From positions 62,001-126,000 of the forward strand of contig NZ_FZNV01000006.1 of the NCBI RefSeq assembly GCF_900188415.1: a stretch of DNA of 64,000 nt, written 5' to 3'. Numbering within the stretch: position 1 is the stretch's first letter; every line of letters begins with the position of its first letter. The notes under the pieces are model-generated. The model made no database searches. It was not told the DNA's origin and saw only the letters and a program-made list of their open reading frames with translations. A program made the translations under genes and the position numbers. Below, in pieces: positions 1 to 64,000 of the stretch. Origin of the DNA: Maribacter sedimenticola (GTDB lineage Bacteria > Bacteroidota > Bacteroidia > Flavobacteriales > Flavobacteriaceae).

Positions 1-1424
1 ATGGCCGCAGTTATTTCCGGAGAAGCAACAAATGCATGGGTATTTGGATTACCGTCCGCACGTTTTGCAAAGTTTCTATTGAATGAGTGGACTATACTGT
101 TTTTAGGAGCATTTTTAGGATCACTATAACGAGCCCATTGTCCTATACAAGGCCCACAGGCATTTGTAAATATCTTAGCATCCAATTTCTCGAATATGCC
201 TAATATACCATCACGGTCCGCAGTATAACGAACTTGCTCGGAACCAGGGTTTATTCCTAGTTCAGCCTTCATTTTCAATCCTTTATCTATTGCCTGTTGG
301 GCTATTGATGATGCCCTGGACAGATCTTCATATGAAGAATTGGTACAAGAACCAATCAATCCCCATTCAACCGCCAATGGCCAATCATGCTCCGTAGCCT
401 TTTTGGTCATATCACTACCCACTTTAGTAGAAAGGTCTGGAGTAAAAGGACCGTTCAACAATGGGGTTAACGCAGTTAGATCAATCTCAATAACCTCATC
501 AAAATACTGCTCTGGATTAGCGTAAACCTCTGCGTCTGCAGTAAGATGTTCTTTTACTTTATTGGCCGCGTCTGCAATATCTGCCCTATCGGTAGCCCTT
601 AAATAACGCTCCATAGATTCATCATAGCCAAACGTTGAGGTGGTAGCCCCAATTTCTGCACCCATGTTACAAATAGTTCCTTTACCGGTACAAGACAATG
701 ATTTGGCACCTGGGCCAAAATATTCAACTATTGCGCCTGTTCCACCTTTTACGGTCAAAATTTCGGCAACTTTTAAAATTACATCCTTTGGTGCGGTCCA
801 ACCAGAAATAGTTCCTGTCAACTTAACACCAATTAATTTTGGAAATTTAAGTTCCCAAGCCATACCTGCCATTACATCAACGGCATCTGCACCACCAACA
901 CCTATGGCTACCATACCTAAACCACCTGCGTTTACGGTATGAGAATCCGTACCTATCATCATTCCACCCGGAAATGCGTAATTCTCCAATACCACTTGGT
1001 GAATAATACCCGCTCCCGGCTTCCAGAAACCAATTCCATATTTATTGGAGACCGATTCTAGAAAATCAAAAACCTCTGCACTGGTAGAATTTGCAGATTT
1101 CAAATCTGCGGTAGCACCACTTTTAGCTTGTATCAAGTGATCACAGTGTACCGTAGTTGGTACCGCAACCTTGGGCTTGCCAGCTTGCATAAACTGCAAT
1201 AGGGCCATTTGTGCCGTTGCATCTTGGCAAGCAATACGATCTGGAGCAAAATCAACATAATCCTTACCTCTGGTAAATGCCTTGGTAGGCGTACCGTCCC
1301 ATAAATGGGAGTACAAAATTTTCTCAGAAAGAGTAAGAGGTTTCCCTACAATATTCCTCGCTTCATCAACACGTTTAGCCATATTGGCATAAACCTCTTT
1401 TATCATATCAATATCAAATGCCAT
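1..1424 (-). CDS. acnA: aconitate hydratase, C-terminus cut by window edge
   Basis: Aconitase of the TCA cycle, which interconverts citrate and isocitrate using a [4Fe-4S] cluster. The reading frame is open from an ATG at 1424 to the left edge, giving about 474 N-terminal residues of a protein that is usually near 755 residues in Bacteroidota (mitochondrial-type aconitase). I see the substrate-loop motif GTDSHT and the three cluster cysteines: C360 in [10 protein letters not shown], and C423 and C426 in [10 protein letters not shown]. These are the expected ligands, so the enzyme looks functional. The C-terminal swivel domain lies outside the window. The gene name follows general usage; the acn subclass was not resolved by alignment. 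Confidence 0.95.
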
Positions 1425-1605
1425 TCTTTAAGTTATTTTAAGTTAACGCAATTCGGTAAATTTAAGAAAATCTATAACGCAATTAAAATTAATTAAGTAT
1501 GATTGATCGCTTTTTCACAAATGGATACGTATAATGAATCTAATTTTACGCATTAAGATTAAAATGACTCAAAAAAAGACGCAAACGATTTAGAAAAAAA
1601 ATGGA

Positions 1606-2559
1606 TTACAACAATTTATCAATGATATCTTCCTCTGAGATACCCTCGGCTTCCGCCTTGTAGTTTTTAATGATCCTATGGCGCAAAATTCCTTTTACCA
1701 CAACATGTACATCCTCAATATCAGGTGAAAATTTGCCATTGATCGCAGCATTGGCCTTTGCGCCCAAAATAAGATTTTGCGAAGCCCTTGGCCCAGCACC
1801 CCAATCTAAATACTGTTTTACATATTCTGTAGCCGATGGTAAATTGGGCCGTGTACTATTTACCAATTTTACTGCGTACTCCACCACATTATCAGCAACA
1901 GGAATTCTTCTTATCAATTCTTGGATTGCGATAATTTCACTGGCATTGAACAAAGGGTTGATTACCTGTTTACGGTCTGCAGTCGTATTTTTGACAACCA
2001 AGATTTCTTCCTCTACCGTAGGGTACTTTAATTCTATTGCAAACATAAAACGGTCTAACTGCGCTTCCGGTAACGGATAAGTACCTTCCTGCTCAATTGG
2101 ATTCTGGGTAGCCAAAACAAAGTAGGGCAATTCTAGTTTATGCTGGTGTCCGGCAATGGTTACAGCCCTTTCCTGCATAGCTTCCAAAAGTGCAGCTTGG
2201 GTTTTAGGCGGTGTTCTATTGATTTCGTCCGCCAAGATAATATTAGAAAAAATAGGCCCTTTAATAAATTTAAAATTCCTGTTCTGATCTAAAACCTCGC
2301 TTCCAAGAATATCGCTCGGCATTAAATCCGGGGTAAATTGTATTCTTTTAAAATTTAGTCCCAAGGCTTGGGCAATGGTGTTTACCATTAGTGTCTTAGC
2401 CAACCCTGGCACACCTATCAACAATGAATGGCCGCCAGTATAAATAGACAAAAGAATTTGCTCTATAACTTCATCTTGACCTACAATTATCTTGGCTATT
2501 TCCTTTTTTAAAGCAGCATGTTTTTCAACAAGTAGCTCTATATCGGCAACGTCTGACAT
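1606..2559 (-). CDS. MoxR-family AAA+ ATPase
   Basis: AAA+ ATPase of the MoxR class (317 residues), thought to act as a chaperone in maturation of protein complexes. Walker A is GVPGLAKT (residues 49-56), Walker B is ILADEINR (108-115), and the sensor-1 region is LATQNP (about 149-154). No signal peptide or membrane segment is seen, so it should be cytoplasmic. It follows the SurA-like gene by 4 bp and is probably cotranscribed with both chaperone genes. MoxR genes often sit beside DUF58 and von Willebrand-domain genes. None is present here, so its partner is not evident from context. Confidence 0.93.
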   Translation of the reverse strand: MSDVADIELLVEKHAALKKEIAKIIVGQDEVIEQILLSIYTGGHSLLIGVPGLAKTLMVNTIAQALGLNFKRIQFTPDLMPSDILGSEVLDQNRNFKFIKGPIFSNIILADEINRTPPKTQAALLEAMQERAVTIAGHQHKLELPYFVLATQNPIEQEGTYPLPEAQLDRFMFAIELKYPTVEEEILVVKNTTADRKQVINPLFNASEIIAIQELIRRIPVADNVVEYAVKLVNSTRPNLPSATEYVKQYLDWGAGPRASQNLILGAKANAAINGKFSPDIEDVHVVVKGILRHRIIKNYKAEAEGISEEDIIDKLL

Positions 2560-2563
2560 ATAT

Positions 2564-4045
2564 TTATTCCTTTATCCAGTTGTTAGCGAATTCACAATCC
2601 TTATTGTCATCGTTTACACTTATATAGGTATCCTTAATATGCTCGTCCATCCATTTTTTAATGGCATTGTATTTCTTTTCAGTAAGCGCAAGCTCCTGAA
2701 TTTTGGTATAGTCCTTGGCAAAATCCGCAACATGCTCATCAAACCTATTGGTAATCTTCAATATTTTATATTTAGGTGCCCCACCTCTAGGATCTTGTTC
2801 CAACACAGGGTGTGTTATTTCGTTATCCTTTAACCCTTGTACCTGATTGTATAATGTAGGATCCATTTTGGTCAACTCAAAACGTGAACTAAAATCCTGT
2901 GGATTTCTCAGAAGTCCGCCGTCAAATTTCGTTTCCTTTTCATCGGAAAAATTAAGTGCGGCTTCTGCAAAGGTAAATTCATTATTAATGATCTTTTGAC
3001 GGATACTATCCAATTCTTGCTTTGCCTCTTCTAAAACATCCTGTGAAATTTCAGGCTGAATCAAGATATGCCTAAGGTCCAATTCCTGTCCCCTTATTTT
3101 TTCTATATATATTATATGATAACCAAAAATCGTTTCAAATGGTTCTGAAACCTCTCCTTCCTTTAAGCTGAACGCCACATCCTTAAAAGTCTTATCAAAA
3201 CCGGTATCCTTGGTTATACTATAAAAACCTCCTTTAGATTTGGAACCTGGGTCTTGGGAATATAAAATTGCCTTTACGCTAAAGCTGGCATCATTATCTT
3301 CCACATCTGCCTTGATCTGGTTTAATTTATCGATCACTTTTTGTTTCTCCTCCTCAGATGGCTCCGGCTCCTTTGTAATCTGTGCAATCTCTAGTTCGGC
3401 ACCAAATACAGGTCGTTCATCTACAGGAATCTTATTAAAGAACTGACGTACCTCTTCTGGCGTAATTTCAATTTCCTTTATGATATCTTGCTGCATGCGT
3501 TCAGAAAGCATACGCAATTTGTTGATCTTATATAACTCTTCCCTAAAACTGGCCTCGTCCTCTTTTTTATAATATTTCAAGACTTTTTCCATTGAGCCAA
3601 TCTGTTGAACCAAAGATTGTAATTGACGGTCACCGGTTGCATTGACTTCATCATCAGAAACCAAGATACTATCCTGAACCGCTTGGTTTGCGTATAACCT
3701 ATCCTCCATCAATTTGCCCAATAGACTACAGTGAGAAATATCCTCTGCGGATGCACCCTGACTTTTAAGGTCTATCAATGTTTTCTCAATGTCAGAATCC
3801 AAGATTACATAATCCCCTACTACCGCCGCAATACCATCTAACTTAACACGTTTAAAGTTATTGGAAGAATCCTTACGGACATTTGTAGCTTCCGCAACGG
3901 CCTCCATTTGTTCCATCTGGCCTTCTGCTTCCGTAGGTATGGAATCCTGCGCATTGGCAACACCTGAAATAAGCGCCAACGCACCAAAAAACAAACTATT
4001 CCTTAATTTCAAACACTTCAAATTCTTTATCCTTGATTGCTTCAT
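2564..4045 (-). CDS. SurA-like periplasmic peptidyl-prolyl isomerase/chaperone
   Basis: A 493-residue exported protein with a signal peptide ending near VANAQ (about residue 33), an N-terminal SurA-type helical region and two consecutive parvulin (PpiC) domains at about residues 215-310 and 320-425. The sequences GGFYSITKD, FGYHIIYIEK and LRHILIQPE are typical of parvulin folds. SurA proteins escort unfolded outer-membrane proteins through the periplasm. The chosen ATG overlaps the end of the upstream chaperone gene by 50 bp. TTG codons further in would shorten the overlap but would also cut into the signal peptide. It forms an apparent operon with the upstream lipoprotein chaperone and the downstream MoxR gene. 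Confidence 0.88.
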   Translation of the reverse strand: MKQSRIKNLKCLKLRNSLFFGALALISGVANAQDSIPTEAEGQMEQMEAVAEATNVRKDSSNNFKRVKLDGIAAVVGDYVILDSDIEKTLIDLKSQGASAEDISHCSLLGKLMEDRLYANQAVQDSILVSDDEVNATGDRQLQSLVQQIGSMEKVLKYYKKEDEASFREELYKINKLRMLSERMQQDIIKEIEITPEEVRQFFNKIPVDERPVFGAELEIAQITKEPEPSEEEKQKVIDKLNQIKADVEDNDASFSVKAILYSQDPGSKSKGGFYSITKDTGFDKTFKDVAFSLKEGEVSEPFETIFGYHIIYIEKIRGQELDLRHILIQPEISQDVLEEAKQELDSIRQKIINNEFTFAEAALNFSDEKETKFDGGLLRNPQDFSSRFELTKMDPTLYNQVQGLKDNEITHPVLEQDPRGGAPKYKILKITNRFDEHVADFAKDYTKIQELALTEKKYNAIKKWMDEHIKDTYISVNDDNKDCEFANNWIKE

Positions 4046-4874
4046 CTAATAATTCAGTTTCTAATTTACGCAGGTAGTTCATTTTTCTGCGACTTAATAA
4101 AACTTGCTCTATGGTAGGCCTAATAAATGACAAAGGAGCTATATCGTTAATATCCTTTATCTCTTCAATTTTACCCAAATATACCCCGATCGAATCCTCT
4201 AATTCAAAAAATTGTGAATTTTTTAAGTACTTATCGGCATTATCTGCGGTAATTGGAGGTATTTCCTCGAAAATTCTGGTATAACGCACCCAAATAGAAT
4301 CGTTAAAATTCAACTTATTGAATTGCACCCCTATAGAATCCAAATAACGAATATCCTCTACCTTAAACCTTTTTAATCTTTTAGACACTTCATCCTTATC
4401 CAAAAAGCCTTTTGGCAAGGCAACAAACCTAATCCTTGCAATTCTCTCCTTTAGTTTAAAGTTTTCCTTTCCCTGTTCGTAAAAATCCGCCAATTGAGCA
4501 TCGGTAATTACCGAGTCCGTTGCCCTTGACATTAGAGCCTCTTTATAAGCCCTAGTGTAAAGGTCCGTACGGTAATCATCTACCAGAACGTTATATTGCG
4601 CCAATTTTTCCTCGGATAAATTTATCTTTGCCTTGGATAGCAATAATTGTTTGGAAGCCCAATTATTGATGTAGTTAGAAACAAATGATGCACTATCGCC
4701 CTTACTCATATTTTCAGTAATCAACGCCTTTATATCCTCTTCATACAAGAAAGACGCTCCCACTCTGGCAATGGGCTTTTTATCCTCCTCACTTTTAAAA
4801 AGATCAGTACATGAAAAAATGACCAATGAAAACAGCCCCATACATATAATAGGGTATAGATTTTTCATTTTCAT
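3996..4874 (-). CDS. PpiC/SurA-related lipoprotein chaperone
   Basis: A 292-residue lipoprotein. The start MKMKNLYPI is preferred over the upstream in-frame Met because a lipoprotein signal follows at once: hydrophobic stretch, then lipobox VIFSC with the Cys at about residue 22. The rest is charged and helical, with SurA-like features: an opening like AKVGxxxLYxxDI, and a KERIARIRFVALPKG segment like the first strand of a parvulin domain. A complete catalytic parvulin domain is not obvious, so it may be a chaperone without isomerase activity. Overlap with the downstream SurA-like gene suggests cotranscription and a joint role in outer-membrane protein biogenesis. The family assignment is by resemblance only. 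Confidence 0.7.
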   Translation of the reverse strand: MKMKNLYPIICMGLFSLVIFSCTDLFKSEEDKKPIARVGASFLYEEDIKALITENMSKGDSASFVSNYINNWASKQLLLSKAKINLSEEKLAQYNVLVDDYRTDLYTRAYKEALMSRATDSVITDAQLADFYEQGKENFKLKERIARIRFVALPKGFLDKDEVSKRLKRFKVEDIRYLDSIGVQFNKLNFNDSIWVRYTRIFEEIPPITADNADKYLKNSQFFELEDSIGVYLGKIEEIKDINDIAPLSFIRPTIEQVLLSRRKMNYLRKLETELLDEAIKDKEFEVFEIKE

Positions 4875-5062
4875 TTTTGTTTTAGAAGAAAACATCGAGC
4901 AAAAATAGCAATTACACTCTCGTGTGCAAATGCAAAATGATTTACTTAACACATTTTTTAAAAGTGAACAGTTTATCAATTATCTTATTATCAATTAAAA
5001 ACAACCTACTAAAACAATTAAGCCTCTTTAATAAAGGAAGGGGTTTACAAATGAATTTTAGG

Positions 5063-5070
5063 TAAATTTG
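5063..5070 (+). promoter_or_regulatory. putative -7 element (TAnnTTTG)
   Basis: TAAATTTG matches the Bacteroidota -7 consensus TAnnTTTG exactly and sits about 30 bp before the TTG start of the next gene. No clear -33 TTG lies 17-23 bp upstream, so the assignment is tentative. Confidence 0.4.
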
Positions 5071-5101
5071 CGACGATATATACCATACTAAAAATTATTT
5101 T

Positions 5102-5341
5102 TTGAGCAGAAAAATTAAGTTGATTTGGGATTTTAGAGGTCCGGCCGCATTAAAGACCGCAGAACATCATGTTAAGCATTTAAAGGAATTCATTGCAATT
5201 GAAGGTACTGCATTGAATATTACAGGACATCAACAGATTAACGATATGTTCAGCATAGCGTTCATGGTGGTTGAAGAGCATGAAATGATTTCCGTTAGAG
5301 ACACCTTAAAACCACATCGTGGTGAAGTATACGAACCTTAA
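5102..5341 (+). CDS. conserved small protein of unknown function (79 aa)
   Basis: A 79-residue soluble protein with a TTG start; no ATG or GTG gives a usable alternative. It has no signal peptide, membrane segment or cysteine. The sequence is mixed alpha/beta with several histidines (HHVKH, GHQQ). I recognise the type as a short protein common in flavobacteria but cannot name a function. It lies 12 bp before the beta-lactamase-fold lipoprotein gene and probably shares its transcript. A TAnnTTTG element upstream and coding-like composition support it being a real gene. Confidence 0.7.
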   Translation: MSRKIKLIWDFRGPAALKTAEHHVKHLKEFIAIEGTALNITGHQQINDMFSIAFMVVEEHEMISVRDTLKPHRGEVYEP

Positions 5342-5353
5342 TTAATAATTCAG

Positions 5354-6484
5354 TTGAGAATCTGCATCTTATTCTTATGGGCTTTCCTAATTTGGTCATG
5401 TACCAAAGATCACGCAGCTACTGACCCTTTGGAAAAAGCATTGACCTCTGACCACCCAAAAATTAGACGGGTCATGGATAGTGTTGATCGCTATGAGGTG
5501 CAGATAAAATACACCCAAATAGACCGATCAAAGGATAGTATCGTATTTACGGATTTTGATTTTCAAGTACATGATAGTGTATATTTTTATCCGGCTAGCA
5601 CCGTAAAACTACCAATTGCGGTTTTGGCCTTGGAAAGACTTCACCAAACGGACAGCTTAAATGTATTGACCAAATATTATGTTGAGGGCGATACCATAGA
5701 AAGCACGGTTGCCCAGGATATTTCAGCAATTTTTGCCGTAAGCGATAATTTGGCCAACAACCGTTTGTTTGAATTGCTTGGTCAAAATGCAATTAATTCC
5801 TCCTTAAACCAAAAGAATATAGGACCCGTGCGTATTTCGCATAGATTAGGGTACCATTCAGAAGATCTACGAACAAAACCCTTGGTCGTTTATTTAAATG
5901 ACTCAACAACCGGTATGACGGTACCCTCTTACAACACCAACCCTGAGCCGTTGAAACTTCAAAACATCAAAAAAGGAATTGGCTACATGGCCAATGGTAA
6001 GCAAATAGACGAGCCTTTTGATTTCAGTTTAAAAAATTATTTGCCAATTTCTTCGCTGCACTCAATTTTAAAACGAATCATATTTCCTGAACAATTTAAC
6101 CCCAAAGAGCAATTTCATATCAGTGAACAACAACGTGAACTTTTATTGAACGCAATGTCTACCGTGCCCAGAAAGGTTGGCTATGACCAAAACACCTTTC
6201 ATGACGGATATTGCAAATTCTTTATGTATGGTGACAGCAATGAAGAAATTCCTACATCCTTAAATATATATAATAAAGTAGGCTTTGCTTATGGCACTGT
6301 GACAGATTGTGCCTATATTAAAGATACCGCCAATAATGTAGAATTTTTATTGACCGCTACACTTCTGGTTAATGAGGATGGCATATTTAATAATGACCAT
6401 TATGAGTTTAATGAAATTGGCATACCCTTTCTCGCACAATTAGGTCGTGAAATTTATGACCTTGAGCTAAAAAGAAAACAATAG
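5354..6484 (+). CDS. class A beta-lactamase-fold serine hydrolase, lipoprotein
   Basis: A 376-residue predicted lipoprotein (lipobox LIWSC, Cys16) of the penicillin-binding/beta-lactamase fold. All three class A motif positions can be found: S82-T-V-K85 (SxxK nucleophile motif), S130-D-N132 (SDN), and K308-V-G310 in the place of KTG. The length exceeds that of true class A enzymes (about 290 residues), and I do not see a clear ExxLN omega-loop motif. A role in peptidoglycan or another amide/ester hydrolysis is as likely as antibiotic resistance. The TTG start is chosen because it is the only one that leaves a complete lipoprotein signal. It probably forms an operon with the 79-aa gene, and the rluF gene follows after 22 bp. 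Confidence 0.8.
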   Translation: MRICILFLWAFLIWSCTKDHAATDPLEKALTSDHPKIRRVMDSVDRYEVQIKYTQIDRSKDSIVFTDFDFQVHDSVYFYPASTVKLPIAVLALERLHQTDSLNVLTKYYVEGDTIESTVAQDISAIFAVSDNLANNRLFELLGQNAINSSLNQKNIGPVRISHRLGYHSEDLRTKPLVVYLNDSTTGMTVPSYNTNPEPLKLQNIKKGIGYMANGKQIDEPFDFSLKNYLPISSLHSILKRIIFPEQFNPKEQFHISEQQRELLLNAMSTVPRKVGYDQNTFHDGYCKFFMYGDSNEEIPTSLNIYNKVGFAYGTVTDCAYIKDTANNVEFLLTATLLVNEDGIFNNDHYEFNEIGIPFLAQLGREIYDLELKRKQ

Positions 6485-6506
6485 TTAAAATCTAGAATGA
6501 GAATAC

Positions 6507-7247
6507 ATGCAAGATAACGGCAATAAAACAAGAATCAACAAATACTTAAGTGAAGCAGGTTATTGTTCACGAAGGGCCGCAGACAAATTAATAGACCAAG
6601 GCAGGGTTACCATCAATGGAGAAATTCCTGAAATGGGCACCAAAATTGGCCCGGATGACATTGTTAAAGTTGACGGGGAACTTATTAAAGAACCTAAAGG
6701 GAAAAATGTTTATTTGGCATTTAATAAACCTGTTGGCATTGTCTGTACAACAGATACCGGAGTAGAAAAGGATAATATCATTGATTTTATCAATTACCCC
6801 AAACGAATATTCCCTATCGGTAGACTGGACAAACCTAGTGAGGGACTTATATTTCTTACGGATGACGGCGATATTGTCAATAAGATACTACGCGCACGAA
6901 ACAATCATGAAAAGGAATATTTAGTTACTGTGGACAAACCCATCACAAAGGATTTTTTGGTCAAAATGCGCAAGGGAATTCCAATCTTGGATACCGTTAC
7001 CAGGGAATGTGAGGTATTTGAAGTTAGCACTTATCAATTTCGTATTATTCTTACCCAAGGCCTTAATAGACAAATTAGGAGAATGTGCGAATACCTAGAC
7101 TATAGGGTTAAAAAATTAAAGCGCATACGAATAATGAATGTACATTTGGACGTGCCCGTGGGCAAATGGAGAGACATTACGGAAGAAGAATTAAATGAAA
7201 TCAATAGATTGGTCAGCACTTCTTCAAAAACCTTTGACGGACAGTAA
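6507..7247 (+). CDS. rluF: 23S rRNA pseudouridine synthase RluF-type
   Basis: A 246-residue RsuA/RluB/E/F-family pseudouridine synthase. An N-terminal S4 RNA-binding domain (residues 8-60, [21 protein letters not shown]) is followed by the catalytic domain with [10 protein letters not shown], in which D108 is the nucleophilic aspartate. The segments [14 protein letters not shown] and [22 protein letters not shown] fit RluF, which modifies U2604 in E. coli 23S rRNA; RluB/RsuA carry other variants of these. It lacks the long C-terminal tail of E. coli RluF, which is usual for Bacteroidota. Cytoplasmic. Confidence 0.88.
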
Positions 7248-7378
7248 TTATAAAACCGACCAAAAAACTAGTCCATCTTCTTAAAACTGCAACAAAAGCG
7301 TGTTAAATAAGTATGCTATTTCACTGAAAAACATTATCTTATATAAAAATTACACTTAATTTTAAAGCACCATATATC

Positions 7379-8671
7379 ATGTTTATTTCAAGAAAATTGG
7401 GCCATATTTTAGTTTGGATACTACTGGTGGCCACAGGCACTAATTATTTACAGGCACAGACATTTAATTTTACCGAATATACGGGTGAAGTTCTGGATGC
7501 CAATACTAACAAGGCCCTGGTCTTTGCCACCTTAAGTATTGAAGGTACAAATGTGAGTACTATAACCAATTCTGAAGGTGAGTTTGCACTTAAGGTTCCT
7601 ATGGAATTTGAGGATCGTAATTTAATCGTCGCTTTTTTGGGTTACAAGACCAAAGAGTTTCCTATAGCTCAGTTAGAGACCAAAAAGAATAAAATTCTTA
7701 TGGAGGAGTTTGCCATGGCACTTTCAGAAGCTCGCATAGATGCTCCAAATGATGCAGAAGCCTTAGTAAAAGAAGTCTTGGACAAAAAAGGCACGAACTA
7801 CCTTAACGAAAATACGGTCATGACAGCATTTTATAGGGAAACAATTAAAAAAAGAAGAACAAACGTTAGTTTATCCGAAGCCGTTGTCAATATATACAAA
7901 GCACCTTACTCCTCTAACAAAAAAGATGCGCTGGAACTTTACAAAGCCAGAAAAAGCACCGACTATAGTAAACTGGATACTGTAGCCTTAAAACTGCAGG
8001 GCGGCCCTTTCAATACCTTGTTCGTTGATATGGTCAAATACCCAGATTATATATTTACGCCAGAAACATTGTCCTATTATGAATTCTCCTTTAATACTTC
8101 CACTAGGGTAAACGACCAACTTATCTATGTTATAGATTTTAAACAAAAGGAAGAAATCTTGGACCCACTTTATACCGGCAAACTGTACATAGATGCTGAA
8201 AATAAAATTTTGACCAGTGCCATTTACTCACTAAACATTACCGATAAAAGGTTGGCCTCACAGATGTTCGTACGCAGAAAGCCCAAAAATGCAGAGGTAT
8301 GGCCTACGGATGTTTCCTATAGGGTAGATTATAGGGAAAAGAACGGCAAGTGGTACTATGGCTATAGTAACGTACTGTTAGAATTTAAGGTCAATTGGGA
8401 CAAGCGCTTGTTCAACTCCGTTTACAGTATGAGCTGTGAAATGGCTATAACGGATTGGGAAGAAAATCTGGAGAACACAATACCTAAGACCAAGGATAGA
8501 ATAAAATCATCTATAATTTTAAGCGATGAAGCCATAGGTTTTGCCGACCCAAATTTTTGGGGAGAATACAATATTATAGAACCGGAAAAATCTATTGAAT
8601 CGGCCATAAAAAAAATTCAAAGACAATTAAAAAGGGATAAGTCCAACTTAGAAAGCGCCTCAAAACCTTAA
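7379..8671 (+). CDS. secreted protein with carboxypeptidase-regulatory-like domain
   Basis: A 430-residue exported protein (signal peptide ending near YLQAQ, residue 27). Residues about 33-110 form a carboxypeptidase-D regulatory-like beta-sandwich (GEVLDANTNKALVFATLSIEG, then TNSEGEFALKVP, then LGYKTKEFP). This domain is typical of TonB-dependent transporter N-termini and other Bacteroidota envelope proteins. The remaining 300 residues are beta-rich with no plug or barrel motif that I recognise. It is too short to be a TonB-dependent receptor. A cell-surface or outer-membrane-associated role is an inference. The gene ends just before a strong bidirectional terminator. Confidence 0.8.
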   Translation: MFISRKLGHILVWILLVATGTNYLQAQTFNFTEYTGEVLDANTNKALVFATLSIEGTNVSTITNSEGEFALKVPMEFEDRNLIVAFLGYKTKEFPIAQLETKKNKILMEEFAMALSEARIDAPNDAEALVKEVLDKKGTNYLNENTVMTAFYRETIKKRRTNVSLSEAVVNIYKAPYSSNKKDALELYKARKSTDYSKLDTVALKLQGGPFNTLFVDMVKYPDYIFTPETLSYYEFSFNTSTRVNDQLIYVIDFKQKEEILDPLYTGKLYIDAENKILTSAIYSLNITDKRLASQMFVRRKPKNAEVWPTDVSYRVDYREKNGKWYYGYSNVLLEFKVNWDKRLFNSVYSMSCEMAITDWEENLENTIPKTKDRIKSSIILSDEAIGFADPNFWGEYNIIEPEKSIESAIKKIQRQLKRDKSNLESASKP

Positions 8672-8682
8672 ATGGAATAAAT

Positions 8683-8716
8683 AAAAAGCCCCATCTGAAT
8701 TCAGATGGGGCTTTTT
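8683..8716. terminator. bidirectional rho-independent terminator
   Basis: A perfect 34-bp palindrome: GCCCCATCTGAATTCAGATGGGGC flanked by five A on the left and five T on the right. It lies between two convergent genes and can stop transcription from both strands. Confidence 0.93.
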
Positions 8717-8733
8717 AATTTAAAATACTTGGA

Positions 8734-9246
8734 TTATTTAGGCATAACTACAGTATCAATAGCATGTATCACACCATTGCTAGCCGCTACATCTGCCATA
8801 ATAACAGTTGCCATATTACCATTCGCATCTTTCAACATCACCTTATCACCACTCAAACTAAGGGTAATTGACCCCCCTTGTACTGTTTTTACGGAAAAAA
8901 CACCATTATTACCTTTAATAGCATTAATTATATCGCCAGCCATATAGTTACCGGCAACCACGTGATATGTTAAAATTCCGGTTAATGCATCCTTACTTTC
9001 CGGTTTTAACAAATTGTCGACTGTACCCGTTGGCAATGCATCAAAAGCACTGTTGACCGGTGCAAAGACGGTAAAGGGTCCTTCACTATTTAGCGTTTCC
9101 ACCAAATCTGCAGCTTTAACCGCCGCAACCAATGTTGTAAAATTTTCATTACCCGCTGCTACTCCAACAATCGTTTTAGACTGTGTATAAGAAGTAGAAA
9201 TGAATAACATTAACGCACTAAAGATTGTAATTTTTAAAATTTTCAT
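8734..9246 (-). CDS. fasciclin (FAS1) domain secreted protein
   Basis: A 170-residue protein with a signal peptide (to about SYTQS, residue 22) and one FAS1/beta-Ig-h3 domain filling the rest. The H1 motif appears as GPFTVFAPVNSAFDALP, the central segment as LTGILTYHVVAGNYMAGDI, and the end as NGVIHAIDTVVMPK. FAS1 proteins mediate adhesion or matrix interactions at the cell surface. A single-domain secreted form is common in marine flavobacteria. It is transcribed alone and ends at the bidirectional terminator shared with the neighbouring gene. Confidence 0.93.
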   Translation of the reverse strand: MKILKITIFSALMLFISTSYTQSKTIVGVAAGNENFTTLVAAVKAADLVETLNSEGPFTVFAPVNSAFDALPTGTVDNLLKPESKDALTGILTYHVVAGNYMAGDIINAIKGNNGVFSVKTVQGGSITLSLSGDKVMLKDANGNMATVIMADVAASNGVIHAIDTVVMPK

Positions 9247-9591
9247 AGTTCTATTTTTTTAGATTGATGTAAATGTAACGCCTTGCCCACCAATAAACTC
9301 TTAAAAATTGTTTAATATATTTTATAATATGTTAAACATTATAGAATTTCTGAAAGAACCTCCAATTAAATTATAATATTACAAAAGACTTCTAATAATT
9401 AATAAATGTTTAGTTCTTCATTTAAATAAAAATCATATTTACCATTATACACATTACCAAATGAATAACTATTTAATAAAATAATTAAACATAATTATAT
9501 AATTGAAAATCATTTAATTAATAAAATAACGCCATAAAAAAAGCCCATCACAATAATTTCGCAATGGACTCAGTAGATCACTTAAACCAAT
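9247..9591. other. AT-rich intergenic region
   Basis: A very AT-rich spacer of 345 bp between the divergently read 5' end of the fasciclin gene and the 3' end of recQ. It should hold the fasciclin promoter (a TACATTTA element lies about 25 bp before its start) and the recQ terminator. I see no open reading frame, tandem repeat or DnaA-box cluster in it. Confidence 0.6.
9536..9570 (-). terminator. recQ terminator
   Basis: On the minus strand AGTCCAT pairs with ATGGGCT (one wobble pair) around a 15-nt loop, followed by seven T. It lies just downstream of the recQ stop codon. Confidence 0.6.
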
Positions 9592-11811
9592 TTAATTTGC
9601 GACTTCGCTTATAAATTTTAAACGGTACAACCTTAGTTCTTCCTCTTCGTATTCTCCATCAAACTCCGTCATAGCTTCCTCTAGGTTATCGGTATCGGCT
9701 TCAAGAAAATACTCATGAATTTCTTCTTGTTGATCCTCATCCAAAACCTCATCTATCCAATAGTTCAAATTTAATTTGGTACCGCTAAAAACAATTTGTT
9801 CCATTTCCTTGATCAGTTCAGGAATCTCCAGTCCTTTGGAGGATGCAATATCCGACAATGGTAGTTTACGATCTACGTTCTGAATAATATATAGTTTTAG
9901 AGCCGAGTTGACTCCAGTACTTTTTACAACTAGATCATCTGGACGAACAATATCGTTTTCCTCTACATACCCTTTGATAAAAGCTGTAAAGGGCTTTCCA
10001 TATTTTTTGGCCTTACCCTCGCCAACGCCATGAACATTTAAAAGCTCCTCGTGCGACACAGGGTATTTCAAGGCCATATCTTCCAATGACGGGTCTTGGA
10101 AAACTACAAAGGGCGGCACCCCAAGTTTTTTGGCCTGGGCCTTTCTTAAATCCTTTAATTGTTTTAGCAAAATTTCATCCGCTATACCACCACCTTTTGC
10201 GGCACCTACAATAGCATTGTCATTTTCGGCATTGTATACATGATCTTTTGTCATCATAAAGGAGACAGGACTTTCCAAATACTCCTTGCCGGCATCGGTC
10301 AAGTGTAACACGCCATATTGCTCAATCTCCTTTCGCAATAAACCTGCCACTAAAGTTTGGCGTACCAATGCCATCCAGTAACTCTTGTCCTTATCTGCGC
10401 CAATACCAAAGAAGTCCTTTTCATTGGTCTTATGTGATGATATAATGGCGTTCGTTTTACCACGAATGGCATTAACGATCTCCTTGGACTTAAACTTTTC
10501 ACTAGTACCTTGTACTACTTTAAGTAATTTCAGTACATTGTCCTTGGCCTCTTCTTTTTCCTTGGGATTTTTTGTGTTATCGTCCATATCCGCACCTTCT
10601 CCATTGACTTCATCAAACTCCTCACCAAAATAGTGCAGCATAAATTTACGTCTGGACATGGAAGTCTCAGCATACGCAACTACCTCTTGCAGCAACGCAT
10701 TACCAATTTCCTGTTCCGCCACAGGTTTACCGGACATGAATTTCTCTAATTTTTCAATATCCTTATAGGAATAATAGGCCAAGCAATGTCCTTCACCACC
10801 ATCCCTTCCTGCCCTGCCGGTCTCTTGATAATAACTTTCTATACTTTTAGGGATATCATGATGAATGACGAATCTTACATCTGGTTTGTCTATACCCATA
10901 CCAAAAGCAATGGTAGCAACCACCACCTCAACATCTTCCATTAAGAACATATCTTGGTATTTGGACCTTGTTTTGGCATCGAACCCGGCATGATATGGTA
11001 CGGCGCTAATCCCATTAACCTGTAGTACCTGTGCCAATTCCTCAACCTTTTTACGGCTTAGGCAATAAATAATTCCAGATTTACCGGAATTCTGTTTAAC
11101 GAACCTAATGATATCTGCTTCTATGTTTTCCGTTTTTGTACGGACCTCATAAAAAAGGTTGGGTCTGTTGAAGGAAGCCTTAAATAGTTTGGCCCCACCA
11201 ATACCCAAGTTCTTGATAATATCTTCCTGTACCTTGGGGGTTGCCGTTGCCGTTAAGCCTATTATGGGTATATCTTCGCCCAGACGTTCCACAATGGATT
11301 TTAGGTTACGGTATTCCGGTCTAAAATCATGGCCCCACTCAGAGATACAATGCGCCTCATCAATTGCTACGAATGAAATGACCACTGAACGCAGGAACTC
11401 AACGTTTTCTTCTTTGGTCAACGATTCCGGGGCCACATATAGCAGCTTGGTCTTACCTTCCGTTATATCTTGTTTTACTTGCTTTATTTCTCCTTTGTTC
11501 AATGAAGAATTAAGGACATGGGCTATACCATTTTCCGAAGAAATGCCACGAATGGCATCCACTTGGTTCTTCATTAATGCGATCAATGGGGAAACTATAA
11601 TTGCCGTACCCTCTTGCATAAGGGCGGGTAATTGATAGCAAAGCGATTTACCACCACCGGTGGGCATGATTACAAACGAATTGTTACGTTTTAAAACATT
11701 TCTGATTACTTCTTCCTGAAGTCCTTTAAATTGGGAAAACCCGAAATACTTCTTTAATGATGCATGTAAATCGATATCATCAAATTCTTTACTGTCTGTC
11801 ACATTTAACAT
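9592..11811 (-). CDS. recQ: RecQ ATP-dependent DNA helicase
   Basis: A 739-residue 3'-5' DNA helicase acting in recombination and fork repair. Motif I is TGGGKS (51-56) and the Walker B is DEAH (151-154). Motif VI is QETGRAGRDG. An RQC winged-helix region and an HRDC domain (about 555-630, with a VHGVGEGKAKKYG helix-hairpin-helix-like segment) follow. The usual RQC zinc site is absent: where RecQ normally has CRRxxLxxYFGE then CGxCDxC, this protein has MSRRKFMLHYFGEEFD then GEGADMDDN, with no cysteines. I believe this is shared by flavobacterial RecQs. It is divergent from the kdsD operon. Confidence 0.95.
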   Translation of the reverse strand: MLNVTDSKEFDDIDLHASLKKYFGFSQFKGLQEEVIRNVLKRNNSFVIMPTGGGKSLCYQLPALMQEGTAIIVSPLIALMKNQVDAIRGISSENGIAHVLNSSLNKGEIKQVKQDITEGKTKLLYVAPESLTKEENVEFLRSVVISFVAIDEAHCISEWGHDFRPEYRNLKSIVERLGEDIPIIGLTATATPKVQEDIIKNLGIGGAKLFKASFNRPNLFYEVRTKTENIEADIIRFVKQNSGKSGIIYCLSRKKVEELAQVLQVNGISAVPYHAGFDAKTRSKYQDMFLMEDVEVVVATIAFGMGIDKPDVRFVIHHDIPKSIESYYQETGRAGRDGGEGHCLAYYSYKDIEKLEKFMSGKPVAEQEIGNALLQEVVAYAETSMSRRKFMLHYFGEEFDEVNGEGADMDDNTKNPKEKEEAKDNVLKLLKVVQGTSEKFKSKEIVNAIRGKTNAIISSHKTNEKDFFGIGADKDKSYWMALVRQTLVAGLLRKEIEQYGVLHLTDAGKEYLESPVSFMMTKDHVYNAENDNAIVGAAKGGGIADEILLKQLKDLRKAQAKKLGVPPFVVFQDPSLEDMALKYPVSHEELLNVHGVGEGKAKKYGKPFTAFIKGYVEENDIVRPDDLVVKSTGVNSALKLYIIQNVDRKLPLSDIASSKGLEIPELIKEMEQIVFSGTKLNLNYWIDEVLDEDQQEEIHEYFLEADTDNLEEAMTEFDGEYEEEELRLYRLKFISEVAN

Positions 11812-11922
11812 TTAAGGGAGCACTACTTATTTTAAAACTCATAAGTGGTCAAAATTATTATCGACCAAGCTTGGTGATTCTAAATTCTTATGCGATAATC
11901 GGCATTTAAAATTAAGTTTGTT

Positions 11923-11930
11923 TAATTTTG
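11923..11930 (+). promoter_or_regulatory. putative -7 element of kdsD operon
   Basis: TAATTTTG matches TAnnTTTG exactly. No TTG is found at the -33 spacing. If used, transcription would start near 11937, which favours the downstream TTG start codons for the kdsD gene. Confidence 0.4.
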
Positions 11931-11986
11931 TAATCTTAAAGATAACACATTCTTTTAGGATTACAATCCATAATTTGAATAATAGA

Positions 11987-12952
11987 TTGATAGCTACGCA
12001 CACCATTATTGACTTGGCGAAAAAAACCATTGAAACAGAGCGCGATGCTATTGCCCATCTTTCCGCACTGTTAACAGATGATTTTGCATTGGCCGTTAAT
12101 TGTATTAATGAAGCAAAAGGACGTGTCATTATTTCCGGAATTGGAAAGAGTGCAATTGTGGCCACAAAGATAGTGGCTACCATGAACTCTACCGGCACTC
12201 CTGCAATATTTATGCATGCCGGAGACGCCATTCATGGTGATTTGGGTACCATTCAGGAAAACGATGTGGTTATTTGTATATCTAATAGTGGCAACACACC
12301 AGAAATTAAAATGTTGGTCCCGCTGATCAAAAGGGGAACCAACAAATTGATAGCCATGACCGGCAACACCGATTCTTTTTTGGCCAAGCAGGCAGATTTT
12401 ATCCTTAATACGTACGTGGAGCGAGAAGCTTGTCCTAACGGTCTGGCCCCAACCACAAGTACAACGGCCCAATTGGTCATGGGAGATGCACTTGCCATAG
12501 TATTATTGGAAATGAAAGGGTTTACAAGTACGGATTTTGCAAAGTACCACCCGGGCGGTTCATTAGGAAAACGATTATATTTAAGAGTTGCCGATCTAGT
12601 AGAAAAAAATCAAGTGCCACAAGTTCAAAAGAATGCCGAAGTAAAGGAGGTGATCGTTGAAATTTCCAAGAAAATGCTTGGGGTCACAGCGGTGCTCGAT
12701 GGAGAAAAGGTTGTAGGCATCGTTACCGATGGTGATATAAGGCGCATGTTGAACAAGCATGATGTGATCAAAGGATTAACGGCCGAAGAGATCATGACCC
12801 GCAACCCAAAAACCATTCCTGCGGACACTTTGGCCATAAAGGCCTTGGAGTTCATGCAAAAAAACGGCATATCCCAATTGTTGGCCATGAAGAATGAAAC
12901 CTATGTTGGTGTCATCCATTTACATAATTTAATAAACGAAGGTATTTTATAA
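11987..12952 (+). CDS. kdsD: D-arabinose-5-phosphate isomerase (KdsD/KpsF family)
   Basis: Converts ribulose-5-phosphate to arabinose-5-phosphate, the first step to KDO for lipopolysaccharide. An N-terminal SIS sugar-isomerase domain (about 30-165; ISGIGKSAIVATK, HAGDAIHGDLG, ISNSGNTPE, PTTSTTAQLVMGDA) is followed by two CBS domains (about 200-321). The frame stays open to 11918, but only TTG codons are available (11918, 11975, 11987). I chose 11987 because the family begins right before the TIIDLAKKTIETE helix and because a -7 element lies at 11923. That gives 321 residues; E. coli KdsD has 328. The stop overlaps the tatC start by 1 bp, and the operon ends with lptB. Confidence 0.9.
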   Translation: MIATHTIIDLAKKTIETERDAIAHLSALLTDDFALAVNCINEAKGRVIISGIGKSAIVATKIVATMNSTGTPAIFMHAGDAIHGDLGTIQENDVVICISNSGNTPEIKMLVPLIKRGTNKLIAMTGNTDSFLAKQADFILNTYVEREACPNGLAPTTSTTAQLVMGDALAIVLLEMKGFTSTDFAKYHPGGSLGKRLYLRVADLVEKNQVPQVQKNAEVKEVIVEISKKMLGVTAVLDGEKVVGIVTDGDIRRMLNKHDVIKGLTAEEIMTRNPKTIPADTLAIKALEFMQKNGISQLLAMKNETYVGVIHLHNLINEGIL

Positions 12953-13812
12953 TGGGTTCCAAAGCAGCAACGCCCCCTAACGAAATGTCATTTCTTGACC
13001 ATCTGGAAGAGTTAAGATGGCATTTAATACGATCTACATTGGCGATCGTCATCATTGGCTCCGTAGCCTTTTTGATGAAAGATTTCATTTTTGATACGGT
13101 CATTTTCGGGCCCAAAAAAATGGATTTCCCAACCTATCAGTTATTCTGTGACGTAGCCACTTATTTTGGTTTTGACTCTGCCTTCTGTGCAGAAAAGCTT
13201 CCTTTTACCATACAAAGCCGTTTAATGTCCGGACAGTTTTCGGCGCACATCTGGACATCTATTTGGGCTGGCTTTATCATTGGTTTCCCATATGTACTTT
13301 ATGAAATGTGGAAATTTATTAGTCCGGGATTATATGAGCAGGAACGAAAAAACTCAAGGGGTTTTATTTTAATAGCATCATTATTGTTTTTTCTAGGGGT
13401 TCTTTTTGGCTACTATGTAGTGGCCCCGCTATCCATTAATTTTTTAGGAACATATCAAGTAAGTGCCGAAGTTACGAATGAATTTGACTTGGCTTCCTAT
13501 ATTTCAACAGTTAGGGCTTCCGTTATTGCCTGTGGTATTCTATTTGAGCTCCCGATCATTATTTTCTTTTTGACCAAGGTGGGTCTGGTGACTCCGGATA
13601 TTATGAGAAAATATAGGAAGATAGCCCTTGTTATCGTATTAATATTATCCGCCGTAATCACCCCTCCAGATGTTGCCAGCCAAATTATTGTGGCAATTCC
13701 GGTATTGATACTTTACCAAGTAAGTATTTATATATCTGCAATGGTGTTGAGAAAAGAACGAAAAAAAGCTGAAAAAGAAAAAAAGAAACATACCAATGTC
13801 AAACCAAATTGA
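12952..13812 (+). CDS. tatC: Sec-independent (twin-arginine) translocase subunit TatC
   Basis: Core receptor of the Tat pathway, which binds RR signal peptides and exports folded proteins. It has 286 residues with six predicted membrane helices. The conserved N-terminal FLDHLEELRWHLIRS segment is present, as are PYVLYEMWKFISPGLYEQERK and the C-terminal AVITPPDVASQI. A lysine-rich cytoplasmic tail ends the protein. tatA/B are not in this window. The gene overlaps kdsD by 1 bp and the next gene by 17 bp. Two oxidoreductases with RR signal peptides encoded elsewhere in the window are likely clients. Confidence 0.96.
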   Translation: MGSKAATPPNEMSFLDHLEELRWHLIRSTLAIVIIGSVAFLMKDFIFDTVIFGPKKMDFPTYQLFCDVATYFGFDSAFCAEKLPFTIQSRLMSGQFSAHIWTSIWAGFIIGFPYVLYEMWKFISPGLYEQERKNSRGFILIASLLFFLGVLFGYYVVAPLSINFLGTYQVSAEVTNEFDLASYISTVRASVIACGILFELPIIIFFLTKVGLVTPDIMRKYRKIALVIVLILSAVITPPDVASQIIVAIPVLILYQVSIYISAMVLRKERKKAEKEKKKHTNVKPN

Positions 13813-14155
13813 GGAATTTAATGCCTATCGTTCCAAGATGAACGAGAAGCTGTTGGCGGACAACAATAAAATTGTAAAGCGCATATTTAATCTGGACACC
13901 AATGCTTTTGCTGCAGGGGCCTTAGATGTAAAGACCAAGGAATTATTGGGCCTTGTGGCCTCTACGGTCCTAAGGTGTGATGATTGTGTAAAATACCATC
14001 TGGAAAGTTCTTACAATGAAGGAGTTTCCAAAGAAGAGGTTATGGAAACTTTAGGTATTGCAACTTTAATAGGCGGCACCATAGTTATACCCCACCTAAG
14101 AAGGGCCTATGAATATTGGGAAGCGCTGGAACAGCAAAATGACAAGGTTAAATAA
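13796..14155 (+). CDS. carboxymuconolactone decarboxylase/AhpD-like protein
   Basis: A 119-residue protein of the CMD/AhpD fold. It carries the redox-active motif C61-D-D-C64 with H68 three residues later (CDDCVKYH), the arrangement found in AhpD-type alkylhydroperoxidases. The segment [18 protein letters not shown] before it is also typical. It is cytoplasmic by sequence and probably has a peroxidase or thiol-redox role, but the substrate is unknown. It sits between tatC (17-bp overlap) and lptB (47 bp). That placement in an LPS/Tat operon is unexplained by function. Confidence 0.9.
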
Positions 14156-14202
14156 TCCCTAAAATCTTTTCTAACCAAGCAATAACCAATAGATTTGAAA
14201 CC

Positions 14203-14943
14203 ATGAAGTTACGTGCCGATAATATAATGAAGTCCTACCGGGGCAGAAGGGTGGTCAAAGGAATTTCCCTAGAAGTCAACCAAGGGGAAATTGTTGGTCT
14301 TCTAGGTCCTAACGGTGCCGGTAAGACCACATCTTTTTATATGATCGTAGGGCTTATAAAACCCAATGGCGGCAGTATTTGGCTAGATGATATGGAAATC
14401 ACCAAATTCCCCATGTACAAGCGGGCACAGAACGGTATTGGGTATTTGGCGCAGGAAGCCTCGGTATTTAGAAAATTAAGTATCGAAAATAATATTTTAA
14501 GCGTACTGCAATTGACCAAACTAAGCAAAAAGGAGCAGCACATGAAAATGGAATCGCTCATAGAAGAATTTGGTCTGGGCCATATACGAAAGAACCGCGG
14601 TGACCTATTATCAGGTGGTGAGCGTAGAAGAACGGAAATTGCGCGGGCCCTTGCCACTGACCCCAAATTTATTTTATTGGATGAACCCTTTGCCGGGGTA
14701 GATCCCGTTGCCGTGGAGGATATTCAACGTATTGTGGCTCAACTTAAGGACAAAAACATTGGAATTCTAATCACCGATCATAATGTACAAGAAACTTTGG
14801 CCATTACGGAACGCTCCTATTTAATGTTTGAAGGTGGCATTTTGAAATCTGGTATACCGGAAGATTTAGCTGCGGATGAAATGGTAAGAAAAGTTTATTT
14901 AGGACAAAATTTTGAGCTTCGTAAAAAGAAACTTGATTTTTAA
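14203..14943 (+). CDS. lptB: LPS export ABC transporter ATP-binding protein LptB
   Basis: ATPase of the LptB2FG complex that extracts lipopolysaccharide from the inner membrane. It has 246 residues. Walker A is GPNGAGKT (35-42), the signature is LSGGERRR, and Walker B with switch is [18 protein letters not shown]. The GVDPVAV and DHNVQETL sequences are hallmarks of LptB as against other ABC ATPases. lptF/G, A and C are not in this window. Being in one operon with kdsD ties KDO supply to LPS export. Confidence 0.95.
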
Positions 14944-15006
14944 GCCTTTTCCGTTACAATTTACCCCCCTTAATTAAAGAAAACTTTTCCTGAAATTACT
15001 TGTTAA

Positions 15007-15696
15007 TTATAGACAAGTAGTAATTAATCTTAAATTTTGAAGCTCCTTGTATTCTTGTATGGGCAGTAATTTTAGTCCGTTCAAGGTAATTGAGGTAATT
15101 TGAAAAATGCTTTCAGGTTCTTTTTCCCCTAAATTTAACACGATAAAAGCGTTACCCTCTATTTTGCGTACAAACCAATAGCCAGTATTTCCATTATCTT
15201 GGTTAAGCAAACTATAGTTTACCCCTTTACTATTAACATGCCCACCATCATGGTAAGATTGATTTATAAATTTTAAATCTACACCGTATACAGGATTGCA
15301 TTGCTGATCTATGATAAAGTCCATGATATCATTTTCGTTCCAATCTATAGGATGTGATAAATTCAGTTGTTTTAATATGTATTTAGTGTTTTTTGAACCT
15401 TGCACCTCAAGAGTGTTGTTCTTTGTCATTTTATAAACCAATTTCCCCTTTTTACCTTTTGCCTTTATTCTAGCTTTTTTAGATTTTATGGCAATGGGAT
15501 ACGCCTCTTTTGTATCAAAATCACTTATGACCTTGGTGTCAAAATCAATCATCATTCGGGAATTTCCTAGCATATTGGTATTGGTTTCCCTTACATAACC
15601 GCCATTATCCACTAACCAAGTTCCCCTTATCTCTTGGGCCCTGCAAGGCTGTACAATTACAAACAAAAGAAATAGGCCTAGGATACGTGTTGTCAT
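15007..15696 (-). CDS. secreted hypothetical protein (229 aa)
   Basis: A signal peptide (to about QPCRAQE, residue 21) is followed by a soluble, mostly beta-strand protein. It opens with EIRGTWLVDNGG, which resembles the first strand of lipocalin-like or DUF-type beta-barrel proteins in Bacteroidota. I see no catalytic motif, and I do not recognise the family. It stands alone: convergent with lptB, with a 286-bp spacer upstream that holds no other open frame I can support. Confidence 0.65.
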   Translation of the reverse strand: MTTRILGLFLLFVIVQPCRAQEIRGTWLVDNGGYVRETNTNMLGNSRMMIDFDTKVISDFDTKEAYPIAIKSKKARIKAKGKKGKLVYKMTKNNTLEVQGSKNTKYILKQLNLSHPIDWNENDIMDFIIDQQCNPVYGVDLKFINQSYHDGGHVNSKGVNYSLLNQDNGNTGYWFVRKIEGNAFIVLNLGEKEPESIFQITSITLNGLKLLPIQEYKELQNLRLITTCL

Positions 15697-15982
15697 TCAA
15701 AATATTATTTAGTAATTAAGAATATAAAGTGTTAAAACATTTTTCATGCGTTAAAATTCATACAACAAATAGTGTAGTGACACAATTGCCATAGCACTTG
15801 TAATGAACACTTTAGAATACAAAATTCATCCTATACAAAACAGAAAACTATCCAATTAATTGTGAACGACTGGTAAAACATTACTCTATATTTTAAAAAT
15901 CCAATTAGAAATTTTCTACTGATTAGTCGTTTAGGTAATTAATACAGGAAAAATTTAGAACTTAAGACCAGGGCTAATATTA

Positions 15983-16366
15983 TTAGACATTTCCATAGCG
16001 CTTTAAATTATATATACCCCACCCTAAGAAAAGAAGCTCTAAAAATAGTGCCGGTGTAAAGGGTGTTGAAATACCATCTAAAAGAGTGCTTATAATTCGG
16101 CCAAATGAGATCCCGCCCATAAAAAGCACATTGCAAAGGGTTGCACTATACCATACTTTGGCACTGTATGCACCTATAAGCCAAAAAACTCCGATTCCCA
16201 CGTATATTCCCATTATAGCCCGTAACATATTCATCAACTCTAAGGACTCTACCTCATAATCTAGAATTAACGGTATTAAAACCGTAGGGTGCCCACCATA
16301 TACCAAGCCTGCTATAATAACAATTATGCCTGACAATAATAGATTTAGGTATTTAGGTAGTTTCAT
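15983..16366 (-). CDS. DUF4345-type membrane protein
   Basis: A 127-residue protein with four predicted membrane helices. The sequence LRAIMGIYVGIGVFWLIGAY followed by SATLCNVLFMGGISFGRIISTLLDG is characteristic of DUF4345 proteins. The start MKLPKYLN is preferred over two upstream in-frame Mets because AAAAAGG lies just before it and it overlaps the MFS gene by only 14 bp. Function is unknown. It is the last gene of the minus-strand block that also encodes the MFS transporter, GyrI-like, GNAT and radical SAM proteins. Confidence 0.78.
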   Translation of the reverse strand: MKLPKYLNLLLSGIIVIIAGLVYGGHPTVLIPLILDYEVESLELMNMLRAIMGIYVGIGVFWLIGAYSAKVWYSATLCNVLFMGGISFGRIISTLLDGISTPFTPALFLELLFLGWGIYNLKRYGNV

Positions 16367-17627
16367 TAGCCTTTTTACCATATAGTTGAACATATTTATA
16401 TGCGGCCATTGCACCAAGAAAGGAAAATAAGGCTAGCATCCAAAATACATGTTGATGGCCTTGCAGTCCCGGAGAAGCATCCAACAAATAACCCATTGCA
16501 GCACCTGCAAATATATCTGGGGTATACCCTATTAAAGAAATTAGGCCTACGGCAGTACCGGTAAAAATCAATGGTATCTTACCGCTTTGCATGACTGCAA
16601 AATATAATGCCCTTGCAGCGTAAACACCAATGGCCACTATGAGTATTGAAATTAAAAATAAGATATACGGAATATTTTCTACGACTCCCAATGCAAACAC
16701 GATCGAGCCGACAAACGCAATTATGAAACTCAGGAACAACCATACACTAGGTTTGGATCGGTCTGCCAAAACCCCAATAACAATACCAACTACAGGTCTA
16801 GCAAATAGTAAAAAAGTACCTACCTGTGCTGACCCAACTTGATCTAAATGCATAACATCTTGTGCATAAAGTGAAAAGACGTCGGTAATTTTATAACCAA
16901 CATACGCGCAGAGAATAATTACCATTAATAAAATTACCGATGGCAAGCGTAATACCTGCCCTATTTGTGATACGGTAATTTTCTCTACCACAATATCCTG
17001 CTCATTTAAATTGGGCAGTTTCATGAACAACAATACCAATACACCAACTAGTGCAACAAGGGCGGATGATGATAAAATTACATATCTAAAAGCGAACCTA
17101 CTTTCCTGTAAGGATGCAACTTCTAAATCGGTATGTAGAAAAAAAGAAAAAACGGCAACCCCTAATGTACCAAAAAGTGCACCTACCAAGCCCCTGCCAC
17201 CATCTAAAAACCCAAAAGCCTTACCTTGAGCGTTCACTCCTCCCCAAACGCGAGTGGCCTTTATCATGGGCGACCAAAAAAGAAATATTGTAGTAAATCC
17301 CCAAAATCCATATAAAATTTGAAGTGTTGCATAGTCTGGAAAAGTGGCAAAGACCAATCCTCCTAACGCCGTAAGCCATAGTGCCATTGCAATTAACTTT
17401 CTTGGCGGGTATTTATCCGCCAGGGGCCCACCAAAAAAATAGGAGAGCAAAGCCACAAAACCATACACCGAAAAACACAGTCCCAATGACACATTGTCCA
17501 ATTCAAACACTTTAAGGACCGTTGGTCTAAAAACACGTTGTAAAACAAAAGGGAGAATAAAAACACTCTCGCCTGCCAAGATTAGCAATACCAAATAATA
17601 CCAAGGTGCTTTTTCCGTCGCTTTCAT
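16353..17627 (-). CDS. MFS transporter
   Basis: A 424-residue major facilitator superfamily permease with twelve predicted membrane helices. The loop 2-3 motif appears as GPLADKYPPRK (about residues 70-80). The start MKATEKAPWYY is chosen because its ATG overlaps the stop of the upstream gene as ATGA, a typical translational coupling. The open frame extends 7 codons further upstream. The substrate is unknown; the sequence is closer to general sugar/organic-anion-type MFS proteins than to drug pumps, but I cannot assign it. Coupling to a GyrI-like ligand-binding protein suggests they handle the same small molecule. Confidence 0.85.
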   Translation of the reverse strand: MKATEKAPWYYLVLLILAGESVFILPFVLQRVFRPTVLKVFELDNVSLGLCFSVYGFVALLSYFFGGPLADKYPPRKLIAMALWLTALGGLVFATFPDYATLQILYGFWGFTTIFLFWSPMIKATRVWGGVNAQGKAFGFLDGGRGLVGALFGTLGVAVFSFFLHTDLEVASLQESRFAFRYVILSSSALVALVGVLVLLFMKLPNLNEQDIVVEKITVSQIGQVLRLPSVILLMVIILCAYVGYKITDVFSLYAQDVMHLDQVGSAQVGTFLLFARPVVGIVIGVLADRSKPSVWLFLSFIIAFVGSIVFALGVVENIPYILFLISILIVAIGVYAARALYFAVMQSGKIPLIFTGTAVGLISLIGYTPDIFAGAAMGYLLDASPGLQGHQHVFWMLALFSFLGAMAAYKYVQLYGKKANETT

Positions 17628-18100
17628 TTCTGGATTATTGGAATCCAAATTTCCTCTTTGGATGTAGGGTCGTTATGTTTATAGGCATCTCCCAAGACTT
17701 CAAAATGAGGTCTATCATCTAATCTATACATGGAATTAGGGACCCATTCCCCATAAATGTATTGAAATATACCAGCGTCTCCACTGGAACCCTCATAATC
17801 AAAAACCGCATATAAACCAGCTGGTATGGTCAAATAATGCATGTTAAGAGGAATATGATTCAATGTTGACACCTCAACACATGCCCATTTTGTAAATGTA
17901 TTATTAGGGTCAAAATGATCAAAATATCCTGGAGGATACAATTGTAGCGATATAAATTCAGCGGAATTCCTACTCGATATCTCACCCGCCCTTGACCTTA
18001 GAGTTCTCCAAAGCTCGCCGGTTTTATTGTTTATGATACTCATATCCGCAGAAATACCGACAACCAATTTTTCCTTAAACTGCAATATTCTTGGTTCCAT
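17624..18100 (-). CDS. GyrI-like/effector-binding domain protein
   Basis: A 158-residue stand-alone GyrI-like (SOUL/AraC effector-binding) domain. Supporting segments are LWRTLRSRAGEI near the start, the central IPAGLYAVFDYEGSSGDAGIFQYIYGEWVPNSMY (a typical 'AG-Y-vF...f..iy..WlP-S-y' pattern), and a closing DDRPHFEVLGDAY. Such domains bind small amphipathic molecules or, in some cases, hydrolyse them; free-standing ones are not DNA binders. It directly abuts the GNAT gene upstream (stop and start adjacent) and is ATGA-coupled to the MFS gene downstream. Confidence 0.82.
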   Translation of the reverse strand: MEPRILQFKEKLVVGISADMSIINNKTGELWRTLRSRAGEISSRNSAEFISLQLYPPGYFDHFDPNNTFTKWACVEVSTLNHIPLNMHYLTIPAGLYAVFDYEGSSGDAGIFQYIYGEWVPNSMYRLDDRPHFEVLGDAYKHNDPTSKEEIWIPIIQK

Positions 18101-18622
18101 TTATTTACGTTTTAGTATATCAATTTCAAACAAACAGGCGGGCCCTTCTTTATAATGAGGCGGCAGTTCATCTACATTATTCAATTCAAACATACCCAAA
18201 AAGTCAAAACCTGCAGTTGTATAGTGGCGTATTAAACCGGTGTTCTCTCCAATTGTATCTAACCGTATATATCTTTTTTGCTTTAATGCAGCATACTTTT
18301 TGGCCCAATTGACAATGGAACCTACAAAATTTCTGCCTCTAAATTCTGGGTTGGTGGCAATACGATGAATGTAAATAGCAGTATCAGCATTTCTAGCTCC
18401 CCAAATTTGAGGGTCAGAAAAAGTTATGGCCCAAATACAGGCTGTTGTATTATCGATTAAAAGCTTAAACTGTCTTTTTTGATCAATCTCTTGGACTACC
18501 ATTGTACGGTCAAATTCTGGCCAGACCACAACCTCTTGCTTAGAACGTTGAAAATCAGAAGCAATGCGGTACAGTTTAAATATTTCCTCAATATCCAGAA
18601 GATTTGAGTTCTTAATAACCAT
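18101..18622 (-). CDS. GNAT family N-acetyltransferase
   Basis: A 173-residue GNAT acyltransferase. The acetyl-CoA binding segment is IATNPEFRGRNFVGSIVNWAKKYA (about residues 92-115), in the position of the (R/Q)GxGxG/A loop, though the second glycine is replaced (GRNFVG). The closing part, NTGLIRHYTTAGFDFLGM, matches the usual 'N..a..fYek.GF' pattern. The substrate is unknown. It lies 39 bp after the radical SAM gene and directly before the GyrI-like gene, so these probably share a transcript. Confidence 0.85.
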   Translation of the reverse strand: MVIKNSNLLDIEEIFKLYRIASDFQRSKQEVVVWPEFDRTMVVQEIDQKRQFKLLIDNTTACIWAITFSDPQIWGARNADTAIYIHRIATNPEFRGRNFVGSIVNWAKKYAALKQKRYIRLDTIGENTGLIRHYTTAGFDFLGMFELNNVDELPPHYKEGPACLFEIDILKRK

Positions 18623-18661
18623 GGAAATATAGTTTACTTGTTTCTTACTTAAAAACCAAAA

Positions 18662-20842
18662 TTATACTACTAAAAGACCTTGAGCGAATAATTTTCTAAT
18701 TGGCTTGGAATACCAAAATAGTTCAAAATCACTGGATTGAAGTTCAAAATCCGCTTGTACTTGCTTAAAGGTCATTGCAGGGTGTTGTGGTGTAATTCTG
18801 TTTAAAAGGTCATATAACCAGTGCCCATGAACCCTATCTACGGTTATCTCAAAAACATTGGTCTTTGTATGAAATTTTAAGGTCAACATTTCCCAAGTCT
18901 TTCCTTTTTTGGACTTTACCGTTTGGGTACAAATAGGTGACGATCCCAGCCATACAATTCTAGCCGTAGGTCTGGTTTTAAAGACAGTATCCTCCTGTAA
19001 ACAGTTATAAATAAAATCCGGTTGTATGGTCGTTACCGGTAACTCTACATCAAACCACTCCTGCAACGGCATGTCAAAGCCTATACCATGCATAAAATTG
19101 AACAATGATTTTTTTAATCCAAAGCTAAATTGTGCATGGTCAATACCTGTACCATCCACAAAATCGATATCATTATTGGCGAAAGTAATTTTTTTTAGAT
19201 CCGGAACAACACCAAAGTCTTTTGGTCGTAGACCTACCGGACTGTGGGCCGTTAAAGCGAATTGATGCCAAAACCCTGATTGAACAATTCCCAATTCAAA
19301 TAACTGCCTTACCATTTCCAAGCTGTCAACGGTTTCCTGAACGGTCTGTGTAGGATAGCCATACATTAAATAAGAATGGACCATAATATTGGCTTCGGTA
19401 AAATTACGTGTCACTTGGGCAACCTGAGCCACCGTTACACCTTTATCGATAAGCTGCAACAACCGGTCAGAAGCTACCTCTAAACCACCGGAAACGGCAA
19501 TACAACCCGATGCTTTCAAAAGAAAACAAAGGTCCTGGGTAAAGTTTTTCTCAAAACGAATATTGGTCCACCATGTAATGGTCAATTTGCGCTTTAAAAT
19601 TTCCATGGCCAATGCCTTCATCAACGATGGCGGAGCGGCCTCATCCACAAAATGAAAACCGGTTTCTCCCGTCTGGGCAATTATGGTCTCTATTCTATCT
19701 ACCAACAAGCTGGCGGCTACAGGCTCATATACTTGAATATAATCCAACGATATATCACAGAAGGTACACTTGCCCCAATAACAACCATGTGCCATGGTCA
19801 ATTTATTCCAACGACCATCACTCCATAAACTATGCATTGGATTGGCTATTTCTATTACGGATATATATTGGTCTAACAGTAGGTCCGTATAATCCGGTGT
19901 ACCTACATCTTGCAGCTTATAATCCGATCTGGTACTATCGTTCCTATAGACAATAGCATCATTTTCCAAAATAAAGGTCCGTTTTAGCTCCCCTACTCTA
20001 TTTATCACAAACCCATATATAAGTTCTAAAGGAAGCTCTCCGTCATCCAAGGAAATAAAATCAACAAATTCAAATACCCTTACATCGGTTACGCTACGTA
20101 ACTCCGTATTTGGGAAACCGCCACCCATGGCAATCTTTATATCGGGAAAATTCCTTTTAATAAATTGGGCGCATCGAAAAGCACTATATAAGTTTCCAGG
20201 GAAAGGAACGGAAAAACATACCAACTTGGGTTCGTGTTGTATTAACCTTTGCTCCAATATGGATAAGGTCATATCATCTATGAAGGTAGGCTCGGCATTT
20301 AGATGTTCATAGAGTTCGTCAAAAGAATTTGCGCTACGTCCCAATTTTTCCGCATATCTACTAAAACCAAAATTAGGGTCTACACATTCCACCAAAAAAT
20401 CTGACAGATCCTCTAGATACAATGTTGCCAAATGTTTGGCCTTGTCCTGCATGCCCATATTCCCAAAGGCCCATTCCAAATCGTCCAATTGCTGAAAACG
20501 AGAAGCGCGCGGCAAAAAATTATCGGTACATAACTGCCTGGCCAACGTATGGTTCTTGCCCTGCAAAAATAATAGTACCTGATCCAGGGTTTGTAGGTAT
20601 TGCTCACGTAACTGATATATTCGTTGACAATTTTCCGAAACTATGGATTGTTCTTCATACGCCTTTTCAAAAAGATGTTGAAACGTACCCCTATTGAATA
20701 ATTTTAAAATGACCTCTATACCTAAATCTGATTGAAACGATGTAATCTGTTTCGTATTCAAAAAACCTTTAATATATGCCGTAGCGGGATATGGCGTATT
20801 TAATTGGGTAAATGGAGGAGTTACTAATAAGAGGTCTTTCAC
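18662..20842 (-). CDS. B12-binding-type radical SAM protein
   Basis: A 726-residue enzyme with a GTG start. The N-terminal half (about residues 1-320) contains a Rossmann-like cobalamin-binding-type domain (LVCFSVPFPGNLYSAFRCAQFI, then IAMGGGFPNTELR, then FISLDDGELPLELI). A radical SAM domain follows. The iron-sulfur motif is GCYWGKCTFCD with cysteines at 354, 359 and 362, so the spacing is Cx4Cx2C instead of the canonical Cx3Cx2C. Further RSAM features are FHFVDEAAPPSL and ISGGLEVASDRLLQLIDKG. No DxHxxG motif is seen in the B12 domain. Its substrate is unknown. Neighbours are a tRNA-dihydrouridine synthase upstream and GNAT, GyrI-like and MFS genes downstream. Confidence 0.85.
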   Translation of the reverse strand: MKDLLLVTPPFTQLNTPYPATAYIKGFLNTKQITSFQSDLGIEVILKLFNRGTFQHLFEKAYEEQSIVSENCQRIYQLREQYLQTLDQVLLFLQGKNHTLARQLCTDNFLPRASRFQQLDDLEWAFGNMGMQDKAKHLATLYLEDLSDFLVECVDPNFGFSRYAEKLGRSANSFDELYEHLNAEPTFIDDMTLSILEQRLIQHEPKLVCFSVPFPGNLYSAFRCAQFIKRNFPDIKIAMGGGFPNTELRSVTDVRVFEFVDFISLDDGELPLELIYGFVINRVGELKRTFILENDAIVYRNDSTRSDYKLQDVGTPDYTDLLLDQYISVIEIANPMHSLWSDGRWNKLTMAHGCYWGKCTFCDISLDYIQVYEPVAASLLVDRIETIIAQTGETGFHFVDEAAPPSLMKALAMEILKRKLTITWWTNIRFEKNFTQDLCFLLKASGCIAVSGGLEVASDRLLQLIDKGVTVAQVAQVTRNFTEANIMVHSYLMYGYPTQTVQETVDSLEMVRQLFELGIVQSGFWHQFALTAHSPVGLRPKDFGVVPDLKKITFANNDIDFVDGTGIDHAQFSFGLKKSLFNFMHGIGFDMPLQEWFDVELPVTTIQPDFIYNCLQEDTVFKTRPTARIVWLGSSPICTQTVKSKKGKTWEMLTLKFHTKTNVFEITVDRVHGHWLYDLLNRITPQHPAMTFKQVQADFELQSSDFELFWYSKPIRKLFAQGLLVV

Positions 20843-20889
20843 TAGGTAATTTTAAAGGAATATTGCAAAGATAATGGTTACCGGACTGA

Positions 20890-21837
20890 TTATCCTTCAT
20901 TTAGATTTTCGCGTACCGCTTGTTGATATGCCCTAGGGTTATTGGCCTTTTTGATTCTTTTAAACGTTTGGTGCGGATTGGAGAAAGATTGGGAAAAATA
21001 TTCCCAAAAGCCTTGCATTTTCATTTTTATTGGGGTTGGTCCTGATAGCGCTTCATCGTACTGTTGATAGATAGTATCATGAAATTCGGAAAAAATCTTC
21101 CATCTATCCTTTGGATATTCCGTTGTATCGTTCTTAATCATACTGGGTAAAAACGGGTCTGCAATTAACCCCCTGCCGATCATAAAGTGGTCAATACCAG
21201 GAAAGCGTTCTTTCATCTCCCTAAATTTTGCCACCGATGTAATATCCCCGTTATAATATAGTTTATGGCGGGTATTGTCTATACACTGTTGAAACGCTTC
21301 TAAATCTACTCCGCCTTTATACAATTGTTTTCCTATACGCGCGTGTATTGCAATATTTTTTAATGGGTATTTATCCAATATAGGAAATACCTCTAATATT
21401 TCCTGGGCATGCTCATAGCCCATCCTCATCTTCATGGAAACCGTTACATCCGTTTCTTCATGCGTACGTTTCAGGATAAGGTCTATTTTTCCTGGATTAC
21501 ATATGAGTCCGCTTCCCATTCCCTGTTTAGTCACCATAGGATAAGGACAACCTAAATTCCAATTCAGTTCCTTGTATCCCAAACTTTGAATATACTTTAC
21601 AACAAATAAAAATTCGTCGGCATCATTCGTCATAACCTGAGGGATTACCTCTAGGGTACTATTGTTATGCGGTTGTAAATCTTTTTGATAGGAGTTTTTA
21701 ATGATCAACTTTCCGTTTAAGCGTATGTAGGGTGCGTAAAACGTATCTACACCTCCAAAATACCGATGAAAGGCGTTCCTAAACCTAAAATCGGTAAAGC
21801 CTTGTAACGGGGACGATAAAAGGGTAATGTCTTTCAA
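20890..21837 (-). CDS. tRNA-dihydrouridine synthase (DusC-like)
   Basis: A 315-residue FMN-dependent Dus enzyme, which reduces uridine in tRNA. Motifs are LLSSPLQGFTDFRFR at the start, ELNWNLGCPYPMVTKQGMGSGL (with the catalytic Cys in NLGCP), VSMKMRMGYE, IAIHARIGKQLYKG, LYYNGDI and MIGRGLIADPFL. The opening and overall pattern are nearest to DusC, but the subfamily is not certain. Translation starts at a TTG placed directly after the stop codon of the DinB-family gene, so the pair is tightly coupled. Confidence 0.9.
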   Translation of the reverse strand: MKDITLLSSPLQGFTDFRFRNAFHRYFGGVDTFYAPYIRLNGKLIIKNSYQKDLQPHNNSTLEVIPQVMTNDADEFLFVVKYIQSLGYKELNWNLGCPYPMVTKQGMGSGLICNPGKIDLILKRTHEETDVTVSMKMRMGYEHAQEILEVFPILDKYPLKNIAIHARIGKQLYKGGVDLEAFQQCIDNTRHKLYYNGDITSVAKFREMKERFPGIDHFMIGRGLIADPFLPSMIKNDTTEYPKDRWKIFSEFHDTIYQQYDEALSGPTPIKMKMQGFWEYFSQSFSNPHQTFKRIKKANNPRAYQQAVRENLNEG

Positions 21838-22350
21838 TTATGCCCGATCGTTTAATACGCTTGCCGTAACCAACAACTGACCTATATGACGTTGACAATG
21901 TTCTGCGGCATGGAACAACAGTCCCAAAACAGTAGTAGGTAATTTTTTTCTGCCAACGGTTCTTCTTTCACTTAGGGTTTCTTCAGGTAAGTTTTTAAAA
22001 TACTCCAAAGCCTCCTCTACCTTACGGGAAAATTGTTCCTGTAAAAAAGTAACTTCGGTCTGTAGATTAAATGTACCCTCATGTTTTAGGAAATTAAATT
22101 GTTCCTCAGATAACGATTCTCCTTTGGCATAGGTCAACAACCGGTCTAAGACTCCTGTCATATGGTTCATATGAAAACCTACCGAAGCCCTTCCGCTAGC
22201 CTTGGCCCACAATAATTCCTTTGGGAAATTGTCCGTATATTTCCTTAATTCCCTTTCTGATTGCAACAACGCATGTGCTGCGGGTTGCAATGTACCGGTT
22301 ATATTAGGGATTGGCCCACTTAACCAAAATTCTAAACTATCATCTTCCAT
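21838..22350 (-). CDS. DinB/YfiT-family putative metalloenzyme
   Basis: A 170-residue four-helix-bundle protein of the DinB/YfiT-like superfamily. The three metal-ligand histidine positions can be seen: one in VGFHMNHMTGVLDRL (first helix pair) and two in LLFHAAEHCQRHIGQLL near the end. Family members bind a divalent metal and include thiol-S-transferases such as bacillithiol transferases. The ATG at 22350 (MEDDSLEFW) is preferred over a TTG two codons upstream. It abuts the Dus gene and lies 40 bp after pssA. Specific function unknown. Confidence 0.85.
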   Translation of the reverse strand: MEDDSLEFWLSGPIPNITGTLQPAAHALLQSERELRKYTDNFPKELLWAKASGRASVGFHMNHMTGVLDRLLTYAKGESLSEEQFNFLKHEGTFNLQTEVTFLQEQFSRKVEEALEYFKNLPEETLSERRTVGRKKLPTTVLGLLFHAAEHCQRHIGQLLVTASVLNDRA

Positions 22351-22396
22351 AATCAACTATGCTTTTGGGGAATATTATACTACTCTTTTCTACCTT

Positions 22397-23134
22397 TTAA
22401 AATTTGTCCTGCACAAAGGAACTTACTACGTAGAACAGGATAATTACAGGAATAGCCATATAATGCATGGTTACGATTAAAACAATACTGATAATTATAA
22501 AGATATATCGCATAGCATTATCCTTAAAGCTGGTATTCTTAAATTTTAGCGCAAACAACGGTAAACTACAATTTAATAGGTATGCGCTTAACAGGGTAAG
22601 TACGATCAAAAACCATTGGTTAAGAATAATACCATTTATAATATCATTATTTTGATATAGAAGTATTAACGGTAAGGAAAGTATAAGCAATGCATTTGCC
22701 GGGGTAGGCAAACCTATAAATGATGAGGTTTGGTTTTCATCTATATTAAATTTGGCCAAACGGTATCCGGAGGCCATTGTCACTATAAATCCAAAAATGG
22801 GCAACAAATGCATGAGCTTTAATTGTCCTTCTTCCATAAAAAAGTGAGAACCATCTCCCCACCCATCTGTTTGGGACATGGCCAATAGCTGAAACATGAC
22901 AATACCGGGCACCAAACCACTGGTAATCATATCCGCCAATGAATCTAGCTGTAATCCTAATTCACTCTTTACGTTAAGAACCCTTGCGGCCAATCCGTCA
23001 AAGAAATCAAAGAAAATGCCCAATGCAACGAATATTGCAGCAATTTCCAAGCGATTCATCACGGCAAAAATTGTGGCAACACAACCGCAAAAGACATTTA
23101 AAAGGGTTATAAAATTAGGGATATGTTTTTTCAT
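22397..23134 (-). CDS. pssA: CDP-diacylglycerol-serine O-phosphatidyltransferase
   Basis: Integral membrane phosphatidylserine synthase, the first step to phosphatidylethanolamine. It has 245 residues with the complete CDP-alcohol phosphotransferase signature DGLAAR-x8-G-x3-D-x3-D (about residues 44-66) followed by several membrane helices. The start MKKHIPNFIT is the family-typical one; the frame is open 7 codons further upstream. A short FRLAKFN-like segment after the third helix (YRLAKFNID) fits PssA of the Bacillus/Bacteroidota type. It is the first gene of a long minus-strand run. Confidence 0.93.
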   Translation of the reverse strand: MKKHIPNFITLLNVFCGCVATIFAVMNRLEIAAIFVALGIFFDFFDGLAARVLNVKSELGLQLDSLADMITSGLVPGIVMFQLLAMSQTDGWGDGSHFFMEEGQLKLMHLLPIFGFIVTMASGYRLAKFNIDENQTSSFIGLPTPANALLILSLPLILLYQNNDIINGIILNQWFLIVLTLLSAYLLNCSLPLFALKFKNTSFKDNAMRYIFIIISIVLIVTMHYMAIPVIILFYVVSSFVQDKF

Positions 23135-23341
23135 AAGAATCTTAGTTAGGTACACTTTAAAACCATGTTGGCAACAGGGAACAAAATATGCGCCATAAAA
23201 ATAACATAATTCTAATGGATCATAGATGTAATATATGAAAGTAAAATTATGAGCCCACTAGACAATACTAAATTATAAAAGCTTTTAGAATTAAATCTGT
23301 TATTATTCGCATCTTTGTATCCGCCACGTGCATGTTTCGTT

Positions 23342-24529
23342 ATGTTCAAAAAAATACTTTTTTATTTTACCATATTCCTTTTTAACTTTTTGGGGCAATC
23401 CCAAGAGGTGCAGTTATCCCCGCTATCCAAAATAAGCTTGCTTACCGTGGGTACCGGTGATGATTTGGCCGCAAAATTTGGTCATAGCGCCATTCGTTTA
23501 CAGGATCCTTCCTTAGGAATAGATGAGGTATATGGTTACGGCACCTATGATTTTGAGGACCCCAATTTTTATTTAAATTTTACAAGGGGTAAATTGGCCT
23601 ATACTATTTCCAGAATTCCATATTCTTATTTTGAGAGATCTTACAAACAAGAGCAACGTTGGGTCAAGGAACAATCACTTAACTTAAATTTACAACAACG
23701 CAATGCTATAATTGGCTTTTTAGAGCATAACTTACTTCCTGAAAACAAGAGATACAAGTATGATTTCCTGTTTGATAATTGTGCCACAAGAATACCAATG
23801 GTATTTGAAAAAACGCTAGCCAATGAATTACATTTTAATTTTGATCATCTAAACGAGCATTTAACATTTAGGCAACTTATACGTTTAAAGCTCAACCCTA
23901 ATAGCTGGTCCAATTTTGGAATAGACTTGGCTTTAGGTTCAGTAATAGACCGTAAAGCTACCCCGTATGAACATTTATTCCTCCCTATTTATGTTTATCG
24001 GCAGATGAAGCACACTACTCTAAATGGAGAGCCATTTGTTAAAAAAGAAACGGTTCTTTTAGATATTCCGGAACAGGACTATAGTTCTATTTTTGTTTTT
24101 AGTCCCGCTTTTTGGCTAGGATTGCTTTTAGTTCTGGTTAGCTGGATAACCTATAGAGACCATTCCAAAGGAGAACGTACCAAGTGGCTAGATTTTTCAC
24201 TGTTTATCCTTACTGGACTTTCAGGAATTTTAATTGCTTTTCTTTGGTTTGGTACCGACCACCTGGCAACAAAAATGAATTATAATGCTTTATGGGCGTT
24301 TGCTCCAAATGCAATTGTGGCAATATATCTTCTAAAAAACGACCCTCCTAAATGGATAAATACCTATTTGATCATTGTAATGATTTTGGTCCTATTATCC
24401 ATTTTAATATGGATTTTAAAAATCCAGGTATTTTCCATTTTAATGATACTTGTTTTAGGGGTATTGGGCATTAGATATATCTTCTTGTATTCATTTTTTA
24501 AAACCGTCCAAAAAACCAATATTAATTAA
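23342..24529 (+). CDS. DUF4105 membrane protein
   Basis: A 395-residue protein with a signal peptide (to about LGQSQE), a DUF4105 domain over the first 180 residues (ISLLTVGTGDDLAAKFGHSAIRL, GYGTYDF, FLFDNCATRIP) and four predicted membrane helices at the C-terminus. The FGHSAIR and DNCATR segments hold conserved His and Cys residues reminiscent of the NlpC/P60-like (permuted LRAT-type) papain fold, so a peptidase or acyltransferase activity is possible, but this is inference. The ATG at 23342 gives a clean signal peptide; the frame is open 9 codons earlier. Confidence 0.85.
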   Translation: MFKKILFYFTIFLFNFLGQSQEVQLSPLSKISLLTVGTGDDLAAKFGHSAIRLQDPSLGIDEVYGYGTYDFEDPNFYLNFTRGKLAYTISRIPYSYFERSYKQEQRWVKEQSLNLNLQQRNAIIGFLEHNLLPENKRYKYDFLFDNCATRIPMVFEKTLANELHFNFDHLNEHLTFRQLIRLKLNPNSWSNFGIDLALGSVIDRKATPYEHLFLPIYVYRQMKHTTLNGEPFVKKETVLLDIPEQDYSSIFVFSPAFWLGLLLVLVSWITYRDHSKGERTKWLDFSLFILTGLSGILIAFLWFGTDHLATKMNYNALWAFAPNAIVAIYLLKNDPPKWINTYLIIVMILVLLSILIWILKIQVFSILMILVLGVLGIRYIFLYSFFKTVQKTNIN

Positions 24530-24588
24530 AATTCTCACGAATAAATTGGTTTTAGAACGTAGCATCAATAACGAACAATAAAAAATAT

Positions 24589-26460
24589 ATGAACTTACTT
24601 ACCGTTGAAAATATTTCAAAATCCTATGGCGAGCTGGTCTTGTTTGACAACCTTTCTTTTGGTATTAACAAGGACCAAAAAATTGCCTTGATAGCAAAAA
24701 ACGGTACAGGAAAAACATCCATATTAAATATTCTATCCGGGGCGGACACCCCAGACTCCGGTCAAGTGAATTATCGTAAGTCTACCCGAGTTTCCTTTTT
24801 GGCACAAGAGCCGGTAATGGACCCCAACTTAACCGTTGAAGAGACCATATTTGCGTCTGATAATGAAATTTTACAAGTTATTTCAAACTACGAAAAAGCC
24901 TTATTAAATCCTGAAGATGCAGATGCTTACCAAAAGGCATTTGAGGCAATGGACCGTTTTGAAGCTTGGGATTTTGAGACCCAGTACAAACAAATATTGT
25001 CCAAGCTAAAATTGGATGACCTCAATGCAAAGGTGGGCAGGTTATCCGGCGGGCAGAAAAAACGATTGGCATTGGCCAATGCACTTATCAATAAACCGGA
25101 CTTACTGGTCCTAGACGAACCAACCAACCATCTAGATCTTGAAATGATCGAATGGCTAGAGGATTTTTTCGCAAAAGAAAACATGACCCTTTTCATGGTA
25201 ACGCACGACCGTTATTTTTTAGAGCGTGTATGCAATGAAATCATTGAATTGGAAAATGGCAAACTATACCCATATAAAGGAAATTATTCTTACTATTTGG
25301 AGAAAAAGGAAGCCCGTATAGAACAGGAGGCCACAGAGCAACATAAAACGGAATTGCTGTTCAAGAAAGAATTAGATTGGATGAGGCGTCAGCCAAAGGC
25401 ACGTACCACAAAATCAAAATCAAGAATAGATGATTTTGCGGTAATCAAGGAAAAAGCCAGCCAGCGGAGAAAGGACCATCAAGTTCAGCTAGAGTTGAAT
25501 ATGGAGCGTGTTGGCAGTAAAATATTGGAGTTGCATAAGATTTCAAAATCTTACCCCAATAAACCAATACTTGATAAGTTTGAATATGTATTTCAAAAAG
25601 GTGAGCGCATTGGCATTATTGGTAAGAACGGCACAGGAAAATCTACTTTCCTGAACATTCTTACAGGCAAGGACCAACCAGATGCCGGAAAGGTGGTGGT
25701 AGGTGATACCATAAAGTTTGGCTATTACACCCAAAAGGGCATTCAGATAAAAGAGGGTCAAAAAGTAATAGATGTCATACGTGAGTTTGGAGATTATATT
25801 CCGTTAATGAAAGGCAGGCAAATTTCTGCCCAGCAACTTTTAGAGCGATTTCTTTTTGATAGAAAAAAACAATATGATTTCGTTGAAAAATTAAGTGGTG
25901 GGGAAAGAAAGCGGCTATATTTATGTACCGTACTTATTCAAAATCCCAATTTTTTGATACTGGATGAACCAACCAACGATTTGGATATTGTTACCCTGAA
26001 TGTATTGGAAAGTTTTTTGATGGATTTCCAAGGTTGTCTAATGGTCGTTTCCCATGACCGTTATTTTATGGATAAAATCGTAGACCACCTTTTTGTCTTT
26101 CGGGGTAATGCCGTAATTGAGGATTTTCCCGGTAATTACTCGGAATATAGGGCTTATGAGGACAGTCAGATACAGGAAAAGCGAGAACAGAAAGAATTAA
26201 AGAGCACGCCTAAATCTAACTGGAAAGATACTTCCTCAAATGCAAAAGCTTCATACGCGGAACAACAGGAGTTTAAAAAATTGGAACGGGAAATACAGAA
26301 ACTGGAACAAAAAAAGGTAAAAGTGCAAGAAAAATTTACGGATACCTCATTATCTCCAGATGAAATTAAAGACCTGTCCATTGAACTTAATGAATTAACG
26401 GATTCCATTGACCAAAAGACAGAGCGTTGGTTTGAACTATCGGCAATTATTGAAGGTTAG
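24589..26460 (+). CDS. ABC-F family ATPase (Uup-like)
   Basis: A 623-residue soluble protein with two ABC domains and no membrane part. The first Walker A is AKNGTGKT (36-43) with signature LSGGQKKR; the second is GKNGTGKS with signature LSGGERKR. Both Walker B segments continue into EPTN(H/D)LD, the mark of ABC-F. A linker rich in Arg/Lys (PKARTTKSKSRIDDF) is the tRNA-interaction motif region, and a C-terminal coiled coil (about 560-615) is typical of Uup. ABC-F proteins act on ribosomes; Uup-type members influence ribosome function and DNA element excision. Confidence 0.92.
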   Translation: MNLLTVENISKSYGELVLFDNLSFGINKDQKIALIAKNGTGKTSILNILSGADTPDSGQVNYRKSTRVSFLAQEPVMDPNLTVEETIFASDNEILQVISNYEKALLNPEDADAYQKAFEAMDRFEAWDFETQYKQILSKLKLDDLNAKVGRLSGGQKKRLALANALINKPDLLVLDEPTNHLDLEMIEWLEDFFAKENMTLFMVTHDRYFLERVCNEIIELENGKLYPYKGNYSYYLEKKEARIEQEATEQHKTELLFKKELDWMRRQPKARTTKSKSRIDDFAVIKEKASQRRKDHQVQLELNMERVGSKILELHKISKSYPNKPILDKFEYVFQKGERIGIIGKNGTGKSTFLNILTGKDQPDAGKVVVGDTIKFGYYTQKGIQIKEGQKVIDVIREFGDYIPLMKGRQISAQQLLERFLFDRKKQYDFVEKLSGGERKRLYLCTVLIQNPNFLILDEPTNDLDIVTLNVLESFLMDFQGCLMVVSHDRYFMDKIVDHLFVFRGNAVIEDFPGNYSEYRAYEDSQIQEKREQKELKSTPKSNWKDTSSNAKASYAEQQEFKKLEREIQKLEQKKVKVQEKFTDTSLSPDEIKDLSIELNELTDSIDQKTERWFELSAIIEG

Positions 26461-26527
26461 TGGTACAATAAACTAATTAAGCGGTATGCTCTTGTTTGGA
26501 CAAAATAACCAACGAACAAAAATTACC

Positions 26528-26557
26528 GTTCGTCTACAGTAAAATGATACTCACCTA
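26528..26557 (+). promoter_or_regulatory. 21-bp-spaced direct repeat upstream of small secreted paralogue A
   Basis: Half-sites GTTCGTCTA and ACTCACCTA, separated by 12 bp (21 bp centre to centre; 5 of 9 identical, the rest transitions). It ends 56 bp before the start codon of the secreted peptide gene. The same geometry occurs before the three paralogues. The second half-site is the weakest of the set. An inverted repeat ACGAAC/GTTCGT overlaps the left half. Confidence 0.45.
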
Positions 26558-26613
26558 ACATCATAGAATTTAGTTAGACTATGCTACTACTTTAGCAGTA
26601 TAATTAAACGAAT

Positions 26614-26871
26614 ATGAGACTGTTTATCGCTTTTGCCGCACTATTTTTAACTAGCTTTTTGGGTCATGCCCAAAAAACAACAGAAGACAATCCTGCTACA
26701 ACAAGGACAACAAAGACAATTTTAGTTCAAAAGATAGAGACCAAAAAGGCAACACCAATTAAAAGTACAACTGACAAAATTGAAGTAGCTAGGTTGCATA
26801 AACATAAGAACAACAGAATAATTAAGGCATTGGCGTTCGACGTAAAAGCGAACCAACCAAAAATGGCTTAA
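26614..26871 (+). CDS. small secreted basic protein, paralogue A (85 aa)
   Basis: An 85-residue protein with a signal peptide MRLFIAFAALFLTSFLGHA and Gln20 as the likely first mature residue. The mature part is basic and Thr/Lys rich. Its C-terminal core, VARLHKHKNNRIIKALAF (58-75), aligns without gaps to the other three paralogues in the window (AR, KN, I/V and LxF conserved). It ends ...KMA. I do not recognise the family and can name no function. It is monocistronic by spacing, with a 30-bp repeat element upstream that resembles those of the paralogues. The mature product is about 66 residues with no cysteine. Confidence 0.75.
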   Translation: MRLFIAFAALFLTSFLGHAQKTTEDNPATTRTTKTILVQKIETKKATPIKSTTDKIEVARLHKHKNNRIIKALAFDVKANQPKMA

Positions 26872-26967
26872 CGTTACGTTTAACTCTTTTTATTATACGT
26901 GCGCATTTTAGCCAACTCATATTCCAAACTAAATACTTCAAAACAATAACAGTTGACAAAGGATACT

Positions 26968-26975
26968 TATTTTTG
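26968..26975 (+). promoter_or_regulatory. putative -7 element
   Basis: TATTTTTG matches TAnnTTTG exactly, 13 bp before the TTG start of the next gene. A TTG lies only 12 bp upstream, shorter than the usual -33 spacing. Confidence 0.35.
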
Positions 26976-26988
26976 AAAAAAAAATGGT

Positions 26989-27483
26989 TTGTATCAAATA
27001 TTGTCCTTTTTAAAATTCTATGTTACGGCTACCAATCAACACGGTGTACATTCCCCTTTTGTCTATGACTACGTCACAAAATGTTTGTATAAAAAAGAAA
27101 GAATCAGGCTACCTGTAAGTATAAAAGTTCTAGTAAAAAGTATTTTATACTTTAATTACCAAACCGCAAGGTTATTGACCGCGAACAAAAATCTGGAAAA
27201 AGATATATTTGACCATTGCCCTAATGTCAATTTTACCCAAGAAAACCCTATTGTAATTGTTGGCTCCGTTAATGAGATCCTGCACAGTAAAATTCTAGAT
27301 CAGAAACTTGAAAATAAAACAATGCTGTTCATTGATAAAATCCATAAAAATCAAAATACTTTTGAGCAATGGAAACATATACAGGCACATAATCAAGTAA
27401 CCGTTACTATAGATTTGTTTTATTGTGGCTTGGTTTTCGTTAGAAAGGAACAAGTTAAAGAACATTTTAAAATACGGATATAA
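26989..27483 (+). CDS. shortened methyltransferase-like protein, SAM site apparently missing
   Basis: A 164-residue protein with a TTG start. The beginning (SFLKFYVTATNQHGVHSPFVYDYVTKCLY) and the end (VTVTIDLFYCGLVFVRKEQVKEHFKIRI) match, as I recall it, a flavobacterial class I SAM-dependent methyltransferase-like family of about 230-250 residues. In that family the middle holds a LELGTSLG-type SAM-binding loop. Here the middle is about 80 residues shorter and no such glycine loop or acidic motif can be seen. It is either a decayed member or one adapted to a non-enzymatic role. The frame is intact, with no stop or frameshift. Confidence 0.6.
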   Translation: MYQILSFLKFYVTATNQHGVHSPFVYDYVTKCLYKKERIRLPVSIKVLVKSILYFNYQTARLLTANKNLEKDIFDHCPNVNFTQENPIVIVGSVNEILHSKILDQKLENKTMLFIDKIHKNQNTFEQWKHIQAHNQVTVTIDLFYCGLVFVRKEQVKEHFKIRI

Positions 27484-27517
27484 ACCTGTAATTTTAAACT
27501 TAATCTCATCAATAAAA

Positions 27518-27664
27518 ATGAACAATACTATTTACATTATACTGGCAGTAGTATTTGCACTTTATTTGGCACTTACGATAATAAATAGGAACAAATCCAA
27601 ATCCCGCAAATCAAAAAAATTCATGGGCGATTATGAGCGTAAGGATAAGCACAAGAAAAATTAA
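27518..27664 (+). CDS. small single-pass membrane protein (48 aa)
   Basis: A 48-residue protein: one N-terminal membrane helix (TIYIILAVVFALYLALTII) followed by a strongly basic tail (RNKSKSRKSKKF...KDKHKKN). The ATG after AATAAAA is the natural start; the open frame extends upstream into the preceding gene. Function unknown. The layout, with a helix then a positive tail, suggests an inner-membrane protein with a cytoplasmic tail that might contact nucleic acid or acidic lipids; this is only inference. It lies 34 bp after the methyltransferase-like gene. Confidence 0.6.
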   Translation: MNNTIYIILAVVFALYLALTIINRNKSKSRKSKKFMGDYERKDKHKKN

Positions 27665-27756
27665 GCCGTTAATTTCGTGAACCAAAAAATAAGTTACAAT
27701 CAACAAACGGTAAATAAGAACAATATGTTCATTATCCCTTAAAGTTTTATAGTACA

Positions 27757-28332
27757 ATGAAAATATACACAAAAACAGGTGATGATGGCACTACCGGACT
27801 CTTTGGTGGGACCAGGGTTCCCAAACACCATATTAGGATAGAAAGCTATGGCACTATTGATGAGTTAAACTCGTGGTTGGGCCTTATACGCGATCAAAAA
27901 ATAGACACTACCACAAAGGAACAATTAATACAGATTCAAAAAGATTTGTTTACGGTTGGCGCTATTCTGGCTACGGATCCCAATAAAGCGCTTTTAAAAA
28001 ATGGGCAAAAGAGACTGGCCATTTCAACAATAAGTACAAAAGAGCTCCAATTTTTAGAAAAGGCCATTGACGAAATAGATTTAAAATTACCGGCAATGAC
28101 CCATTTTATTCTACCAGGCGGTCACACGACCGTGTCATACTGTCATATTGCCAGAACTGTTTGTAGAAGAGCGGAAAGAATGTCCACCTTGTTATTTAAG
28201 AATGAAAAATTTGATATGACCGTGCTGTCATATTTGAACAGGTTATCAGATTATTTATTTGTATTGGCACGAAAATTGTCTGTAGATCATAAAGCGAATG
28301 AAATAAAATGGGTTCCTGAAAAAAAGGACTAA
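27757..28332 (+). CDS. PduO-type ATP:cob(I)alamin adenosyltransferase
   Basis: A 191-residue enzyme that makes adenosylcobalamin. The N-terminal ATP-binding segment MKIYTKTGDDGTTGLFGG, the following RVPKHHIRIESYGTIDELNSWLG, and the conserved helix CHIARTVCRRAERM with RLSDYLFVLAR all match the PduO family. It is cytoplasmic. The product is the cofactor of methylmalonyl-CoA mutase, whose GTPase chaperone MeaB is encoded about 28 kb away in this window. The gene is preceded by a small membrane protein gene with no evident relation. Confidence 0.93.
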   Translation: MKIYTKTGDDGTTGLFGGTRVPKHHIRIESYGTIDELNSWLGLIRDQKIDTTTKEQLIQIQKDLFTVGAILATDPNKALLKNGQKRLAISTISTKELQFLEKAIDEIDLKLPAMTHFILPGGHTTVSYCHIARTVCRRAERMSTLLFKNEKFDMTVLSYLNRLSDYLFVLARKLSVDHKANEIKWVPEKKD

Positions 28333-28410
28333 TAAAAAGCTAATTTATTCGTTATCAATTTATCAAAGCAAAAAATAATGAAACAAAAATTGATTTTTAA
28401 GGCTAATTTC

Positions 28411-28440
28411 TTGGCTATCTCAATTTAAAAATTACTTTTG
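28411..28440 (+). promoter_or_regulatory. Bacteroidota-type promoter
   Basis: TTG at 28411-28413, a 19-bp spacer, then TACTTTTG at 28433-28440. This fits the TTG-N17-23-TAnnTTTG consensus for the primary sigma factor. The start codon of the DUF2795 gene follows 27 bp later. Confidence 0.75.
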
Positions 28441-28467
28441 CAAAAATTTTAAAATCAAACAATTACT

Positions 28468-28692
28468 ATGTATTGGACATTAGAATTAGCATCTTATTTA
28501 AGTGATGCACCTTGGCCGGCAAGTAAAGATGAGTTAATAGATTACTCTATTAGAACTGGAGCCCCTTTGGAAGTCGTAGAAAATTTACAGTCTATGGAAG
28601 AAGAAGGTGGAGAGATTTATGAATCGATAGAAGAGATTTGGCCTGACTATCCAACGGAAGAAGACTACCTCTGGAACGAGGACGAATATTAA
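28468..28692 (+). CDS. DUF2795 protein (74 aa)
   Basis: A 74-residue acidic protein that matches the DUF2795 pattern: LASYLSDAPWPASKDELIDYSIRTGAPLEVVENLQ, a small helical domain, followed by a very acidic tail (EEEGGEIYESIEEIWPDYPTEEDYLWNEDEY). It is conserved and usually monocistronic in Bacteroidota; function is unknown, though its high conservation suggests a housekeeping role. A consensus promoter lies before it and a strong terminator after it, so it is a separate transcription unit. Confidence 0.85.
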   Translation: MYWTLELASYLSDAPWPASKDELIDYSIRTGAPLEVVENLQSMEEEGGEIYESIEEIWPDYPTEEDYLWNEDEY

Positions 28693-28714
28693 TATTCGAT
28701 ATCATAATAACTAC

Positions 28715-28744
28715 AAAAAAGTCTCTTAGGAGGCTTTTTTTTTA
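28715..28744 (+). terminator. terminator after DUF2795 gene
   Basis: AAAAAAGTCTC pairs with GAGGCTTTTTT (one G-U pair) around the loop TTAG, running into ten T in total. Confidence 0.88.
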
Positions 28745-28907
28745 TGTAATTTTGACAGGTAGTAAGGTTATTTCATAGAAAAACAAAGACTGGAATACCT
28801 TTTGCTATTTTTCAACGTCGACACATTTGCCGACTCTATAATATTTTGAAACCTACCTTGTTCAACTATACGCAAGTTAGGTATCATTTCTAATTAGATT
28901 AAAACAT

Positions 28908-31900
28908 ATGAGTTTCATAAATTCTATCCTAAAGGCCTTTGTTGGTGATAAATCGCAAAAAGATGTAAAGGAGCTTCAACCTTTAGTGGACCAAATAAAA
29001 TCTTTTGAAGTACAGTTGGAAAGCCTGAGCCATGATGAATTAAGGCAAAAGACCTTGGATTTTAAACAAATCATTCAAGATTCCTATAAAGAAAAGACTG
29101 AACAGATCAATGCATTGGAAGAGGAGGTCAAAAACTCAAATGACATTGACAAGAACGAGGATATCTATACGGAGATAGATAAATTAAAGGAAGAAGCTTA
29201 TGCACTTTCTGAAGAAACATTGAACAAAATACTTCCAGAAGCATTTGCAGTGGTCAAGGAAACGGCCAAACGTTTTGCAAATAATGAGACCATTACCGTT
29301 ACCGCTTCTGAATATGACAGAACATTGTCAGGTAGTAAAGGCTATGTTACCTTAGACGGTGATAATGCCATTTGGAAAAACTCCTGGGATGCCGCAGGTA
29401 AAGAAGTAACTTGGGACATGGTGCATTATGATGTACAACTTATAGGAGGTATTGCCTTACACCAAGGTAAGATTGCGGAAATGCAGACAGGTGAAGGTAA
29501 AACTCTTGTGGCTACCCTACCTTTATATTTAAATGCATTAAGTGGAAACGGTGCACACTTGGTTACCGTAAATGATTATTTGGCCAAGAGGGATAGCGCA
29601 TGGATGGCCCCAATTTTTGAATTTCATGGTCTTTCCGTAGACTGTATAGATCACCATAGACCAAATTCCGATGGTAGACGGGCTGCATATAATGCGGATA
29701 TTACGTATGGAACCAACAATGAATTCGGTTTTGATTATTTAAGGGATAATATGGCGCATACCCCAAAAGATTTGGTACAACGCCCCCATAATTACGCCAT
29801 TGTAGATGAGGTAGATTCCGTTTTGGTAGATGATGCGCGTACACCGCTTATTATATCCGGACCCGTACCCGAAGGTGACCGCCATGAGTTTAATGAGTTA
29901 AAACCTAAGGTTAGCGAAATAGTACAAAAGCAGCGGCAGCATTTAACTGGTGTATTGGCGGAAGCTAAAAAATTGATTGCCGAAGGTGATACCAAAGAAG
30001 GAGGATTCCTTTTACTGCGCGTATATCGTGGGCTTCCCAAGAACAAGGCCTTAATAAAATTCTTGAGTGAGGAAGGCGTAAAACAGCTGCTTCAAAAAAC
30101 TGAGAATTTTTATATGCAGGATAACAATAGGGAAATGCCTAAAGTAGATGAGGACCTGTTGTTCGTAATAGATGAAAAAAACAATCAAATAGAATTAACG
30201 GATAAAGGCGTAGACTATATCTCTGGGGAGCAGGACAGGGATTTCTTTGTCATGCCGGATATTGGTGGTGAAATTGCCAAAATAGAAAATCAGAATCTTG
30301 ATATTGAAAAAGAAGCGGAACTAAAGGAAGAATTGTTCAAGGACTTTACCGTTAAGAGTGAGCGTATACATACCATGAGCCAATTATTAAAGGCGTATAC
30401 CTTATTTGAAAAAGATACCGAATATGTGGTCATGGACAATAAGGTGATGATCGTTGACGAACAGACAGGTCGTATTATGGATGGCCGTAGGTATTCTGAC
30501 GGTTTGCACCAAGCCATTGAAGCAAAGGAAAATGTAAAAATAGAAGCCCTAACACAGACCTTTGCAACCGTTACCTTACAGAATTATTTTAGAATGTACA
30601 GCAAGCTTGCGGGTATGACGGGTACGGCAGTTACCGAAGCGGGCGAATTCTGGGAGATCTACAAATTGGATGTTATGGAAATTCCAACCAACAGACCAAT
30701 AGCCAGAGATGATCGTAACGACTTAATCTATAAGACCAAAAGGGAAAAATACAATGCGATCATAGAAGAGGTTACCAAGATCAGTAAAGCTGGTAGACCC
30801 GTATTGATCGGTACAACATCTGTAGAGATATCAGAACTTTTATCAAAACTATTGAGTGTACGCAAGGTTCCCCATAATGTACTGAATGCCAAACTTCATA
30901 AAAAGGAGGCAGACGTAGTTGCTGAGGCCGGTAATGCCGGAGTAGTTACAATTGCTACCAACATGGCGGGTCGTGGTACGGATATTAAATTGTCCGAAGA
31001 AGTTAAAAAAGCTGGAGGACTTGCAATCATTGGTACGGAAAGGCATGATTCACGACGAGTGGACAGACAGCTACGTGGTCGTTCCGGACGTCAAGGAGAT
31101 CCGGGAAGTTCTCAGTTCTATGTTTCTTTGGAAGATAATCTAATGCGTTTGTTCGGTTCTGACAGGGTAGCCAAAATGATGGATAAGATGGGCTTGGAAG
31201 ACGGTGAGGTCATTCAGCACAGTATGATGACCAAATCCATAGAACGCGCACAGAAAAAAGTTGAAGAGAACAACTTTGGCGTACGTAAGCGTCTATTGGA
31301 ATATGATGACGTAATGAACGCACAGCGTGAAGTGGTCTATAAGAGAAGACGTCATGCGTTACAGGGAGAGCGTTTAAAGCTAGATATTGCCAATATGATC
31401 TATGATACCTGTGAGGTAATCGTTGAGGGCAATAAAAATGCCAGTGACTACAAGAATTTTGAATTTGAACTGATCAAGTATTTCTCAATGACCTCTCCCG
31501 TAGAGGAAACTGAGTTTGACAAATCCGGTGCACAGGAAATTACCGCCAAAGTATACAAGGCTGCCTACAAACATTATAATGAAAAAATGGAACGTAATGC
31601 CGCAGCTGCGTATCCGGTAATCAAAAAAGTACATGAGGATAATGCCAATAATTTTGAACGTATCGTTGTGCCTTTTACAGATGGCATTAAAAGTCTAAAC
31701 GTTGTTACCAATCTTCAAGATGCTTACGATACCAATGGCAAACAATTAATAACAGATTTTGAAAAGAATATTTCGTTGGCCATTATTGACGACTCTTGGA
31801 AAACCCATTTGCGTAAAATGGATGAATTGAAACAATCTGTACAATTGGCGGTTCACGAACAAAAGGATCCATTGTTAATTTATAAGTTTGAAGCATTCGA

Positions 31901-32270
31901 GCTTTTCAAGTCCATGATAGAAAAAGTGAACAAAGAAGTTGTTTCCTTTCTTTTTAAAGGGGAACTACCTTCAGAAAACACCAATGCTATTCAAGAAGAA
32001 CGTATGGTTCAGCGTTCAAGGGAAAATTTAAAAACCACCAAAGAGGAAATACCCAATAGTGATGAATTGGCGGCACGTAATAGAGCAGTTGGTCAAAACC
32101 AAGGACAGCGACCTGCTGTTACAGAAACCATTACCAGGGAACAACCAAAAATTGGTAGAAACGAACGTGTTACCATTAAAAATGTAATGAGCGGTGAAAG
32201 TAAAACCGTAAAGTTTAAACAGGCAGAACCGCTGATTCAAAGTGGCTCTTGGGTGTTAACACAAGACTAA
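28908..32270 (+). CDS. secA: protein translocase subunit SecA
   Basis: The motor ATPase of the Sec pathway. With 1120 residues it is about 200 longer than E. coli SecA, which is usual for Bacteroidota; the extra sequence is an N-terminal extension and an insertion around residues 330-470 of the helicase core. Walker A is MQTGEGKT, followed by VNDYLAKRD, DEVDSVLVDDARTPLIISGP, TNMAGRGTDIKL and RQLRGRSGRQGDPGSSQF. The usual C-terminal zinc motif (CxCxSGx8CH) is absent: after GRNE comes RVTIKNVMSGESKTVKFKQA without cysteine. The unit is monocistronic and followed by a terminator. Confidence 0.97.
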   Translation: MSFINSILKAFVGDKSQKDVKELQPLVDQIKSFEVQLESLSHDELRQKTLDFKQIIQDSYKEKTEQINALEEEVKNSNDIDKNEDIYTEIDKLKEEAYALSEETLNKILPEAFAVVKETAKRFANNETITVTASEYDRTLSGSKGYVTLDGDNAIWKNSWDAAGKEVTWDMVHYDVQLIGGIALHQGKIAEMQTGEGKTLVATLPLYLNALSGNGAHLVTVNDYLAKRDSAWMAPIFEFHGLSVDCIDHHRPNSDGRRAAYNADITYGTNNEFGFDYLRDNMAHTPKDLVQRPHNYAIVDEVDSVLVDDARTPLIISGPVPEGDRHEFNELKPKVSEIVQKQRQHLTGVLAEAKKLIAEGDTKEGGFLLLRVYRGLPKNKALIKFLSEEGVKQLLQKTENFYMQDNNREMPKVDEDLLFVIDEKNNQIELTDKGVDYISGEQDRDFFVMPDIGGEIAKIENQNLDIEKEAELKEELFKDFTVKSERIHTMSQLLKAYTLFEKDTEYVVMDNKVMIVDEQTGRIMDGRRYSDGLHQAIEAKENVKIEALTQTFATVTLQNYFRMYSKLAGMTGTAVTEAGEFWEIYKLDVMEIPTNRPIARDDRNDLIYKTKREKYNAIIEEVTKISKAGRPVLIGTTSVEISELLSKLLSVRKVPHNVLNAKLHKKEADVVAEAGNAGVVTIATNMAGRGTDIKLSEEVKKAGGLAIIGTERHDSRRVDRQLRGRSGRQGDPGSSQFYVSLEDNLMRLFGSDRVAKMMDKMGLEDGEVIQHSMMTKSIERAQKKVEENNFGVRKRLLEYDDVMNAQREVVYKRRRHALQGERLKLDIANMIYDTCEVIVEGNKNASDYKNFEFELIKYFSMTSPVEETEFDKSGAQEITAKVYKAAYKHYNEKMERNAAAAYPVIKKVHEDNANNFERIVVPFTDGIKSLNVVTNLQDAYDTNGKQLITDFEKNISLAIIDDSWKTHLRKMDELKQSVQLAVHEQKDPLLIYKFEAFELFKSMIEKVNKEVVSFLFKGELPSENTNAIQEERMVQRSRENLKTTKEEIPNSDELAARNRAVGQNQGQRPAVTETITREQPKIGRNERVTIKNVMSGESKTVKFKQAEPLIQSGSWVLTQD

Positions 32271-32289
32271 TTTAACATACATTTCTTTT

Positions 32290-32324
32290 AAAAAAGCATT
32301 TCATTTTATTGAAATGCTTTTTTT
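32290..32324 (+). terminator. secA terminator
   Basis: AAAAAAGCATTTCA pairs with TGAAATGCTTTTTT around a 6-nt loop; seven T end the hairpin. Confidence 0.92.
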
Positions 32325-32431
32325 ATGTGTAAAATCCTCACTTTTAAATCCCAACTTGTTAAATCAGAATATTATAAAATTTTGGTATAAAAAAAACGGT
32401 ATATTTAAATTACCACTTAAAAAACCGAAAA

Positions 32432-33826
32432 ATGAACAATACCAGGAGAAAATTCATTACTTCTATAGGAATGCTTGCAGCCAGTTCGGCATTTCCTATA
32501 TCAACTTTTGCGTTTAACAAAACTTCTAAATTAAAGGTTGCCTTGGTAGGCACCGGTATTAGGGGCACCACTTTTTGGGGTAAACGTTTGGTAGATGAAT
32601 ATGGTGAAATATTGGAATTTGTAGGTTTATCCGATATTAACTCAAGCCGCTTAAAATATGCCATGAAATTCATAGGAGCGGACTGCCCGCTCTTTACGGA
32701 TTTTGAAGAGATGATACAAAAGACTGAACCTGATTTGGTCATCGTTACCACTAAAGACTCCACTCATCATGAATACATTATTAAAGGATTGGAAATGGGC
32801 TGTGATGTCCTTACGGAAAAACCGTTGACTACGGACGAAATCAAATGCCAAGAAATTATTGATGCAGAAAAGAAATCGGACAAAAAGTTAATTGTAGGTT
32901 TTAATTATCGATGGAGTCCGTATGCTACAAAAATCAAGGAATTGATAAGCAACAAAACCATAGGAGATTTGGTTTCCGTAGATTTCCATTGGTACCTTAA
33001 TACGTATCATGGTGCATCTTATTTTAGGAGATGGCATGGAGAAATGGAAAGCAGTGGTTCTTTATGGGTTCATAAATCTACCCATCATTTTGATTTGTTA
33101 AATTGGTGGATAAATTCTGAACCTAAAGAAGTATTTGCCTATGGCGATTTGGAATTTTATGGCAAAAACGGACCGCAAAGAGGTCCCAATTGCAGGTCAT
33201 GTGACCATAAATCCACTTGTGAGTTCTATTGGGATATTACAAAGGATGAGTCCATGAAAAAACTTTATGCCGACCATGAGCATGAAGATGGTTATATCAG
33301 GGACAATTGTCTCTTTAGGAACGAGATAGATATTTATGATAAAATGTCCGCACAGGTTAAATATACCGATAATACGGTAGTCAATTATAGCTTAACGACC
33401 TACTCCCCTTTTGAAGGTTGGCGTGTTTCGTTCAACGGAACAAAGGGCAGAATTGAAGCTTCTGAGGATATACCCTACCATTCGGTCAGCACGGTCAGTG
33501 AAGCTGAAAAACATGCTTTGGAAATGGCCCAGAATAATAAAGAGGAAGAAAATTTTGGTTCGATCGTTGTGCATAAATTATGGGAAAAACATGAGGTTGT
33601 CAAAGTACCCATTGAAAAAGGGGGCCATGGAGGCGGTGATAAGCGTCTTCATGATAAAATCTTTGTCAATCCAGAAACTACAGACCCTTATGGCAGAACT
33701 GCAGGCATTAGGGATGGGGCCATGTCCGTCTTAATAGGAATTGGAGCAAGAAGGAGTATAGAGTCAGGAAAAGCTATTAAAATTGGTGATTTAACAGACC
33801 TGGAACCTAAAAAAATACGTTCATAA
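32432..33826 (+). CDS. Gfo/Idh/MocA-family oxidoreductase with Tat signal
   Basis: A 464-residue NAD(P)-dependent sugar oxidoreductase. The N-terminus (NNTRRKFITSIGMLAASSAF) is a twin-arginine signal. The Rossmann domain follows (LKVALVGTGIRGTTFWGKR), with the conserved EKPLTTDE segment (Lys of EKP is catalytic in the family). A four-cysteine cluster, CRSCDHKSTCEFY (about residues 252-264), plus a later Cys (DNCLF) looks like a metal site and is not part of the usual family fold. The export route links it to TatC in this window. The substrate is unknown; in Bacteroidota such periplasmic members act on glycosides. Confidence 0.9.
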   Translation: MNNTRRKFITSIGMLAASSAFPISTFAFNKTSKLKVALVGTGIRGTTFWGKRLVDEYGEILEFVGLSDINSSRLKYAMKFIGADCPLFTDFEEMIQKTEPDLVIVTTKDSTHHEYIIKGLEMGCDVLTEKPLTTDEIKCQEIIDAEKKSDKKLIVGFNYRWSPYATKIKELISNKTIGDLVSVDFHWYLNTYHGASYFRRWHGEMESSGSLWVHKSTHHFDLLNWWINSEPKEVFAYGDLEFYGKNGPQRGPNCRSCDHKSTCEFYWDITKDESMKKLYADHEHEDGYIRDNCLFRNEIDIYDKMSAQVKYTDNTVVNYSLTTYSPFEGWRVSFNGTKGRIEASEDIPYHSVSTVSEAEKHALEMAQNNKEEENFGSIVVHKLWEKHEVVKVPIEKGGHGGGDKRLHDKIFVNPETTDPYGRTAGIRDGAMSVLIGIGARRSIESGKAIKIGDLTDLEPKKIRS

Positions 33827-33941
33827 TTATTTTTTTGTCGCATAAGGCTATACTATCCTAAAATTTACTAGTATAATGTTAAAAACATAATTAGATTTAC
33901 ATTGTATAAACAGTATAATTTATAGTACCTAAACCACATTT

Positions 33942-35162
33942 ATGCCCGGATTTACCATTGACCAAGAGCGTCTACAGGATAAAACCAAATTATTTTTAAG
34001 GGTAAGTTATGCCACTAGTATCATCTCCATATTATTTGGGGCCATATGCTATTTCATATTGCATGTTACCCAAATAATACCGTTTGTATTAGTTGCATTT
34101 GGTATAATAAACCTTATAAACCTACAATATTTCAAGGTCCATAAGCAAATTTTACCTACGTTCAATTTTTCATCGGTCATTGGGCTTATATCTGCATTTG
34201 TGGTAACCCTTTATAGTGGTGGTATTCAAAGTCCGTTTATATTCATGCTTCCCTTAATAGGTTTTGGCGGGTTTGTCAATAGTAGTAAATATGGCAGAAA
34301 TTATTTTAATCTAATTTACGTTCTAATTTGCTTGCTTTTTACGCAAACTATACCAAGTTTAAGGGTTACGGAAAATGTAGTTCCGGTAGAATACTTTGGA
34401 ACGTTTAGTTTTCTTTCCATATTGATCTCGGTATTCCTATTGGGTAATACCTTTGGCAAAAGTTTGTTAAAAACCTACAATGCTTTATATACGTCCAAAA
34501 AAAATATGGCTATTCAGGTTCATGAAAAAGAGAACCTATTAAAGGAAGTACACCATAGGGTAAAAAATAATTTACAGACCGTTTCAAGTTTATTGAGCCT
34601 GCAATCCAGGAACATTGAAAACGGACCTATGAAAGGACTTCTAAAAGGGACACAAAACAGGGTTATAGCCATGGCTATGGTTCACGAAATGTTATATATG
34701 CGTAATGATATTAGCCATATAGAATATAAATCGTACGTGCAAGAATTGAGCGAATACCTTATACGTTCCATAAAAGGAATTGAAAATTCAATTGTGTTAA
34801 ATATTGAAATCCCCAATATTAAATTAGGTATTGATACCGCCATACCTTTAGGATTGTTAATCAATGAAGCATTGACGAATGCCTTAAAATATGGAATTGA
34901 AGGTGACGATTCCGGAGAAATCCATATTAAATTACAAAAAGACCAGGCCAAACAAAACTGTTATATTTTGGAAATTGGCGATAATGGAAAAGGTTTCCCA
35001 GATACGGTAAATTATAAGAATACTAAATCATTAGGGCTAAAACTAATACATAACCTTACCCGCCAATTAAGAGGCACCATAGAAAGGGACCATTCTAAAA
35101 AAGGAACTAATTACATCATACAGTTTCAAGAAATTAATCAGCAGTTAAACCAGACCCTATAA
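33942..35162 (+). CDS. membrane sensor histidine kinase (HisKA_2 type)
   Basis: A 406-residue kinase. The first 175 residues hold about six membrane helices without a large extracytoplasmic domain. A short linker leads into a HisKA_2 domain with KEVHHRVKNNLQTVSSLLSLQ; H205 (of HRVKN) is the likely phosphoacceptor. The ATPase domain has N-box INEALTNALKYG and G-box EIGDNGKGFP. No response regulator is adjacent, so it is an orphan kinase. The nearest receiver protein in the window is a single-domain regulator 28 kb away. The signal sensed is unknown. Confidence 0.9.
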   Translation: MPGFTIDQERLQDKTKLFLRVSYATSIISILFGAICYFILHVTQIIPFVLVAFGIINLINLQYFKVHKQILPTFNFSSVIGLISAFVVTLYSGGIQSPFIFMLPLIGFGGFVNSSKYGRNYFNLIYVLICLLFTQTIPSLRVTENVVPVEYFGTFSFLSILISVFLLGNTFGKSLLKTYNALYTSKKNMAIQVHEKENLLKEVHHRVKNNLQTVSSLLSLQSRNIENGPMKGLLKGTQNRVIAMAMVHEMLYMRNDISHIEYKSYVQELSEYLIRSIKGIENSIVLNIEIPNIKLGIDTAIPLGLLINEALTNALKYGIEGDDSGEIHIKLQKDQAKQNCYILEIGDNGKGFPDTVNYKNTKSLGLKLIHNLTRQLRGTIERDHSKKGTNYIIQFQEINQQLNQTL

Positions 35163-35273
35163 GTTTATGTTGAGAAAAATGCCAGTAATTTAATAGGTGT
35201 TCAGAAAAATTCAGCACAAAAGTAATTGCAGTTATTTGTCTATATTTAAGCAACCAACTAAAAAACTGACTGC

Positions 35274-37793
35274 ATGCTTAAAAAATTACTCCTTTTGGTA
35301 ATTCTTTCTGGATTTACCTTATCTGCCCAAGATTATTTTGTTCAAAAATACAAACCCTTTACAGCTGAAATTCCTTCTCCCGAAACGTTTTTGGGCTATG
35401 GTATTGGTGAACATCATACACGGCATGATCTCATAGTAGCTTACCTGAAAAAACTTGCCGAACTTTCCGATCGGGCAAGCATAGAAGAATACGGTAGAAC
35501 CCATGAAGGTAGAAAACTGGTCATGCTTACCGTTACCAGTCCAAAAAATTTAAACAACCTAAACAATTTACGTGAAGCGCACTTGGCCTTTACTGACCCA
35601 ATACAAAAAGTTTCCAATTATAACGAGGTTCCTATCTTCATTAACTTAGCATACAACGTCCACGGCAATGAACCTTCAAGTTCAGAGGCTGCATTGTTAA
35701 CGGCGTATACACTAGTAGCTTCCCAAAATCCTGAAATTTTAAAATATTTAGACAATGCCGTCATTTTTATTGACCCCACCATTAATCCTGATGGTAGGGA
35801 TAGGCATACCCAATGGGTAAATACATATCAAGGGAGTCCAGAAGTGGCAGACCCCCAAGACGCGGAGCATAATGAATATTGGCCTATGGGAAGAACTAAC
35901 CATTATTGGTTTGACCTGAACAGGGATTGGCTATTGGCCATTAATCCTGAAAGTAGGGGTAAATTGAAATGGTACCATCAATGGTACCCCAACGTTGTGA
36001 CAGATTTTCATGAAATGGGAACCCAAAGCACATACTTTTTTGAACCAATGAAAACGAATGCCTCTTTTGACCCCATTATGCCCAAAGAGAATTATGAAGA
36101 TTTGAACACCCTATTTGGAAATGAATTTGCAAAAAGTTTGGATAGCATAGGATCATTATATTTTACAAAGGAAGTTTTTGATGGTACTTATCCCGGCTAT
36201 GGCTCTTCCTACCCAGACCTACAGGGCGGACTAGGACTATTGTTTGAACAGGCCAGCTCAAGAGGACATAGACAAACTACGGCATTTGGTGAAATTACCT
36301 TTGCATTTACGATAAGAAACCAATATGTATCTGGGTTAACCACTGTAAAAACAGCGGTGGACAATAAAGATATAATGCGTAAGTATCAACAAGATTTTTT
36401 CAAGAGCGCCTTGACCAATGCTACCAAAAACAAGGTTAAAGGCTATCTTTTTGGGGATACACATGATCAAAACAGAACAAAAGCCTTTATTGATAAATTG
36501 CTTCTTCACAAAGTAGAGGTATACCGGTCTGGCAATAGGTTTGCGGTACCCACCCAGCAACCACAATACCGTATGGTGCAAACAATGTTTGAGACCTATG
36601 AAAAATATAGAGACAGTGTATACTATGATGCCTCTGCATGGTCCGTTGCCAATTTTTACAATATGAAATATAGACCCGTTAATAATTTGGACTTAGGGGA
36701 GAAAATTTCCACCACGCAGGAGCTGATCAAATTAGAACCCGTATCCAAATCCAGCTATGCTTATATCATGGATTGGGACGATTATAATGCACCGGCAGCC
36801 TTATATTATTTACAGCAAAAAGGAATTATAGCCTCGTCCGCTGCAAAGCCATTTTCAGTTAGGGCCAACAAGGATAACAAATCATTTAATTATGGTGCAG
36901 TCTTGATTCCGGTAAGTCTCCAAAAAGTAGATGGCACATCAATTCATCAAATGATAACAGAAGCACAGGAAAAATTCAATGTTCCTTTTTATGCGGTGAA
37001 CACTGGACTTAGCGATAATGGTATTGATTTGGGCAGCGGCAATATCTCACCTATAAAGCAACCAAAAGCCGTAATGTTGATTGGTAATGGAGTAAGGTCC
37101 TATGAGGCAGGTGAGGTTTGGCATCTACTGGATACCCGTGTACATATGCCTATTACGAAGGTACCCATTCGCAATTTCAACAAGTTGAATTTAGATAAGT
37201 ATACCTCCCTAGTAATGGTTTCGGGACAATATAATTTTACTAAAAATCAAATTGAAAAAATAAAGCAATGGACGGAAAAAGGAAATACTTTGGTGACTAT
37301 AGGCTCTGCCAGTAAATGGGCTATAGACAAAAAAATAGTTCAAGAAGAGCTCATTGCTAAAGAAAAGGATTCTACCCAAATAGCTGATAGAAAACCCTAT
37401 GTAGATGCACGTGAGAATATTGGTAAGGAAAGTATTGGTGGTGTTATCTTAAAAGTTGACTTGGATATTACCCATCCACTCTCCTATGGCTATAGGGACA
37501 ATCAATTACCTGTTTATAAAAACAATTCCGTTTGGTTGGCTCCCAGTAAAAATCCGTATGCCACCGTTGCCAAATATGCTGAAGACCCACATATTGATGG
37601 TTTTATAACCAAAAAAAACATGGCGGAACATATTATGAATTCGGCATCGCTTATTGTCAGTAAGGTAGGCAAAGGCAGGGCCGTATTATTTGCTGACAAT
37701 CCAAATTTTAGAGGCTCATGGTATGGAACAAACAGGCTATTCTTAAACGCTCTTTTTCTTGGAGATAAAATAAAAGTTCCCTCGCAGGATTAA
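35274..37793 (+). CDS. secreted M14-family zinc carboxypeptidase
   Basis: An 839-residue exported metallopeptidase (signal peptide to about FTLSAQ, residue 19). The M14 zinc ligands are visible: H130 and E133 in NVHGNEPSSSE, and H246 in DFHEMG. The substrate-carboxylate region NPDGRDRH and DLNRDW also fits. The catalytic domain covers about residues 45-370. The C-terminal 400 residues are beta/alpha with a glutamine-amidotransferase-like (GATase1) look (KAVMLIGNGVRSYEAGEVWHLLD). This architecture is common in Bacteroidota. It lies 31 bp before the amidohydrolase gene; together they may process scavenged peptides. Confidence 0.92.
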   Translation: MLKKLLLLVILSGFTLSAQDYFVQKYKPFTAEIPSPETFLGYGIGEHHTRHDLIVAYLKKLAELSDRASIEEYGRTHEGRKLVMLTVTSPKNLNNLNNLREAHLAFTDPIQKVSNYNEVPIFINLAYNVHGNEPSSSEAALLTAYTLVASQNPEILKYLDNAVIFIDPTINPDGRDRHTQWVNTYQGSPEVADPQDAEHNEYWPMGRTNHYWFDLNRDWLLAINPESRGKLKWYHQWYPNVVTDFHEMGTQSTYFFEPMKTNASFDPIMPKENYEDLNTLFGNEFAKSLDSIGSLYFTKEVFDGTYPGYGSSYPDLQGGLGLLFEQASSRGHRQTTAFGEITFAFTIRNQYVSGLTTVKTAVDNKDIMRKYQQDFFKSALTNATKNKVKGYLFGDTHDQNRTKAFIDKLLLHKVEVYRSGNRFAVPTQQPQYRMVQTMFETYEKYRDSVYYDASAWSVANFYNMKYRPVNNLDLGEKISTTQELIKLEPVSKSSYAYIMDWDDYNAPAALYYLQQKGIIASSAAKPFSVRANKDNKSFNYGAVLIPVSLQKVDGTSIHQMITEAQEKFNVPFYAVNTGLSDNGIDLGSGNISPIKQPKAVMLIGNGVRSYEAGEVWHLLDTRVHMPITKVPIRNFNKLNLDKYTSLVMVSGQYNFTKNQIEKIKQWTEKGNTLVTIGSASKWAIDKKIVQEELIAKEKDSTQIADRKPYVDARENIGKESIGGVILKVDLDITHPLSYGYRDNQLPVYKNNSVWLAPSKNPYATVAKYAEDPHIDGFITKKNMAEHIMNSASLIVSKVGKGRAVLFADNPNFRGSWYGTNRLFLNALFLGDKIKVPSQD

Positions 37794-37824
37794 TAATACA
37801 TATTTGAAAATTTTAAAATTGAAC

Positions 37825-39417
37825 ATGAAAAAAAAATTAGGTCATATAGCACTGGTCATCGCCACTATTTTTATAAATAATATATCTGCTCAGTCTTTGC
37901 AAGGTGACGGACCACATAACCAATTGATTATTAGAGGAGTTATGCTTATTAACGGTAATGGAGCCCCTCCTCAAGGACCTGTTGATATTGTTGTTGAGAA
38001 CAACATGATTAAAGATGTGAAGGTTGTTGGTTACCCGGGAGTAATAATAGATGAAAGTAGAAGACCAAAACTTAAACCCGGTGGAAAGGAACTTGATTGT
38101 ACTGGTATGTTCCTCATGCCCGGTTTTATAGATATGCATACCCACATAGGGGGCGATGCGCAAGGAGCAGACCCGGATTATGTGTTTAAACTGTGGATGG
38201 CACATGGAGTTACTACGGTGAGAGAAGTAGCGGGAAGAGGTATCGATATAGCGTTAGATCTAAAAGAAAAGAGTAAAAGAAACGAAATAATTGCGCCACG
38301 CATAATTTCCTATACTGCCTTTGGACAGACAAGTAAAACCTTCAACCCCTTGAACGATATACCTATTTCTACACCAGAACAGGCTCGGGAGTGGGTACGT
38401 GCCAATGCAAAAAAAGGCGCGGACGGAATTAAATTCTTTGGGGCCGAACCTGAAATTATGGCAGCCGCTTTGGATGAAAACAAAAAGTTGGGGCTAGGAT
38501 CGGCATGTCACCATGCACAGATGAGCGTAGCCAGGTGGAACGTTTTACATTCCGCTAGGGCCGGGTTGACCTCAATGGAACATTGGTATGGTTTGCCAGA
38601 GGCACTATTTGAGGACCGTACGGTGCAAGATTTTCCGTTGGACTACAATTACCAAAATGAGCAGGACCGTTTTGAAAATGCGGGTAAATTATGGAAACAG
38701 GCGGCAGCACCATACTCTGAACATTGGAACAATGTAATGAACGAACTATTGGCGTTGGATTTTACTATTGACCCCACATTCAATATTTATGAGGCAAGTA
38801 GGGATTTACAACGAGCTAGACGTGCAGAATGGCATGATGATTATACACTGCCATCTCTTTGGGAGTTTTATCAACCAAGTAAGATTTCCCATGGATCCTA
38901 TTGGCATGATTGGGGTACAGAGCAGGAAGTGGAATGGAAAAACAATTACAAGCTGTGGATGACCTTTATCAATGAATATAAAAATAGAGGTGGCCGTGTA
39001 ACGACAGGATCGGATTCCGGTTTCATTTTTCAACTATACGGCTTTGCATATATACGTGAATTGGAGTTGTTGCGCGAAGCTGGATTTCATCCGTTGGAAA
39101 TTATACAATCTGCCACACTAAATGGCGCAGAAGCTCTTGGAATGGACGATGTAATAGGCTCGGTCAGTATTGGTAAATACGCAGATTTTGTAGTAGTAGA
39201 AGAAAATCCACTTCAAAACTTTAAAGTGTTATATGGAACTGGAGCCATAAAGCTTACCGAGGACAATGAGGTGGTTCGTATTGGTGGTGTAAAGTATACG
39301 ATCAAAGATGGTATCGTATATGACGCCAAGGCCCTACTGGCTGATGTTAAAAGACAAGTAGATGAAGCCAAGGCAAAAAGTAATTATAACATTAAACAGC
39401 CCGGTATCAAGAATTAA
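37825..39417 (+). CDS. secreted amidohydrolase
   Basis: A 530-residue amidohydrolase-superfamily protein with a signal peptide (to about NNISAQ). The ATG at 37825 gives that signal; a TTG seven codons earlier is also in frame. Metal-binding motifs include MPGFIDMHTHIGG (HxH), SACHHAQ, MEHWYG and TTGSDSGF (the final Asp), followed by the NGAEALGMDDVIGSVSIGKYADFVVVEENP segment typical of imidazolonepropionase/prolidase-like amidohydrolases. The likely substrates are peptides or cyclic amides in the periplasm. It is in an operon with the M14 peptidase gene and ends at the terminator beyond the 39-aa antisense frame. Confidence 0.9.
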   Translation: MKKKLGHIALVIATIFINNISAQSLQGDGPHNQLIIRGVMLINGNGAPPQGPVDIVVENNMIKDVKVVGYPGVIIDESRRPKLKPGGKELDCTGMFLMPGFIDMHTHIGGDAQGADPDYVFKLWMAHGVTTVREVAGRGIDIALDLKEKSKRNEIIAPRIISYTAFGQTSKTFNPLNDIPISTPEQAREWVRANAKKGADGIKFFGAEPEIMAAALDENKKLGLGSACHHAQMSVARWNVLHSARAGLTSMEHWYGLPEALFEDRTVQDFPLDYNYQNEQDRFENAGKLWKQAAAPYSEHWNNVMNELLALDFTIDPTFNIYEASRDLQRARRAEWHDDYTLPSLWEFYQPSKISHGSYWHDWGTEQEVEWKNNYKLWMTFINEYKNRGGRVTTGSDSGFIFQLYGFAYIRELELLREAGFHPLEIIQSATLNGAEALGMDDVIGSVSIGKYADFVVVEENPLQNFKVLYGTGAIKLTEDNEVVRIGGVKYTIKDGIVYDAKALLADVKRQVDEAKAKSNYNIKQPGIKN

Positions 39418-39533
39418 AACTTCTTCTTGTCCACACGCACTTTGATCGCTTGTAGTTTATTTTGTTTTCTTGTATTAATGGTAAACACTGCAAGAACAAT
39501 AAGTACTGGTATTAAAATCGTAAGTAAAATCAT
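39414..39533 (-). CDS. possible 39-aa membrane peptide
   Basis: A short frame (39 codons) opposite the end of the amidohydrolase gene: MILLTILIPVLIVLAVFTIN followed by a basic tail TRKQNKLQAIKVRVDKKKF. One membrane helix with a positive C-terminal tail resembles the 48-aa protein at 27.5 kb in layout. The start ATG lies 51 bp after the stop codon of secreted paralogue B, with which it could be cotranscribed, but a hairpin lies between them. No clear ribosome binding site. Too short for composition tests, so uncertain. Confidence 0.4.
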   Translation of the reverse strand: MILLTILIPVLIVLAVFTINTRKQNKLQAIKVRVDKKKF

Positions 39534-39545
39534 AATTCAATATTT

Positions 39546-39571
39546 AAAAGGTGCTTCGTTGCACCTTTTTT
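39546..39571 (+). terminator. terminator of the M14/amidohydrolase unit
   Basis: AAAAGGTGC pairs with GCACCTTTT around TTCGTT, followed by further T on the plus strand (six in total). On the minus strand only four T precede A, so it is weaker there. Confidence 0.85.
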
Positions 39572-39584
39572 AATATGGCAAAGA

Positions 39585-39842
39585 TTATGCCAATTTACCG
39601 TAATTTTTCTTTGTAATAAAGGCCAATTCCCTACTGACCCTAGAATTCTTGTATCTATATAAACGGGCTATTGAAGTTTCGTCAGAAACTGTAACCTTTT
39701 CCTCAAGGTCAGAATCACTAATGCTACCAACCATAACAATACCCATTTCAAGAGTGTCAACTTTATCATTTTGCTTTGTATTTTGAGCCAGTGCAACCCC
39801 ACCGGCAAAAAGAATTATTAATAAGGTAAAAAGTGTTTTCAT
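39585..39842 (-). CDS. small secreted protein, paralogue B (85 aa)
   Basis: An 85-residue protein with signal peptide MKTLFTLLIILFAGGVALA and Gln20 as likely mature N-terminus. An acidic middle (DSDLEEKVTVSDE) is followed by the family core IARLYRYKNSRVSRELAF (58-75), which occupies the same residue positions as in paralogue A. The end is ...KLA. No known domain. The upstream region holds the clearest 21-bp-spaced repeat pair of the family. Function is unknown; the shared core suggests a common receptor, nucleic acid or surface-binding role, but this is not shown. Confidence 0.78.
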   Translation of the reverse strand: MKTLFTLLIILFAGGVALAQNTKQNDKVDTLEMGIVMVGSISDSDLEEKVTVSDETSIARLYRYKNSRVSRELAFITKKNYGKLA

Positions 39843-39938
39843 AACTGATCTAAATACAATGTAAAGATACCTTCAGGTGTTGAAGAGTGCCCGTTGACCT
39901 CGCTGAAGTGCTATAATTTTCGCTTATTGTAATTTTCA

Positions 39939-39968
39939 TTGATGAATAGACAAAAAGTATCGACGAAT
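39939..39968 (-). promoter_or_regulatory. 21-bp-spaced direct repeat upstream of paralogue B
   Basis: Read toward the gene: ATTCGTCGA, 12 bp, ATTCATCAA (7 of 9 identical). It ends 96 bp before the start codon. The 9+12+9 layout is that of LytTR-type regulator sites; the base sequence is not the published LytTR consensus. Confidence 0.55.
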
Positions 39969-39987
39969 GGTTTTTAGGTCAAAAACC

Positions 39988-40016
39988 ACATGTCGAAACA
40001 GTGTGCATTTCGTCGA
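39988..40016 (+). repeat. related half-sites pointing away from paralogue B
   Basis: On the plus strand ACATGTCGA and TTTCGTCGA (20 bp apart) share TCGA-type half-site bases with the element upstream of paralogue B but in inverted orientation. With that element they place ATCGACGAA-like sequences facing each other across a hairpin. Confidence 0.4.
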
Positions 40017-40205
40017 TGATATTAAATTACAAGAATGTTCAACAGGAGTAATTCAGTACAAAAAAAACTAGATTGCCGAGTACAATTTATGATGAAGAAG
40101 CACTAGATATGAGCAGATTTGATCATCTGCAATACCTTATGGTTATGTTTATCGTACTTTATATAAAAGAATTGTTGTTAGGGTAGTTTAAAAATAATAT
40201 TGAAA

Positions 40206-41555
40206 TTATCTTTTCTTACGTTTGGCATAATTTTTATCTCCCCTGGTCTTTGGTTTGGAATATTTCTTTTTGATAATGCGCTTATAGGAACCACCTTGAT
40301 TCTGCTTTTTGTTCTTTTCCGATTTCTCATGAAAGCTGGCACCACGTTCCTCCTCATTAATGTGTAGAGGATTTTCACGCTCCCTATGTTTGGGTTGTTC
40401 ATCATAGGTGAGTTTGGTTGCTATTTCCACATCTTCGGGCAACGTTTTTAATGGTATTTCCTGTCCCATTAAAGTCTCAATAGCTTCCTTATATTCAGTT
40501 TCTGCAGGAGTATACAGTAATATTGAAGTACCCTCCTTCTCTGCCCTACCGGTTCTACCAATACGATGCATATAATTTTCTGGATATACCGGGGTATCAA
40601 AATTGATGACATGAGAGATTTCTTGTAGGTCCAGCCCCCTAGCCATTACATCTGTTGTCACCAAAATGCGGTTCTTACCCTCATCAAACTGGTTAATGGA
40701 CCGTAACCTATAGTTTTGGGTTTTATTGGAATGGATGATACAAATCTCTTCACTAAAAAACTCTGCCATTTCCTTGAAAAGTAAATCTGCACTTCGCTTG
40801 CTAGAAACAAAAACCAACACCTTATGAAATTCAGTTTCATTCTGTAATAGATGCACCAAAAGGTTCACTTTGGTATAAAAATTAGGTGTGGCATAGCCAA
40901 GTTGCTTAATATTTTCCAAAGGTGTACCACTAACGGCAATAGCTATTTTTTGGACTCCCTTAAAAAAATCAGCAATAAAAATATCGATATCATCGGTCAT
41001 GGTGGCAGAGAACATTATGTTCTGCCTTCTTTGAGGTAACAATTCAAAAATATTTATCAATTGAAATCTAAAACCTAGGTCTAGCATTACATCGACCTCA
41101 TCAATCACCAGTTTTTTAACTTGCTTGAGTTGCACCGCCTTGGTCAATATTAAATCATATAACCGTGCCGGAGTAGCCACTAAAACATCCGTACCCTGAG
41201 CCAATGCCTCTTTCTGACGCAGCATGCTCTTACCTCCAAAAACTCCAAGTACACGAATACCAGAATACTTAGCAAGTTTTTCCGTTTCTTCCACAACCTG
41301 GACCACCAACTCCCTAGTGGGCACCAAGATTACTACTTTAGGATGAATTTCTTTAGAAAATGTCAACGTGTTTAAAATAGGAAGCAAATAGGCAAATGTC
41401 TTTCCTGTACCTGTTTGCGCAATTCCTACCACATCACTACCACTCATAACTATTGGAAAAGCTTTTTCCTGAATAGGGGTAGTTTGTTCAAAACCTAAAT
41501 CTGCCAACGCTTTTTCAAGGTTTCTAGAAATCTTTAAATCGGTAAACAAGGACAT
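40206..41555 (-). CDS. DEAD-box RNA helicase
   Basis: A 449-residue superfamily 2 RNA helicase of the RhlE/DeaD group. The Q motif is GFEQTTPIQ, motif I AQTGTGKT (46-53), motif II DEVD (152-155, in place of DEAD), motif III SAT (FSATM), and motif VI HRIGRTGRAE. The C-terminal tail of about 75 residues is lysine-rich and disordered-looking (NKKQNQGGSYKRIIKKKYSKPKTRG), which would bind RNA. The DEVD variant keeps the two acidic residues needed for catalysis. It stands alone. Roles in ribosome assembly or cold adaptation are typical for the family. Confidence 0.92.
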   Translation of the reverse strand: MSLFTDLKISRNLEKALADLGFEQTTPIQEKAFPIVMSGSDVVGIAQTGTGKTFAYLLPILNTLTFSKEIHPKVVILVPTRELVVQVVEETEKLAKYSGIRVLGVFGGKSMLRQKEALAQGTDVLVATPARLYDLILTKAVQLKQVKKLVIDEVDVMLDLGFRFQLINIFELLPQRRQNIMFSATMTDDIDIFIADFFKGVQKIAIAVSGTPLENIKQLGYATPNFYTKVNLLVHLLQNETEFHKVLVFVSSKRSADLLFKEMAEFFSEEICIIHSNKTQNYRLRSINQFDEGKNRILVTTDVMARGLDLQEISHVINFDTPVYPENYMHRIGRTGRAEKEGTSILLYTPAETEYKEAIETLMGQEIPLKTLPEDVEIATKLTYDEQPKHRERENPLHINEEERGASFHEKSEKNKKQNQGGSYKRIIKKKYSKPKTRGDKNYAKRKKR

Positions 41556-41723
41556 ATAATGACTTTTGTATTAAAATGCAAAGCTATGTGGATTAGTTGA
41601 CAAATCACGCAAAGTGAGACAATTATCAGGTTATTGGTATAAAATTAGGGTTTAGACCAATAATAATCCACTACCGTGGGGTGTTTTGTATTTAGTCCTT
41701 GTTTAGCCCTAGATTAAATACTG

Positions 41724-44276
41724 TTAACTTCCTTCTTTACGTAACACCTCTAAAGGCGGACTTTTTAAAATCCCCCTGCTATTGAACCATCCTATAAACA
41801 ACACCAATAAGGTAATGCCAGGCAGAAGAATTATAAACGGAACATAAGAAGGTACAAATGGCGTGTCAAAAACAAAATAGGCGAGCAAAAAGCTGCTGAG
41901 CAATGAAAGTAGTACACCTACCCCACTACCTAATATGCCTAAAAATAAATACTCCAAAGCATTTATTTTTAAAATCTGTTTGCTTTGTGCTCCCAATGTA
42001 CGTAACAAGACACTTTCACGTATTCGTTGGTATTTGCTATTGCGTACGGAACCTATTAAAACAATGATTCCTGTTAGGATACTAAAAAATGCCATAAAGG
42101 TGATGACCCATGAAATTTTGTCCAATATATTTTCGATTAGGGAAACAACTTGTCTTAAATCAATGATAGATACATTTGGAAACTTACGCACTAGCTCTCT
42201 CTGCAAATTGGCCGATGATTTTTTATCTGGTGCGTTCGTGGTAAGAACATGAAACTGCGGTGCATTCTCCAATACGCCTTGCGGAAAAACAATGGAAAAG
42301 TTAAGTTGCATCCGTGCCCAATCCACTTGCCTTATATTACCTACCACTGTAGTCATTAATTTACCTTGAACATTGAACAACAATGTATCTCCAATGGTAA
42401 CCAGTGCATCATTGGCCACATTATTCGCCAATGATATTGGTATTACCTTTGCATTGGGGTCTACACGTTCTATCCATTCCCCTTCCAATAATTTTTCTGA
42501 CCCGATCATGGAATCCCTATAGGTGGTTCTAAACTCGTGATTTAAAATCCACTTGTTCACCCGCGTAGTTGTGTCTAATCGAATATCATTTACGGATCGG
42601 TCCTTTATACGTTCCAATCGCATGGTTACTATTGGAATATTATCTATTAAGGGCAATCCTTTTGGGGTAATTGTATTTGCTACCTCATTGCGCTGATCGG
42701 TCTGTACATCAAAAAGTATTAGATTAGGACTTTGCTCATTCGTTTCAAAAGCAGTTTTTGCCAATAAAAAATCTTTGGTAAAGTATAAAGTACTAATTAA
42801 AAATGTACCTATACCAATTGCCAATATCAGTACTACGGTTTGGTTGTTCGGTCTAAAGAGATTCAACAAACTTTGACGGGCCGCAAAACTCCATGATTTT
42901 GGAAAGTATCTCTTTATCAAGCGCATAAACCCAATGGACACCAATCCCAAAATGGAGAACGTTACCAATATACCTAGGACAAAACCGGCAGCAAAAGTCC
43001 AACGGCCCAATAGCCAATAAGCAAACCAAAAAACAAACAGGATAATGGTCAACATGACCCAAAGTTGATACGGTCTAGATTTTTTACCAGTGTCCTCTTG
43101 TACACGCAGTACCTGTAATGGAGATACAAACCAGGTATTAATTAAAGGGGACAGTGCAAATAGAACCGACATAATCACCCCTAACGACAACCCTACAAAA
43201 ATAGCTTGGAACGAAGTGGAAATCTCCACCTCAAATGGTAAAAACTCCTGTAATATTAATGGAAACGTCTGTTGCAATAGTAATCCTATTACCGTTCCAA
43301 TAAGTCCGCCCAAAAGACCCATTCCAGCAATCTGAAGTAGAAAAATCATGAATGTTTGTTTACGGGTCGCCCCCAAACATTTTAGTACGGCGACCGCCTT
43401 CAATTTTTCCTTAATATAAATATGTACGGAACTGGCAATACCCACGCACCCTAACAATAGGGCAATAAAGGCTACCAAATTTAAAAACCGGCCAACATTG
43501 TCATAGCGTCGTCCCAGACGTTCACTGGTATCCGTATGCGTATCCATATCTGCATTTTCGGCATCCAGCATAGGATCAACCATTTTATCCAGCTGTTTTA
43601 AATCTATTGTAGCATTCTTAAAATAGTAGTTATATTCCAACCTACTTCCACGTTGTAATAGTCCGCTCCGTTCCATGAAACGAAAGGGTACAATAATGGG
43701 CGGTGCCGCAGTGGCCCCAATGGCCGTACTACCCGGGGCGGTTAACAATGAACCTACAATAGGAAAGGTAATGTCACCCAATTTTACGCTATCGCCCGGC
43801 TGAAGATTATACTGTAACATAGCGGTAGCATCTACCAAGGCCCCGCCTAATTCTTGATAGGAATTTGCGGCACTGGCAGGCTCCGTCTCCAGCTCCCCGT
43901 AAAATGGAAAATTACCATCTATACCACGTACCTGTACTAATTTTGTATTGCCGTTTTTCAAAAAAGCTGCCATAGAGGCAAAATTGACTTCTTTAGCATC
44001 TGCCCCACCAAGGGAATCCATTAATTCCTCTACCCTTTCATTGGCAGGTTGGTTGCTGTCTATTAAAAAATCTGCACCCATAAGCGCTTTGGACTGCAGG
44101 CCAATATTTTCTTTTAGATTATTGCTGAAGGATTGTATGGAAACCACGGCGCTAATTCCTAAAATAATGGAGGCCATGAACAATAACAATCGTTTGCCAC
44201 TGGCTTTGCCATCTCGCCAAGCCATTTTAACCAACCAGCTAAAGTCTGCCTTTGAAATCCGTTTTAAGTTGCTCAA
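41724..44276 (-). CDS. FtsX-like ABC transporter permease (YbbP-like)
   Basis: An 850-residue permease with ten predicted membrane helices: an N-terminal anchor, a periplasmic domain (about 50-255), FtsX core domain (about 260-390), further helices, a second periplasmic domain (about 500-710) and a second FtsX core (about 715-850). This double-FtsX layout is that of E. coli YbbP. It is coupled to the ATPase gene upstream by an ATGA overlap (4 bp). The divergent neighbour is a tesA-like esterase gene, the same neighbourhood as tesA-ybbA-ybbP of E. coli. The substrate is unknown; lipoprotein or lipid handling has been proposed for this class. Confidence 0.9.
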   Translation of the reverse strand: MSNLKRISKADFSWLVKMAWRDGKASGKRLLLFMASIILGISAVVSIQSFSNNLKENIGLQSKALMGADFLIDSNQPANERVEELMDSLGGADAKEVNFASMAAFLKNGNTKLVQVRGIDGNFPFYGELETEPASAANSYQELGGALVDATAMLQYNLQPGDSVKLGDITFPIVGSLLTAPGSTAIGATAAPPIIVPFRFMERSGLLQRGSRLEYNYYFKNATIDLKQLDKMVDPMLDAENADMDTHTDTSERLGRRYDNVGRFLNLVAFIALLLGCVGIASSVHIYIKEKLKAVAVLKCLGATRKQTFMIFLLQIAGMGLLGGLIGTVIGLLLQQTFPLILQEFLPFEVEISTSFQAIFVGLSLGVIMSVLFALSPLINTWFVSPLQVLRVQEDTGKKSRPYQLWVMLTIILFVFWFAYWLLGRWTFAAGFVLGILVTFSILGLVSIGFMRLIKRYFPKSWSFAARQSLLNLFRPNNQTVVLILAIGIGTFLISTLYFTKDFLLAKTAFETNEQSPNLILFDVQTDQRNEVANTITPKGLPLIDNIPIVTMRLERIKDRSVNDIRLDTTTRVNKWILNHEFRTTYRDSMIGSEKLLEGEWIERVDPNAKVIPISLANNVANDALVTIGDTLLFNVQGKLMTTVVGNIRQVDWARMQLNFSIVFPQGVLENAPQFHVLTTNAPDKKSSANLQRELVRKFPNVSIIDLRQVVSLIENILDKISWVITFMAFFSILTGIIVLIGSVRNSKYQRIRESVLLRTLGAQSKQILKINALEYLFLGILGSGVGVLLSLLSSFLLAYFVFDTPFVPSYVPFIILLPGITLLVLFIGWFNSRGILKSPPLEVLRKEGS

Positions 44277-44962
44277 GATATCGCCGTGGTTTCGTTGATT
44301 ACTATTTTACCACCTTTTAAGCGCAACACATGCTGATTTAATCTTGCCAAGTCCAGGTCATGGGTTACTATTACCAAAGTAGTTCCCATTTCCTTATTTA
44401 GGTCAAACAATAATTTGATCACTTTTTTACCGGTTTCTTCGTCAAGATTACCCGTAGGCTCATCAGCAAATAAAATTTCGGGTTTGGTACTAAATGCACG
44501 TGCAAGCGCTACACGTTGTTGTTCCCCGCCTGATAATTGGGAAGGATAATGGTCATATCTGCTGCCCAACCCAACTTTATCCAAAAGTTCCTTTGCATCT
44601 TTGGACGCATTTTTAACCCCTTGTAGCTCTAAGGGCACACTAACGTTCTCCAACGCCGTTAACGTAGGAAGCAGTTGAAAATCCTGAAAAATAAAACCAA
44701 CCTTTTCATTTCTAAGAAGAGCACGTTGATCCTCGTTCAAGCCGTTTAAATCTTCCCCACATAAAGTTATTGTTCCTTCATCAATTTGGTCCAAACCCGC
44801 ACATAGTCCTAACAGAGTAGTTTTACCACTGCCCGATGGACCTACTATGGCAAAACTTGAACCTGCCTCTATTGAGAATGAAATATTATCGAGAACCGTT
44901 AATTTCTTTGATCCACTGGTATAGACCTTCTTTAGGTTGTGAACGTTTAATATCTTTGTCAT
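44273..44962 (-). CDS. ABC transporter ATP-binding protein (YbbA/LolD-like)
   Basis: A 229-residue ATPase of the MacB/LolD/YbbA class. Walker A is GPSGSGKT (41-48), followed by LCAGLDQIDEGTI, signature LSGGEQQRVALARAF and Walker B ILFADEPTGNLDEETG. The EPTGNLD sequence and the length fit YbbA/LolD rather than import-type ATPases. It is the partner of the double-FtsX permease encoded directly downstream with a 4-bp overlap. It is divergent from the esterase gene, 61 bp apart, so one shared promoter region serves both. Confidence 0.92.
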   Translation of the reverse strand: MTKILNVHNLKKVYTSGSKKLTVLDNISFSIEAGSSFAIVGPSGSGKTTLLGLCAGLDQIDEGTITLCGEDLNGLNEDQRALLRNEKVGFIFQDFQLLPTLTALENVSVPLELQGVKNASKDAKELLDKVGLGSRYDHYPSQLSGGEQQRVALARAFSTKPEILFADEPTGNLDEETGKKVIKLLFDLNKEMGTTLVIVTHDLDLARLNQHVLRLKGGKIVINETTAIS

Positions 44963-45023
44963 AAATCATTTTCTACAAGAGAACAAAATAAGCAAATGAT
45001 TTGGATTCTAATTAGATAAGGCT

Positions 45024-45767
45024 ATGTTGAAAGTATTAAAGTTTCGTTATTTTTTATGTGCATTGCTTATTATAGGTTGTAAGGAAAATGTTGAAAAAAA
45101 GAAAGTTGAACCTAATGAAAATGGCACGAAAGTAACGGAACAAGAAACGTTGGAAACGGATGGAAAGGTCATCTTATTTTATGGAAACAGTCTTACCGCC
45201 GCTTATGGATTGGATACCGAGCAGGGTTTTCCACAAAGAATACAAGAGCGTTTGGACTCCTTAGACTTACATTATAAAGTCATTAATTCCGGTTTAAGTG
45301 GGGAAACCACTTCTGGAGGTCTAAACAGGTTGGACTGGGTGCTAAACCAGCCAGTAGATATTTTTGTATTGGAACTAGGAGCCAATGATGGTTTAAGGGG
45401 AATACCCATTACGGAATCAATGAACAACCTACAGACCATGATCAACATGGTTAAAGACAGGAACCCAGAAACCCGAATAATACTTGCCGGCATGCAGATA
45501 CCTCCAAATATGGGTGCAGATTATGCTACACAGTTCAAGCAAATGTATCCCGCCTTGGCAGAATCCAATAATATTTATCTCATTCCATTTTTATTGGAAG
45601 GCGTTGCAGGAATACCTGAATTGAATTTGGAAGATGGTATACACCCTACGGCAGAAGGTCAAAAAATTGTGGCCGAAAATGTTTGGGAAATATTAAAGCC
45701 TATAGTCACCACAGGTTTGGAAAATTCGGAAATTTTGGAAAGCGATAAGAATACAATGAACAATTAG
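45024..45767 (+). CDS. TesA-like SGNH/GDSL esterase, lipoprotein
   Basis: A 247-residue lipoprotein (lipobox LIIGC, Cys19) of the SGNH hydrolase family, like acyl-CoA thioesterase I/arylesterase TesA. Block I reads YGNSLTAAYGL, with S56 as nucleophile; the usual GDSL is GNSL here, which still leaves the serine. Block II has the glycine in INSGLSGETT, block III is ELGANDGLRG (N121), and block V is DGIHPTAEGQ with D204 and H207. All catalytic positions are present. The gene is divergent from the ybbA-ybbP pair as in E. coli, and its stop overlaps paralogue C by 4 bp. Confidence 0.9.
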   Translation: MLKVLKFRYFLCALLIIGCKENVEKKKVEPNENGTKVTEQETLETDGKVILFYGNSLTAAYGLDTEQGFPQRIQERLDSLDLHYKVINSGLSGETTSGGLNRLDWVLNQPVDIFVLELGANDGLRGIPITESMNNLQTMINMVKDRNPETRIILAGMQIPPNMGADYATQFKQMYPALAESNNIYLIPFLLEGVAGIPELNLEDGIHPTAEGQKIVAENVWEILKPIVTTGLENSEILESDKNTMNN

Positions 45768-46003
45768 GCTACCAATGTTCTTCTTGAAATTGGCTTAAAC
45801 GCCAAAGCTCTTTTAATTCTAGCATTCTTGACTTTAAAAAACCTTGCAGCTGTTTGGGAACTCATAGATAATCTTTCTGCCAAAGGTTTTGCTTGCGCCA
45901 TAGGCATAACAATAACCTGTACTCTTTTGGCCGGAGGATTTTCCTGTGCTTGGGACAATGTTCCCAAACAGATAACAAGGAATAAAAATATAAGGGTACG
46001 CAT
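45764..46003 (-). CDS. small secreted basic protein, paralogue C (79 aa)
   Basis: A 79-residue protein with signal peptide MRTLIFLFLVICLGTLSQA and Gln20 as likely mature N-terminus. The mature part is strongly basic. Its core TAARFFKVKNARIKRALAF (51-69) aligns with the other family members: AR, KN, I and ALAF retained. It ends ...LVA. The 3' end overlaps the convergent esterase gene by 4 bp. The upstream 30-bp element has the same 21-bp repeat spacing. Function unknown. It is the shortest and most basic member of the family in this window. Confidence 0.78.
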   Translation of the reverse strand: MRTLIFLFLVICLGTLSQAQENPPAKRVQVIVMPMAQAKPLAERLSMSSQTAARFFKVKNARIKRALAFKPISRRTLVA

Positions 46004-46345
46004 AAGTAGGTAAATTTGGTTTGTAGATAACTACCCGTTTCTAATTTTACGTACTTTCAATTCGACAAAAGGTATATTTTTTACGATGAAATGTTAGCTT
46101 TTCGATGTATTACCATTTTTTGTAGTCCGTTTTCCTACAAAAACATTTACCGATAATCGATAAAACCGTACATTTCATCCGTATTGTAATTAAATTCCTA
46201 CAATTATTCAATATCCAGTATATTCCTTCTTACAAAACAATTTACTTACTTATAATCACAGTTACAGGTCTTTATCTTAGGTTTACAATTTATACGAAAA
46301 AGAATTGAAGAATATCATTATCAATATAATACCCTATAGATAACA
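46004..46345. other. intergenic region between paralogues C and D
   Basis: A 342-bp AT-rich spacer. It carries the repeat element of paralogue C (46062-46091) and further partly related words (ACATTTCATCCG at 46170-46181, ATAATCGATAAAA at 46153-46165). TAAATTTG at 46011 matches a -7 element on the plus strand but has no gene after it. No open frame or RNA gene that I can support. Confidence 0.5.
46062..46091 (-). promoter_or_regulatory. 21-bp-spaced direct repeat upstream of paralogue C
   Basis: Read toward the gene: TTTCATCGT, 12 bp, TTTTGTCGA (6 of 9 identical). It ends 58 bp before the start codon, about the same distance as in paralogue A. Confidence 0.5.
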
Positions 46346-46582
46346 TTAGACCTTTTTGGACTTATTGGCCTTGGTGATGAAATTCAGCTCTCTTTTTATC
46401 TTCGAATTTTTAGACCTGTACAAACGTGCTGTTTGGTTATAATCCTTGGCGTTGAATTCCTTGGTAATTTTAGGTGCATTGATCATTTCAATAGTTTCAA
46501 CCTTAACGTCCTTACCTTTATCCTGTGCTTGGACAGCAATTCCTATAAAGAGGATAAAGATGATAGATACTATTGTTTTCAT
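46346..46582 (-). CDS. small secreted basic protein, paralogue D (78 aa)
   Basis: A 78-residue protein starting MKTIVSIIFILFIGIAVQA, with Gln20 as likely mature N-terminus. An in-frame ATG 11 codons upstream would spoil the signal peptide, so it is not used. The core TARLYRSKNSKIKRELNF (51-68) matches paralogue B closely (ARLYR-KNS--(K)REL-F). The C-terminus is lysine-rich (ITKANKSKKV). A consensus promoter (-33 TTG, 23-bp spacer, TAGGTTTG) and a 21-bp-spaced repeat lie upstream. Function unknown. Together with paralogue C it forms the densest part of the family. Confidence 0.8.
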   Translation of the reverse strand: MKTIVSIIFILFIGIAVQAQDKGKDVKVETIEMINAPKITKEFNAKDYNQTARLYRSKNSKIKRELNFITKANKSKKV

Positions 46583-46612
46583 GACTTGACTTGTTACACT
46601 TAAATAACGCAG

Positions 46613-46646
46613 CAAACCTAGTCCTACCCCATTCCAATTCGCTCAA
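46613..46646 (-). promoter_or_regulatory. promoter of paralogue D
   Basis: On the minus strand TTG (46646-46644), a 23-bp spacer, then TAGGTTTG (46620-46613). Both elements fit the Bacteroidota primary sigma consensus. The repeat element ends 31 bp upstream of the -33 TTG. Confidence 0.6.
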
Positions 46647-46677
46647 AAACACGTTTTTCCGTTACGATACAACAACA

Positions 46678-46707
46678 TGGACAAAGTGTAAATTACGTCC
46701 GATGAAC
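46678..46707 (-). promoter_or_regulatory. 21-bp-spaced direct repeat upstream of paralogue D
   Basis: Read toward the gene: GTTCATCGG, 12 bp, CTTTGTCCA (4 of 9 identical, three more transitions). It ends 95 bp before the start codon, matching the distance seen for paralogue B. Confidence 0.45.
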
Positions 46708-46763
46708 AATAAACCTCATCAATTCCTCATAGCGATCAAACAAGTAGTTTATCGATATGTCCT

Positions 46764-47444
46764 TTAAAACTTCAATAATAAATTTGGATCAGGACAATTA
46801 CCTTTGTAGTGTTCCAATTTATTTTTGGAACAAACTCCTGGATAATCTCCCATATAACCTTCCATATCGCGTATTATTTGAAAATGCAAATGTGGTGCAT
46901 AGTTTACATTTATATCCGGAGTCCCTAATACACCCAATACTTCGCCCATATAAAAGGCTTTGCCCAATTTTAGATTATCCAAGGAGGACAAACTTAAATG
47001 ACCGTATAGGGTATAAAAGATATGGTTGTTTAGGCTATGCTGTAAAACTATAGTGGGTCCATAATCACCTGGAACGTTATTAAATTTAAAACTATGTACA
47101 ATCCCATCAATAGGCACCATGACCTTTGTATGGGCCTGACACCAAAAATCTATCCCTAAGTGTATATTTCTTACTGGCGCGGTACTGGAGGTAAAGCTTT
47201 CCTTGTCATTATAAAGATTTCGTTCTTCCAAATACCCGCCAAAAGCTACAGAGCCTTTTTCGTAGTCAAGTACCTTATCAATATAATCTTGACAAACCGT
47301 AGGCTCGGTTATATTTAAATTATATAATTCAACATTATTTTTAGATAGATCAAGAGGCACATATTGTTCCGTTCCTAGATCTTTATCCAAAATTTGAATA
47401 GTCGTATCCGATACTGAAATTAAATCCTTAATGAATGCATCCAT
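46764..47444 (-). CDS. M23-type metallopeptidase domain protein without signal peptide
   Basis: A 226-residue protein whose C-terminal two thirds form an M23 (LytM) peptidase domain: HLGIDFW (HxxxD zinc ligands), a YTLYGHLS segment, and APHLHFQI (HxH with the last zinc ligand). M23 enzymes usually cut peptidoglycan cross-links in the periplasm, but no signal peptide or membrane segment is found; the start MDAFIKDLISVSD is soluble. Cytoplasmic M23-like domains occur in flavobacteria, for example fused to aminotransferases and kinases. The substrate here is therefore unclear. It lies upstream of paralogue D with its own spacing. Confidence 0.85.
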   Translation of the reverse strand: MDAFIKDLISVSDTTIQILDKDLGTEQYVPLDLSKNNVELYNLNITEPTVCQDYIDKVLDYEKGSVAFGGYLEERNLYNDKESFTSSTAPVRNIHLGIDFWCQAHTKVMVPIDGIVHSFKFNNVPGDYGPTIVLQHSLNNHIFYTLYGHLSLSSLDNLKLGKAFYMGEVLGVLGTPDINVNYAPHLHFQIIRDMEGYMGDYPGVCSKNKLEHYKGNCPDPNLLLKF

Positions 47445-47545
47445 TTATCAAAAATAATTGATCTATACATGTTCTTAACATTTTTTAACCCTATACCACG
47501 TAAGGTCTTTGTAAATTACCTACCAATTGTTAAAAGAAAATTGTT

Positions 47546-48253
47546 ATGAAATTAGTTCAACTGACCCTATTACTAGGTGCCACCTTATTGGCAACCAGCT
47601 GTCAATCCAAAGCCAAAAAAAATATACTTCCGGAACTTTCAGATACCACCAAAGCTACCGTTGATAAAAGTCAAAAAACGGAAAAACTTACACCTCAGCA
47701 ACTAGACAAATATGAGACCGCATATTTTGCAAGTGGTTGTTTTTGGTGTGTAGAGGCCATTTTTGAAAGTGTTAAAGGAGTAAAAGAGGTCATTTCCGGA
47801 TATGCGGGGGGTACACAGAAAAATCCGACTTACGAACAAGTGGGTTATGGAAAAACGGACCATGCCGAAGCGGTTGAAGTGTATTATGACCCTAAGGAAA
47901 TTTCGTTTACACAATTGGTGCAGGTGTTTTTTGGATCTCATGACCCTACTCAATTAAACAGACAAGGACCAGATCGTGGTAGGCAATACCGTTCAATAGC
48001 CTTTTATAAAACGGAAGAACAAAAAAAAATCATTGAAAATTATATGAAAGCACTAACCGATCAAAAGGTTTATGACAATGACCCCATTACTACCGAGGTT
48101 ACCAAGCACACTATATTCTACAAGGCAGAAGACTACCATCAGGACTATGAAAAAAATAATCCAAACAATTCATATATACGTAATGTATCCGTACCGAGGC
48201 TAAACAGGTTTAAAGAAAATTTTGGGGATTATTTAAAGGTAGATGCCCACTAG
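47546..48253 (+). CDS. msrA: peptide-methionine (S)-S-oxide reductase MsrA, lipoprotein form
   Basis: A 235-residue MsrA that repairs methionine-S-sulfoxide in proteins. The catalytic motif GCFWC is at 64-68 with nucleophile C65. GYAGGTQKNPTYEQV, HAEAVEVYYDP and YHQDYEKNNP are conserved family segments. The N-terminus is a lipoprotein signal (LLATSC, Cys19) with a Lys/Thr-rich linker up to residue 58, so the enzyme works outside the inner membrane, not in the cytoplasm. No MsrB domain is fused. A strong terminator follows, so it is a single-gene unit. Confidence 0.95.
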   Translation: MKLVQLTLLLGATLLATSCQSKAKKNILPELSDTTKATVDKSQKTEKLTPQQLDKYETAYFASGCFWCVEAIFESVKGVKEVISGYAGGTQKNPTYEQVGYGKTDHAEAVEVYYDPKEISFTQLVQVFFGSHDPTQLNRQGPDRGRQYRSIAFYKTEEQKKIIENYMKALTDQKVYDNDPITTEVTKHTIFYKAEDYHQDYEKNNPNNSYIRNVSVPRLNRFKENFGDYLKVDAH

Positions 48254-48279
48254 TAGACTCCTAAAAAATTACTATATTC

Positions 48280-48305
48280 AAGCGCCCTATGTCGGGCGCT
48301 TTTTT
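48280..48305 (+). terminator. msrA terminator
   Basis: AAGCGCCC pairs with GGGCGCTT around a TATGTC loop and runs into six T. Confidence 0.93.
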
Positions 48306-48328
48306 ATAAATCAAAATTTACCAAACCA

Positions 48329-49708
48329 ATGAAATCAACGATCAATTACTTGCTATGTACCGTAGCCCTAACAACACTACTCCATAGCTGTCAGCAAGAA
48401 CCAAAGGATGATACCCCATGGGTTAATCTATTTGACGGAGAAACTTTAAATGGATGGACACAATTAGGTGGTGAAGCTACCTATACCATAAAGGACAATG
48501 CCATTGTGGGTACTACCGTGCATAACACACCAAATTCATTTATGAAGACGGATAAAATGTACGGGGACTTTATCTTGGAACTGGACTACAAAGTAGATCC
48601 TAGTATGAATTCCGGTGTACAGATAAGAAGCAACAGCTTACCGCACTATATGGATGGTCGCGTACATGGGTATCAAATAGAAATTGACCCTTCAGAAAGG
48701 GCATGGAGTGCCGGTATTTATGATGAGGCCAGACGTGGTTGGCTAAATCCTATGACCGATAACCCTACTGCGCAACAAGCGTTTAAACAAAACGATTGGA
48801 ACCATTATAGGATAGAAGCCATTGGAGATACCATAAAAACATGGATCAATGATGTACCTGCGGCTCATTTAATAGATGATAGGACATCAGAAGGTTTTAT
48901 TGCGCTACAGGTACACAGCATATCCGATGAGCAAAAAGATGGAACGGATATTATTTGGAAAGATATAAAGATATTGACCGATAGTCTATCCAAATATTCT
49001 CGACAAACACCAATTCAACCCATAATTACCAAAAATGCCTTAGGCGCGGACGAGGCCAAAAAAGGCTGGAAAATGTTATGGGACGGAGAAACCACCAATG
49101 GTTGGAGAGGGGCCCGCTTAGATGAGTTCCCAACAAAAGGATGGGAGATTAAAGATGGAATACTGACCGTACTTTCCTCTGGCGGTGAAGAATCTGCTGC
49201 CGGTGGTGATATTGTGACCAAAGAACTTTATGGCGATTTTGAATTGATGTTGGATTTTAAAATTACCGAAGGTGCCAATAGCGGTATAAAATATTATGTT
49301 GATACAGATATCAATAAAGGACCTGGATCTTCTATAGGACTGGAATATCAAATACTGGACGATGCAAGACATCCGGATGCCAAGCTTGGAAACCATGAAG
49401 GTAGCCGTACCGTATCATCATTATATGACCTTATCAAAGCAGACCCAAACAAACCTATGAACGGCCCGGGAGAATGGAACACTGCCCATATCGTATCTAA
49501 GGACAACCACGTAGAACATTACCTTAATGGTATGAAAGTGTTGGAGTACGAACGCAAAAGTGACGATTTTAGAAAATTGGTATCCGAGAGCAAATATGTA
49601 AAATGGCCAAATTTTGGCGAAGCTGAAAAAGGTCATATTCTATTGCAAGATCATGGAGATAGGGTATCATTTAAGAATATCAAGATAAAACCAATTGAAA
49701 AGGAATAG
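48329..49708 (+). CDS. double DUF1080 (3-keto-disaccharide hydrolase) lipoprotein
   Basis: A 459-residue lipoprotein (lipobox LLHSC, about Cys21) with two DUF1080/3-keto-glycoside hydrolase domains in tandem. Domain 1 runs from about residue 30 to 215 (VNLFDGETLNGWTQLGG, SGVQIRSNSL, GYQIEIDP); domain 2 from about 245 to 458 (WKMLWDGETTNGWRG, NSGIKYYVD, LEYQILDD). The two share the LFDGETLNGW / LWDGETTNGW opening. Domain 2 has the fuller set of polar residues, so domain 1 may be a binding partner. DUF1080 proteins cleave 3-oxidised glycosides. The oxidoreductase gene follows 3 bp later, in line with a 3-keto-sugar pathway. Confidence 0.9.
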   Translation: MKSTINYLLCTVALTTLLHSCQQEPKDDTPWVNLFDGETLNGWTQLGGEATYTIKDNAIVGTTVHNTPNSFMKTDKMYGDFILELDYKVDPSMNSGVQIRSNSLPHYMDGRVHGYQIEIDPSERAWSAGIYDEARRGWLNPMTDNPTAQQAFKQNDWNHYRIEAIGDTIKTWINDVPAAHLIDDRTSEGFIALQVHSISDEQKDGTDIIWKDIKILTDSLSKYSRQTPIQPIITKNALGADEAKKGWKMLWDGETTNGWRGARLDEFPTKGWEIKDGILTVLSSGGEESAAGGDIVTKELYGDFELMLDFKITEGANSGIKYYVDTDINKGPGSSIGLEYQILDDARHPDAKLGNHEGSRTVSSLYDLIKADPNKPMNGPGEWNTAHIVSKDNHVEHYLNGMKVLEYERKSDDFRKLVSESKYVKWPNFGEAEKGHILLQDHGDRVSFKNIKIKPIEKE

Positions 49709-49711
49709 CAC

Positions 49712-51040
49712 ATGACGACAAGAAGAAATTTTATAAAAAAAACAACTGCTGGATCAGCGGCAGTTACCTTAGGTGGTTTAGTATTCCCAACTAGTTCATA
49801 TGCTAATATTTTAGGTGCAAATGACCATATAAATTGTGCAATTATAGGTGTACGTAGCAGGGCAAAGGCACATATAATGGCCATTCATAAAGATAAAAAT
49901 GCCAAAATCGTTTACTCCTGTGATGTGGACGACGTAATACTTAAGGAACATAATGAATGGTGCCAAGAAACCATTGGCTATATTCCTAAGGTTGAAAAAG
50001 ATTTTAGAAAGGTATTGGAGGATAAGGATGTTGATGCCGTTTTTATAGCAACCCCAGAACATTGGCATGCTCCTATGGCCATAATGGCCTTACAAGCGGG
50101 CAAACATGTATATGTTGAAAAACCCTGTAGCCATAATCCTTATGAGAACGACCTTTTGGTTGCTGCCCATAAAAAGTATGGAAAGAAAGTGCAAATGGGT
50201 AACCAACAACGCTCCGCCAAAACATCAATCAGTGCAATCAAGGATATTAAGGAAGGTGTCATTGGCGATGTATATAAAGGAGAGGCTTATTATTCCAACA
50301 ATAGGGGCTCCATAGGCATTGGCAAGGAAATAGACGTCCCTTCAACATTAAATTGGGATTTATGGCAGGGTCCTGCGCCAAGACAAGCCTATAGAAACAA
50401 TGTTCACCCTTATAATTGGCATTGGTTCCGCACCTATGGAACTGGGGAAATTCATAATAACGGAACCCATGAGATAGATATTTGCAGATGGGCATTAGGG
50501 GTAGACCTTCCCAATAGTGTTACATCGTTTGGAGGAAAATATACTTTTCAAGATGATTGGGAGTTTGTGGACAACCAGCAGGTCACCTATACCTTTGATA
50601 ATGATAAATTCCTGACATGGACAGGGCACAGTAGAGGAATGATGAAACCGGAGAGACCTGGACGAGGTAGTACCATCTATGGTTCTAAAGGAACCATTAT
50701 GCTAGACCGTAATTTCTATCGCCTTTTTGATTTGGAAGGTAACCTTATAAAAGAAGAGTTGGAAGGTGGCACGAGCCTGACAACAAATACTCGTGGAGAA
50801 GGTGTTTTGGACATTAACCATATCTCTAATTTCTTTGCGGGCATACGTGAGGACAAAAACTTAAATTCTGATATTAGGGATGCCAGTATTTCTACCATGT
50901 TGTGCCATTTGGGCAATATGGCCCAAGACGCGGGAGAAACCATACAAATAGATGCAAAGACCGGTAAAGTAACCAATAACGACAAAGTAATGGAGTCTTG
51001 GAAGCGTACCTACGAAAATGGTTGGGAACCAAAATTATAA
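49712..51040 (+). CDS. Gfo/Idh/MocA-family oxidoreductase with Tat signal
   Basis: A 442-residue NAD(P)-dependent oxidoreductase with a twin-arginine signal (TTRRNFIKKTTAGSAAVTLGG). The Rossmann core starts at INCAIIGVRSRAKAHI (note the usual GxGxxG is GVRSRA, so cofactor contacts are altered), and the EKPCSHN segment (lysine of EKP) and NNGTHEIDICRWALG are family-typical. It is likely to oxidise position 3 of glycosides in the periplasm, giving the substrate for the DUF1080 enzyme encoded directly before it (3-bp gap). A tight operon and a terminator follow. Confidence 0.9.
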   Translation: MTTRRNFIKKTTAGSAAVTLGGLVFPTSSYANILGANDHINCAIIGVRSRAKAHIMAIHKDKNAKIVYSCDVDDVILKEHNEWCQETIGYIPKVEKDFRKVLEDKDVDAVFIATPEHWHAPMAIMALQAGKHVYVEKPCSHNPYENDLLVAAHKKYGKKVQMGNQQRSAKTSISAIKDIKEGVIGDVYKGEAYYSNNRGSIGIGKEIDVPSTLNWDLWQGPAPRQAYRNNVHPYNWHWFRTYGTGEIHNNGTHEIDICRWALGVDLPNSVTSFGGKYTFQDDWEFVDNQQVTYTFDNDKFLTWTGHSRGMMKPERPGRGSTIYGSKGTIMLDRNFYRLFDLEGNLIKEELEGGTSLTTNTRGEGVLDINHISNFFAGIREDKNLNSDIRDASISTMLCHLGNMAQDAGETIQIDAKTGKVTNNDKVMESWKRTYENGWEPKL

Positions 51041-51074
51041 AAAACCCACCTATAAGTTATATTATTATGGTTAT

Positions 51075-51116
51075 AACAGCCTGCACCATCGTCATAGGTG
51101 CTGCAGGCTGTTTTCT
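51075..51116 (+). terminator. terminator of the 3-keto-sugar module
   Basis: AACAGCCTGCA pairs perfectly with TGCAGGCTGTT around a 16-nt loop that can pair further; a T-rich tract follows. Confidence 0.85.
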
Positions 51117-51212
51117 TTCTAAATGTCAATGTCTTTAATATAGTAGTGTGCTTAAAATCTTACTTCTCAATAAAATACTATCTTTGAACTTAAGATTTCA
51201 AACCTTTACGTT

Positions 51213-51947
51213 ATGAAATGGACTCTCATTTTGATTGTCTTGGTATCCCTTTTATCATGTAGTGATATCGAAAAAAAGAAAGATACCCATATTACCACCG
51301 TTACCTATATAGAAGATGCGCCCAAGTTAGATGGTAGGCCAATTGAAAATTTCTGGAATACCCTAGAGTGGTATCCCATTGATCAAAATTGGATAGGCGG
51401 CCCGTTTGAACATACGGATTTCAACGGTAAATATAGAATAGCTTGGAAAGAAGAAGGATTATACCTGCTTTTAGAAATTGTTGATGATTCTATTTATAAA
51501 CAGGCCAAAGACCCACTGAAACTTTGGTGGAACGATGATTCTGTTCTAGTCTATGTTGATCAGGACAATTCTGGTGGGCTACACCGCTTTAATAGCAATG
51601 CCTTTACCTATCACGTTGCATTGGATGGCAATGTGGTTGATCTTGCTGAAGACAAGGAAGCCCATTTTTTTAATGATCATATAATTTCTGCCCATAAAAC
51701 CGAAGGAAACACGACCTACTGGGAGCTATTGGTGAAAGTATATCCGGATACTTATACAACAAGTTCAAATGTAGAACCGGCAGTTTTAAAAAAGGGTGAT
51801 AAAATTGGTTTTGCCTTGGCCTATGGAGATAATGACCAAAGTGAAAAACGGGAAAATTTAATTGGATCTGTCTTTATTCCCGGAGAAGATAAAAATCAAG
51901 GTTGGATCAATGCAAACTCTTTTGGCACATTGATTTTGGATAAGTAG
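51213..51947 (+). CDS. CBM9-like carbohydrate-binding lipoprotein
   Basis: A 244-residue lipoprotein (lipobox LLSC, about Cys16). The whole mature part is a family-9-like carbohydrate-binding fold: APKLDGRPIENFWNTLEWYPI, then YRIAWKEEGLYLLLEIVDD, WNDDSVLVYVDQDNSGG, and YWELLVKVYP. Such free-standing CBM9 domains are thought to hold sugars or lignin-like compounds at the cell surface. It lies just after the 3-keto-sugar module but behind a terminator, so it is separately transcribed. Its stop codon abuts the convergent DUF4097 gene. The ligand is unknown. Confidence 0.85.
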   Translation: MKWTLILIVLVSLLSCSDIEKKKDTHITTVTYIEDAPKLDGRPIENFWNTLEWYPIDQNWIGGPFEHTDFNGKYRIAWKEEGLYLLLEIVDDSIYKQAKDPLKLWWNDDSVLVYVDQDNSGGLHRFNSNAFTYHVALDGNVVDLAEDKEAHFFNDHIISAHKTEGNTTYWELLVKVYPDTYTTSSNVEPAVLKKGDKIGFALAYGDNDQSEKRENLIGSVFIPGEDKNQGWINANSFGTLILDK

Positions 51948-53372
51948 TTATTGAACAACAACTTCACTATAATCAGAAGTAATCATTATAGACCTACCAC
52001 TGTTGTCATTTAAGTGATAACCTTTACTGATTCTTGTGGATCCATTGACGGTCTCTTTTAAGTTCAACCCTTTGGGCTTGTCAAAGGTTGAAGAGTTTCC
52101 TTTTACGTATATATCACTGGCCACCTTTGGGAGTGCCAATCTAAATTCCGCATTTTTTAGACTAATATCCAAATCCTTAAAATCAGGGCCGAGCTCAAGA
52201 ATATGCACCGCACCAAAATTATTTTTTACAAGGGCGCTTTTAAGTAATTTTTCTATGGTTACTTCTGAGGAAACTGTTTCTAATTGTAGCTGTACAACTT
52301 GATTCAAGGAAATTTGTTCAGAATAAGAGGTACTCAATTGACCATGGTTCCATTGAGCAACGGTCACCGGGGAATAAGAAGCACAAACATTGGTTTCCTT
52401 ACCATCTATACTATTGGCCCAAAGGCTTGAATGCGAAAGTTTCGCATTCAAGTTTTTGGTATTGGCCGCCAATTTAACTTCCCCATGCCTTACATCCATT
52501 TTAATTCGGGTAGACTTGGGTAAACTAATCTTTATGGTTTTCTTTATTTTGTAGTTTTTAGTGCCTTGATCGGTATTTAGATAAAAAATATTGGGTGCAC
52601 TCCTTAAACTGTCTCTTCGTACAAAAAAACTTGTCCTTATTGAGTCTCGTTTCACCATTTGCTTGGCACGGACCTCTTCTCGCTCCTTAAGTCGTTGTTC
52701 CATCTCTTCCGCACGTTCCTCAAGCCTTTTTTGACGTTGTTCATTCTGTTCCTCTAAACGTTGCTCCATTTCTTCTGCGCGTTTCTCCATCTTTTCCGCC
52801 CATTCCTCCAATCGTTTTTGATGTTCCTTATCAAAACTTTTTTCAAAATTCTTTTGCCACTGCTTCATGTATTTATCACCATCTTTCTGAAAAGCCTCAT
52901 AGTCAAACGAAAATGCTTCCGTTTGTGGTAATGGGGGCATACTTGGAAAGGGGGCAACTTGTGGCATACTCATGACAAAAGTGGCAATTTCCGGTATTTC
53001 TATATGAAGATCGTTGTGGTCAAACTCAGTGCCTTCCATAGCAAAAAACCTGTTGTTCTTAGATTTAGATGCAATTGAGATGGTGCTGCTGTTTCCTAAT
53101 ATTTCAATAGGATTTCCATTAAAATATGCTTCGGCTTCTTCCTTTGTTGCTCCTTCAAGGGTAATGGTTGCGGTTATGGCAACTTCGTCCCTGCCCCAGG
53201 TTTCAAATTCTATATCGGCATAGCTGGTATTGATTTCCAATACGGCATCATCTGCCACATTATAGCGTTCTTTATAGGTTTTACTTTCTGTTTGTGCAAG
53301 TAGCCCCAAAGGCATTAATAGTCCCAGCACAATGATGAGTTGCGCCGATACAGTTTTACATGATCTGTTCAT
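51948..53372 (-). CDS. exported DUF4097-like protein with coiled coil
   Basis: A 474-residue protein with a signal peptide (to about LLAQTE, residue 27). The N-terminal (30-135) and C-terminal (255-474) parts are beta-rich like DUF4097 right-handed repeats (LEINTSYADIEFETWGRDEVAITA, IKISLPKSTRIKMDVRHGEV). Between them lies a highly charged coiled coil (about 170-245) built from a 22-residue repeat with AEEMEQRLEE at 199-208 and AEEMEQRLKE at 221-230. It is the third gene of an ECF sigma/anti-sigma operon and overlaps the anti-sigma gene by 17 bp, so it may be an envelope-stress effector or co-sensor. Confidence 0.78.
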   Translation of the reverse strand: MNRSCKTVSAQLIIVLGLLMPLGLLAQTESKTYKERYNVADDAVLEINTSYADIEFETWGRDEVAITATITLEGATKEEAEAYFNGNPIEILGNSSTISIASKSKNNRFFAMEGTEFDHNDLHIEIPEIATFVMSMPQVAPFPSMPPLPQTEAFSFDYEAFQKDGDKYMKQWQKNFEKSFDKEHQKRLEEWAEKMEKRAEEMEQRLEEQNEQRQKRLEERAEEMEQRLKEREEVRAKQMVKRDSIRTSFFVRRDSLRSAPNIFYLNTDQGTKNYKIKKTIKISLPKSTRIKMDVRHGEVKLAANTKNLNAKLSHSSLWANSIDGKETNVCASYSPVTVAQWNHGQLSTSYSEQISLNQVVQLQLETVSSEVTIEKLLKSALVKNNFGAVHILELGPDFKDLDISLKNAEFRLALPKVASDIYVKGNSSTFDKPKGLNLKETVNGSTRISKGYHLNDNSGRSIMITSDYSEVVVQ

Positions 53373-53922
53373 TTTTTGATTGTTTTAAATCGTTTAACTT
53401 CTTTTTTAGTTTTTGTAATAATTGTAAGCGTAATTGTAAATTTTCTATAAGAGCTGTTATGGTCTGGTCATTGGGTCCCAATTCCTTTAATTCGGTATTA
53501 AGGTTTTTATACTCCATGTTCAAGTTGTTCAACTGTTCCATATAACTATCGATCAAATCCTTATTGTCCGTAGAAAACTGCAGTTTGGATAATTCAATAT
53601 TGATATTTGCCATATAAAAATTTTCTACCTTTTTTAGGTCTGGGGACAGGTCGCCAAATGTAAATTCCCGATCAGGTAAATTCTCCTCCGTATTAACCAC
53701 TGCCGGTTGTTCAACATTTCTGTTCGTATAGGTATATCCTAGACCAATACCCAATAAGATTACAATAGACGCCGCCATAAATAGCCAAGACCTATTTTTC
53801 TTTTTACCTATTGGCAATTCTTTTTCCAGTTTTTGCAAAAAGCGTGCTTCATGTCCCGTCTTCAAGGCACATCGTTCATCTTTATGTTGGGTCTTAAACA
53901 TTTCCCTAAGATCCTGTTCCAT
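53356..53922 (-). CDS. probable membrane anti-sigma factor
   Basis: A 188-residue protein with one membrane helix (about residues 46-64: LFMAASIVILLGIGLGYTY) between a short cytoplasmic N-terminus and a coiled-coil C-terminal part rich in Leu/Asn (about 105-185). This topology, its location directly after the ECF sigma gene and the 17-bp overlap suggest an anti-sigma factor, but the N-terminal 45 residues are not a clear zinc-anti-sigma (HxxxCxxC) domain. Regulation of the sigma factor is inferred from context. Confidence 0.7.
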   Translation of the reverse strand: MEQDLREMFKTQHKDERCALKTGHEARFLQKLEKELPIGKKKNRSWLFMAASIVILLGIGLGYTYTNRNVEQPAVVNTEENLPDREFTFGDLSPDLKKVENFYMANINIELSKLQFSTDNKDLIDSYMEQLNNLNMEYKNLNTELKELGPNDQTITALIENLQLRLQLLQKLKKKLNDLKQSKNEQIM

Positions 53923-54451
53923 ATCTATTTGCTTTTAATACTTCTTTTAATATTGCCTTTCCCCTTAATAATCTTGTTCTACATGCGGTTTCGGAGATAT
54001 TCAATACCTGTGCAATTTCTTGATGGTCATATCCTTCAATTAAATACATCAATACCACACATCTGTAGGTAGCCTGTAGATTATCTATGGCTTTTCTTAC
54101 TTCATCAATAGTAATCGTAGCCTCAATATTCCAATTTTCATCATCATCCTTGTTCTGCATATAACCCTCATCCAAAGAAACCAAATACTCTTTTTTTGAT
54201 TTAAGGAAGTCGATACATTTATTGATGACGATACGTTTTAACCAAGCCCCAAAAGTTACATCTCCCTTAAATTGATCAATTTTTTGAAAAGCCTTTATAA
54301 AGGCCTCCTGCAAAACATCCTCCGCATCATCCGCATCCTTAACAAAACGCATGGCAACGATATACATTCCTTCACAATACTTCCTATACAGTTGTACCTG
54401 TGCAGACCTATCGTTTGCTTTGCATTTCTCTACAACATTGCTTTGAAACAT
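53906..54451 (-). CDS. ECF-type RNA polymerase sigma factor
   Basis: A 181-residue extracytoplasmic-function sigma-70 factor. Region 2 is about residues 20-85 (QLYRKYCEGMYIVAMRFVKDADDAEDVLQEAFIKAFQKIDQF, TFGAWLKRIVINKCIDFLKSKK); region 4 is about 120-175 (AIDNLQATYRCVVLMYLIEGYDHQEIAQVLNISETACRTRLLRGKAILKEVLK). The start MFQSNVVEK is preferred: the frame extends 22 codons further but those residues are not sigma-like. It heads an operon with the anti-sigma and DUF4097 genes, which suggests an envelope-stress response. It is divergent from galM. Confidence 0.92.
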   Translation of the reverse strand: MFQSNVVEKCKANDRSAQVQLYRKYCEGMYIVAMRFVKDADDAEDVLQEAFIKAFQKIDQFKGDVTFGAWLKRIVINKCIDFLKSKKEYLVSLDEGYMQNKDDDENWNIEATITIDEVRKAIDNLQATYRCVVLMYLIEGYDHQEIAQVLNISETACRTRLLRGKAILKEVLKANRYGTGS

Positions 54452-54555
54452 TGGGTAAAAAGATTGGTTTTCGGTTGTTGTTATTTTAAAGACGATAGAA
54501 AAAAAAGGATGTTGCAAAAATCTTTATTTTTACAACTTATTTTTAAAATTTCCCT

Positions 54556-55464
54556 TTGAAACAAGTTACGATTTCCAATAGGTTTATGACACTTATGGTG
54601 TTGGATTATGGCGCTACCATTCAAAAATTGCTTGTAAAGGGTAAGGATGGGGAATTTACGAATGTTGTAGCCGGTTTTAACCATCCCAGTAGATACCGTT
54701 TGGATGAAAATGTACTGGGCGCAAGTGTGGGTAGGTATGCAGGCAGAATTTCCAGAGGTGGGTTTGATTTGGATAGGGAAAAGTTTTTTCTCTATCAGGA
54801 AGATGGGGTTCACTTACACGGGGGAAAAGAGGGCTTTCATCAAAAATATTGGACAATTGATGAAGTCAATACCACAGATAACCCGTTCGTAAAACTAACC
54901 TATTACAGTAAACATTTAGAAGAAGGCTATCCTGGCAATTTAACAGTTAGTGTTACCTACAGGCTAATGGATAATGCCTTGCAGGTCATTTATGAAGGTA
55001 CTACGGATAGAAGCACGGTCATTAATCTTACCAACCATTCCTATTTTAAATTAGATAAGGACCCCTTCATTGATCAATGCGAACTGCAATTAAATTGTCC
55101 ATACCGATTAGAAACTAAAGAAAACCATTTACCCACGGGTAATTTAATACCAGTAAGAAAGACCGACTATGATTTTTTACTACCTAGAAAAATTGGACTG
55201 CAACGTTTCAATACGGTATTTGTCAAAGATTTGGGAAACGAAAAAGTAGCGGAATTAAGATCTAAGACATCTGGTATTCATATGAGGGTATATACCAACC
55301 AACCCGCGGTGGTCGTTTATACCCCAACCGAATTTCCTGGAATCTGTTTTGAAACACAAAATTATCCGGATGCTCCCAACCAACCGGATTTTCCTAAAAG
55401 CGTCTTAAGACCGGGCGATATCTACAACAACATTTCTATCTTTAAATTTGATTTGCAGACCTAG
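54556..55464 (+). CDS. galM: aldose 1-epimerase family protein (GalM-like)
   Basis: A 302-residue mutarotase that interconverts alpha and beta anomers of aldoses. It begins with TTG; the segment MVLDYGATIQKLLVKGKDGE fits the family start. Catalytic positions are H in NLTNHSYFKLD and E in GICFETQNYPDAPNQPDFP. GASVGRYAGRIS and HLHGGKEGF (sugar-binding) are also present. No signal peptide, so cytoplasmic. The divergent start is about 100 bp from the sigma factor gene. The AT-rich spacer holds TTG-N23-TATTTTTA, a possible weak promoter. Confidence 0.92.
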   Translation: MKQVTISNRFMTLMVLDYGATIQKLLVKGKDGEFTNVVAGFNHPSRYRLDENVLGASVGRYAGRISRGGFDLDREKFFLYQEDGVHLHGGKEGFHQKYWTIDEVNTTDNPFVKLTYYSKHLEEGYPGNLTVSVTYRLMDNALQVIYEGTTDRSTVINLTNHSYFKLDKDPFIDQCELQLNCPYRLETKENHLPTGNLIPVRKTDYDFLLPRKIGLQRFNTVFVKDLGNEKVAELRSKTSGIHMRVYTNQPAVVVYTPTEFPGICFETQNYPDAPNQPDFPKSVLRPGDIYNNISIFKFDLQT

Positions 55465-55487
55465 CTGGATAGCTCTTTTAAATAGTC

Positions 55488-56066
55488 ATGTGTATGAAGC
55501 TGATTAAAAAAATTGTTGTGGTCTTGTTGGTACTGGCCGCTCTGGTTTATTTTGTGGCCATACCTTATGTACACCGAGAGACTAAAAAATTTAGTCCCTA
55601 TAAGACCTCCGTTTTGGAACTTGACAATACCGTTCTAAAAATAGATTATTCCAGTCCGTCCAAAAAAGGAAGGAAAATTTTTGGGGAGTTGGTTCCATAT
55701 GGCAATGTATGGCGTACCGGCGCCAATGAACCCACTACCATAACCGTTTCCAAACCAATTAAGATTATAGACAAACCACTTCCTGCCGGCACTTATTCAC
55801 TATGGTCCATACCCAATAAAAAGAGCTGGAAAATAATGTTCAACACGCAAATACCGGATTGGGGGGTTACCCGCATCAATGGCAACCAGACAACCCATGA
55901 TAGCAACTATGATCTAATAACTGTAGAGGTACCGGTCATAGACCTCCAAAATCCTGTGGAAGATTTTACCATTACTTTTGAAGAACAAACATTACAACAA
56001 AAATCACAAAACGTTATAAGTTTAGCTTGGGATACCACCAAAATAATGGTTCCCGTTTACAAATAG
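55488..56066 (+). CDS. DUF2911 membrane-anchored protein
   Basis: A 192-residue protein with one N-terminal membrane helix (LIKKIVVVLLVLAALVYFVAIPYV) and a beta-rich DUF2911 domain (LKIDYSSPSKKGRKIFGELVPYGNVWRTGANEPTTI, LPAGTYSLWSIPNKKSWKIMFN). DUF2911 is common in Bacteroidota and lacks a known activity; its position across the inner membrane puts the domain in the periplasm. The first ATG is used; a second Met two codons later is equally possible. Spacing of 23 bp to galM and 34 bp to meaB suggests a shared transcript. Confidence 0.88.
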   Translation: MCMKLIKKIVVVLLVLAALVYFVAIPYVHRETKKFSPYKTSVLELDNTVLKIDYSSPSKKGRKIFGELVPYGNVWRTGANEPTTITVSKPIKIIDKPLPAGTYSLWSIPNKKSWKIMFNTQIPDWGVTRINGNQTTHDSNYDLITVEVPVIDLQNPVEDFTITFEEQTLQQKSQNVISLAWDTTKIMVPVYK

Positions 56067-56100
56067 TACTTTAGTTGCCAACGGGTAAAAATACACAGCA

Positions 56101-57081
56101 ATGAATCTAGCCAACCTTACTTCTACCGATATTATTGATGGTATTTTTAACAATGACATAGCTCTGGTCAGTAAAGCAATTACCCTTATTGAAAGTACCA
56201 AGGCAGAACATCGCACAATGGCAAACGACATAGTGCAAGCGTGTATATCAAATCATAATACTGTAAGAATAGGCATTACAGGAGTTCCAGGAGTGGGAAA
56301 AAGTACGTTTATTGAACAATTTGGTTCCTTGCTCACAAATTTGGGAAAAAAAGTGGCGGTATTGACCGTAGACCCCTCTAGCAGGATAACAAAAGGAAGT
56401 ATTTTAGGGGACAAAACACGTATGTTGGAATTGGCCAAGAACCCCAATGCCTATATACGGCCTTCCGCATCAGGTTCAACTTTGGGGGGCGTTGCACGTA
56501 AAACCAGGGAAAGTATTATTGTGCTGGAAGCGGCAGGCTATGATACCATTATTATTGAAACCATTGGCGTAGGCCAAAGTGAAACAGCCGTACATAGTAT
56601 GGTAGATTTCTTTTTATTATTAAAATTAGCCGGTGCCGGTGATGACTTGCAGGGGATAAAAAGGGGCATCATGGAAATGGCGGATTTATTAGTCATTAAC
56701 AAGGCAGATGGCAACAATATTAAAAATGCTGAATTGTCAAAGACGGAATTTACAAGAGCCTTACATATGTTCCCTCCTAAGGAAAACGGATGGTCTGCCG
56801 AAGTACTTACTTGTTCCGCACTTGAAAACAAGGGACTCCGGAAAATTTGGCAGGTCATTTCAACCTATTGCACCTTAATGAAAGATTCCGGATTCTTTGC
56901 AAAAAATAGGCAAAAGCAAAATGAGCAATGGCTCGTTCAATATTTAGAGCAAGAAGTATTGACCGCCTTCTATGACAACAACAAAACCAAGGAATTACTG
57001 CCAGAACTTAAAGATGAAGTAATGAACGGCAAAACATCTCCATTTGCTGCGGCAGAAAAATTATTAAAGTTGCTCAAGTAA
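56101..57081 (+). CDS. meaB: methylmalonyl-CoA mutase-associated GTPase MeaB
   Basis: A 326-residue G3E-family GTPase that guards methylmalonyl-CoA mutase and gates delivery of adenosylcobalamin. P-loop GVPGVGKS (61-68), then VAVLTVDPSS, the mutase-specific GDKTRM, the IETIGVGQSE (G3) segment and the NKADG (G4) motif are all visible. The mutase genes themselves are not in the window. PduO-type adenosyltransferase at 27.8 kb supplies the cofactor, so both point to an adenosylcobalamin-dependent mutase elsewhere on the chromosome. Confidence 0.95.
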   Translation: MNLANLTSTDIIDGIFNNDIALVSKAITLIESTKAEHRTMANDIVQACISNHNTVRIGITGVPGVGKSTFIEQFGSLLTNLGKKVAVLTVDPSSRITKGSILGDKTRMLELAKNPNAYIRPSASGSTLGGVARKTRESIIVLEAAGYDTIIIETIGVGQSETAVHSMVDFFLLLKLAGAGDDLQGIKRGIMEMADLLVINKADGNNIKNAELSKTEFTRALHMFPPKENGWSAEVLTCSALENKGLRKIWQVISTYCTLMKDSGFFAKNRQKQNEQWLVQYLEQEVLTAFYDNNKTKELLPELKDEVMNGKTSPFAAAEKLLKLLK

Positions 57082-57108
57082 CAATCTCCACATAGTTACC
57101 TACCAGCT

Positions 57109-57143
57109 TTGCCTTATTATTAAGGATAAAAAACATAACTTTG
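57109..57143 (+). promoter_or_regulatory. promoter of the GT2 gene
   Basis: TTG at 57109-57111, a 24-bp spacer, then TAACTTTG at 57136-57143, an exact TAnnTTTG. The spacer is 1 bp over the usual maximum. The start codon follows 22 bp later. Confidence 0.55.
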
Positions 57144-57165
57144 TCGCTATTCCAAAAACAACCCA

Positions 57166-58125
57166 ATGCAACCTATTACCACTTCCCTACTTTCGGTCGT
57201 AGTTCCTTTATATAATGAAGAGGAAAATGTTACTTTACTAACACAAAAGATTCACGAAAGTCTGGTAGGCTATGATTATCAAATCATATATGTGGATGAT
57301 TTTTCTACGGACACCACCAAAAAAGTAGTGAAATCATTAAAGGATGAAAAAGTCCATCTTATAGAATTAAAGAAAAATTATGGGCAAAGCTTAGCTTTGG
57401 CGGCAGGGTTGGACTATGCGGAGGGAGAGTATATCATTACCATGGACGGGGATTTGCAGAACGACCCATCTGATATTCCTGAAATGCTCAGCTATGCCGT
57501 AACCGAGGAATATGATGTAGTGACCGGTATCCGTCAAAAAAGAAAGGACTCCCTAGTTAAAAAAATACCTTCAAAAATTGCCAATTTCCTAGTCAGGCGA
57601 ATTACAAAATTAGATATCAAGGACAATGGTTGTGCCCTAAAGGTCTTTACAAAGGATATTGCCAAAGATTTAAATCTCTACGGAGAAATGCATAGGTTCA
57701 TTACCCTTTTGGCTCATTTGGAAGGCGGACAGATAAAACAAATCCCCGTAAAACATCATGCACGCCATGCCGGTGTTTCCAAATATGGTTTGGAACGCGT
57801 TTTTAAGGTAGTAGCAGATATGATGCTCCTTTTATTTATTCGCAAATATTTTCAACGACCCATACATCTGTTCGGTATTTTTGGTTTCTTAATGATATTA
57901 TTGGGAATATTAATCAATATATATCTATTGATCGTAAAAGTTGGTTTTGGGGAGGATATAGGCACCAGACCCCTATTGATGTTCGGGATGATGTTTATTC
58001 TTGCAGGAATTCAACTGTTTACCATAGGAATAGTAATGGAACTTTTAATACGTACCTATTATGAATCCCAGAAGAAAAGACCTTACCGTGTTAAAAAAGT
58101 AAGCGTAGGTGGCCAAATTAAATAA
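57166..58125 (+). CDS. polyprenyl-phosphate glycosyltransferase (GT2, DPM1/GtrB-like)
   Basis: A 319-residue family-2 glycosyltransferase: SVVVPLYNEEENVTLL, the YVDDFSTDTTKKV aspartates, GQSLALAAGLDYAEG and TMDGDLQNDPSDIPE (DxD-type D-x-D) in the catalytic domain (about 10-230), then two membrane helices (about 232-315). This is the ArnC/GtrB/DPM1 layout, where a sugar is moved from a nucleotide sugar to polyprenyl phosphate on the cytoplasmic face. The 3' end overlaps the flippase-like gene by 17 bp. The sugar is unknown. Confidence 0.92.
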   Translation: MQPITTSLLSVVVPLYNEEENVTLLTQKIHESLVGYDYQIIYVDDFSTDTTKKVVKSLKDEKVHLIELKKNYGQSLALAAGLDYAEGEYIITMDGDLQNDPSDIPEMLSYAVTEEYDVVTGIRQKRKDSLVKKIPSKIANFLVRRITKLDIKDNGCALKVFTKDIAKDLNLYGEMHRFITLLAHLEGGQIKQIPVKHHARHAGVSKYGLERVFKVVADMMLLLFIRKYFQRPIHLFGIFGFLMILLGILINIYLLIVKVGFGEDIGTRPLLMFGMMFILAGIQLFTIGIVMELLIRTYYESQKKRPYRVKKVSVGGQIK

Positions 58126-58996
58126 AAAAGTAACCACTGGGATCAAGGTACTGATCAGTGCCCTCTTAATCTATTTCATCTACACCAAGATAAATATTGG
58201 TGAGATAAAGAATATTGTACTTGAAAGTGATCCGTTTTACCTGATAATTGCTACTCTTTTTTTTGTTGCTTCAAAAATTATAGCGGCCTTTAGGCTTAAT
58301 CTTTACTTTCATCAACTTAACGTACCCTTGACCCAACAAAGTAATCTTAAATTATATGTCTTGGGTATGTTCTACAATCTTTTTCTTCCTGGCGGTATTG
58401 GTGGTGATGCTTATAAAGGGTATGTCCTTAAAAAGAATTTTAAGGTATCAACCAAAAAAATAATAAGTGTTTTAATATTAGATCGGTTAGGAGGACTACT
58501 GCTACTCTTTATTTTTGCCTGTGGTTTATTGGCAGTAGCAGAAATAGAAAAACTGGTAAATTATAGATGGATTTTTATTCTGGCAATACCACTATCAATT
58601 GCGGTCTATTGGTTGCTCAACAAAAAATTCTTTGATTATGTAATTCCTATTTTTTGGAAAACAACATTGTTGTCCGGCTTGGTACAATTGGCACAATTAA
58701 TCTGTCTATGGTGTATATTAATGGCCCTTAATATTACGTTGCACCAAATCTCCTATCTAATTATCTTTCTTATCTCATCTATTGTTGCCGTACTACCATT
58801 GACATTAGGTGGAATAGGTAGTAGGGAGATAACATTCTTTTATGGTGCCCAATTCTTAGGTTTAGATGAAAATATATCCGTAAGTATCAGTGTTTTGTTT
58901 TTTTTGATAACCGCTATAATTTCCTTGTGCGGCATTTGGTATCACTTTAAAAAAATAAAATTGGAAGTAAGAACTTTACACACTAAAGGTCAATAA
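58109..58996 (+). CDS. flippase-like membrane protein (LPG synthase TM/AglD family)
   Basis: A 295-residue protein with about eight membrane helices and a GTG start that overlaps the GT2 gene by 17 bp. The sequences YVLGMFYNLFLPGGIGGDAYKGYVLKK and LLSSIVAVLPLTLGGIGSREITFFYG (FLPGGIGGDAYR and PxTxGGIGxRE motifs) mark the lysylphosphatidylglycerol-synthase-TM/UPF0104 flippase-like family. No aminoacyl transferase domain is attached. It probably flips the polyprenyl-phosphate sugar made by the preceding enzyme, an inference from the operon. Confidence 0.88.
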   Translation: MAKLNKKVTTGIKVLISALLIYFIYTKINIGEIKNIVLESDPFYLIIATLFFVASKIIAAFRLNLYFHQLNVPLTQQSNLKLYVLGMFYNLFLPGGIGGDAYKGYVLKKNFKVSTKKIISVLILDRLGGLLLLFIFACGLLAVAEIEKLVNYRWIFILAIPLSIAVYWLLNKKFFDYVIPIFWKTTLLSGLVQLAQLICLWCILMALNITLHQISYLIIFLISSIVAVLPLTLGGIGSREITFFYGAQFLGLDENISVSISVLFFLITAIISLCGIWYHFKKIKLEVRTLHTKGQ

Positions 58997-60648
58997 ATAT
59001 GCAGTAAGTACATTTTTCTAGTTACCTTTTTCCGGGTATTGGGATTCAGGAATTTACCCTGAAGTCTTGTAATCCTAAATTGGTCAACACTAAATTGAGC
59101 ATCCCAATCAAAATCTTTGTTTTTCAATAATTCCATTTCATCCTCAGTAACATATACCCAAACATCCTTCTTGTTTTTTAAGGAATCTACCGAAGTTATC
59201 TGAACGGGATATTGATTATAAAAGTCCAGGGCCCATGTGAAATCGTCCCCAATTTTATAAATGCGATCAACTGGAATATTCTTTTGTTCAACAATTTTAG
59301 CCATAGAAGAACCGCCTTGAAATTCCAATAGGTTTGGATAAAAATGTAAGTTTAAAACAGCATTCAATAATACAGAAGCGCAAACGGAAACCGTTATTAG
59401 CTTTATATATTCACCTTCCCTCTTCATAGCATAATACACAATGATTATTGCCGCGACGACTAGCGATATATATGCCAGGACACTATTTAATTTAAATACA
59501 TAAAAACATATTAAGGCTGAAGCAATGAATACGATTCCAAGTACAAAAAGCTGACCTATTTTTAAAATATGAATAGTACGCTGTTGTTGAAGCCTATAGG
59601 TATTATATAAATATGAAGCAGTTAATACCGCAAATAAAGGAATGGTTATATTTAAATAATGTGGAAGCTTAAATTGGGCAAAACTAATGACCGCAAAAAT
59701 AAGCGTTATACCGCCCAATGTTAAAAATTCATTCTTGGAATCGAATTTTAGCCTAGACTTGAAAAAAGTTTTTAGTCTTCCCCAATATGCAGTAATACCA
59801 ATAATGGTCCAAGGAAGGAAAACCCATAAAAAAGTGTGGAAAAAGAAAAAGAAATCACTACTGTTCTTACCTATGCCCTCACCGCTTAAACGTTCAAAAC
59901 TTTGTTCCCAAAATATAAAGAAAATACCGCTACGATTGCTTTTACCTCTAATCACCTTTTCCGGATGCAGATCAAACTGCGTGTAATAGGCATATAACAT
60001 AGGAGTTATTGTAAGTCCAAAAATCAATAAAGCCAAAAGAACCTTCCAACTTAAAAAAGCATTCCATTTTCTAGTGTATGCTATATGACAGATCAAGGGC
60101 AAACCAATTACAAGAAGTGCTATTTGCCCTTTGGTAGAAAAGGCCATTCCGGCTGCAAAAGCACCTATGACAATACTATGTACCGATCCATGCTCCACAT
60201 ATTTAGCCAATTGCCAAATGGCCAGTATGCTAAAACCGGTCAAAACAGCATCTGTACGAACGTCAATTGCACCTAAGACTATGGTTTGGGCAGTCATGAA
60301 TATTAAAGCTGCCAATCTACCCACATCTTTGTTATACAGTAAAGCGCCAAGTCCATAACAGCTATAAGCCGCAAGTAACGTTGCCAAAATTCCTGGAATT
60401 CTATAGGCCCATGCATGTAAGCCAAAAATTTTGTAGGAAATGGCGGCCAACCAATAATGCATATGGGGCTTATCCAAATATTCATTGGGACCTTTAAAAA
60501 GACTTAAAAAGTCATTTTCCTGGACCATCCTCATGGCCATCACGGAAAACTGGGCAGAATCGTTCTCAAACAAGGTTGCAAACATACCGGCCAGGTAGAC
60601 CAAGAAAATCAAAGCAATTAAAAACCAATACCTTAGATTGGATATCAT
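58990..60648 (-). CDS. ArnT-like glycosyltransferase (GT39/83, PMT family)
   Basis: A 552-residue integral membrane transferase that would use a polyprenyl-phosphate sugar on the periplasmic side. About twelve membrane helices; the first periplasmic loop holds FENDSAQFSVMAMRMVQEN (DS/DE motif region of the GT-C fold) and GPNEYLDKPHMHYWL (the KPP-type motif as KPH). A small periplasmic domain is at the C-terminus. The start MISNLRYWFL overlaps the stop of the PAP2 gene as ATGA (4 bp), chosen over longer frames. Convergent with the GT2/flippase pair. Acceptor (lipid A, O-glycan or protein) not determined. Confidence 0.88.
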   Translation of the reverse strand: MISNLRYWFLIALIFLVYLAGMFATLFENDSAQFSVMAMRMVQENDFLSLFKGPNEYLDKPHMHYWLAAISYKIFGLHAWAYRIPGILATLLAAYSCYGLGALLYNKDVGRLAALIFMTAQTIVLGAIDVRTDAVLTGFSILAIWQLAKYVEHGSVHSIVIGAFAAGMAFSTKGQIALLVIGLPLICHIAYTRKWNAFLSWKVLLALLIFGLTITPMLYAYYTQFDLHPEKVIRGKSNRSGIFFIFWEQSFERLSGEGIGKNSSDFFFFFHTFLWVFLPWTIIGITAYWGRLKTFFKSRLKFDSKNEFLTLGGITLIFAVISFAQFKLPHYLNITIPLFAVLTASYLYNTYRLQQQRTIHILKIGQLFVLGIVFIASALICFYVFKLNSVLAYISLVVAAIIIVYYAMKREGEYIKLITVSVCASVLLNAVLNLHFYPNLLEFQGGSSMAKIVEQKNIPVDRIYKIGDDFTWALDFYNQYPVQITSVDSLKNKKDVWVYVTEDEMELLKNKDFDWDAQFSVDQFRITRLQGKFLNPNTRKKVTRKMYLLHIY

Positions 60649-61214
60649 AGGGAAAATTTGCGAAGTGCAAATATAAATAACTTTATAAACAACCAACCAA
60701 ACAACGAGCCCAATACCGCACCCGTAAAAATATCAAGCGGAAAGTGAACTCCAATATATACCCTACTATAGGCAACAAGAGCTGCCCAAATCAACAGACC
60801 AACGCCTATGTACTTAATTTCAGATTTTAATAAAATGCTAAAAAACACGGCTACCGCAAATGCGTTTGCCGCATGGGCGGAAAAATAACCGAATTGGCCT
60901 CCACAATAACTTTTTACCAACCGCATTACCGGTGCAATTTCCGGATTGTGACAAGGCCGCAATCTAGCCACGCCATATTTAAAAAAATTGCTTAATTGAT
61001 CGGTGACGGTTATGAGCAAGGTAATGGTAACCAATAAAACCAAGGTTTGTTTTAGGCCTAGTTTTTTATAGGCAAGAAGCAACAAAAACATATATAGAGG
61101 TAGTGCACTTAGCTTATGGGAGACGAACTGAAAAAAAAAATCCCATCGGTCTGTACCTAAACCGTTTAAGAATATAAATAATTCCTTGTCAAATTCTAGT
61201 AGTTCTTGAAGCAT
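60645..61214 (-). CDS. PAP2-family membrane phosphatase
   Basis: A 189-residue phosphatase with about five membrane helices. The acid phosphatase motifs are present: KYGVARLRPCHNPE (KX6RP), YFSAHAANAFAVAV (the usual PSGH is FSAH here) and SRVYIGVHFPLDIFTGA (SRx5Hx3D). It may recycle undecaprenyl diphosphate or dephosphorylate lipid A, which fits the neighbouring polyprenyl-sugar genes. The stop overlaps the ArnT-like start by 4 bp, so the two are coupled. Confidence 0.92.
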   Translation of the reverse strand: MLQELLEFDKELFIFLNGLGTDRWDFFFQFVSHKLSALPLYMFLLLLAYKKLGLKQTLVLLVTITLLITVTDQLSNFFKYGVARLRPCHNPEIAPVMRLVKSYCGGQFGYFSAHAANAFAVAVFFSILLKSEIKYIGVGLLIWAALVAYSRVYIGVHFPLDIFTGAVLGSLFGWLFIKLFIFALRKFSL

Positions 61215-61219
61215 ACTGA

Positions 61220-61447
61220 TTACTCTTCATATCTGGAAACCTCACGATCATAGAATGCAGTGGCGGCCGCAATTAGGTTCTCCGCCTCTTCTTCCAACTC
61301 CTTTTCATCTTCTTTTGAAAATTCCTCCAACCATTCTACCTCATCATTTTCCAGATTGATAATAAACCTGGGGAATTCAGTATGTACTACGAAAATTGCG
61401 GTAGGAAAATCGGTATTATCACCCAATAAAAATTTCGGAAACTCCAT
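61220..61447 (-). CDS. conserved small acidic protein (75 aa)
   Basis: A 75-residue protein with an acidic C-terminal half (NDEVEWLEEFSKEDEKELEEEAENLIAAATAFYDREVSRYEE) and a beta-like N-terminal half (PTAIFVVHTEFPRFIINLE). No signal peptide. It looks cytoplasmic. Ends 5 bp before the PAP2 gene, so it heads the PAP2-ArnT transcript. I know similar short proteins in flavobacteria but no function. Confidence 0.75.
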   Translation of the reverse strand: MEFPKFLLGDNTDFPTAIFVVHTEFPRFIINLENDEVEWLEEFSKEDEKELEEEAENLIAAATAFYDREVSRYEE

Positions 61448-61497
61448 AATCTAAAAACTAATGTTCATTCTAATCATATATTGATGGTGCAAACGCT

Positions 61498-62865
61498 TTA
61501 ACCAACAATTAATTTTTTTGTCAAATAATTAAATCGAAGATACAACATAATGGCCGATGCCGATAATCCTATAAGAAGCCCGATCCAAATACCCGTGCTT
61601 TTAAAAGGTGTGTAGAGCCCTAAATAAAAACTGACAGGAAAACCTATTAACCAATACGCTATAAAGGTTATAATTGTAGGTATGCGTACATCTTGCAATC
61701 CCCTTAAAGCTCCTAAAACAACGACTTGTATACCGTCTGAAATTTGAAAAAAGGCGGCTACAAGCAATAATTCAGCGGCCATTATCAACACCTCTGTATT
61801 ATCTGCCATATTGGCTACATCGTTTACATCTAGGTAGAGCGCCGGAAACCAGTGTCTACCCAAGAGAAAGAGTGCGGCAAAAACAATTTCCAGAAGCAAG
61901 GTCAAAAAGAAAATGGATTGTGCAATTCGTCTTAACTCTTTAAAATTGCCCAAGCCTTTTTGATTGCCAACGCGAATCATGGCGGCTATGCCCAGCCCCA
62001 TACCGAACATAAAGGTCATACTACTCAAATTCAGTGCAATTTGATTGGCCGCCTGAGCATTTTTTCCAAGCACCCCGCTCAGCCATATTGCTCCGGTAAA
62101 TATGGCCACCTCAAAGAACATCTGCAATGATGAAGGAAAGCCTAAGGCTATAATTTTACGAATAACCTTTTGCTCAATTTTTCTAAAATTGAATCCGGTA
62201 ACATAATAATTGAATTTTTCCTTACTCTTTAAAATATACCAAATGTAAAGCACCATTAATATTCGTGAAACCAAGGTACCAATAGCTGCACCTATAATAC
62301 CCATTTTAGGAAAACCAAAATTGCCAAAAATGAGGAGGTAATTTAAAACAATGTTGATGATGTTGGCCACAATGGTAGCATACATAGGATATTTGGTCTG
62401 TGACAAGCCTTCCGAAAATTGCTTGAACGCCTGAAAAACGATCAGAGGCACCAAAGAAAAGGCAACCAAATCCAAATAAGGCATGGCAAGTTCCACAACC
62501 ACCTCGGGCTGCTTCATGGCGTACATTAACGGTTTGGCCACTAAAATCAACCCAAATAGGGACAGCCCCAATATGGTGCACAACACCAAACCGTGCTTTA
62601 ATGCATTCTTTGCATCTTGTTTGTTTTCGGCACCATCAGCTTCTGCAACCAAAGGTGTTATGGCCGTTGAAAAGCCTATTCCCAAAGACATGGCTATAAA
62701 TACAAAACTATTGCCCAACGAAACTGCAGCAAGTTCTGCGGTACCTAATTGACCCACCATAATATTATCCGCAAGCTGTACAAAAGTGTGGCCCAACATC
62801 CCCAGTATTACGGGAACGGACAATTTAATATTGTAGCTAAACTCTTTTGTATATGCTTTGAACAA
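61498..62865 (-). CDS. MATE-family efflux transporter
   Basis: A 455-residue multidrug/toxic-compound extrusion protein with twelve membrane helices, two MatE halves (about 10-170 and 235-395). Conserved segments are QLADNIMVGQLGTAELAAVSLGNSF, GIGFSTAITPLVAEADG, and the second-half IRVGNQKG. It is close to the NorM type, a Na+ or H+ antiporter for cationic compounds. It stands alone, with TACCTTTG (62888-62895, minus) about 25 bp before the start as a likely -7 element. Confidence 0.93.
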   Translation of the reverse strand: MFKAYTKEFSYNIKLSVPVILGMLGHTFVQLADNIMVGQLGTAELAAVSLGNSFVFIAMSLGIGFSTAITPLVAEADGAENKQDAKNALKHGLVLCTILGLSLFGLILVAKPLMYAMKQPEVVVELAMPYLDLVAFSLVPLIVFQAFKQFSEGLSQTKYPMYATIVANIINIVLNYLLIFGNFGFPKMGIIGAAIGTLVSRILMVLYIWYILKSKEKFNYYVTGFNFRKIEQKVIRKIIALGFPSSLQMFFEVAIFTGAIWLSGVLGKNAQAANQIALNLSSMTFMFGMGLGIAAMIRVGNQKGLGNFKELRRIAQSIFFLTLLLEIVFAALFLLGRHWFPALYLDVNDVANMADNTEVLIMAAELLLVAAFFQISDGIQVVVLGALRGLQDVRIPTIITFIAYWLIGFPVSFYLGLYTPFKSTGIWIGLLIGLSASAIMLYLRFNYLTKKLIVG

Positions 62866-62887
62866 AACTAAGGAACTAAATTTCGGA

Positions 62888-62895
62888 CAAAGGTA
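62888..62895 (-). promoter_or_regulatory. putative -7 element of the MATE gene
   Basis: On the minus strand TACCTTTG matches TAnnTTTG exactly. A TTG lies only 10 bp further upstream, so the -33 is unclear. Confidence 0.4.
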
Positions 62896-63113
62896 CTTCT
62901 AATTCCAAAACCTAGGGTAAAGCACCGGATCTTAATACTATTAATTTAAAAACCATTGATTGCATAAGACAGATGTTGGTTAGATATCCATTCCATGACC
63001 GAAATTTTAGGATAAATGTGATGTAATTTTATGCAATTTTTCTACTTTACAGAACACTATTTTAGCATATAAAACGTTACTGTTGTAACCATTAACTAAT
63101 TCCCCCAAAAAAA

Positions 63114-63530
63114 ATGATTGCACAACCATTGGTTTGGGTTATCGATGATGACGATATTTCAAAATATGTCCTAAAACGTAACCTACAGGAAATAGGCATA
63201 AAAAAAACTATTGAATTTCCAGACTCAGTTGAACCTTTAGAGGTCTTGTCCAAACATAGACATTCTGAAGAAATAATCCCGGATATTATTTTTCTAGACC
63301 TAAATATGCCGGTCCTAAATGGATTTCAATTTTTGGATGAGTTGAATTTTTTCCAAGAAGAATTGGCAAAGAAGATACATATTTTTATGTTGACCTCTTC
63401 TTTGAACAATAAGGATATGCTTCACGCCAAAACCTATTCCATGATTTCAGAATACTTTGTAAAACCTTTGAAATATGATCACTTGGTGAGAGCGATCGCA
63501 AAAGTAGCGGAACATCTTAAAGAGGTTTAG
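63114..63530 (+). CDS. single-domain response regulator (CheY-like)
   Basis: A 138-residue receiver domain with no output domain. Acidic pocket D11-D13 (VIDDDD), phosphoacceptor D62 (IFLDLNMPVLNG), T94 (MLTSS) and K118 (FVKPL) are all present. It is likely to pass a phosphate signal in a phosphorelay or to act by protein-protein contact. No histidine kinase is adjacent; the HisKA_2 kinase at 34 kb is the only kinase in the window, but no link is shown. The 3' end overlaps mazG by 4 bp on the opposite strand. Confidence 0.9.
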   Translation: MIAQPLVWVIDDDDISKYVLKRNLQEIGIKKTIEFPDSVEPLEVLSKHRHSEEIIPDIIFLDLNMPVLNGFQFLDELNFFQEELAKKIHIFMLTSSLNNKDMLHAKTYSMISEYFVKPLKYDHLVRAIAKVAEHLKEV

Positions 63531-64000
63531 TCGTTCATTTTTGCTTGGTTCCAATAAACATCCATTTCCTGTAAGGTCATGTCCTTTAATGATTTTCCCA
63601 ATTTGGCCGCTTGCGCCTCCAGGAATTGAAATCGTTTTATGAATTTTTTATTGGTCCGTTCAAGAGCATTTTCAGGATTCACTCCTAAAAATCTAGCGTA
63701 ATTGATCATTGAAAATAGCACATCACCAAATTCTGATTCTATTTTCTCACCATTACCAGTGGAGACTTCGGCCTGTAATTCACCTAACTCTTCCTGTACT
63801 TTGCTAAATACCTGCTCTGGCTTTTCCCAATCAAATCCTACACCGGCCACTTTATCTTGTATTCTATTGGCCTTTACAAGTGCAGGTAAACTTCTTGGAA
63901 CTCCTTCCAGTACACTTTTTTTACCTTCCTTTAGCTTTATTTGCTCCCAATTTTGCTTCACTTCATCTGCATTGGCAACCTTAACATCTCCATAAATATG
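63527..64000 (-). CDS. mazG: nucleoside triphosphate pyrophosphohydrolase MazG, N-terminus cut by window edge
   Basis: C-terminal 157 residues of MazG, which hydrolyses NTPs to NMPs. The frame is open through the right edge, reading ...HIYGDVKVANADEVKQNWEQIKLKEG, a conserved linker sequence, so the first internal Met at 63961 is not the start. The second MazG domain follows: GFDWEKPEQVFSKVQEELGELQAE (ExxE), then EFGDVLFSMINYAR (ExxD) metal-binding motifs, and MTLQEMDVYWNQAK at the end. Full-length MazG in related bacteria is about 260 residues. Confidence 0.95.
   Translation of the reverse strand, partial: HIYGDVKVANADEVKQNWEQIKLKEGKKSVLEGVPRSLPALVKANRIQDKVAGVGFDWEKPEQVFSKVQEELGELQAEVSTGNGEKIESEFGDVLFSMINYARFLGVNPENALERTNKKFIKRFQFLEAQAAKLGKSLKDMTLQEMDVYWNQAKMND

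Follow-up and report, generated by a model that had tools for sequence, protein, structure and literature searches.

Agr and Pln are peptide pheromone or bacteriocin regulons under LytTR control, and their kinases AgrC and PlnB belong to the HPK10 class. LytTR promoters, as outlined in PMC4847170, carry a pair of 9-11 nt repeats separated by 11-13 nt, and the sites are described there as having no consensus in common. The AlgR core site is given as CCGTTCGTC in PMC4064291, and these sources also supply the YpdB site, GGCATTTCAT. Here we describe a family of small proteins with four genes in one Maribacter window (the whole 64-kb stretch of DNA analysed). A shared promoter element, a linked kinase and phage homologues are the strongest clues to the role of this family.

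Four genes and their family

The first-pass annotation had proposed four ORFs, denoted A to D, whose coordinates, strands and lengths proved correct (Table 1). In each protein, a signal peptide is followed by a variable linker and then by a basic core at the C-terminus. A19-Q20 is present in all four ORF translations, in agreement with the Gln reported at residue 20, and the core AR(L/F)xxxKNxx(I/V)x(R/K)xLxF was found by alignment in 4/4 copies, with A59, R60, K65, N66, L73 and F75 (numbering of A) invariant. While the absence of Cys claimed for the proteins holds for A, B, D and the mature part of C, residue 12 of protein C, within its signal peptide, is a Cys. The copies had also been described as not in tandem, but C adjoins D and relatives carry tandem arrays as well.

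Table 1. Positions of the family genes, upstream sites and linked kinase in the window.
Feature	Position	Strand	Description and evidence
Copy A	26614..26871	+	85 aa, signal peptide and core ARLHKHKNNRIIKALAF; refound by whole-genome profile search
Copy B	39585..39842	-	85 aa; refound by whole-genome profile search
Copy C	45764..46003	-	79 aa; refound by whole-genome profile search
Copy D	46346..46582	-	78 aa; refound by whole-genome profile search
Site CCGTTCGTC, about 80 bp before A	26526..26534	+	Identical to AlgR core site; sole exact match in window
Upstream element of B, paired LytTR-like sites	39859..40022	-	nhmmer E 2.1e-20, model R1 E 1.2e-16; both models include B as a row
Upstream element of D	46583..46759	-	nhmmer E 1.8e-24, model R1 E 1.2e-16; both models include D as a row
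Four loose LytTR-like sites before C	46062..46167	-	Sites on both strands; full element not recognised
Membrane histidine kinase (HisKA_2, HATPase_c)	33942..35162	+	Pfam, synteny, co-occurrence

When D was used as a single query against the whole genome, it reached B (E 7.5e-10), C (E 7.2e-4) and a fifth, D-type copy on another contig of the same genome (G000:C11:316321, E 1.3e-18); A was not reached by this search at 1e-3 and joins via the profile. Judged from these comparisons, the resemblance of the four copies exceeds chance. The same genome also encodes a 54-residue, core-only relative without a signal peptide (G000:C10:353460). The four-copy profile matched 25/25 Maribacter genomes searched, own genome included, with 2-9 matches per genome at E<=0.01. 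Among 299 sampled genomes of the Flavobacteriaceae, family matches were found in 49 at E<1e-8, a count that leaves out 52 of the 101 genomes reaching E<=0.001, those with a best E of 1.5e-5 to 9.9e-4. Comparably weak matches in the profile search of the own genome were mainly signal-peptide ends of larger frames. Groups A, B, C and D are old and recur across the genus, with local and tandem duplicates added. The family is genuine, its members sharing the signal-peptide pattern and the conservation of the basic core, and the further members expected of a profile search were found in number. However, considering the fifth copy, the signal-less relative and the genus-wide groups, four local variants are not the full set.

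In databases, no Pfam or NCBIfam model matched A-D at its curated cut-off, which agrees with the earlier statement that no named family was known. Across 46 members, judged by E alone, the best E was 0.0047 for Pfam and 8.7e-4 for NCBIfam, with at most 6/46 members per database family. Among solved structures, chloroplast ribosomal L24 was matched twice, weakly, at E 0.12 and 0.2, and one query against plasmids returned none. Our literature search yielded no paper linking a small secreted protein to Maribacter and none on flavobacterial LytTR binding sites with polysaccharide, statements that concern this search and not print at large. This family of small, putatively exported proteins, present in several copies in marine flavobacteria such as Maribacter, appears to be undescribed.

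Purifying selection acts on the core in groups A, B and C, with a dN/dS of 0.12-0.22; the fourth group was saturated, and the Ka/Ks test on the core that had been put forward as a possible refutation did not turn out as one. The structure model of D contains a helix at residues 45-66 and a disordered linker, with low overall confidence (pTM 0.27). Over 245 proteins, the median charge was +8 for the core (last 30 residues) and -3 for the linker, while the linkers of window copies A and C are basic, unlike the usual acidic linker. The helix moment was 0.44 compared with 0.29 (sd 0.14) in shuffles, and the mean hydrophobicity was -0.34, i.e. the helix is mostly polar. The working part would be a C-terminal basic amphipathic helix ending K-(L/M)-(A/S), following a variable, usually acidic, disordered linker.

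Upstream element and linked kinase

Upstream of B, D and many relatives lies a conserved element some 180 bp long, in which paired sites spaced by about 20-21 bp look like LytTR regulator boxes. Matches to the element profile directly precede called family ORFs in 269 of 363 cases, 16 of the 18 strong remaining places that were followed up also run into family proteins, and all 39 strong matches in 12 genomes precede family genes. In 55 elements, the 20-21 bp spacing was seen in 51/52, 24/26 and 46/51 readable pairs, counting pairs with both sites found by the search patterns, and it fits the LytTR two-repeat rule. When the window was scanned with R1, A and C were without the full element, and copy C gave E 9.4 only, on the opposite strand. 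For the exact CCGTTCGTC site before A, a mean of 0.06 matches is expected in the shuffled window. The genome site TGCATTTCATCGA resembles the YpdB site when compared by eye; some of its places precede apparent polysaccharide and surface-lipoprotein genes, and it is a candidate site of a wider Maribacter regulon. LytTR genes had 18 matches in the genome and none inside the window. A structured upstream RNA was considered and rejected, as RNAalifold gave 5 pairs at -0.92 kcal/mol on 56 sequences. At gathering score, Rfam matched nothing in 80 kb of sequence from relatives, and its two matches in the window at 22000-54500 were below gathering score, neither at family genes.

The membrane histidine kinase gene sits between secA and the family in 24/24 loci of one set; in G241, outside this set, family genes follow secA with no kinase between. 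With at most ten candidates scored per genome, the kinase was found in 46 genomes; the family was present in 49 and both occurred together in 40. Among 20 genomes lacking a clear match to the family, the kinase followed secA in one (G294). Based on synteny and co-occurrence, which link the kinase to the family across genera, we infer that the kinase is part of the family system; the association could be shared descent of one locus. Four genomes (G099, G115, G315 and G325) were rejected as kinase-only counter-examples, since their related kinase occupies another locus, adjoining what we take to be ribosomal-protein genes. In the kinase-only genome G069, the locus lies at a contig end. In some orthologues of the kinase, the membrane part is short.

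With copy A close to secA and the core roughly matching an exit tunnel in length, a nascent-chain arrest peptide was considered; it was rejected, as the 3' ends of B and C face opposite-strand genes and signal-less copies exist. In several genera, ordinary genes that vary in content are flanked by family copies, and tandem units of 725 bp occur. Defence or toxin cargo between copies was likewise rejected, as nine cargo proteins scanned with Pfam were ordinary and none was defence-like.

Phage homologues and possible roles

Four named genera of phages recorded on Maribacter or Cellulophaga encode homologues, as does one viral contig; phi18:1 gp19 and Colly1_6 are homologues in laboratory phages. 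Some of them carry a signal peptide and others are signal-less. The phage copies examined keep the core and have no upstream element, and the signal-less host copy is without a strong one. Of 46 host members, 20 matched PHROG 26162 at E<=0.01, the strongest with 8.1e-7, and the signal-less host type did so at E 8.4e-6; the window proteins reached E 0.018-0.14 only, B being without a match. Signal-less host and phage copies are not explained by action outside the cell alone.

Our preferred explanation, held tentatively and at somewhat less than an even chance, is that the family comprises exported proteins under LytTR control, with the envelope as their site of action, perhaps a signalling role, and copies taken up by phages. 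A LytTR-type response regulator would bind the paired sites and switch each gene, and the neighbouring membrane histidine kinase would belong to its pathway. After leaving the cytoplasm, the family protein would act in the periplasm or outside the cell, serving either as a signal or as a factor of the envelope or surface, alongside other targets of the same LytTR-like sites. Phages of the same hosts would have taken up gene copies without the promoter, and the protein would therefore be made during infection regardless of host state. Points against this explanation are the window without a LytTR gene, A and C without the full element, and G241; further ones are the signal-less copies, the basic A and C linkers and the low pTM.

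Peptide signalling is possible but doubtful. The exported protein, whole or as a piece that includes the C-terminal helix, would be the ligand of the kinase, which would activate a LytTR regulator and raise the family in an autoinducing loop, with the phage copies as mimics. The small exported products, the kinase adjoining the family throughout the 24-locus set and the LytTR-like sites before the family genes themselves are consistent with this loop, whereas the HisKA_2 kinase, its short membrane part in some orthologues, the lack of a LytTR gene in the window and the signal-less copies argue against it. A bolder version of the preferred explanation, which we rate as rather unlikely, is that phages repeatedly entered a secreted-peptide circuit of marine flavobacteria, made up of cationic exported protein, membrane kinase and LytTR-type multi-site promoter. 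Their own copies, no longer under host control and either exported or intracellular, would direct the state of the surface or of signalling, both in the infected cell and in neighbouring cells.

That the host proteins change the envelope against phage, or that phage copies exclude rival phages, is suggested by the homologues in phages of Maribacter and Cellulophaga, some with signal peptides; it seems unlikely, as no defence or phage context was found at the host locus and the nine scanned cargo proteins are ordinary. We consider an antimicrobial or membrane-active peptide distinctly unlikely; here the acidic linker would cover a cationic amphipathic helix until its release, which would follow export. 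While the opposite charges of linker and core and the helix moment fit such a peptide, the helix is mostly polar, the A and C linkers are basic, no processing or immunity gene was recognised, and signal-less copies would act within the producer. Finally, the bracketing of variable genes and the 725-bp units would suit repeated DNA acting as a recombination or insertion hotspot with the protein incidental, a very improbable reading weakened by purifying selection on the core and by phage homologues that retain the core free of the element.

Comparison with known systems

Three features offer handles on the family: its promoter hints at the class of regulator, a kinase is linked to it, and the gene is carried by phages. 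Phage-borne copies make its role testable: if phages use the gene of about 60 residues, its removal could reveal the role of a widely duplicated host protein. PHROG 26162 is matched by some host members but consists of phage proteins without assigned function.

Compared with the Agr and Pln regulons, the family is alike in its small exported products, membrane kinase and LytTR-like sites before the genes. It is unlike them in its Sec-type signal peptide and in its kinase, which Pfam gives as HisKA_2 with HATPase_c and which is not of the HPK10 AgrC/PlnB type. It also has no LytTR gene beside the kinase and no recognised processing gene. LytTR systems with an adjacent regulator gene differ in the same respect, the window having none. 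The promoters of AlgR in Pseudomonas and YpdB in E. coli are alike in their paired sites 20-21 bp apart; the likeness to YpdB extends to TGCATTTCATCGA, and that to AlgR to the exact site before copy A. In contrast with these promoters, the family element has up to three pairs and is tied to one protein family.

The four genes and their relatives

In the best-supported reading, the family comprises small basic exported proteins that are under LytTR-type control, act at the envelope or outside, and have been acquired by phages. The four genes A-D are present as the first-pass annotation described, except that protein C, said to lack Cys, has one within its signal peptide. When A-D were aligned, nine columns were invariant, six of these within the C-terminal basic core. 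With D as the sole query against the whole genome, we recovered B at E 7.5e-10 and C at 7.2e-4, as well as a fifth copy (1.3e-18) located on a different contig, while A was not recovered at 1e-3; because D alone finds these three copies genome-wide, the likeness of A-D exceeds chance. The four-protein profile also matched a short copy (1.6e-6) without signal peptide. A signal-less, core-only relative adjoins metG in three Maribacter genomes, and no strong instance of the upstream element described below precedes it.

The proposed profile search did find further members in all 25 Maribacter genomes searched, our own among them, with 2-9 matches per genome at E<=0.01. From other bacterial families, 15 genomes were searched, with weak matches in three (best 0.0026-0.0043) and none in 12. 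Across the family Flavobacteriaceae, the best match was below 1e-8 in 49 of 299 sampled genomes, a count that leaves out 52 further genomes with best E of 1.5e-5 to 9.9e-4. The named loci include Maribacter, Arenibacter, Cellulophaga, Flagellimonas/Muricauda, Eudoraea and Croceivirga. The 187 extracted loci, some of which overlap so that the same ORF may count twice, hold 349 family ORFs, or 266 distinct proteins. Among the 258 that are 68 residues or longer, the C-terminus reads (K/R)(L/M/I)(A/S/T/V/C) in 229 and the final residue is A, S, T or V in 256; 214 carry AxA within residues 13-40, with Q directly after in 152.

Considering selection, dN/dS over the last 30 residues, pooled over non-independent pairs within Maribacter groups assigned by script patterns, was 0.12 in A, 0.15 in B and 0.22 in C, and synonymous sites in D were saturated (pN 0.15, pS 0.78). 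The suggested Ka/Ks check on the core therefore indicates purifying selection in A, B and C and gives no verdict for D. Pooled values for the variable linker between signal peptide and core were 0.26, 0.90, 0.39 and 0.27 in A to D, respectively. Median charge among 245 family proteins was -3 in the linker and +8 in the last 30 residues; since the linkers of A, C and D carry +4, +2 and 0, the acidic-linker pattern is fitted in the window by B (-6) alone. In the structure model of D (mean pLDDT 71, pTM 0.27), the signal helix is followed by a disordered linker and two further helices, one spanning 45-66 and the other, a short one, 74-77. The core helix has a moment of 0.44 vs 0.29 when shuffled (sd 0.14) and is nonetheless mostly polar. 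Such proteins might change the cell surface or kill.

Locations of family genes, homologues and neighbouring features (window positions unless a locus, L, or genome and contig are named; phage signal peptides were assigned by reading the sequence)
Feature	Location	Length	Remarks
Gene A	26614..26871 (+)		
Gene B	39585..39842 (-)		
Gene C	45764..46003 (-)		
Gene D	46346..46582 (-)		
Membrane histidine kinase	33942..35162 (+)		
Short copy, own genome	G000:C10:353460	54 residues	
Signal-less core-only host relative	L083:7442-7606, L085:4777-4956, L086:4241-4420	54-59 aa	
Four tandem family copies	L122:8570-10993		period exactly 725 bp
Variable secA-msrA interval	26871-48000; L120, L127, L143, L145, L152		
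ECF sigma factor and two further genes	51948-54451		
secA-linked kinase without family, G294	L339:7366-9700		
Site pairs, own genome	L296:1501-1555, L306:1501-1533		TGCATTTCATCGA-like, 20 bp apart
Mollyvirus Colly1_6		65 aa	signal peptide and ARLYKFKNSRIKKALNFETKK
Callevirus phi38:1 gp072 and Calle1_29		50 aa	without signal peptide
Helsingorvirus phi18:1 gp19		59 aa	signal peptide
Cbastvirus phiST, unannotated ORF	L396:1381-1596	71 aa	signal peptide; matches host profile
IMG/VR contig, host unknown, core-only ORF	L395:7767-7880	37 aa	matches host profile

The secA locus and its kinase

The locus has a shared order across many genera: after secA come (oxidoreductase), between one and three histidine kinases, an M14 peptidase and an amidohydrolase, with family genes facing them next. 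What often follows is FtsX/LolD and a GDSL esterase, then further family genes, and lastly an M23 peptidase and msrA; variable genes are interspersed. The kinase belongs to Pfam HisKA_2, and the order secA, kinase, nearest family gene holds in 24/24 loci with both genes visible (the window and L117-L156). In the 299-genome sample, the kinase, counted by matches to its N-terminal model at E<=1e-20, occurs in 46 genomes, the family in 49 and both in 40. Five of the nine family-only genomes (G124, G188, G202, G141, G190) have a locus kinase after all, with a shorter membrane part in three; G241 has no kinase between secA and the family, and G173, G096 and G214 were left without assignment. As for the six kinase-only genomes, the kinase lies at another locus in four and after secA in G294, and G069 was left without assignment. 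In 20 genomes without a family match below 1e-8, six of which do have weak matches, secA is followed by the kinase in G294 alone; in four, the gene after secA resembles the M23 peptidase by our own reading. The pattern would fit a joint entry of kinase and family into the secA interval, but shared descent of the locus could produce it as well. The family proteins might signal via the linked kinase.

In several genera, the secA-msrA interval holds variable, mostly ordinary genes amid family copies, resembling an insertion hotspot. Beyond msrA lie genes for an ECF sigma factor (by Pfam), for a protein of 188 aa that has no Pfam match and that we took to be an anti-sigma factor, and for a protein of 474 aa; this trio is found again in loci of other genera. 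In G294, two genes face the kinase, one ECF-sigma-like and the other for a membrane-like protein of 126 aa.

Phage homologues

PHROG 26162, whose function is not given there, was matched by 20 of 46 family members (best 8.1e-7). A tblastn search of 50,697 phage records with a Cellulophaga member hit 15 of them at E 6e-4 to 0.2, every one with Maribacter forsetii or Cellulophaga as host, and the signal-less host copy hit 16 (E 0.3-0.4), with the host genera Maribacter and Cellulophaga only; several of the records are duplicate entries for one phage. Against 446 phage ORFs, the host profile scored the homologues at 2e-17 to 1.4e-6 and the next best at 0.53. The upstream element was not found at E<=10 in any phage stretch examined, and the homologue genes go unmentioned in passages from two published accounts of these phages. 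The family proteins might alternatively affect phage entry. Action exclusively outside the cell meets its main obstacle in the signal-less copies of host and phages.

The upstream element and its LytTR-like sites

In tandem copies of relatives, the gene and the stretch before it are both common to the repeats, as in the L122 array, where the upstream region is part of the unit. Aligning 56 upstream regions revealed a conserved block of ~180 bp running up to the start codon. A structured RNA in this element was rejected, with no fold by RNAalifold and no match in Rfam. The element profile, built from some of the very loci later searched, gave 363 matches at E<=10, of which 269 immediately precede called family ORFs. 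The other 94 do not; E is <1e-12 in 23 of these and 0.0025 or weaker in the others. Tracing 18 of these 23 strong places, we found a family protein downstream in 16 (three truncated by the locus end), and two leave the locus; the other five were outside the trace, two being repeats of traced places in an overlapping locus. Four weak places were also traced, with divergent family-like proteins after two and none after two.

R1, a sequence-only model of the element with 128 positions, has three strong matches in our genome. They precede B, D and the fifth copy, and each is itself a row of R1. In 12 other family-bearing genomes, 39/39 matches at E<1e-5 precede family genes, some again being R1 rows; weaker matches occur elsewhere (best 6.2e-5, G222:C4), and four family-less genomes gave E 0.014-0.077. 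The full element was not found before A or C. A single CCGTTCGTC, the only one in the window, lies ~80 bp 5' of the A start, and four loose sites lie upstream of C.

The repeated word of the element occurs as pairs, spaced 20-21 bp in 51/52, 24/26 and 46/51 pairs from 55 elements, counting pairs with both sites found by the search patterns. In our genome, TGYANTTYATCGR occurs 24 times vs 8 for the reversed control; some places precede a sugar acetyltransferase-like gene and SCSKDxDLLSEYV-type lipoproteins (read from protein starts), and others lie within genes or close to unrelated genes. The site pairs of L296 and L306 are near superoxide-dismutase-like and sugar-acetyltransferase-like genes, named by eye. 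No LytTR gene lies in the window; the 18 LytTR matches of the genome are all outside. LytTR regulators bind two 9-11 nt repeats 11-13 nt apart, with no consensus common to all regulators (PMC4847170), and the target sites are GGCATTTCAT for YpdB and CCGTTCGTC, with variants such as CCGTTCATC, for AlgR (PMC4847170, PMC4064291). Taken together, LytTR control of the element is likely, because of the paired-site spacing, the TGYANTTYATCGR excess in our genome and the likeness to the YpdB and AlgR sites.
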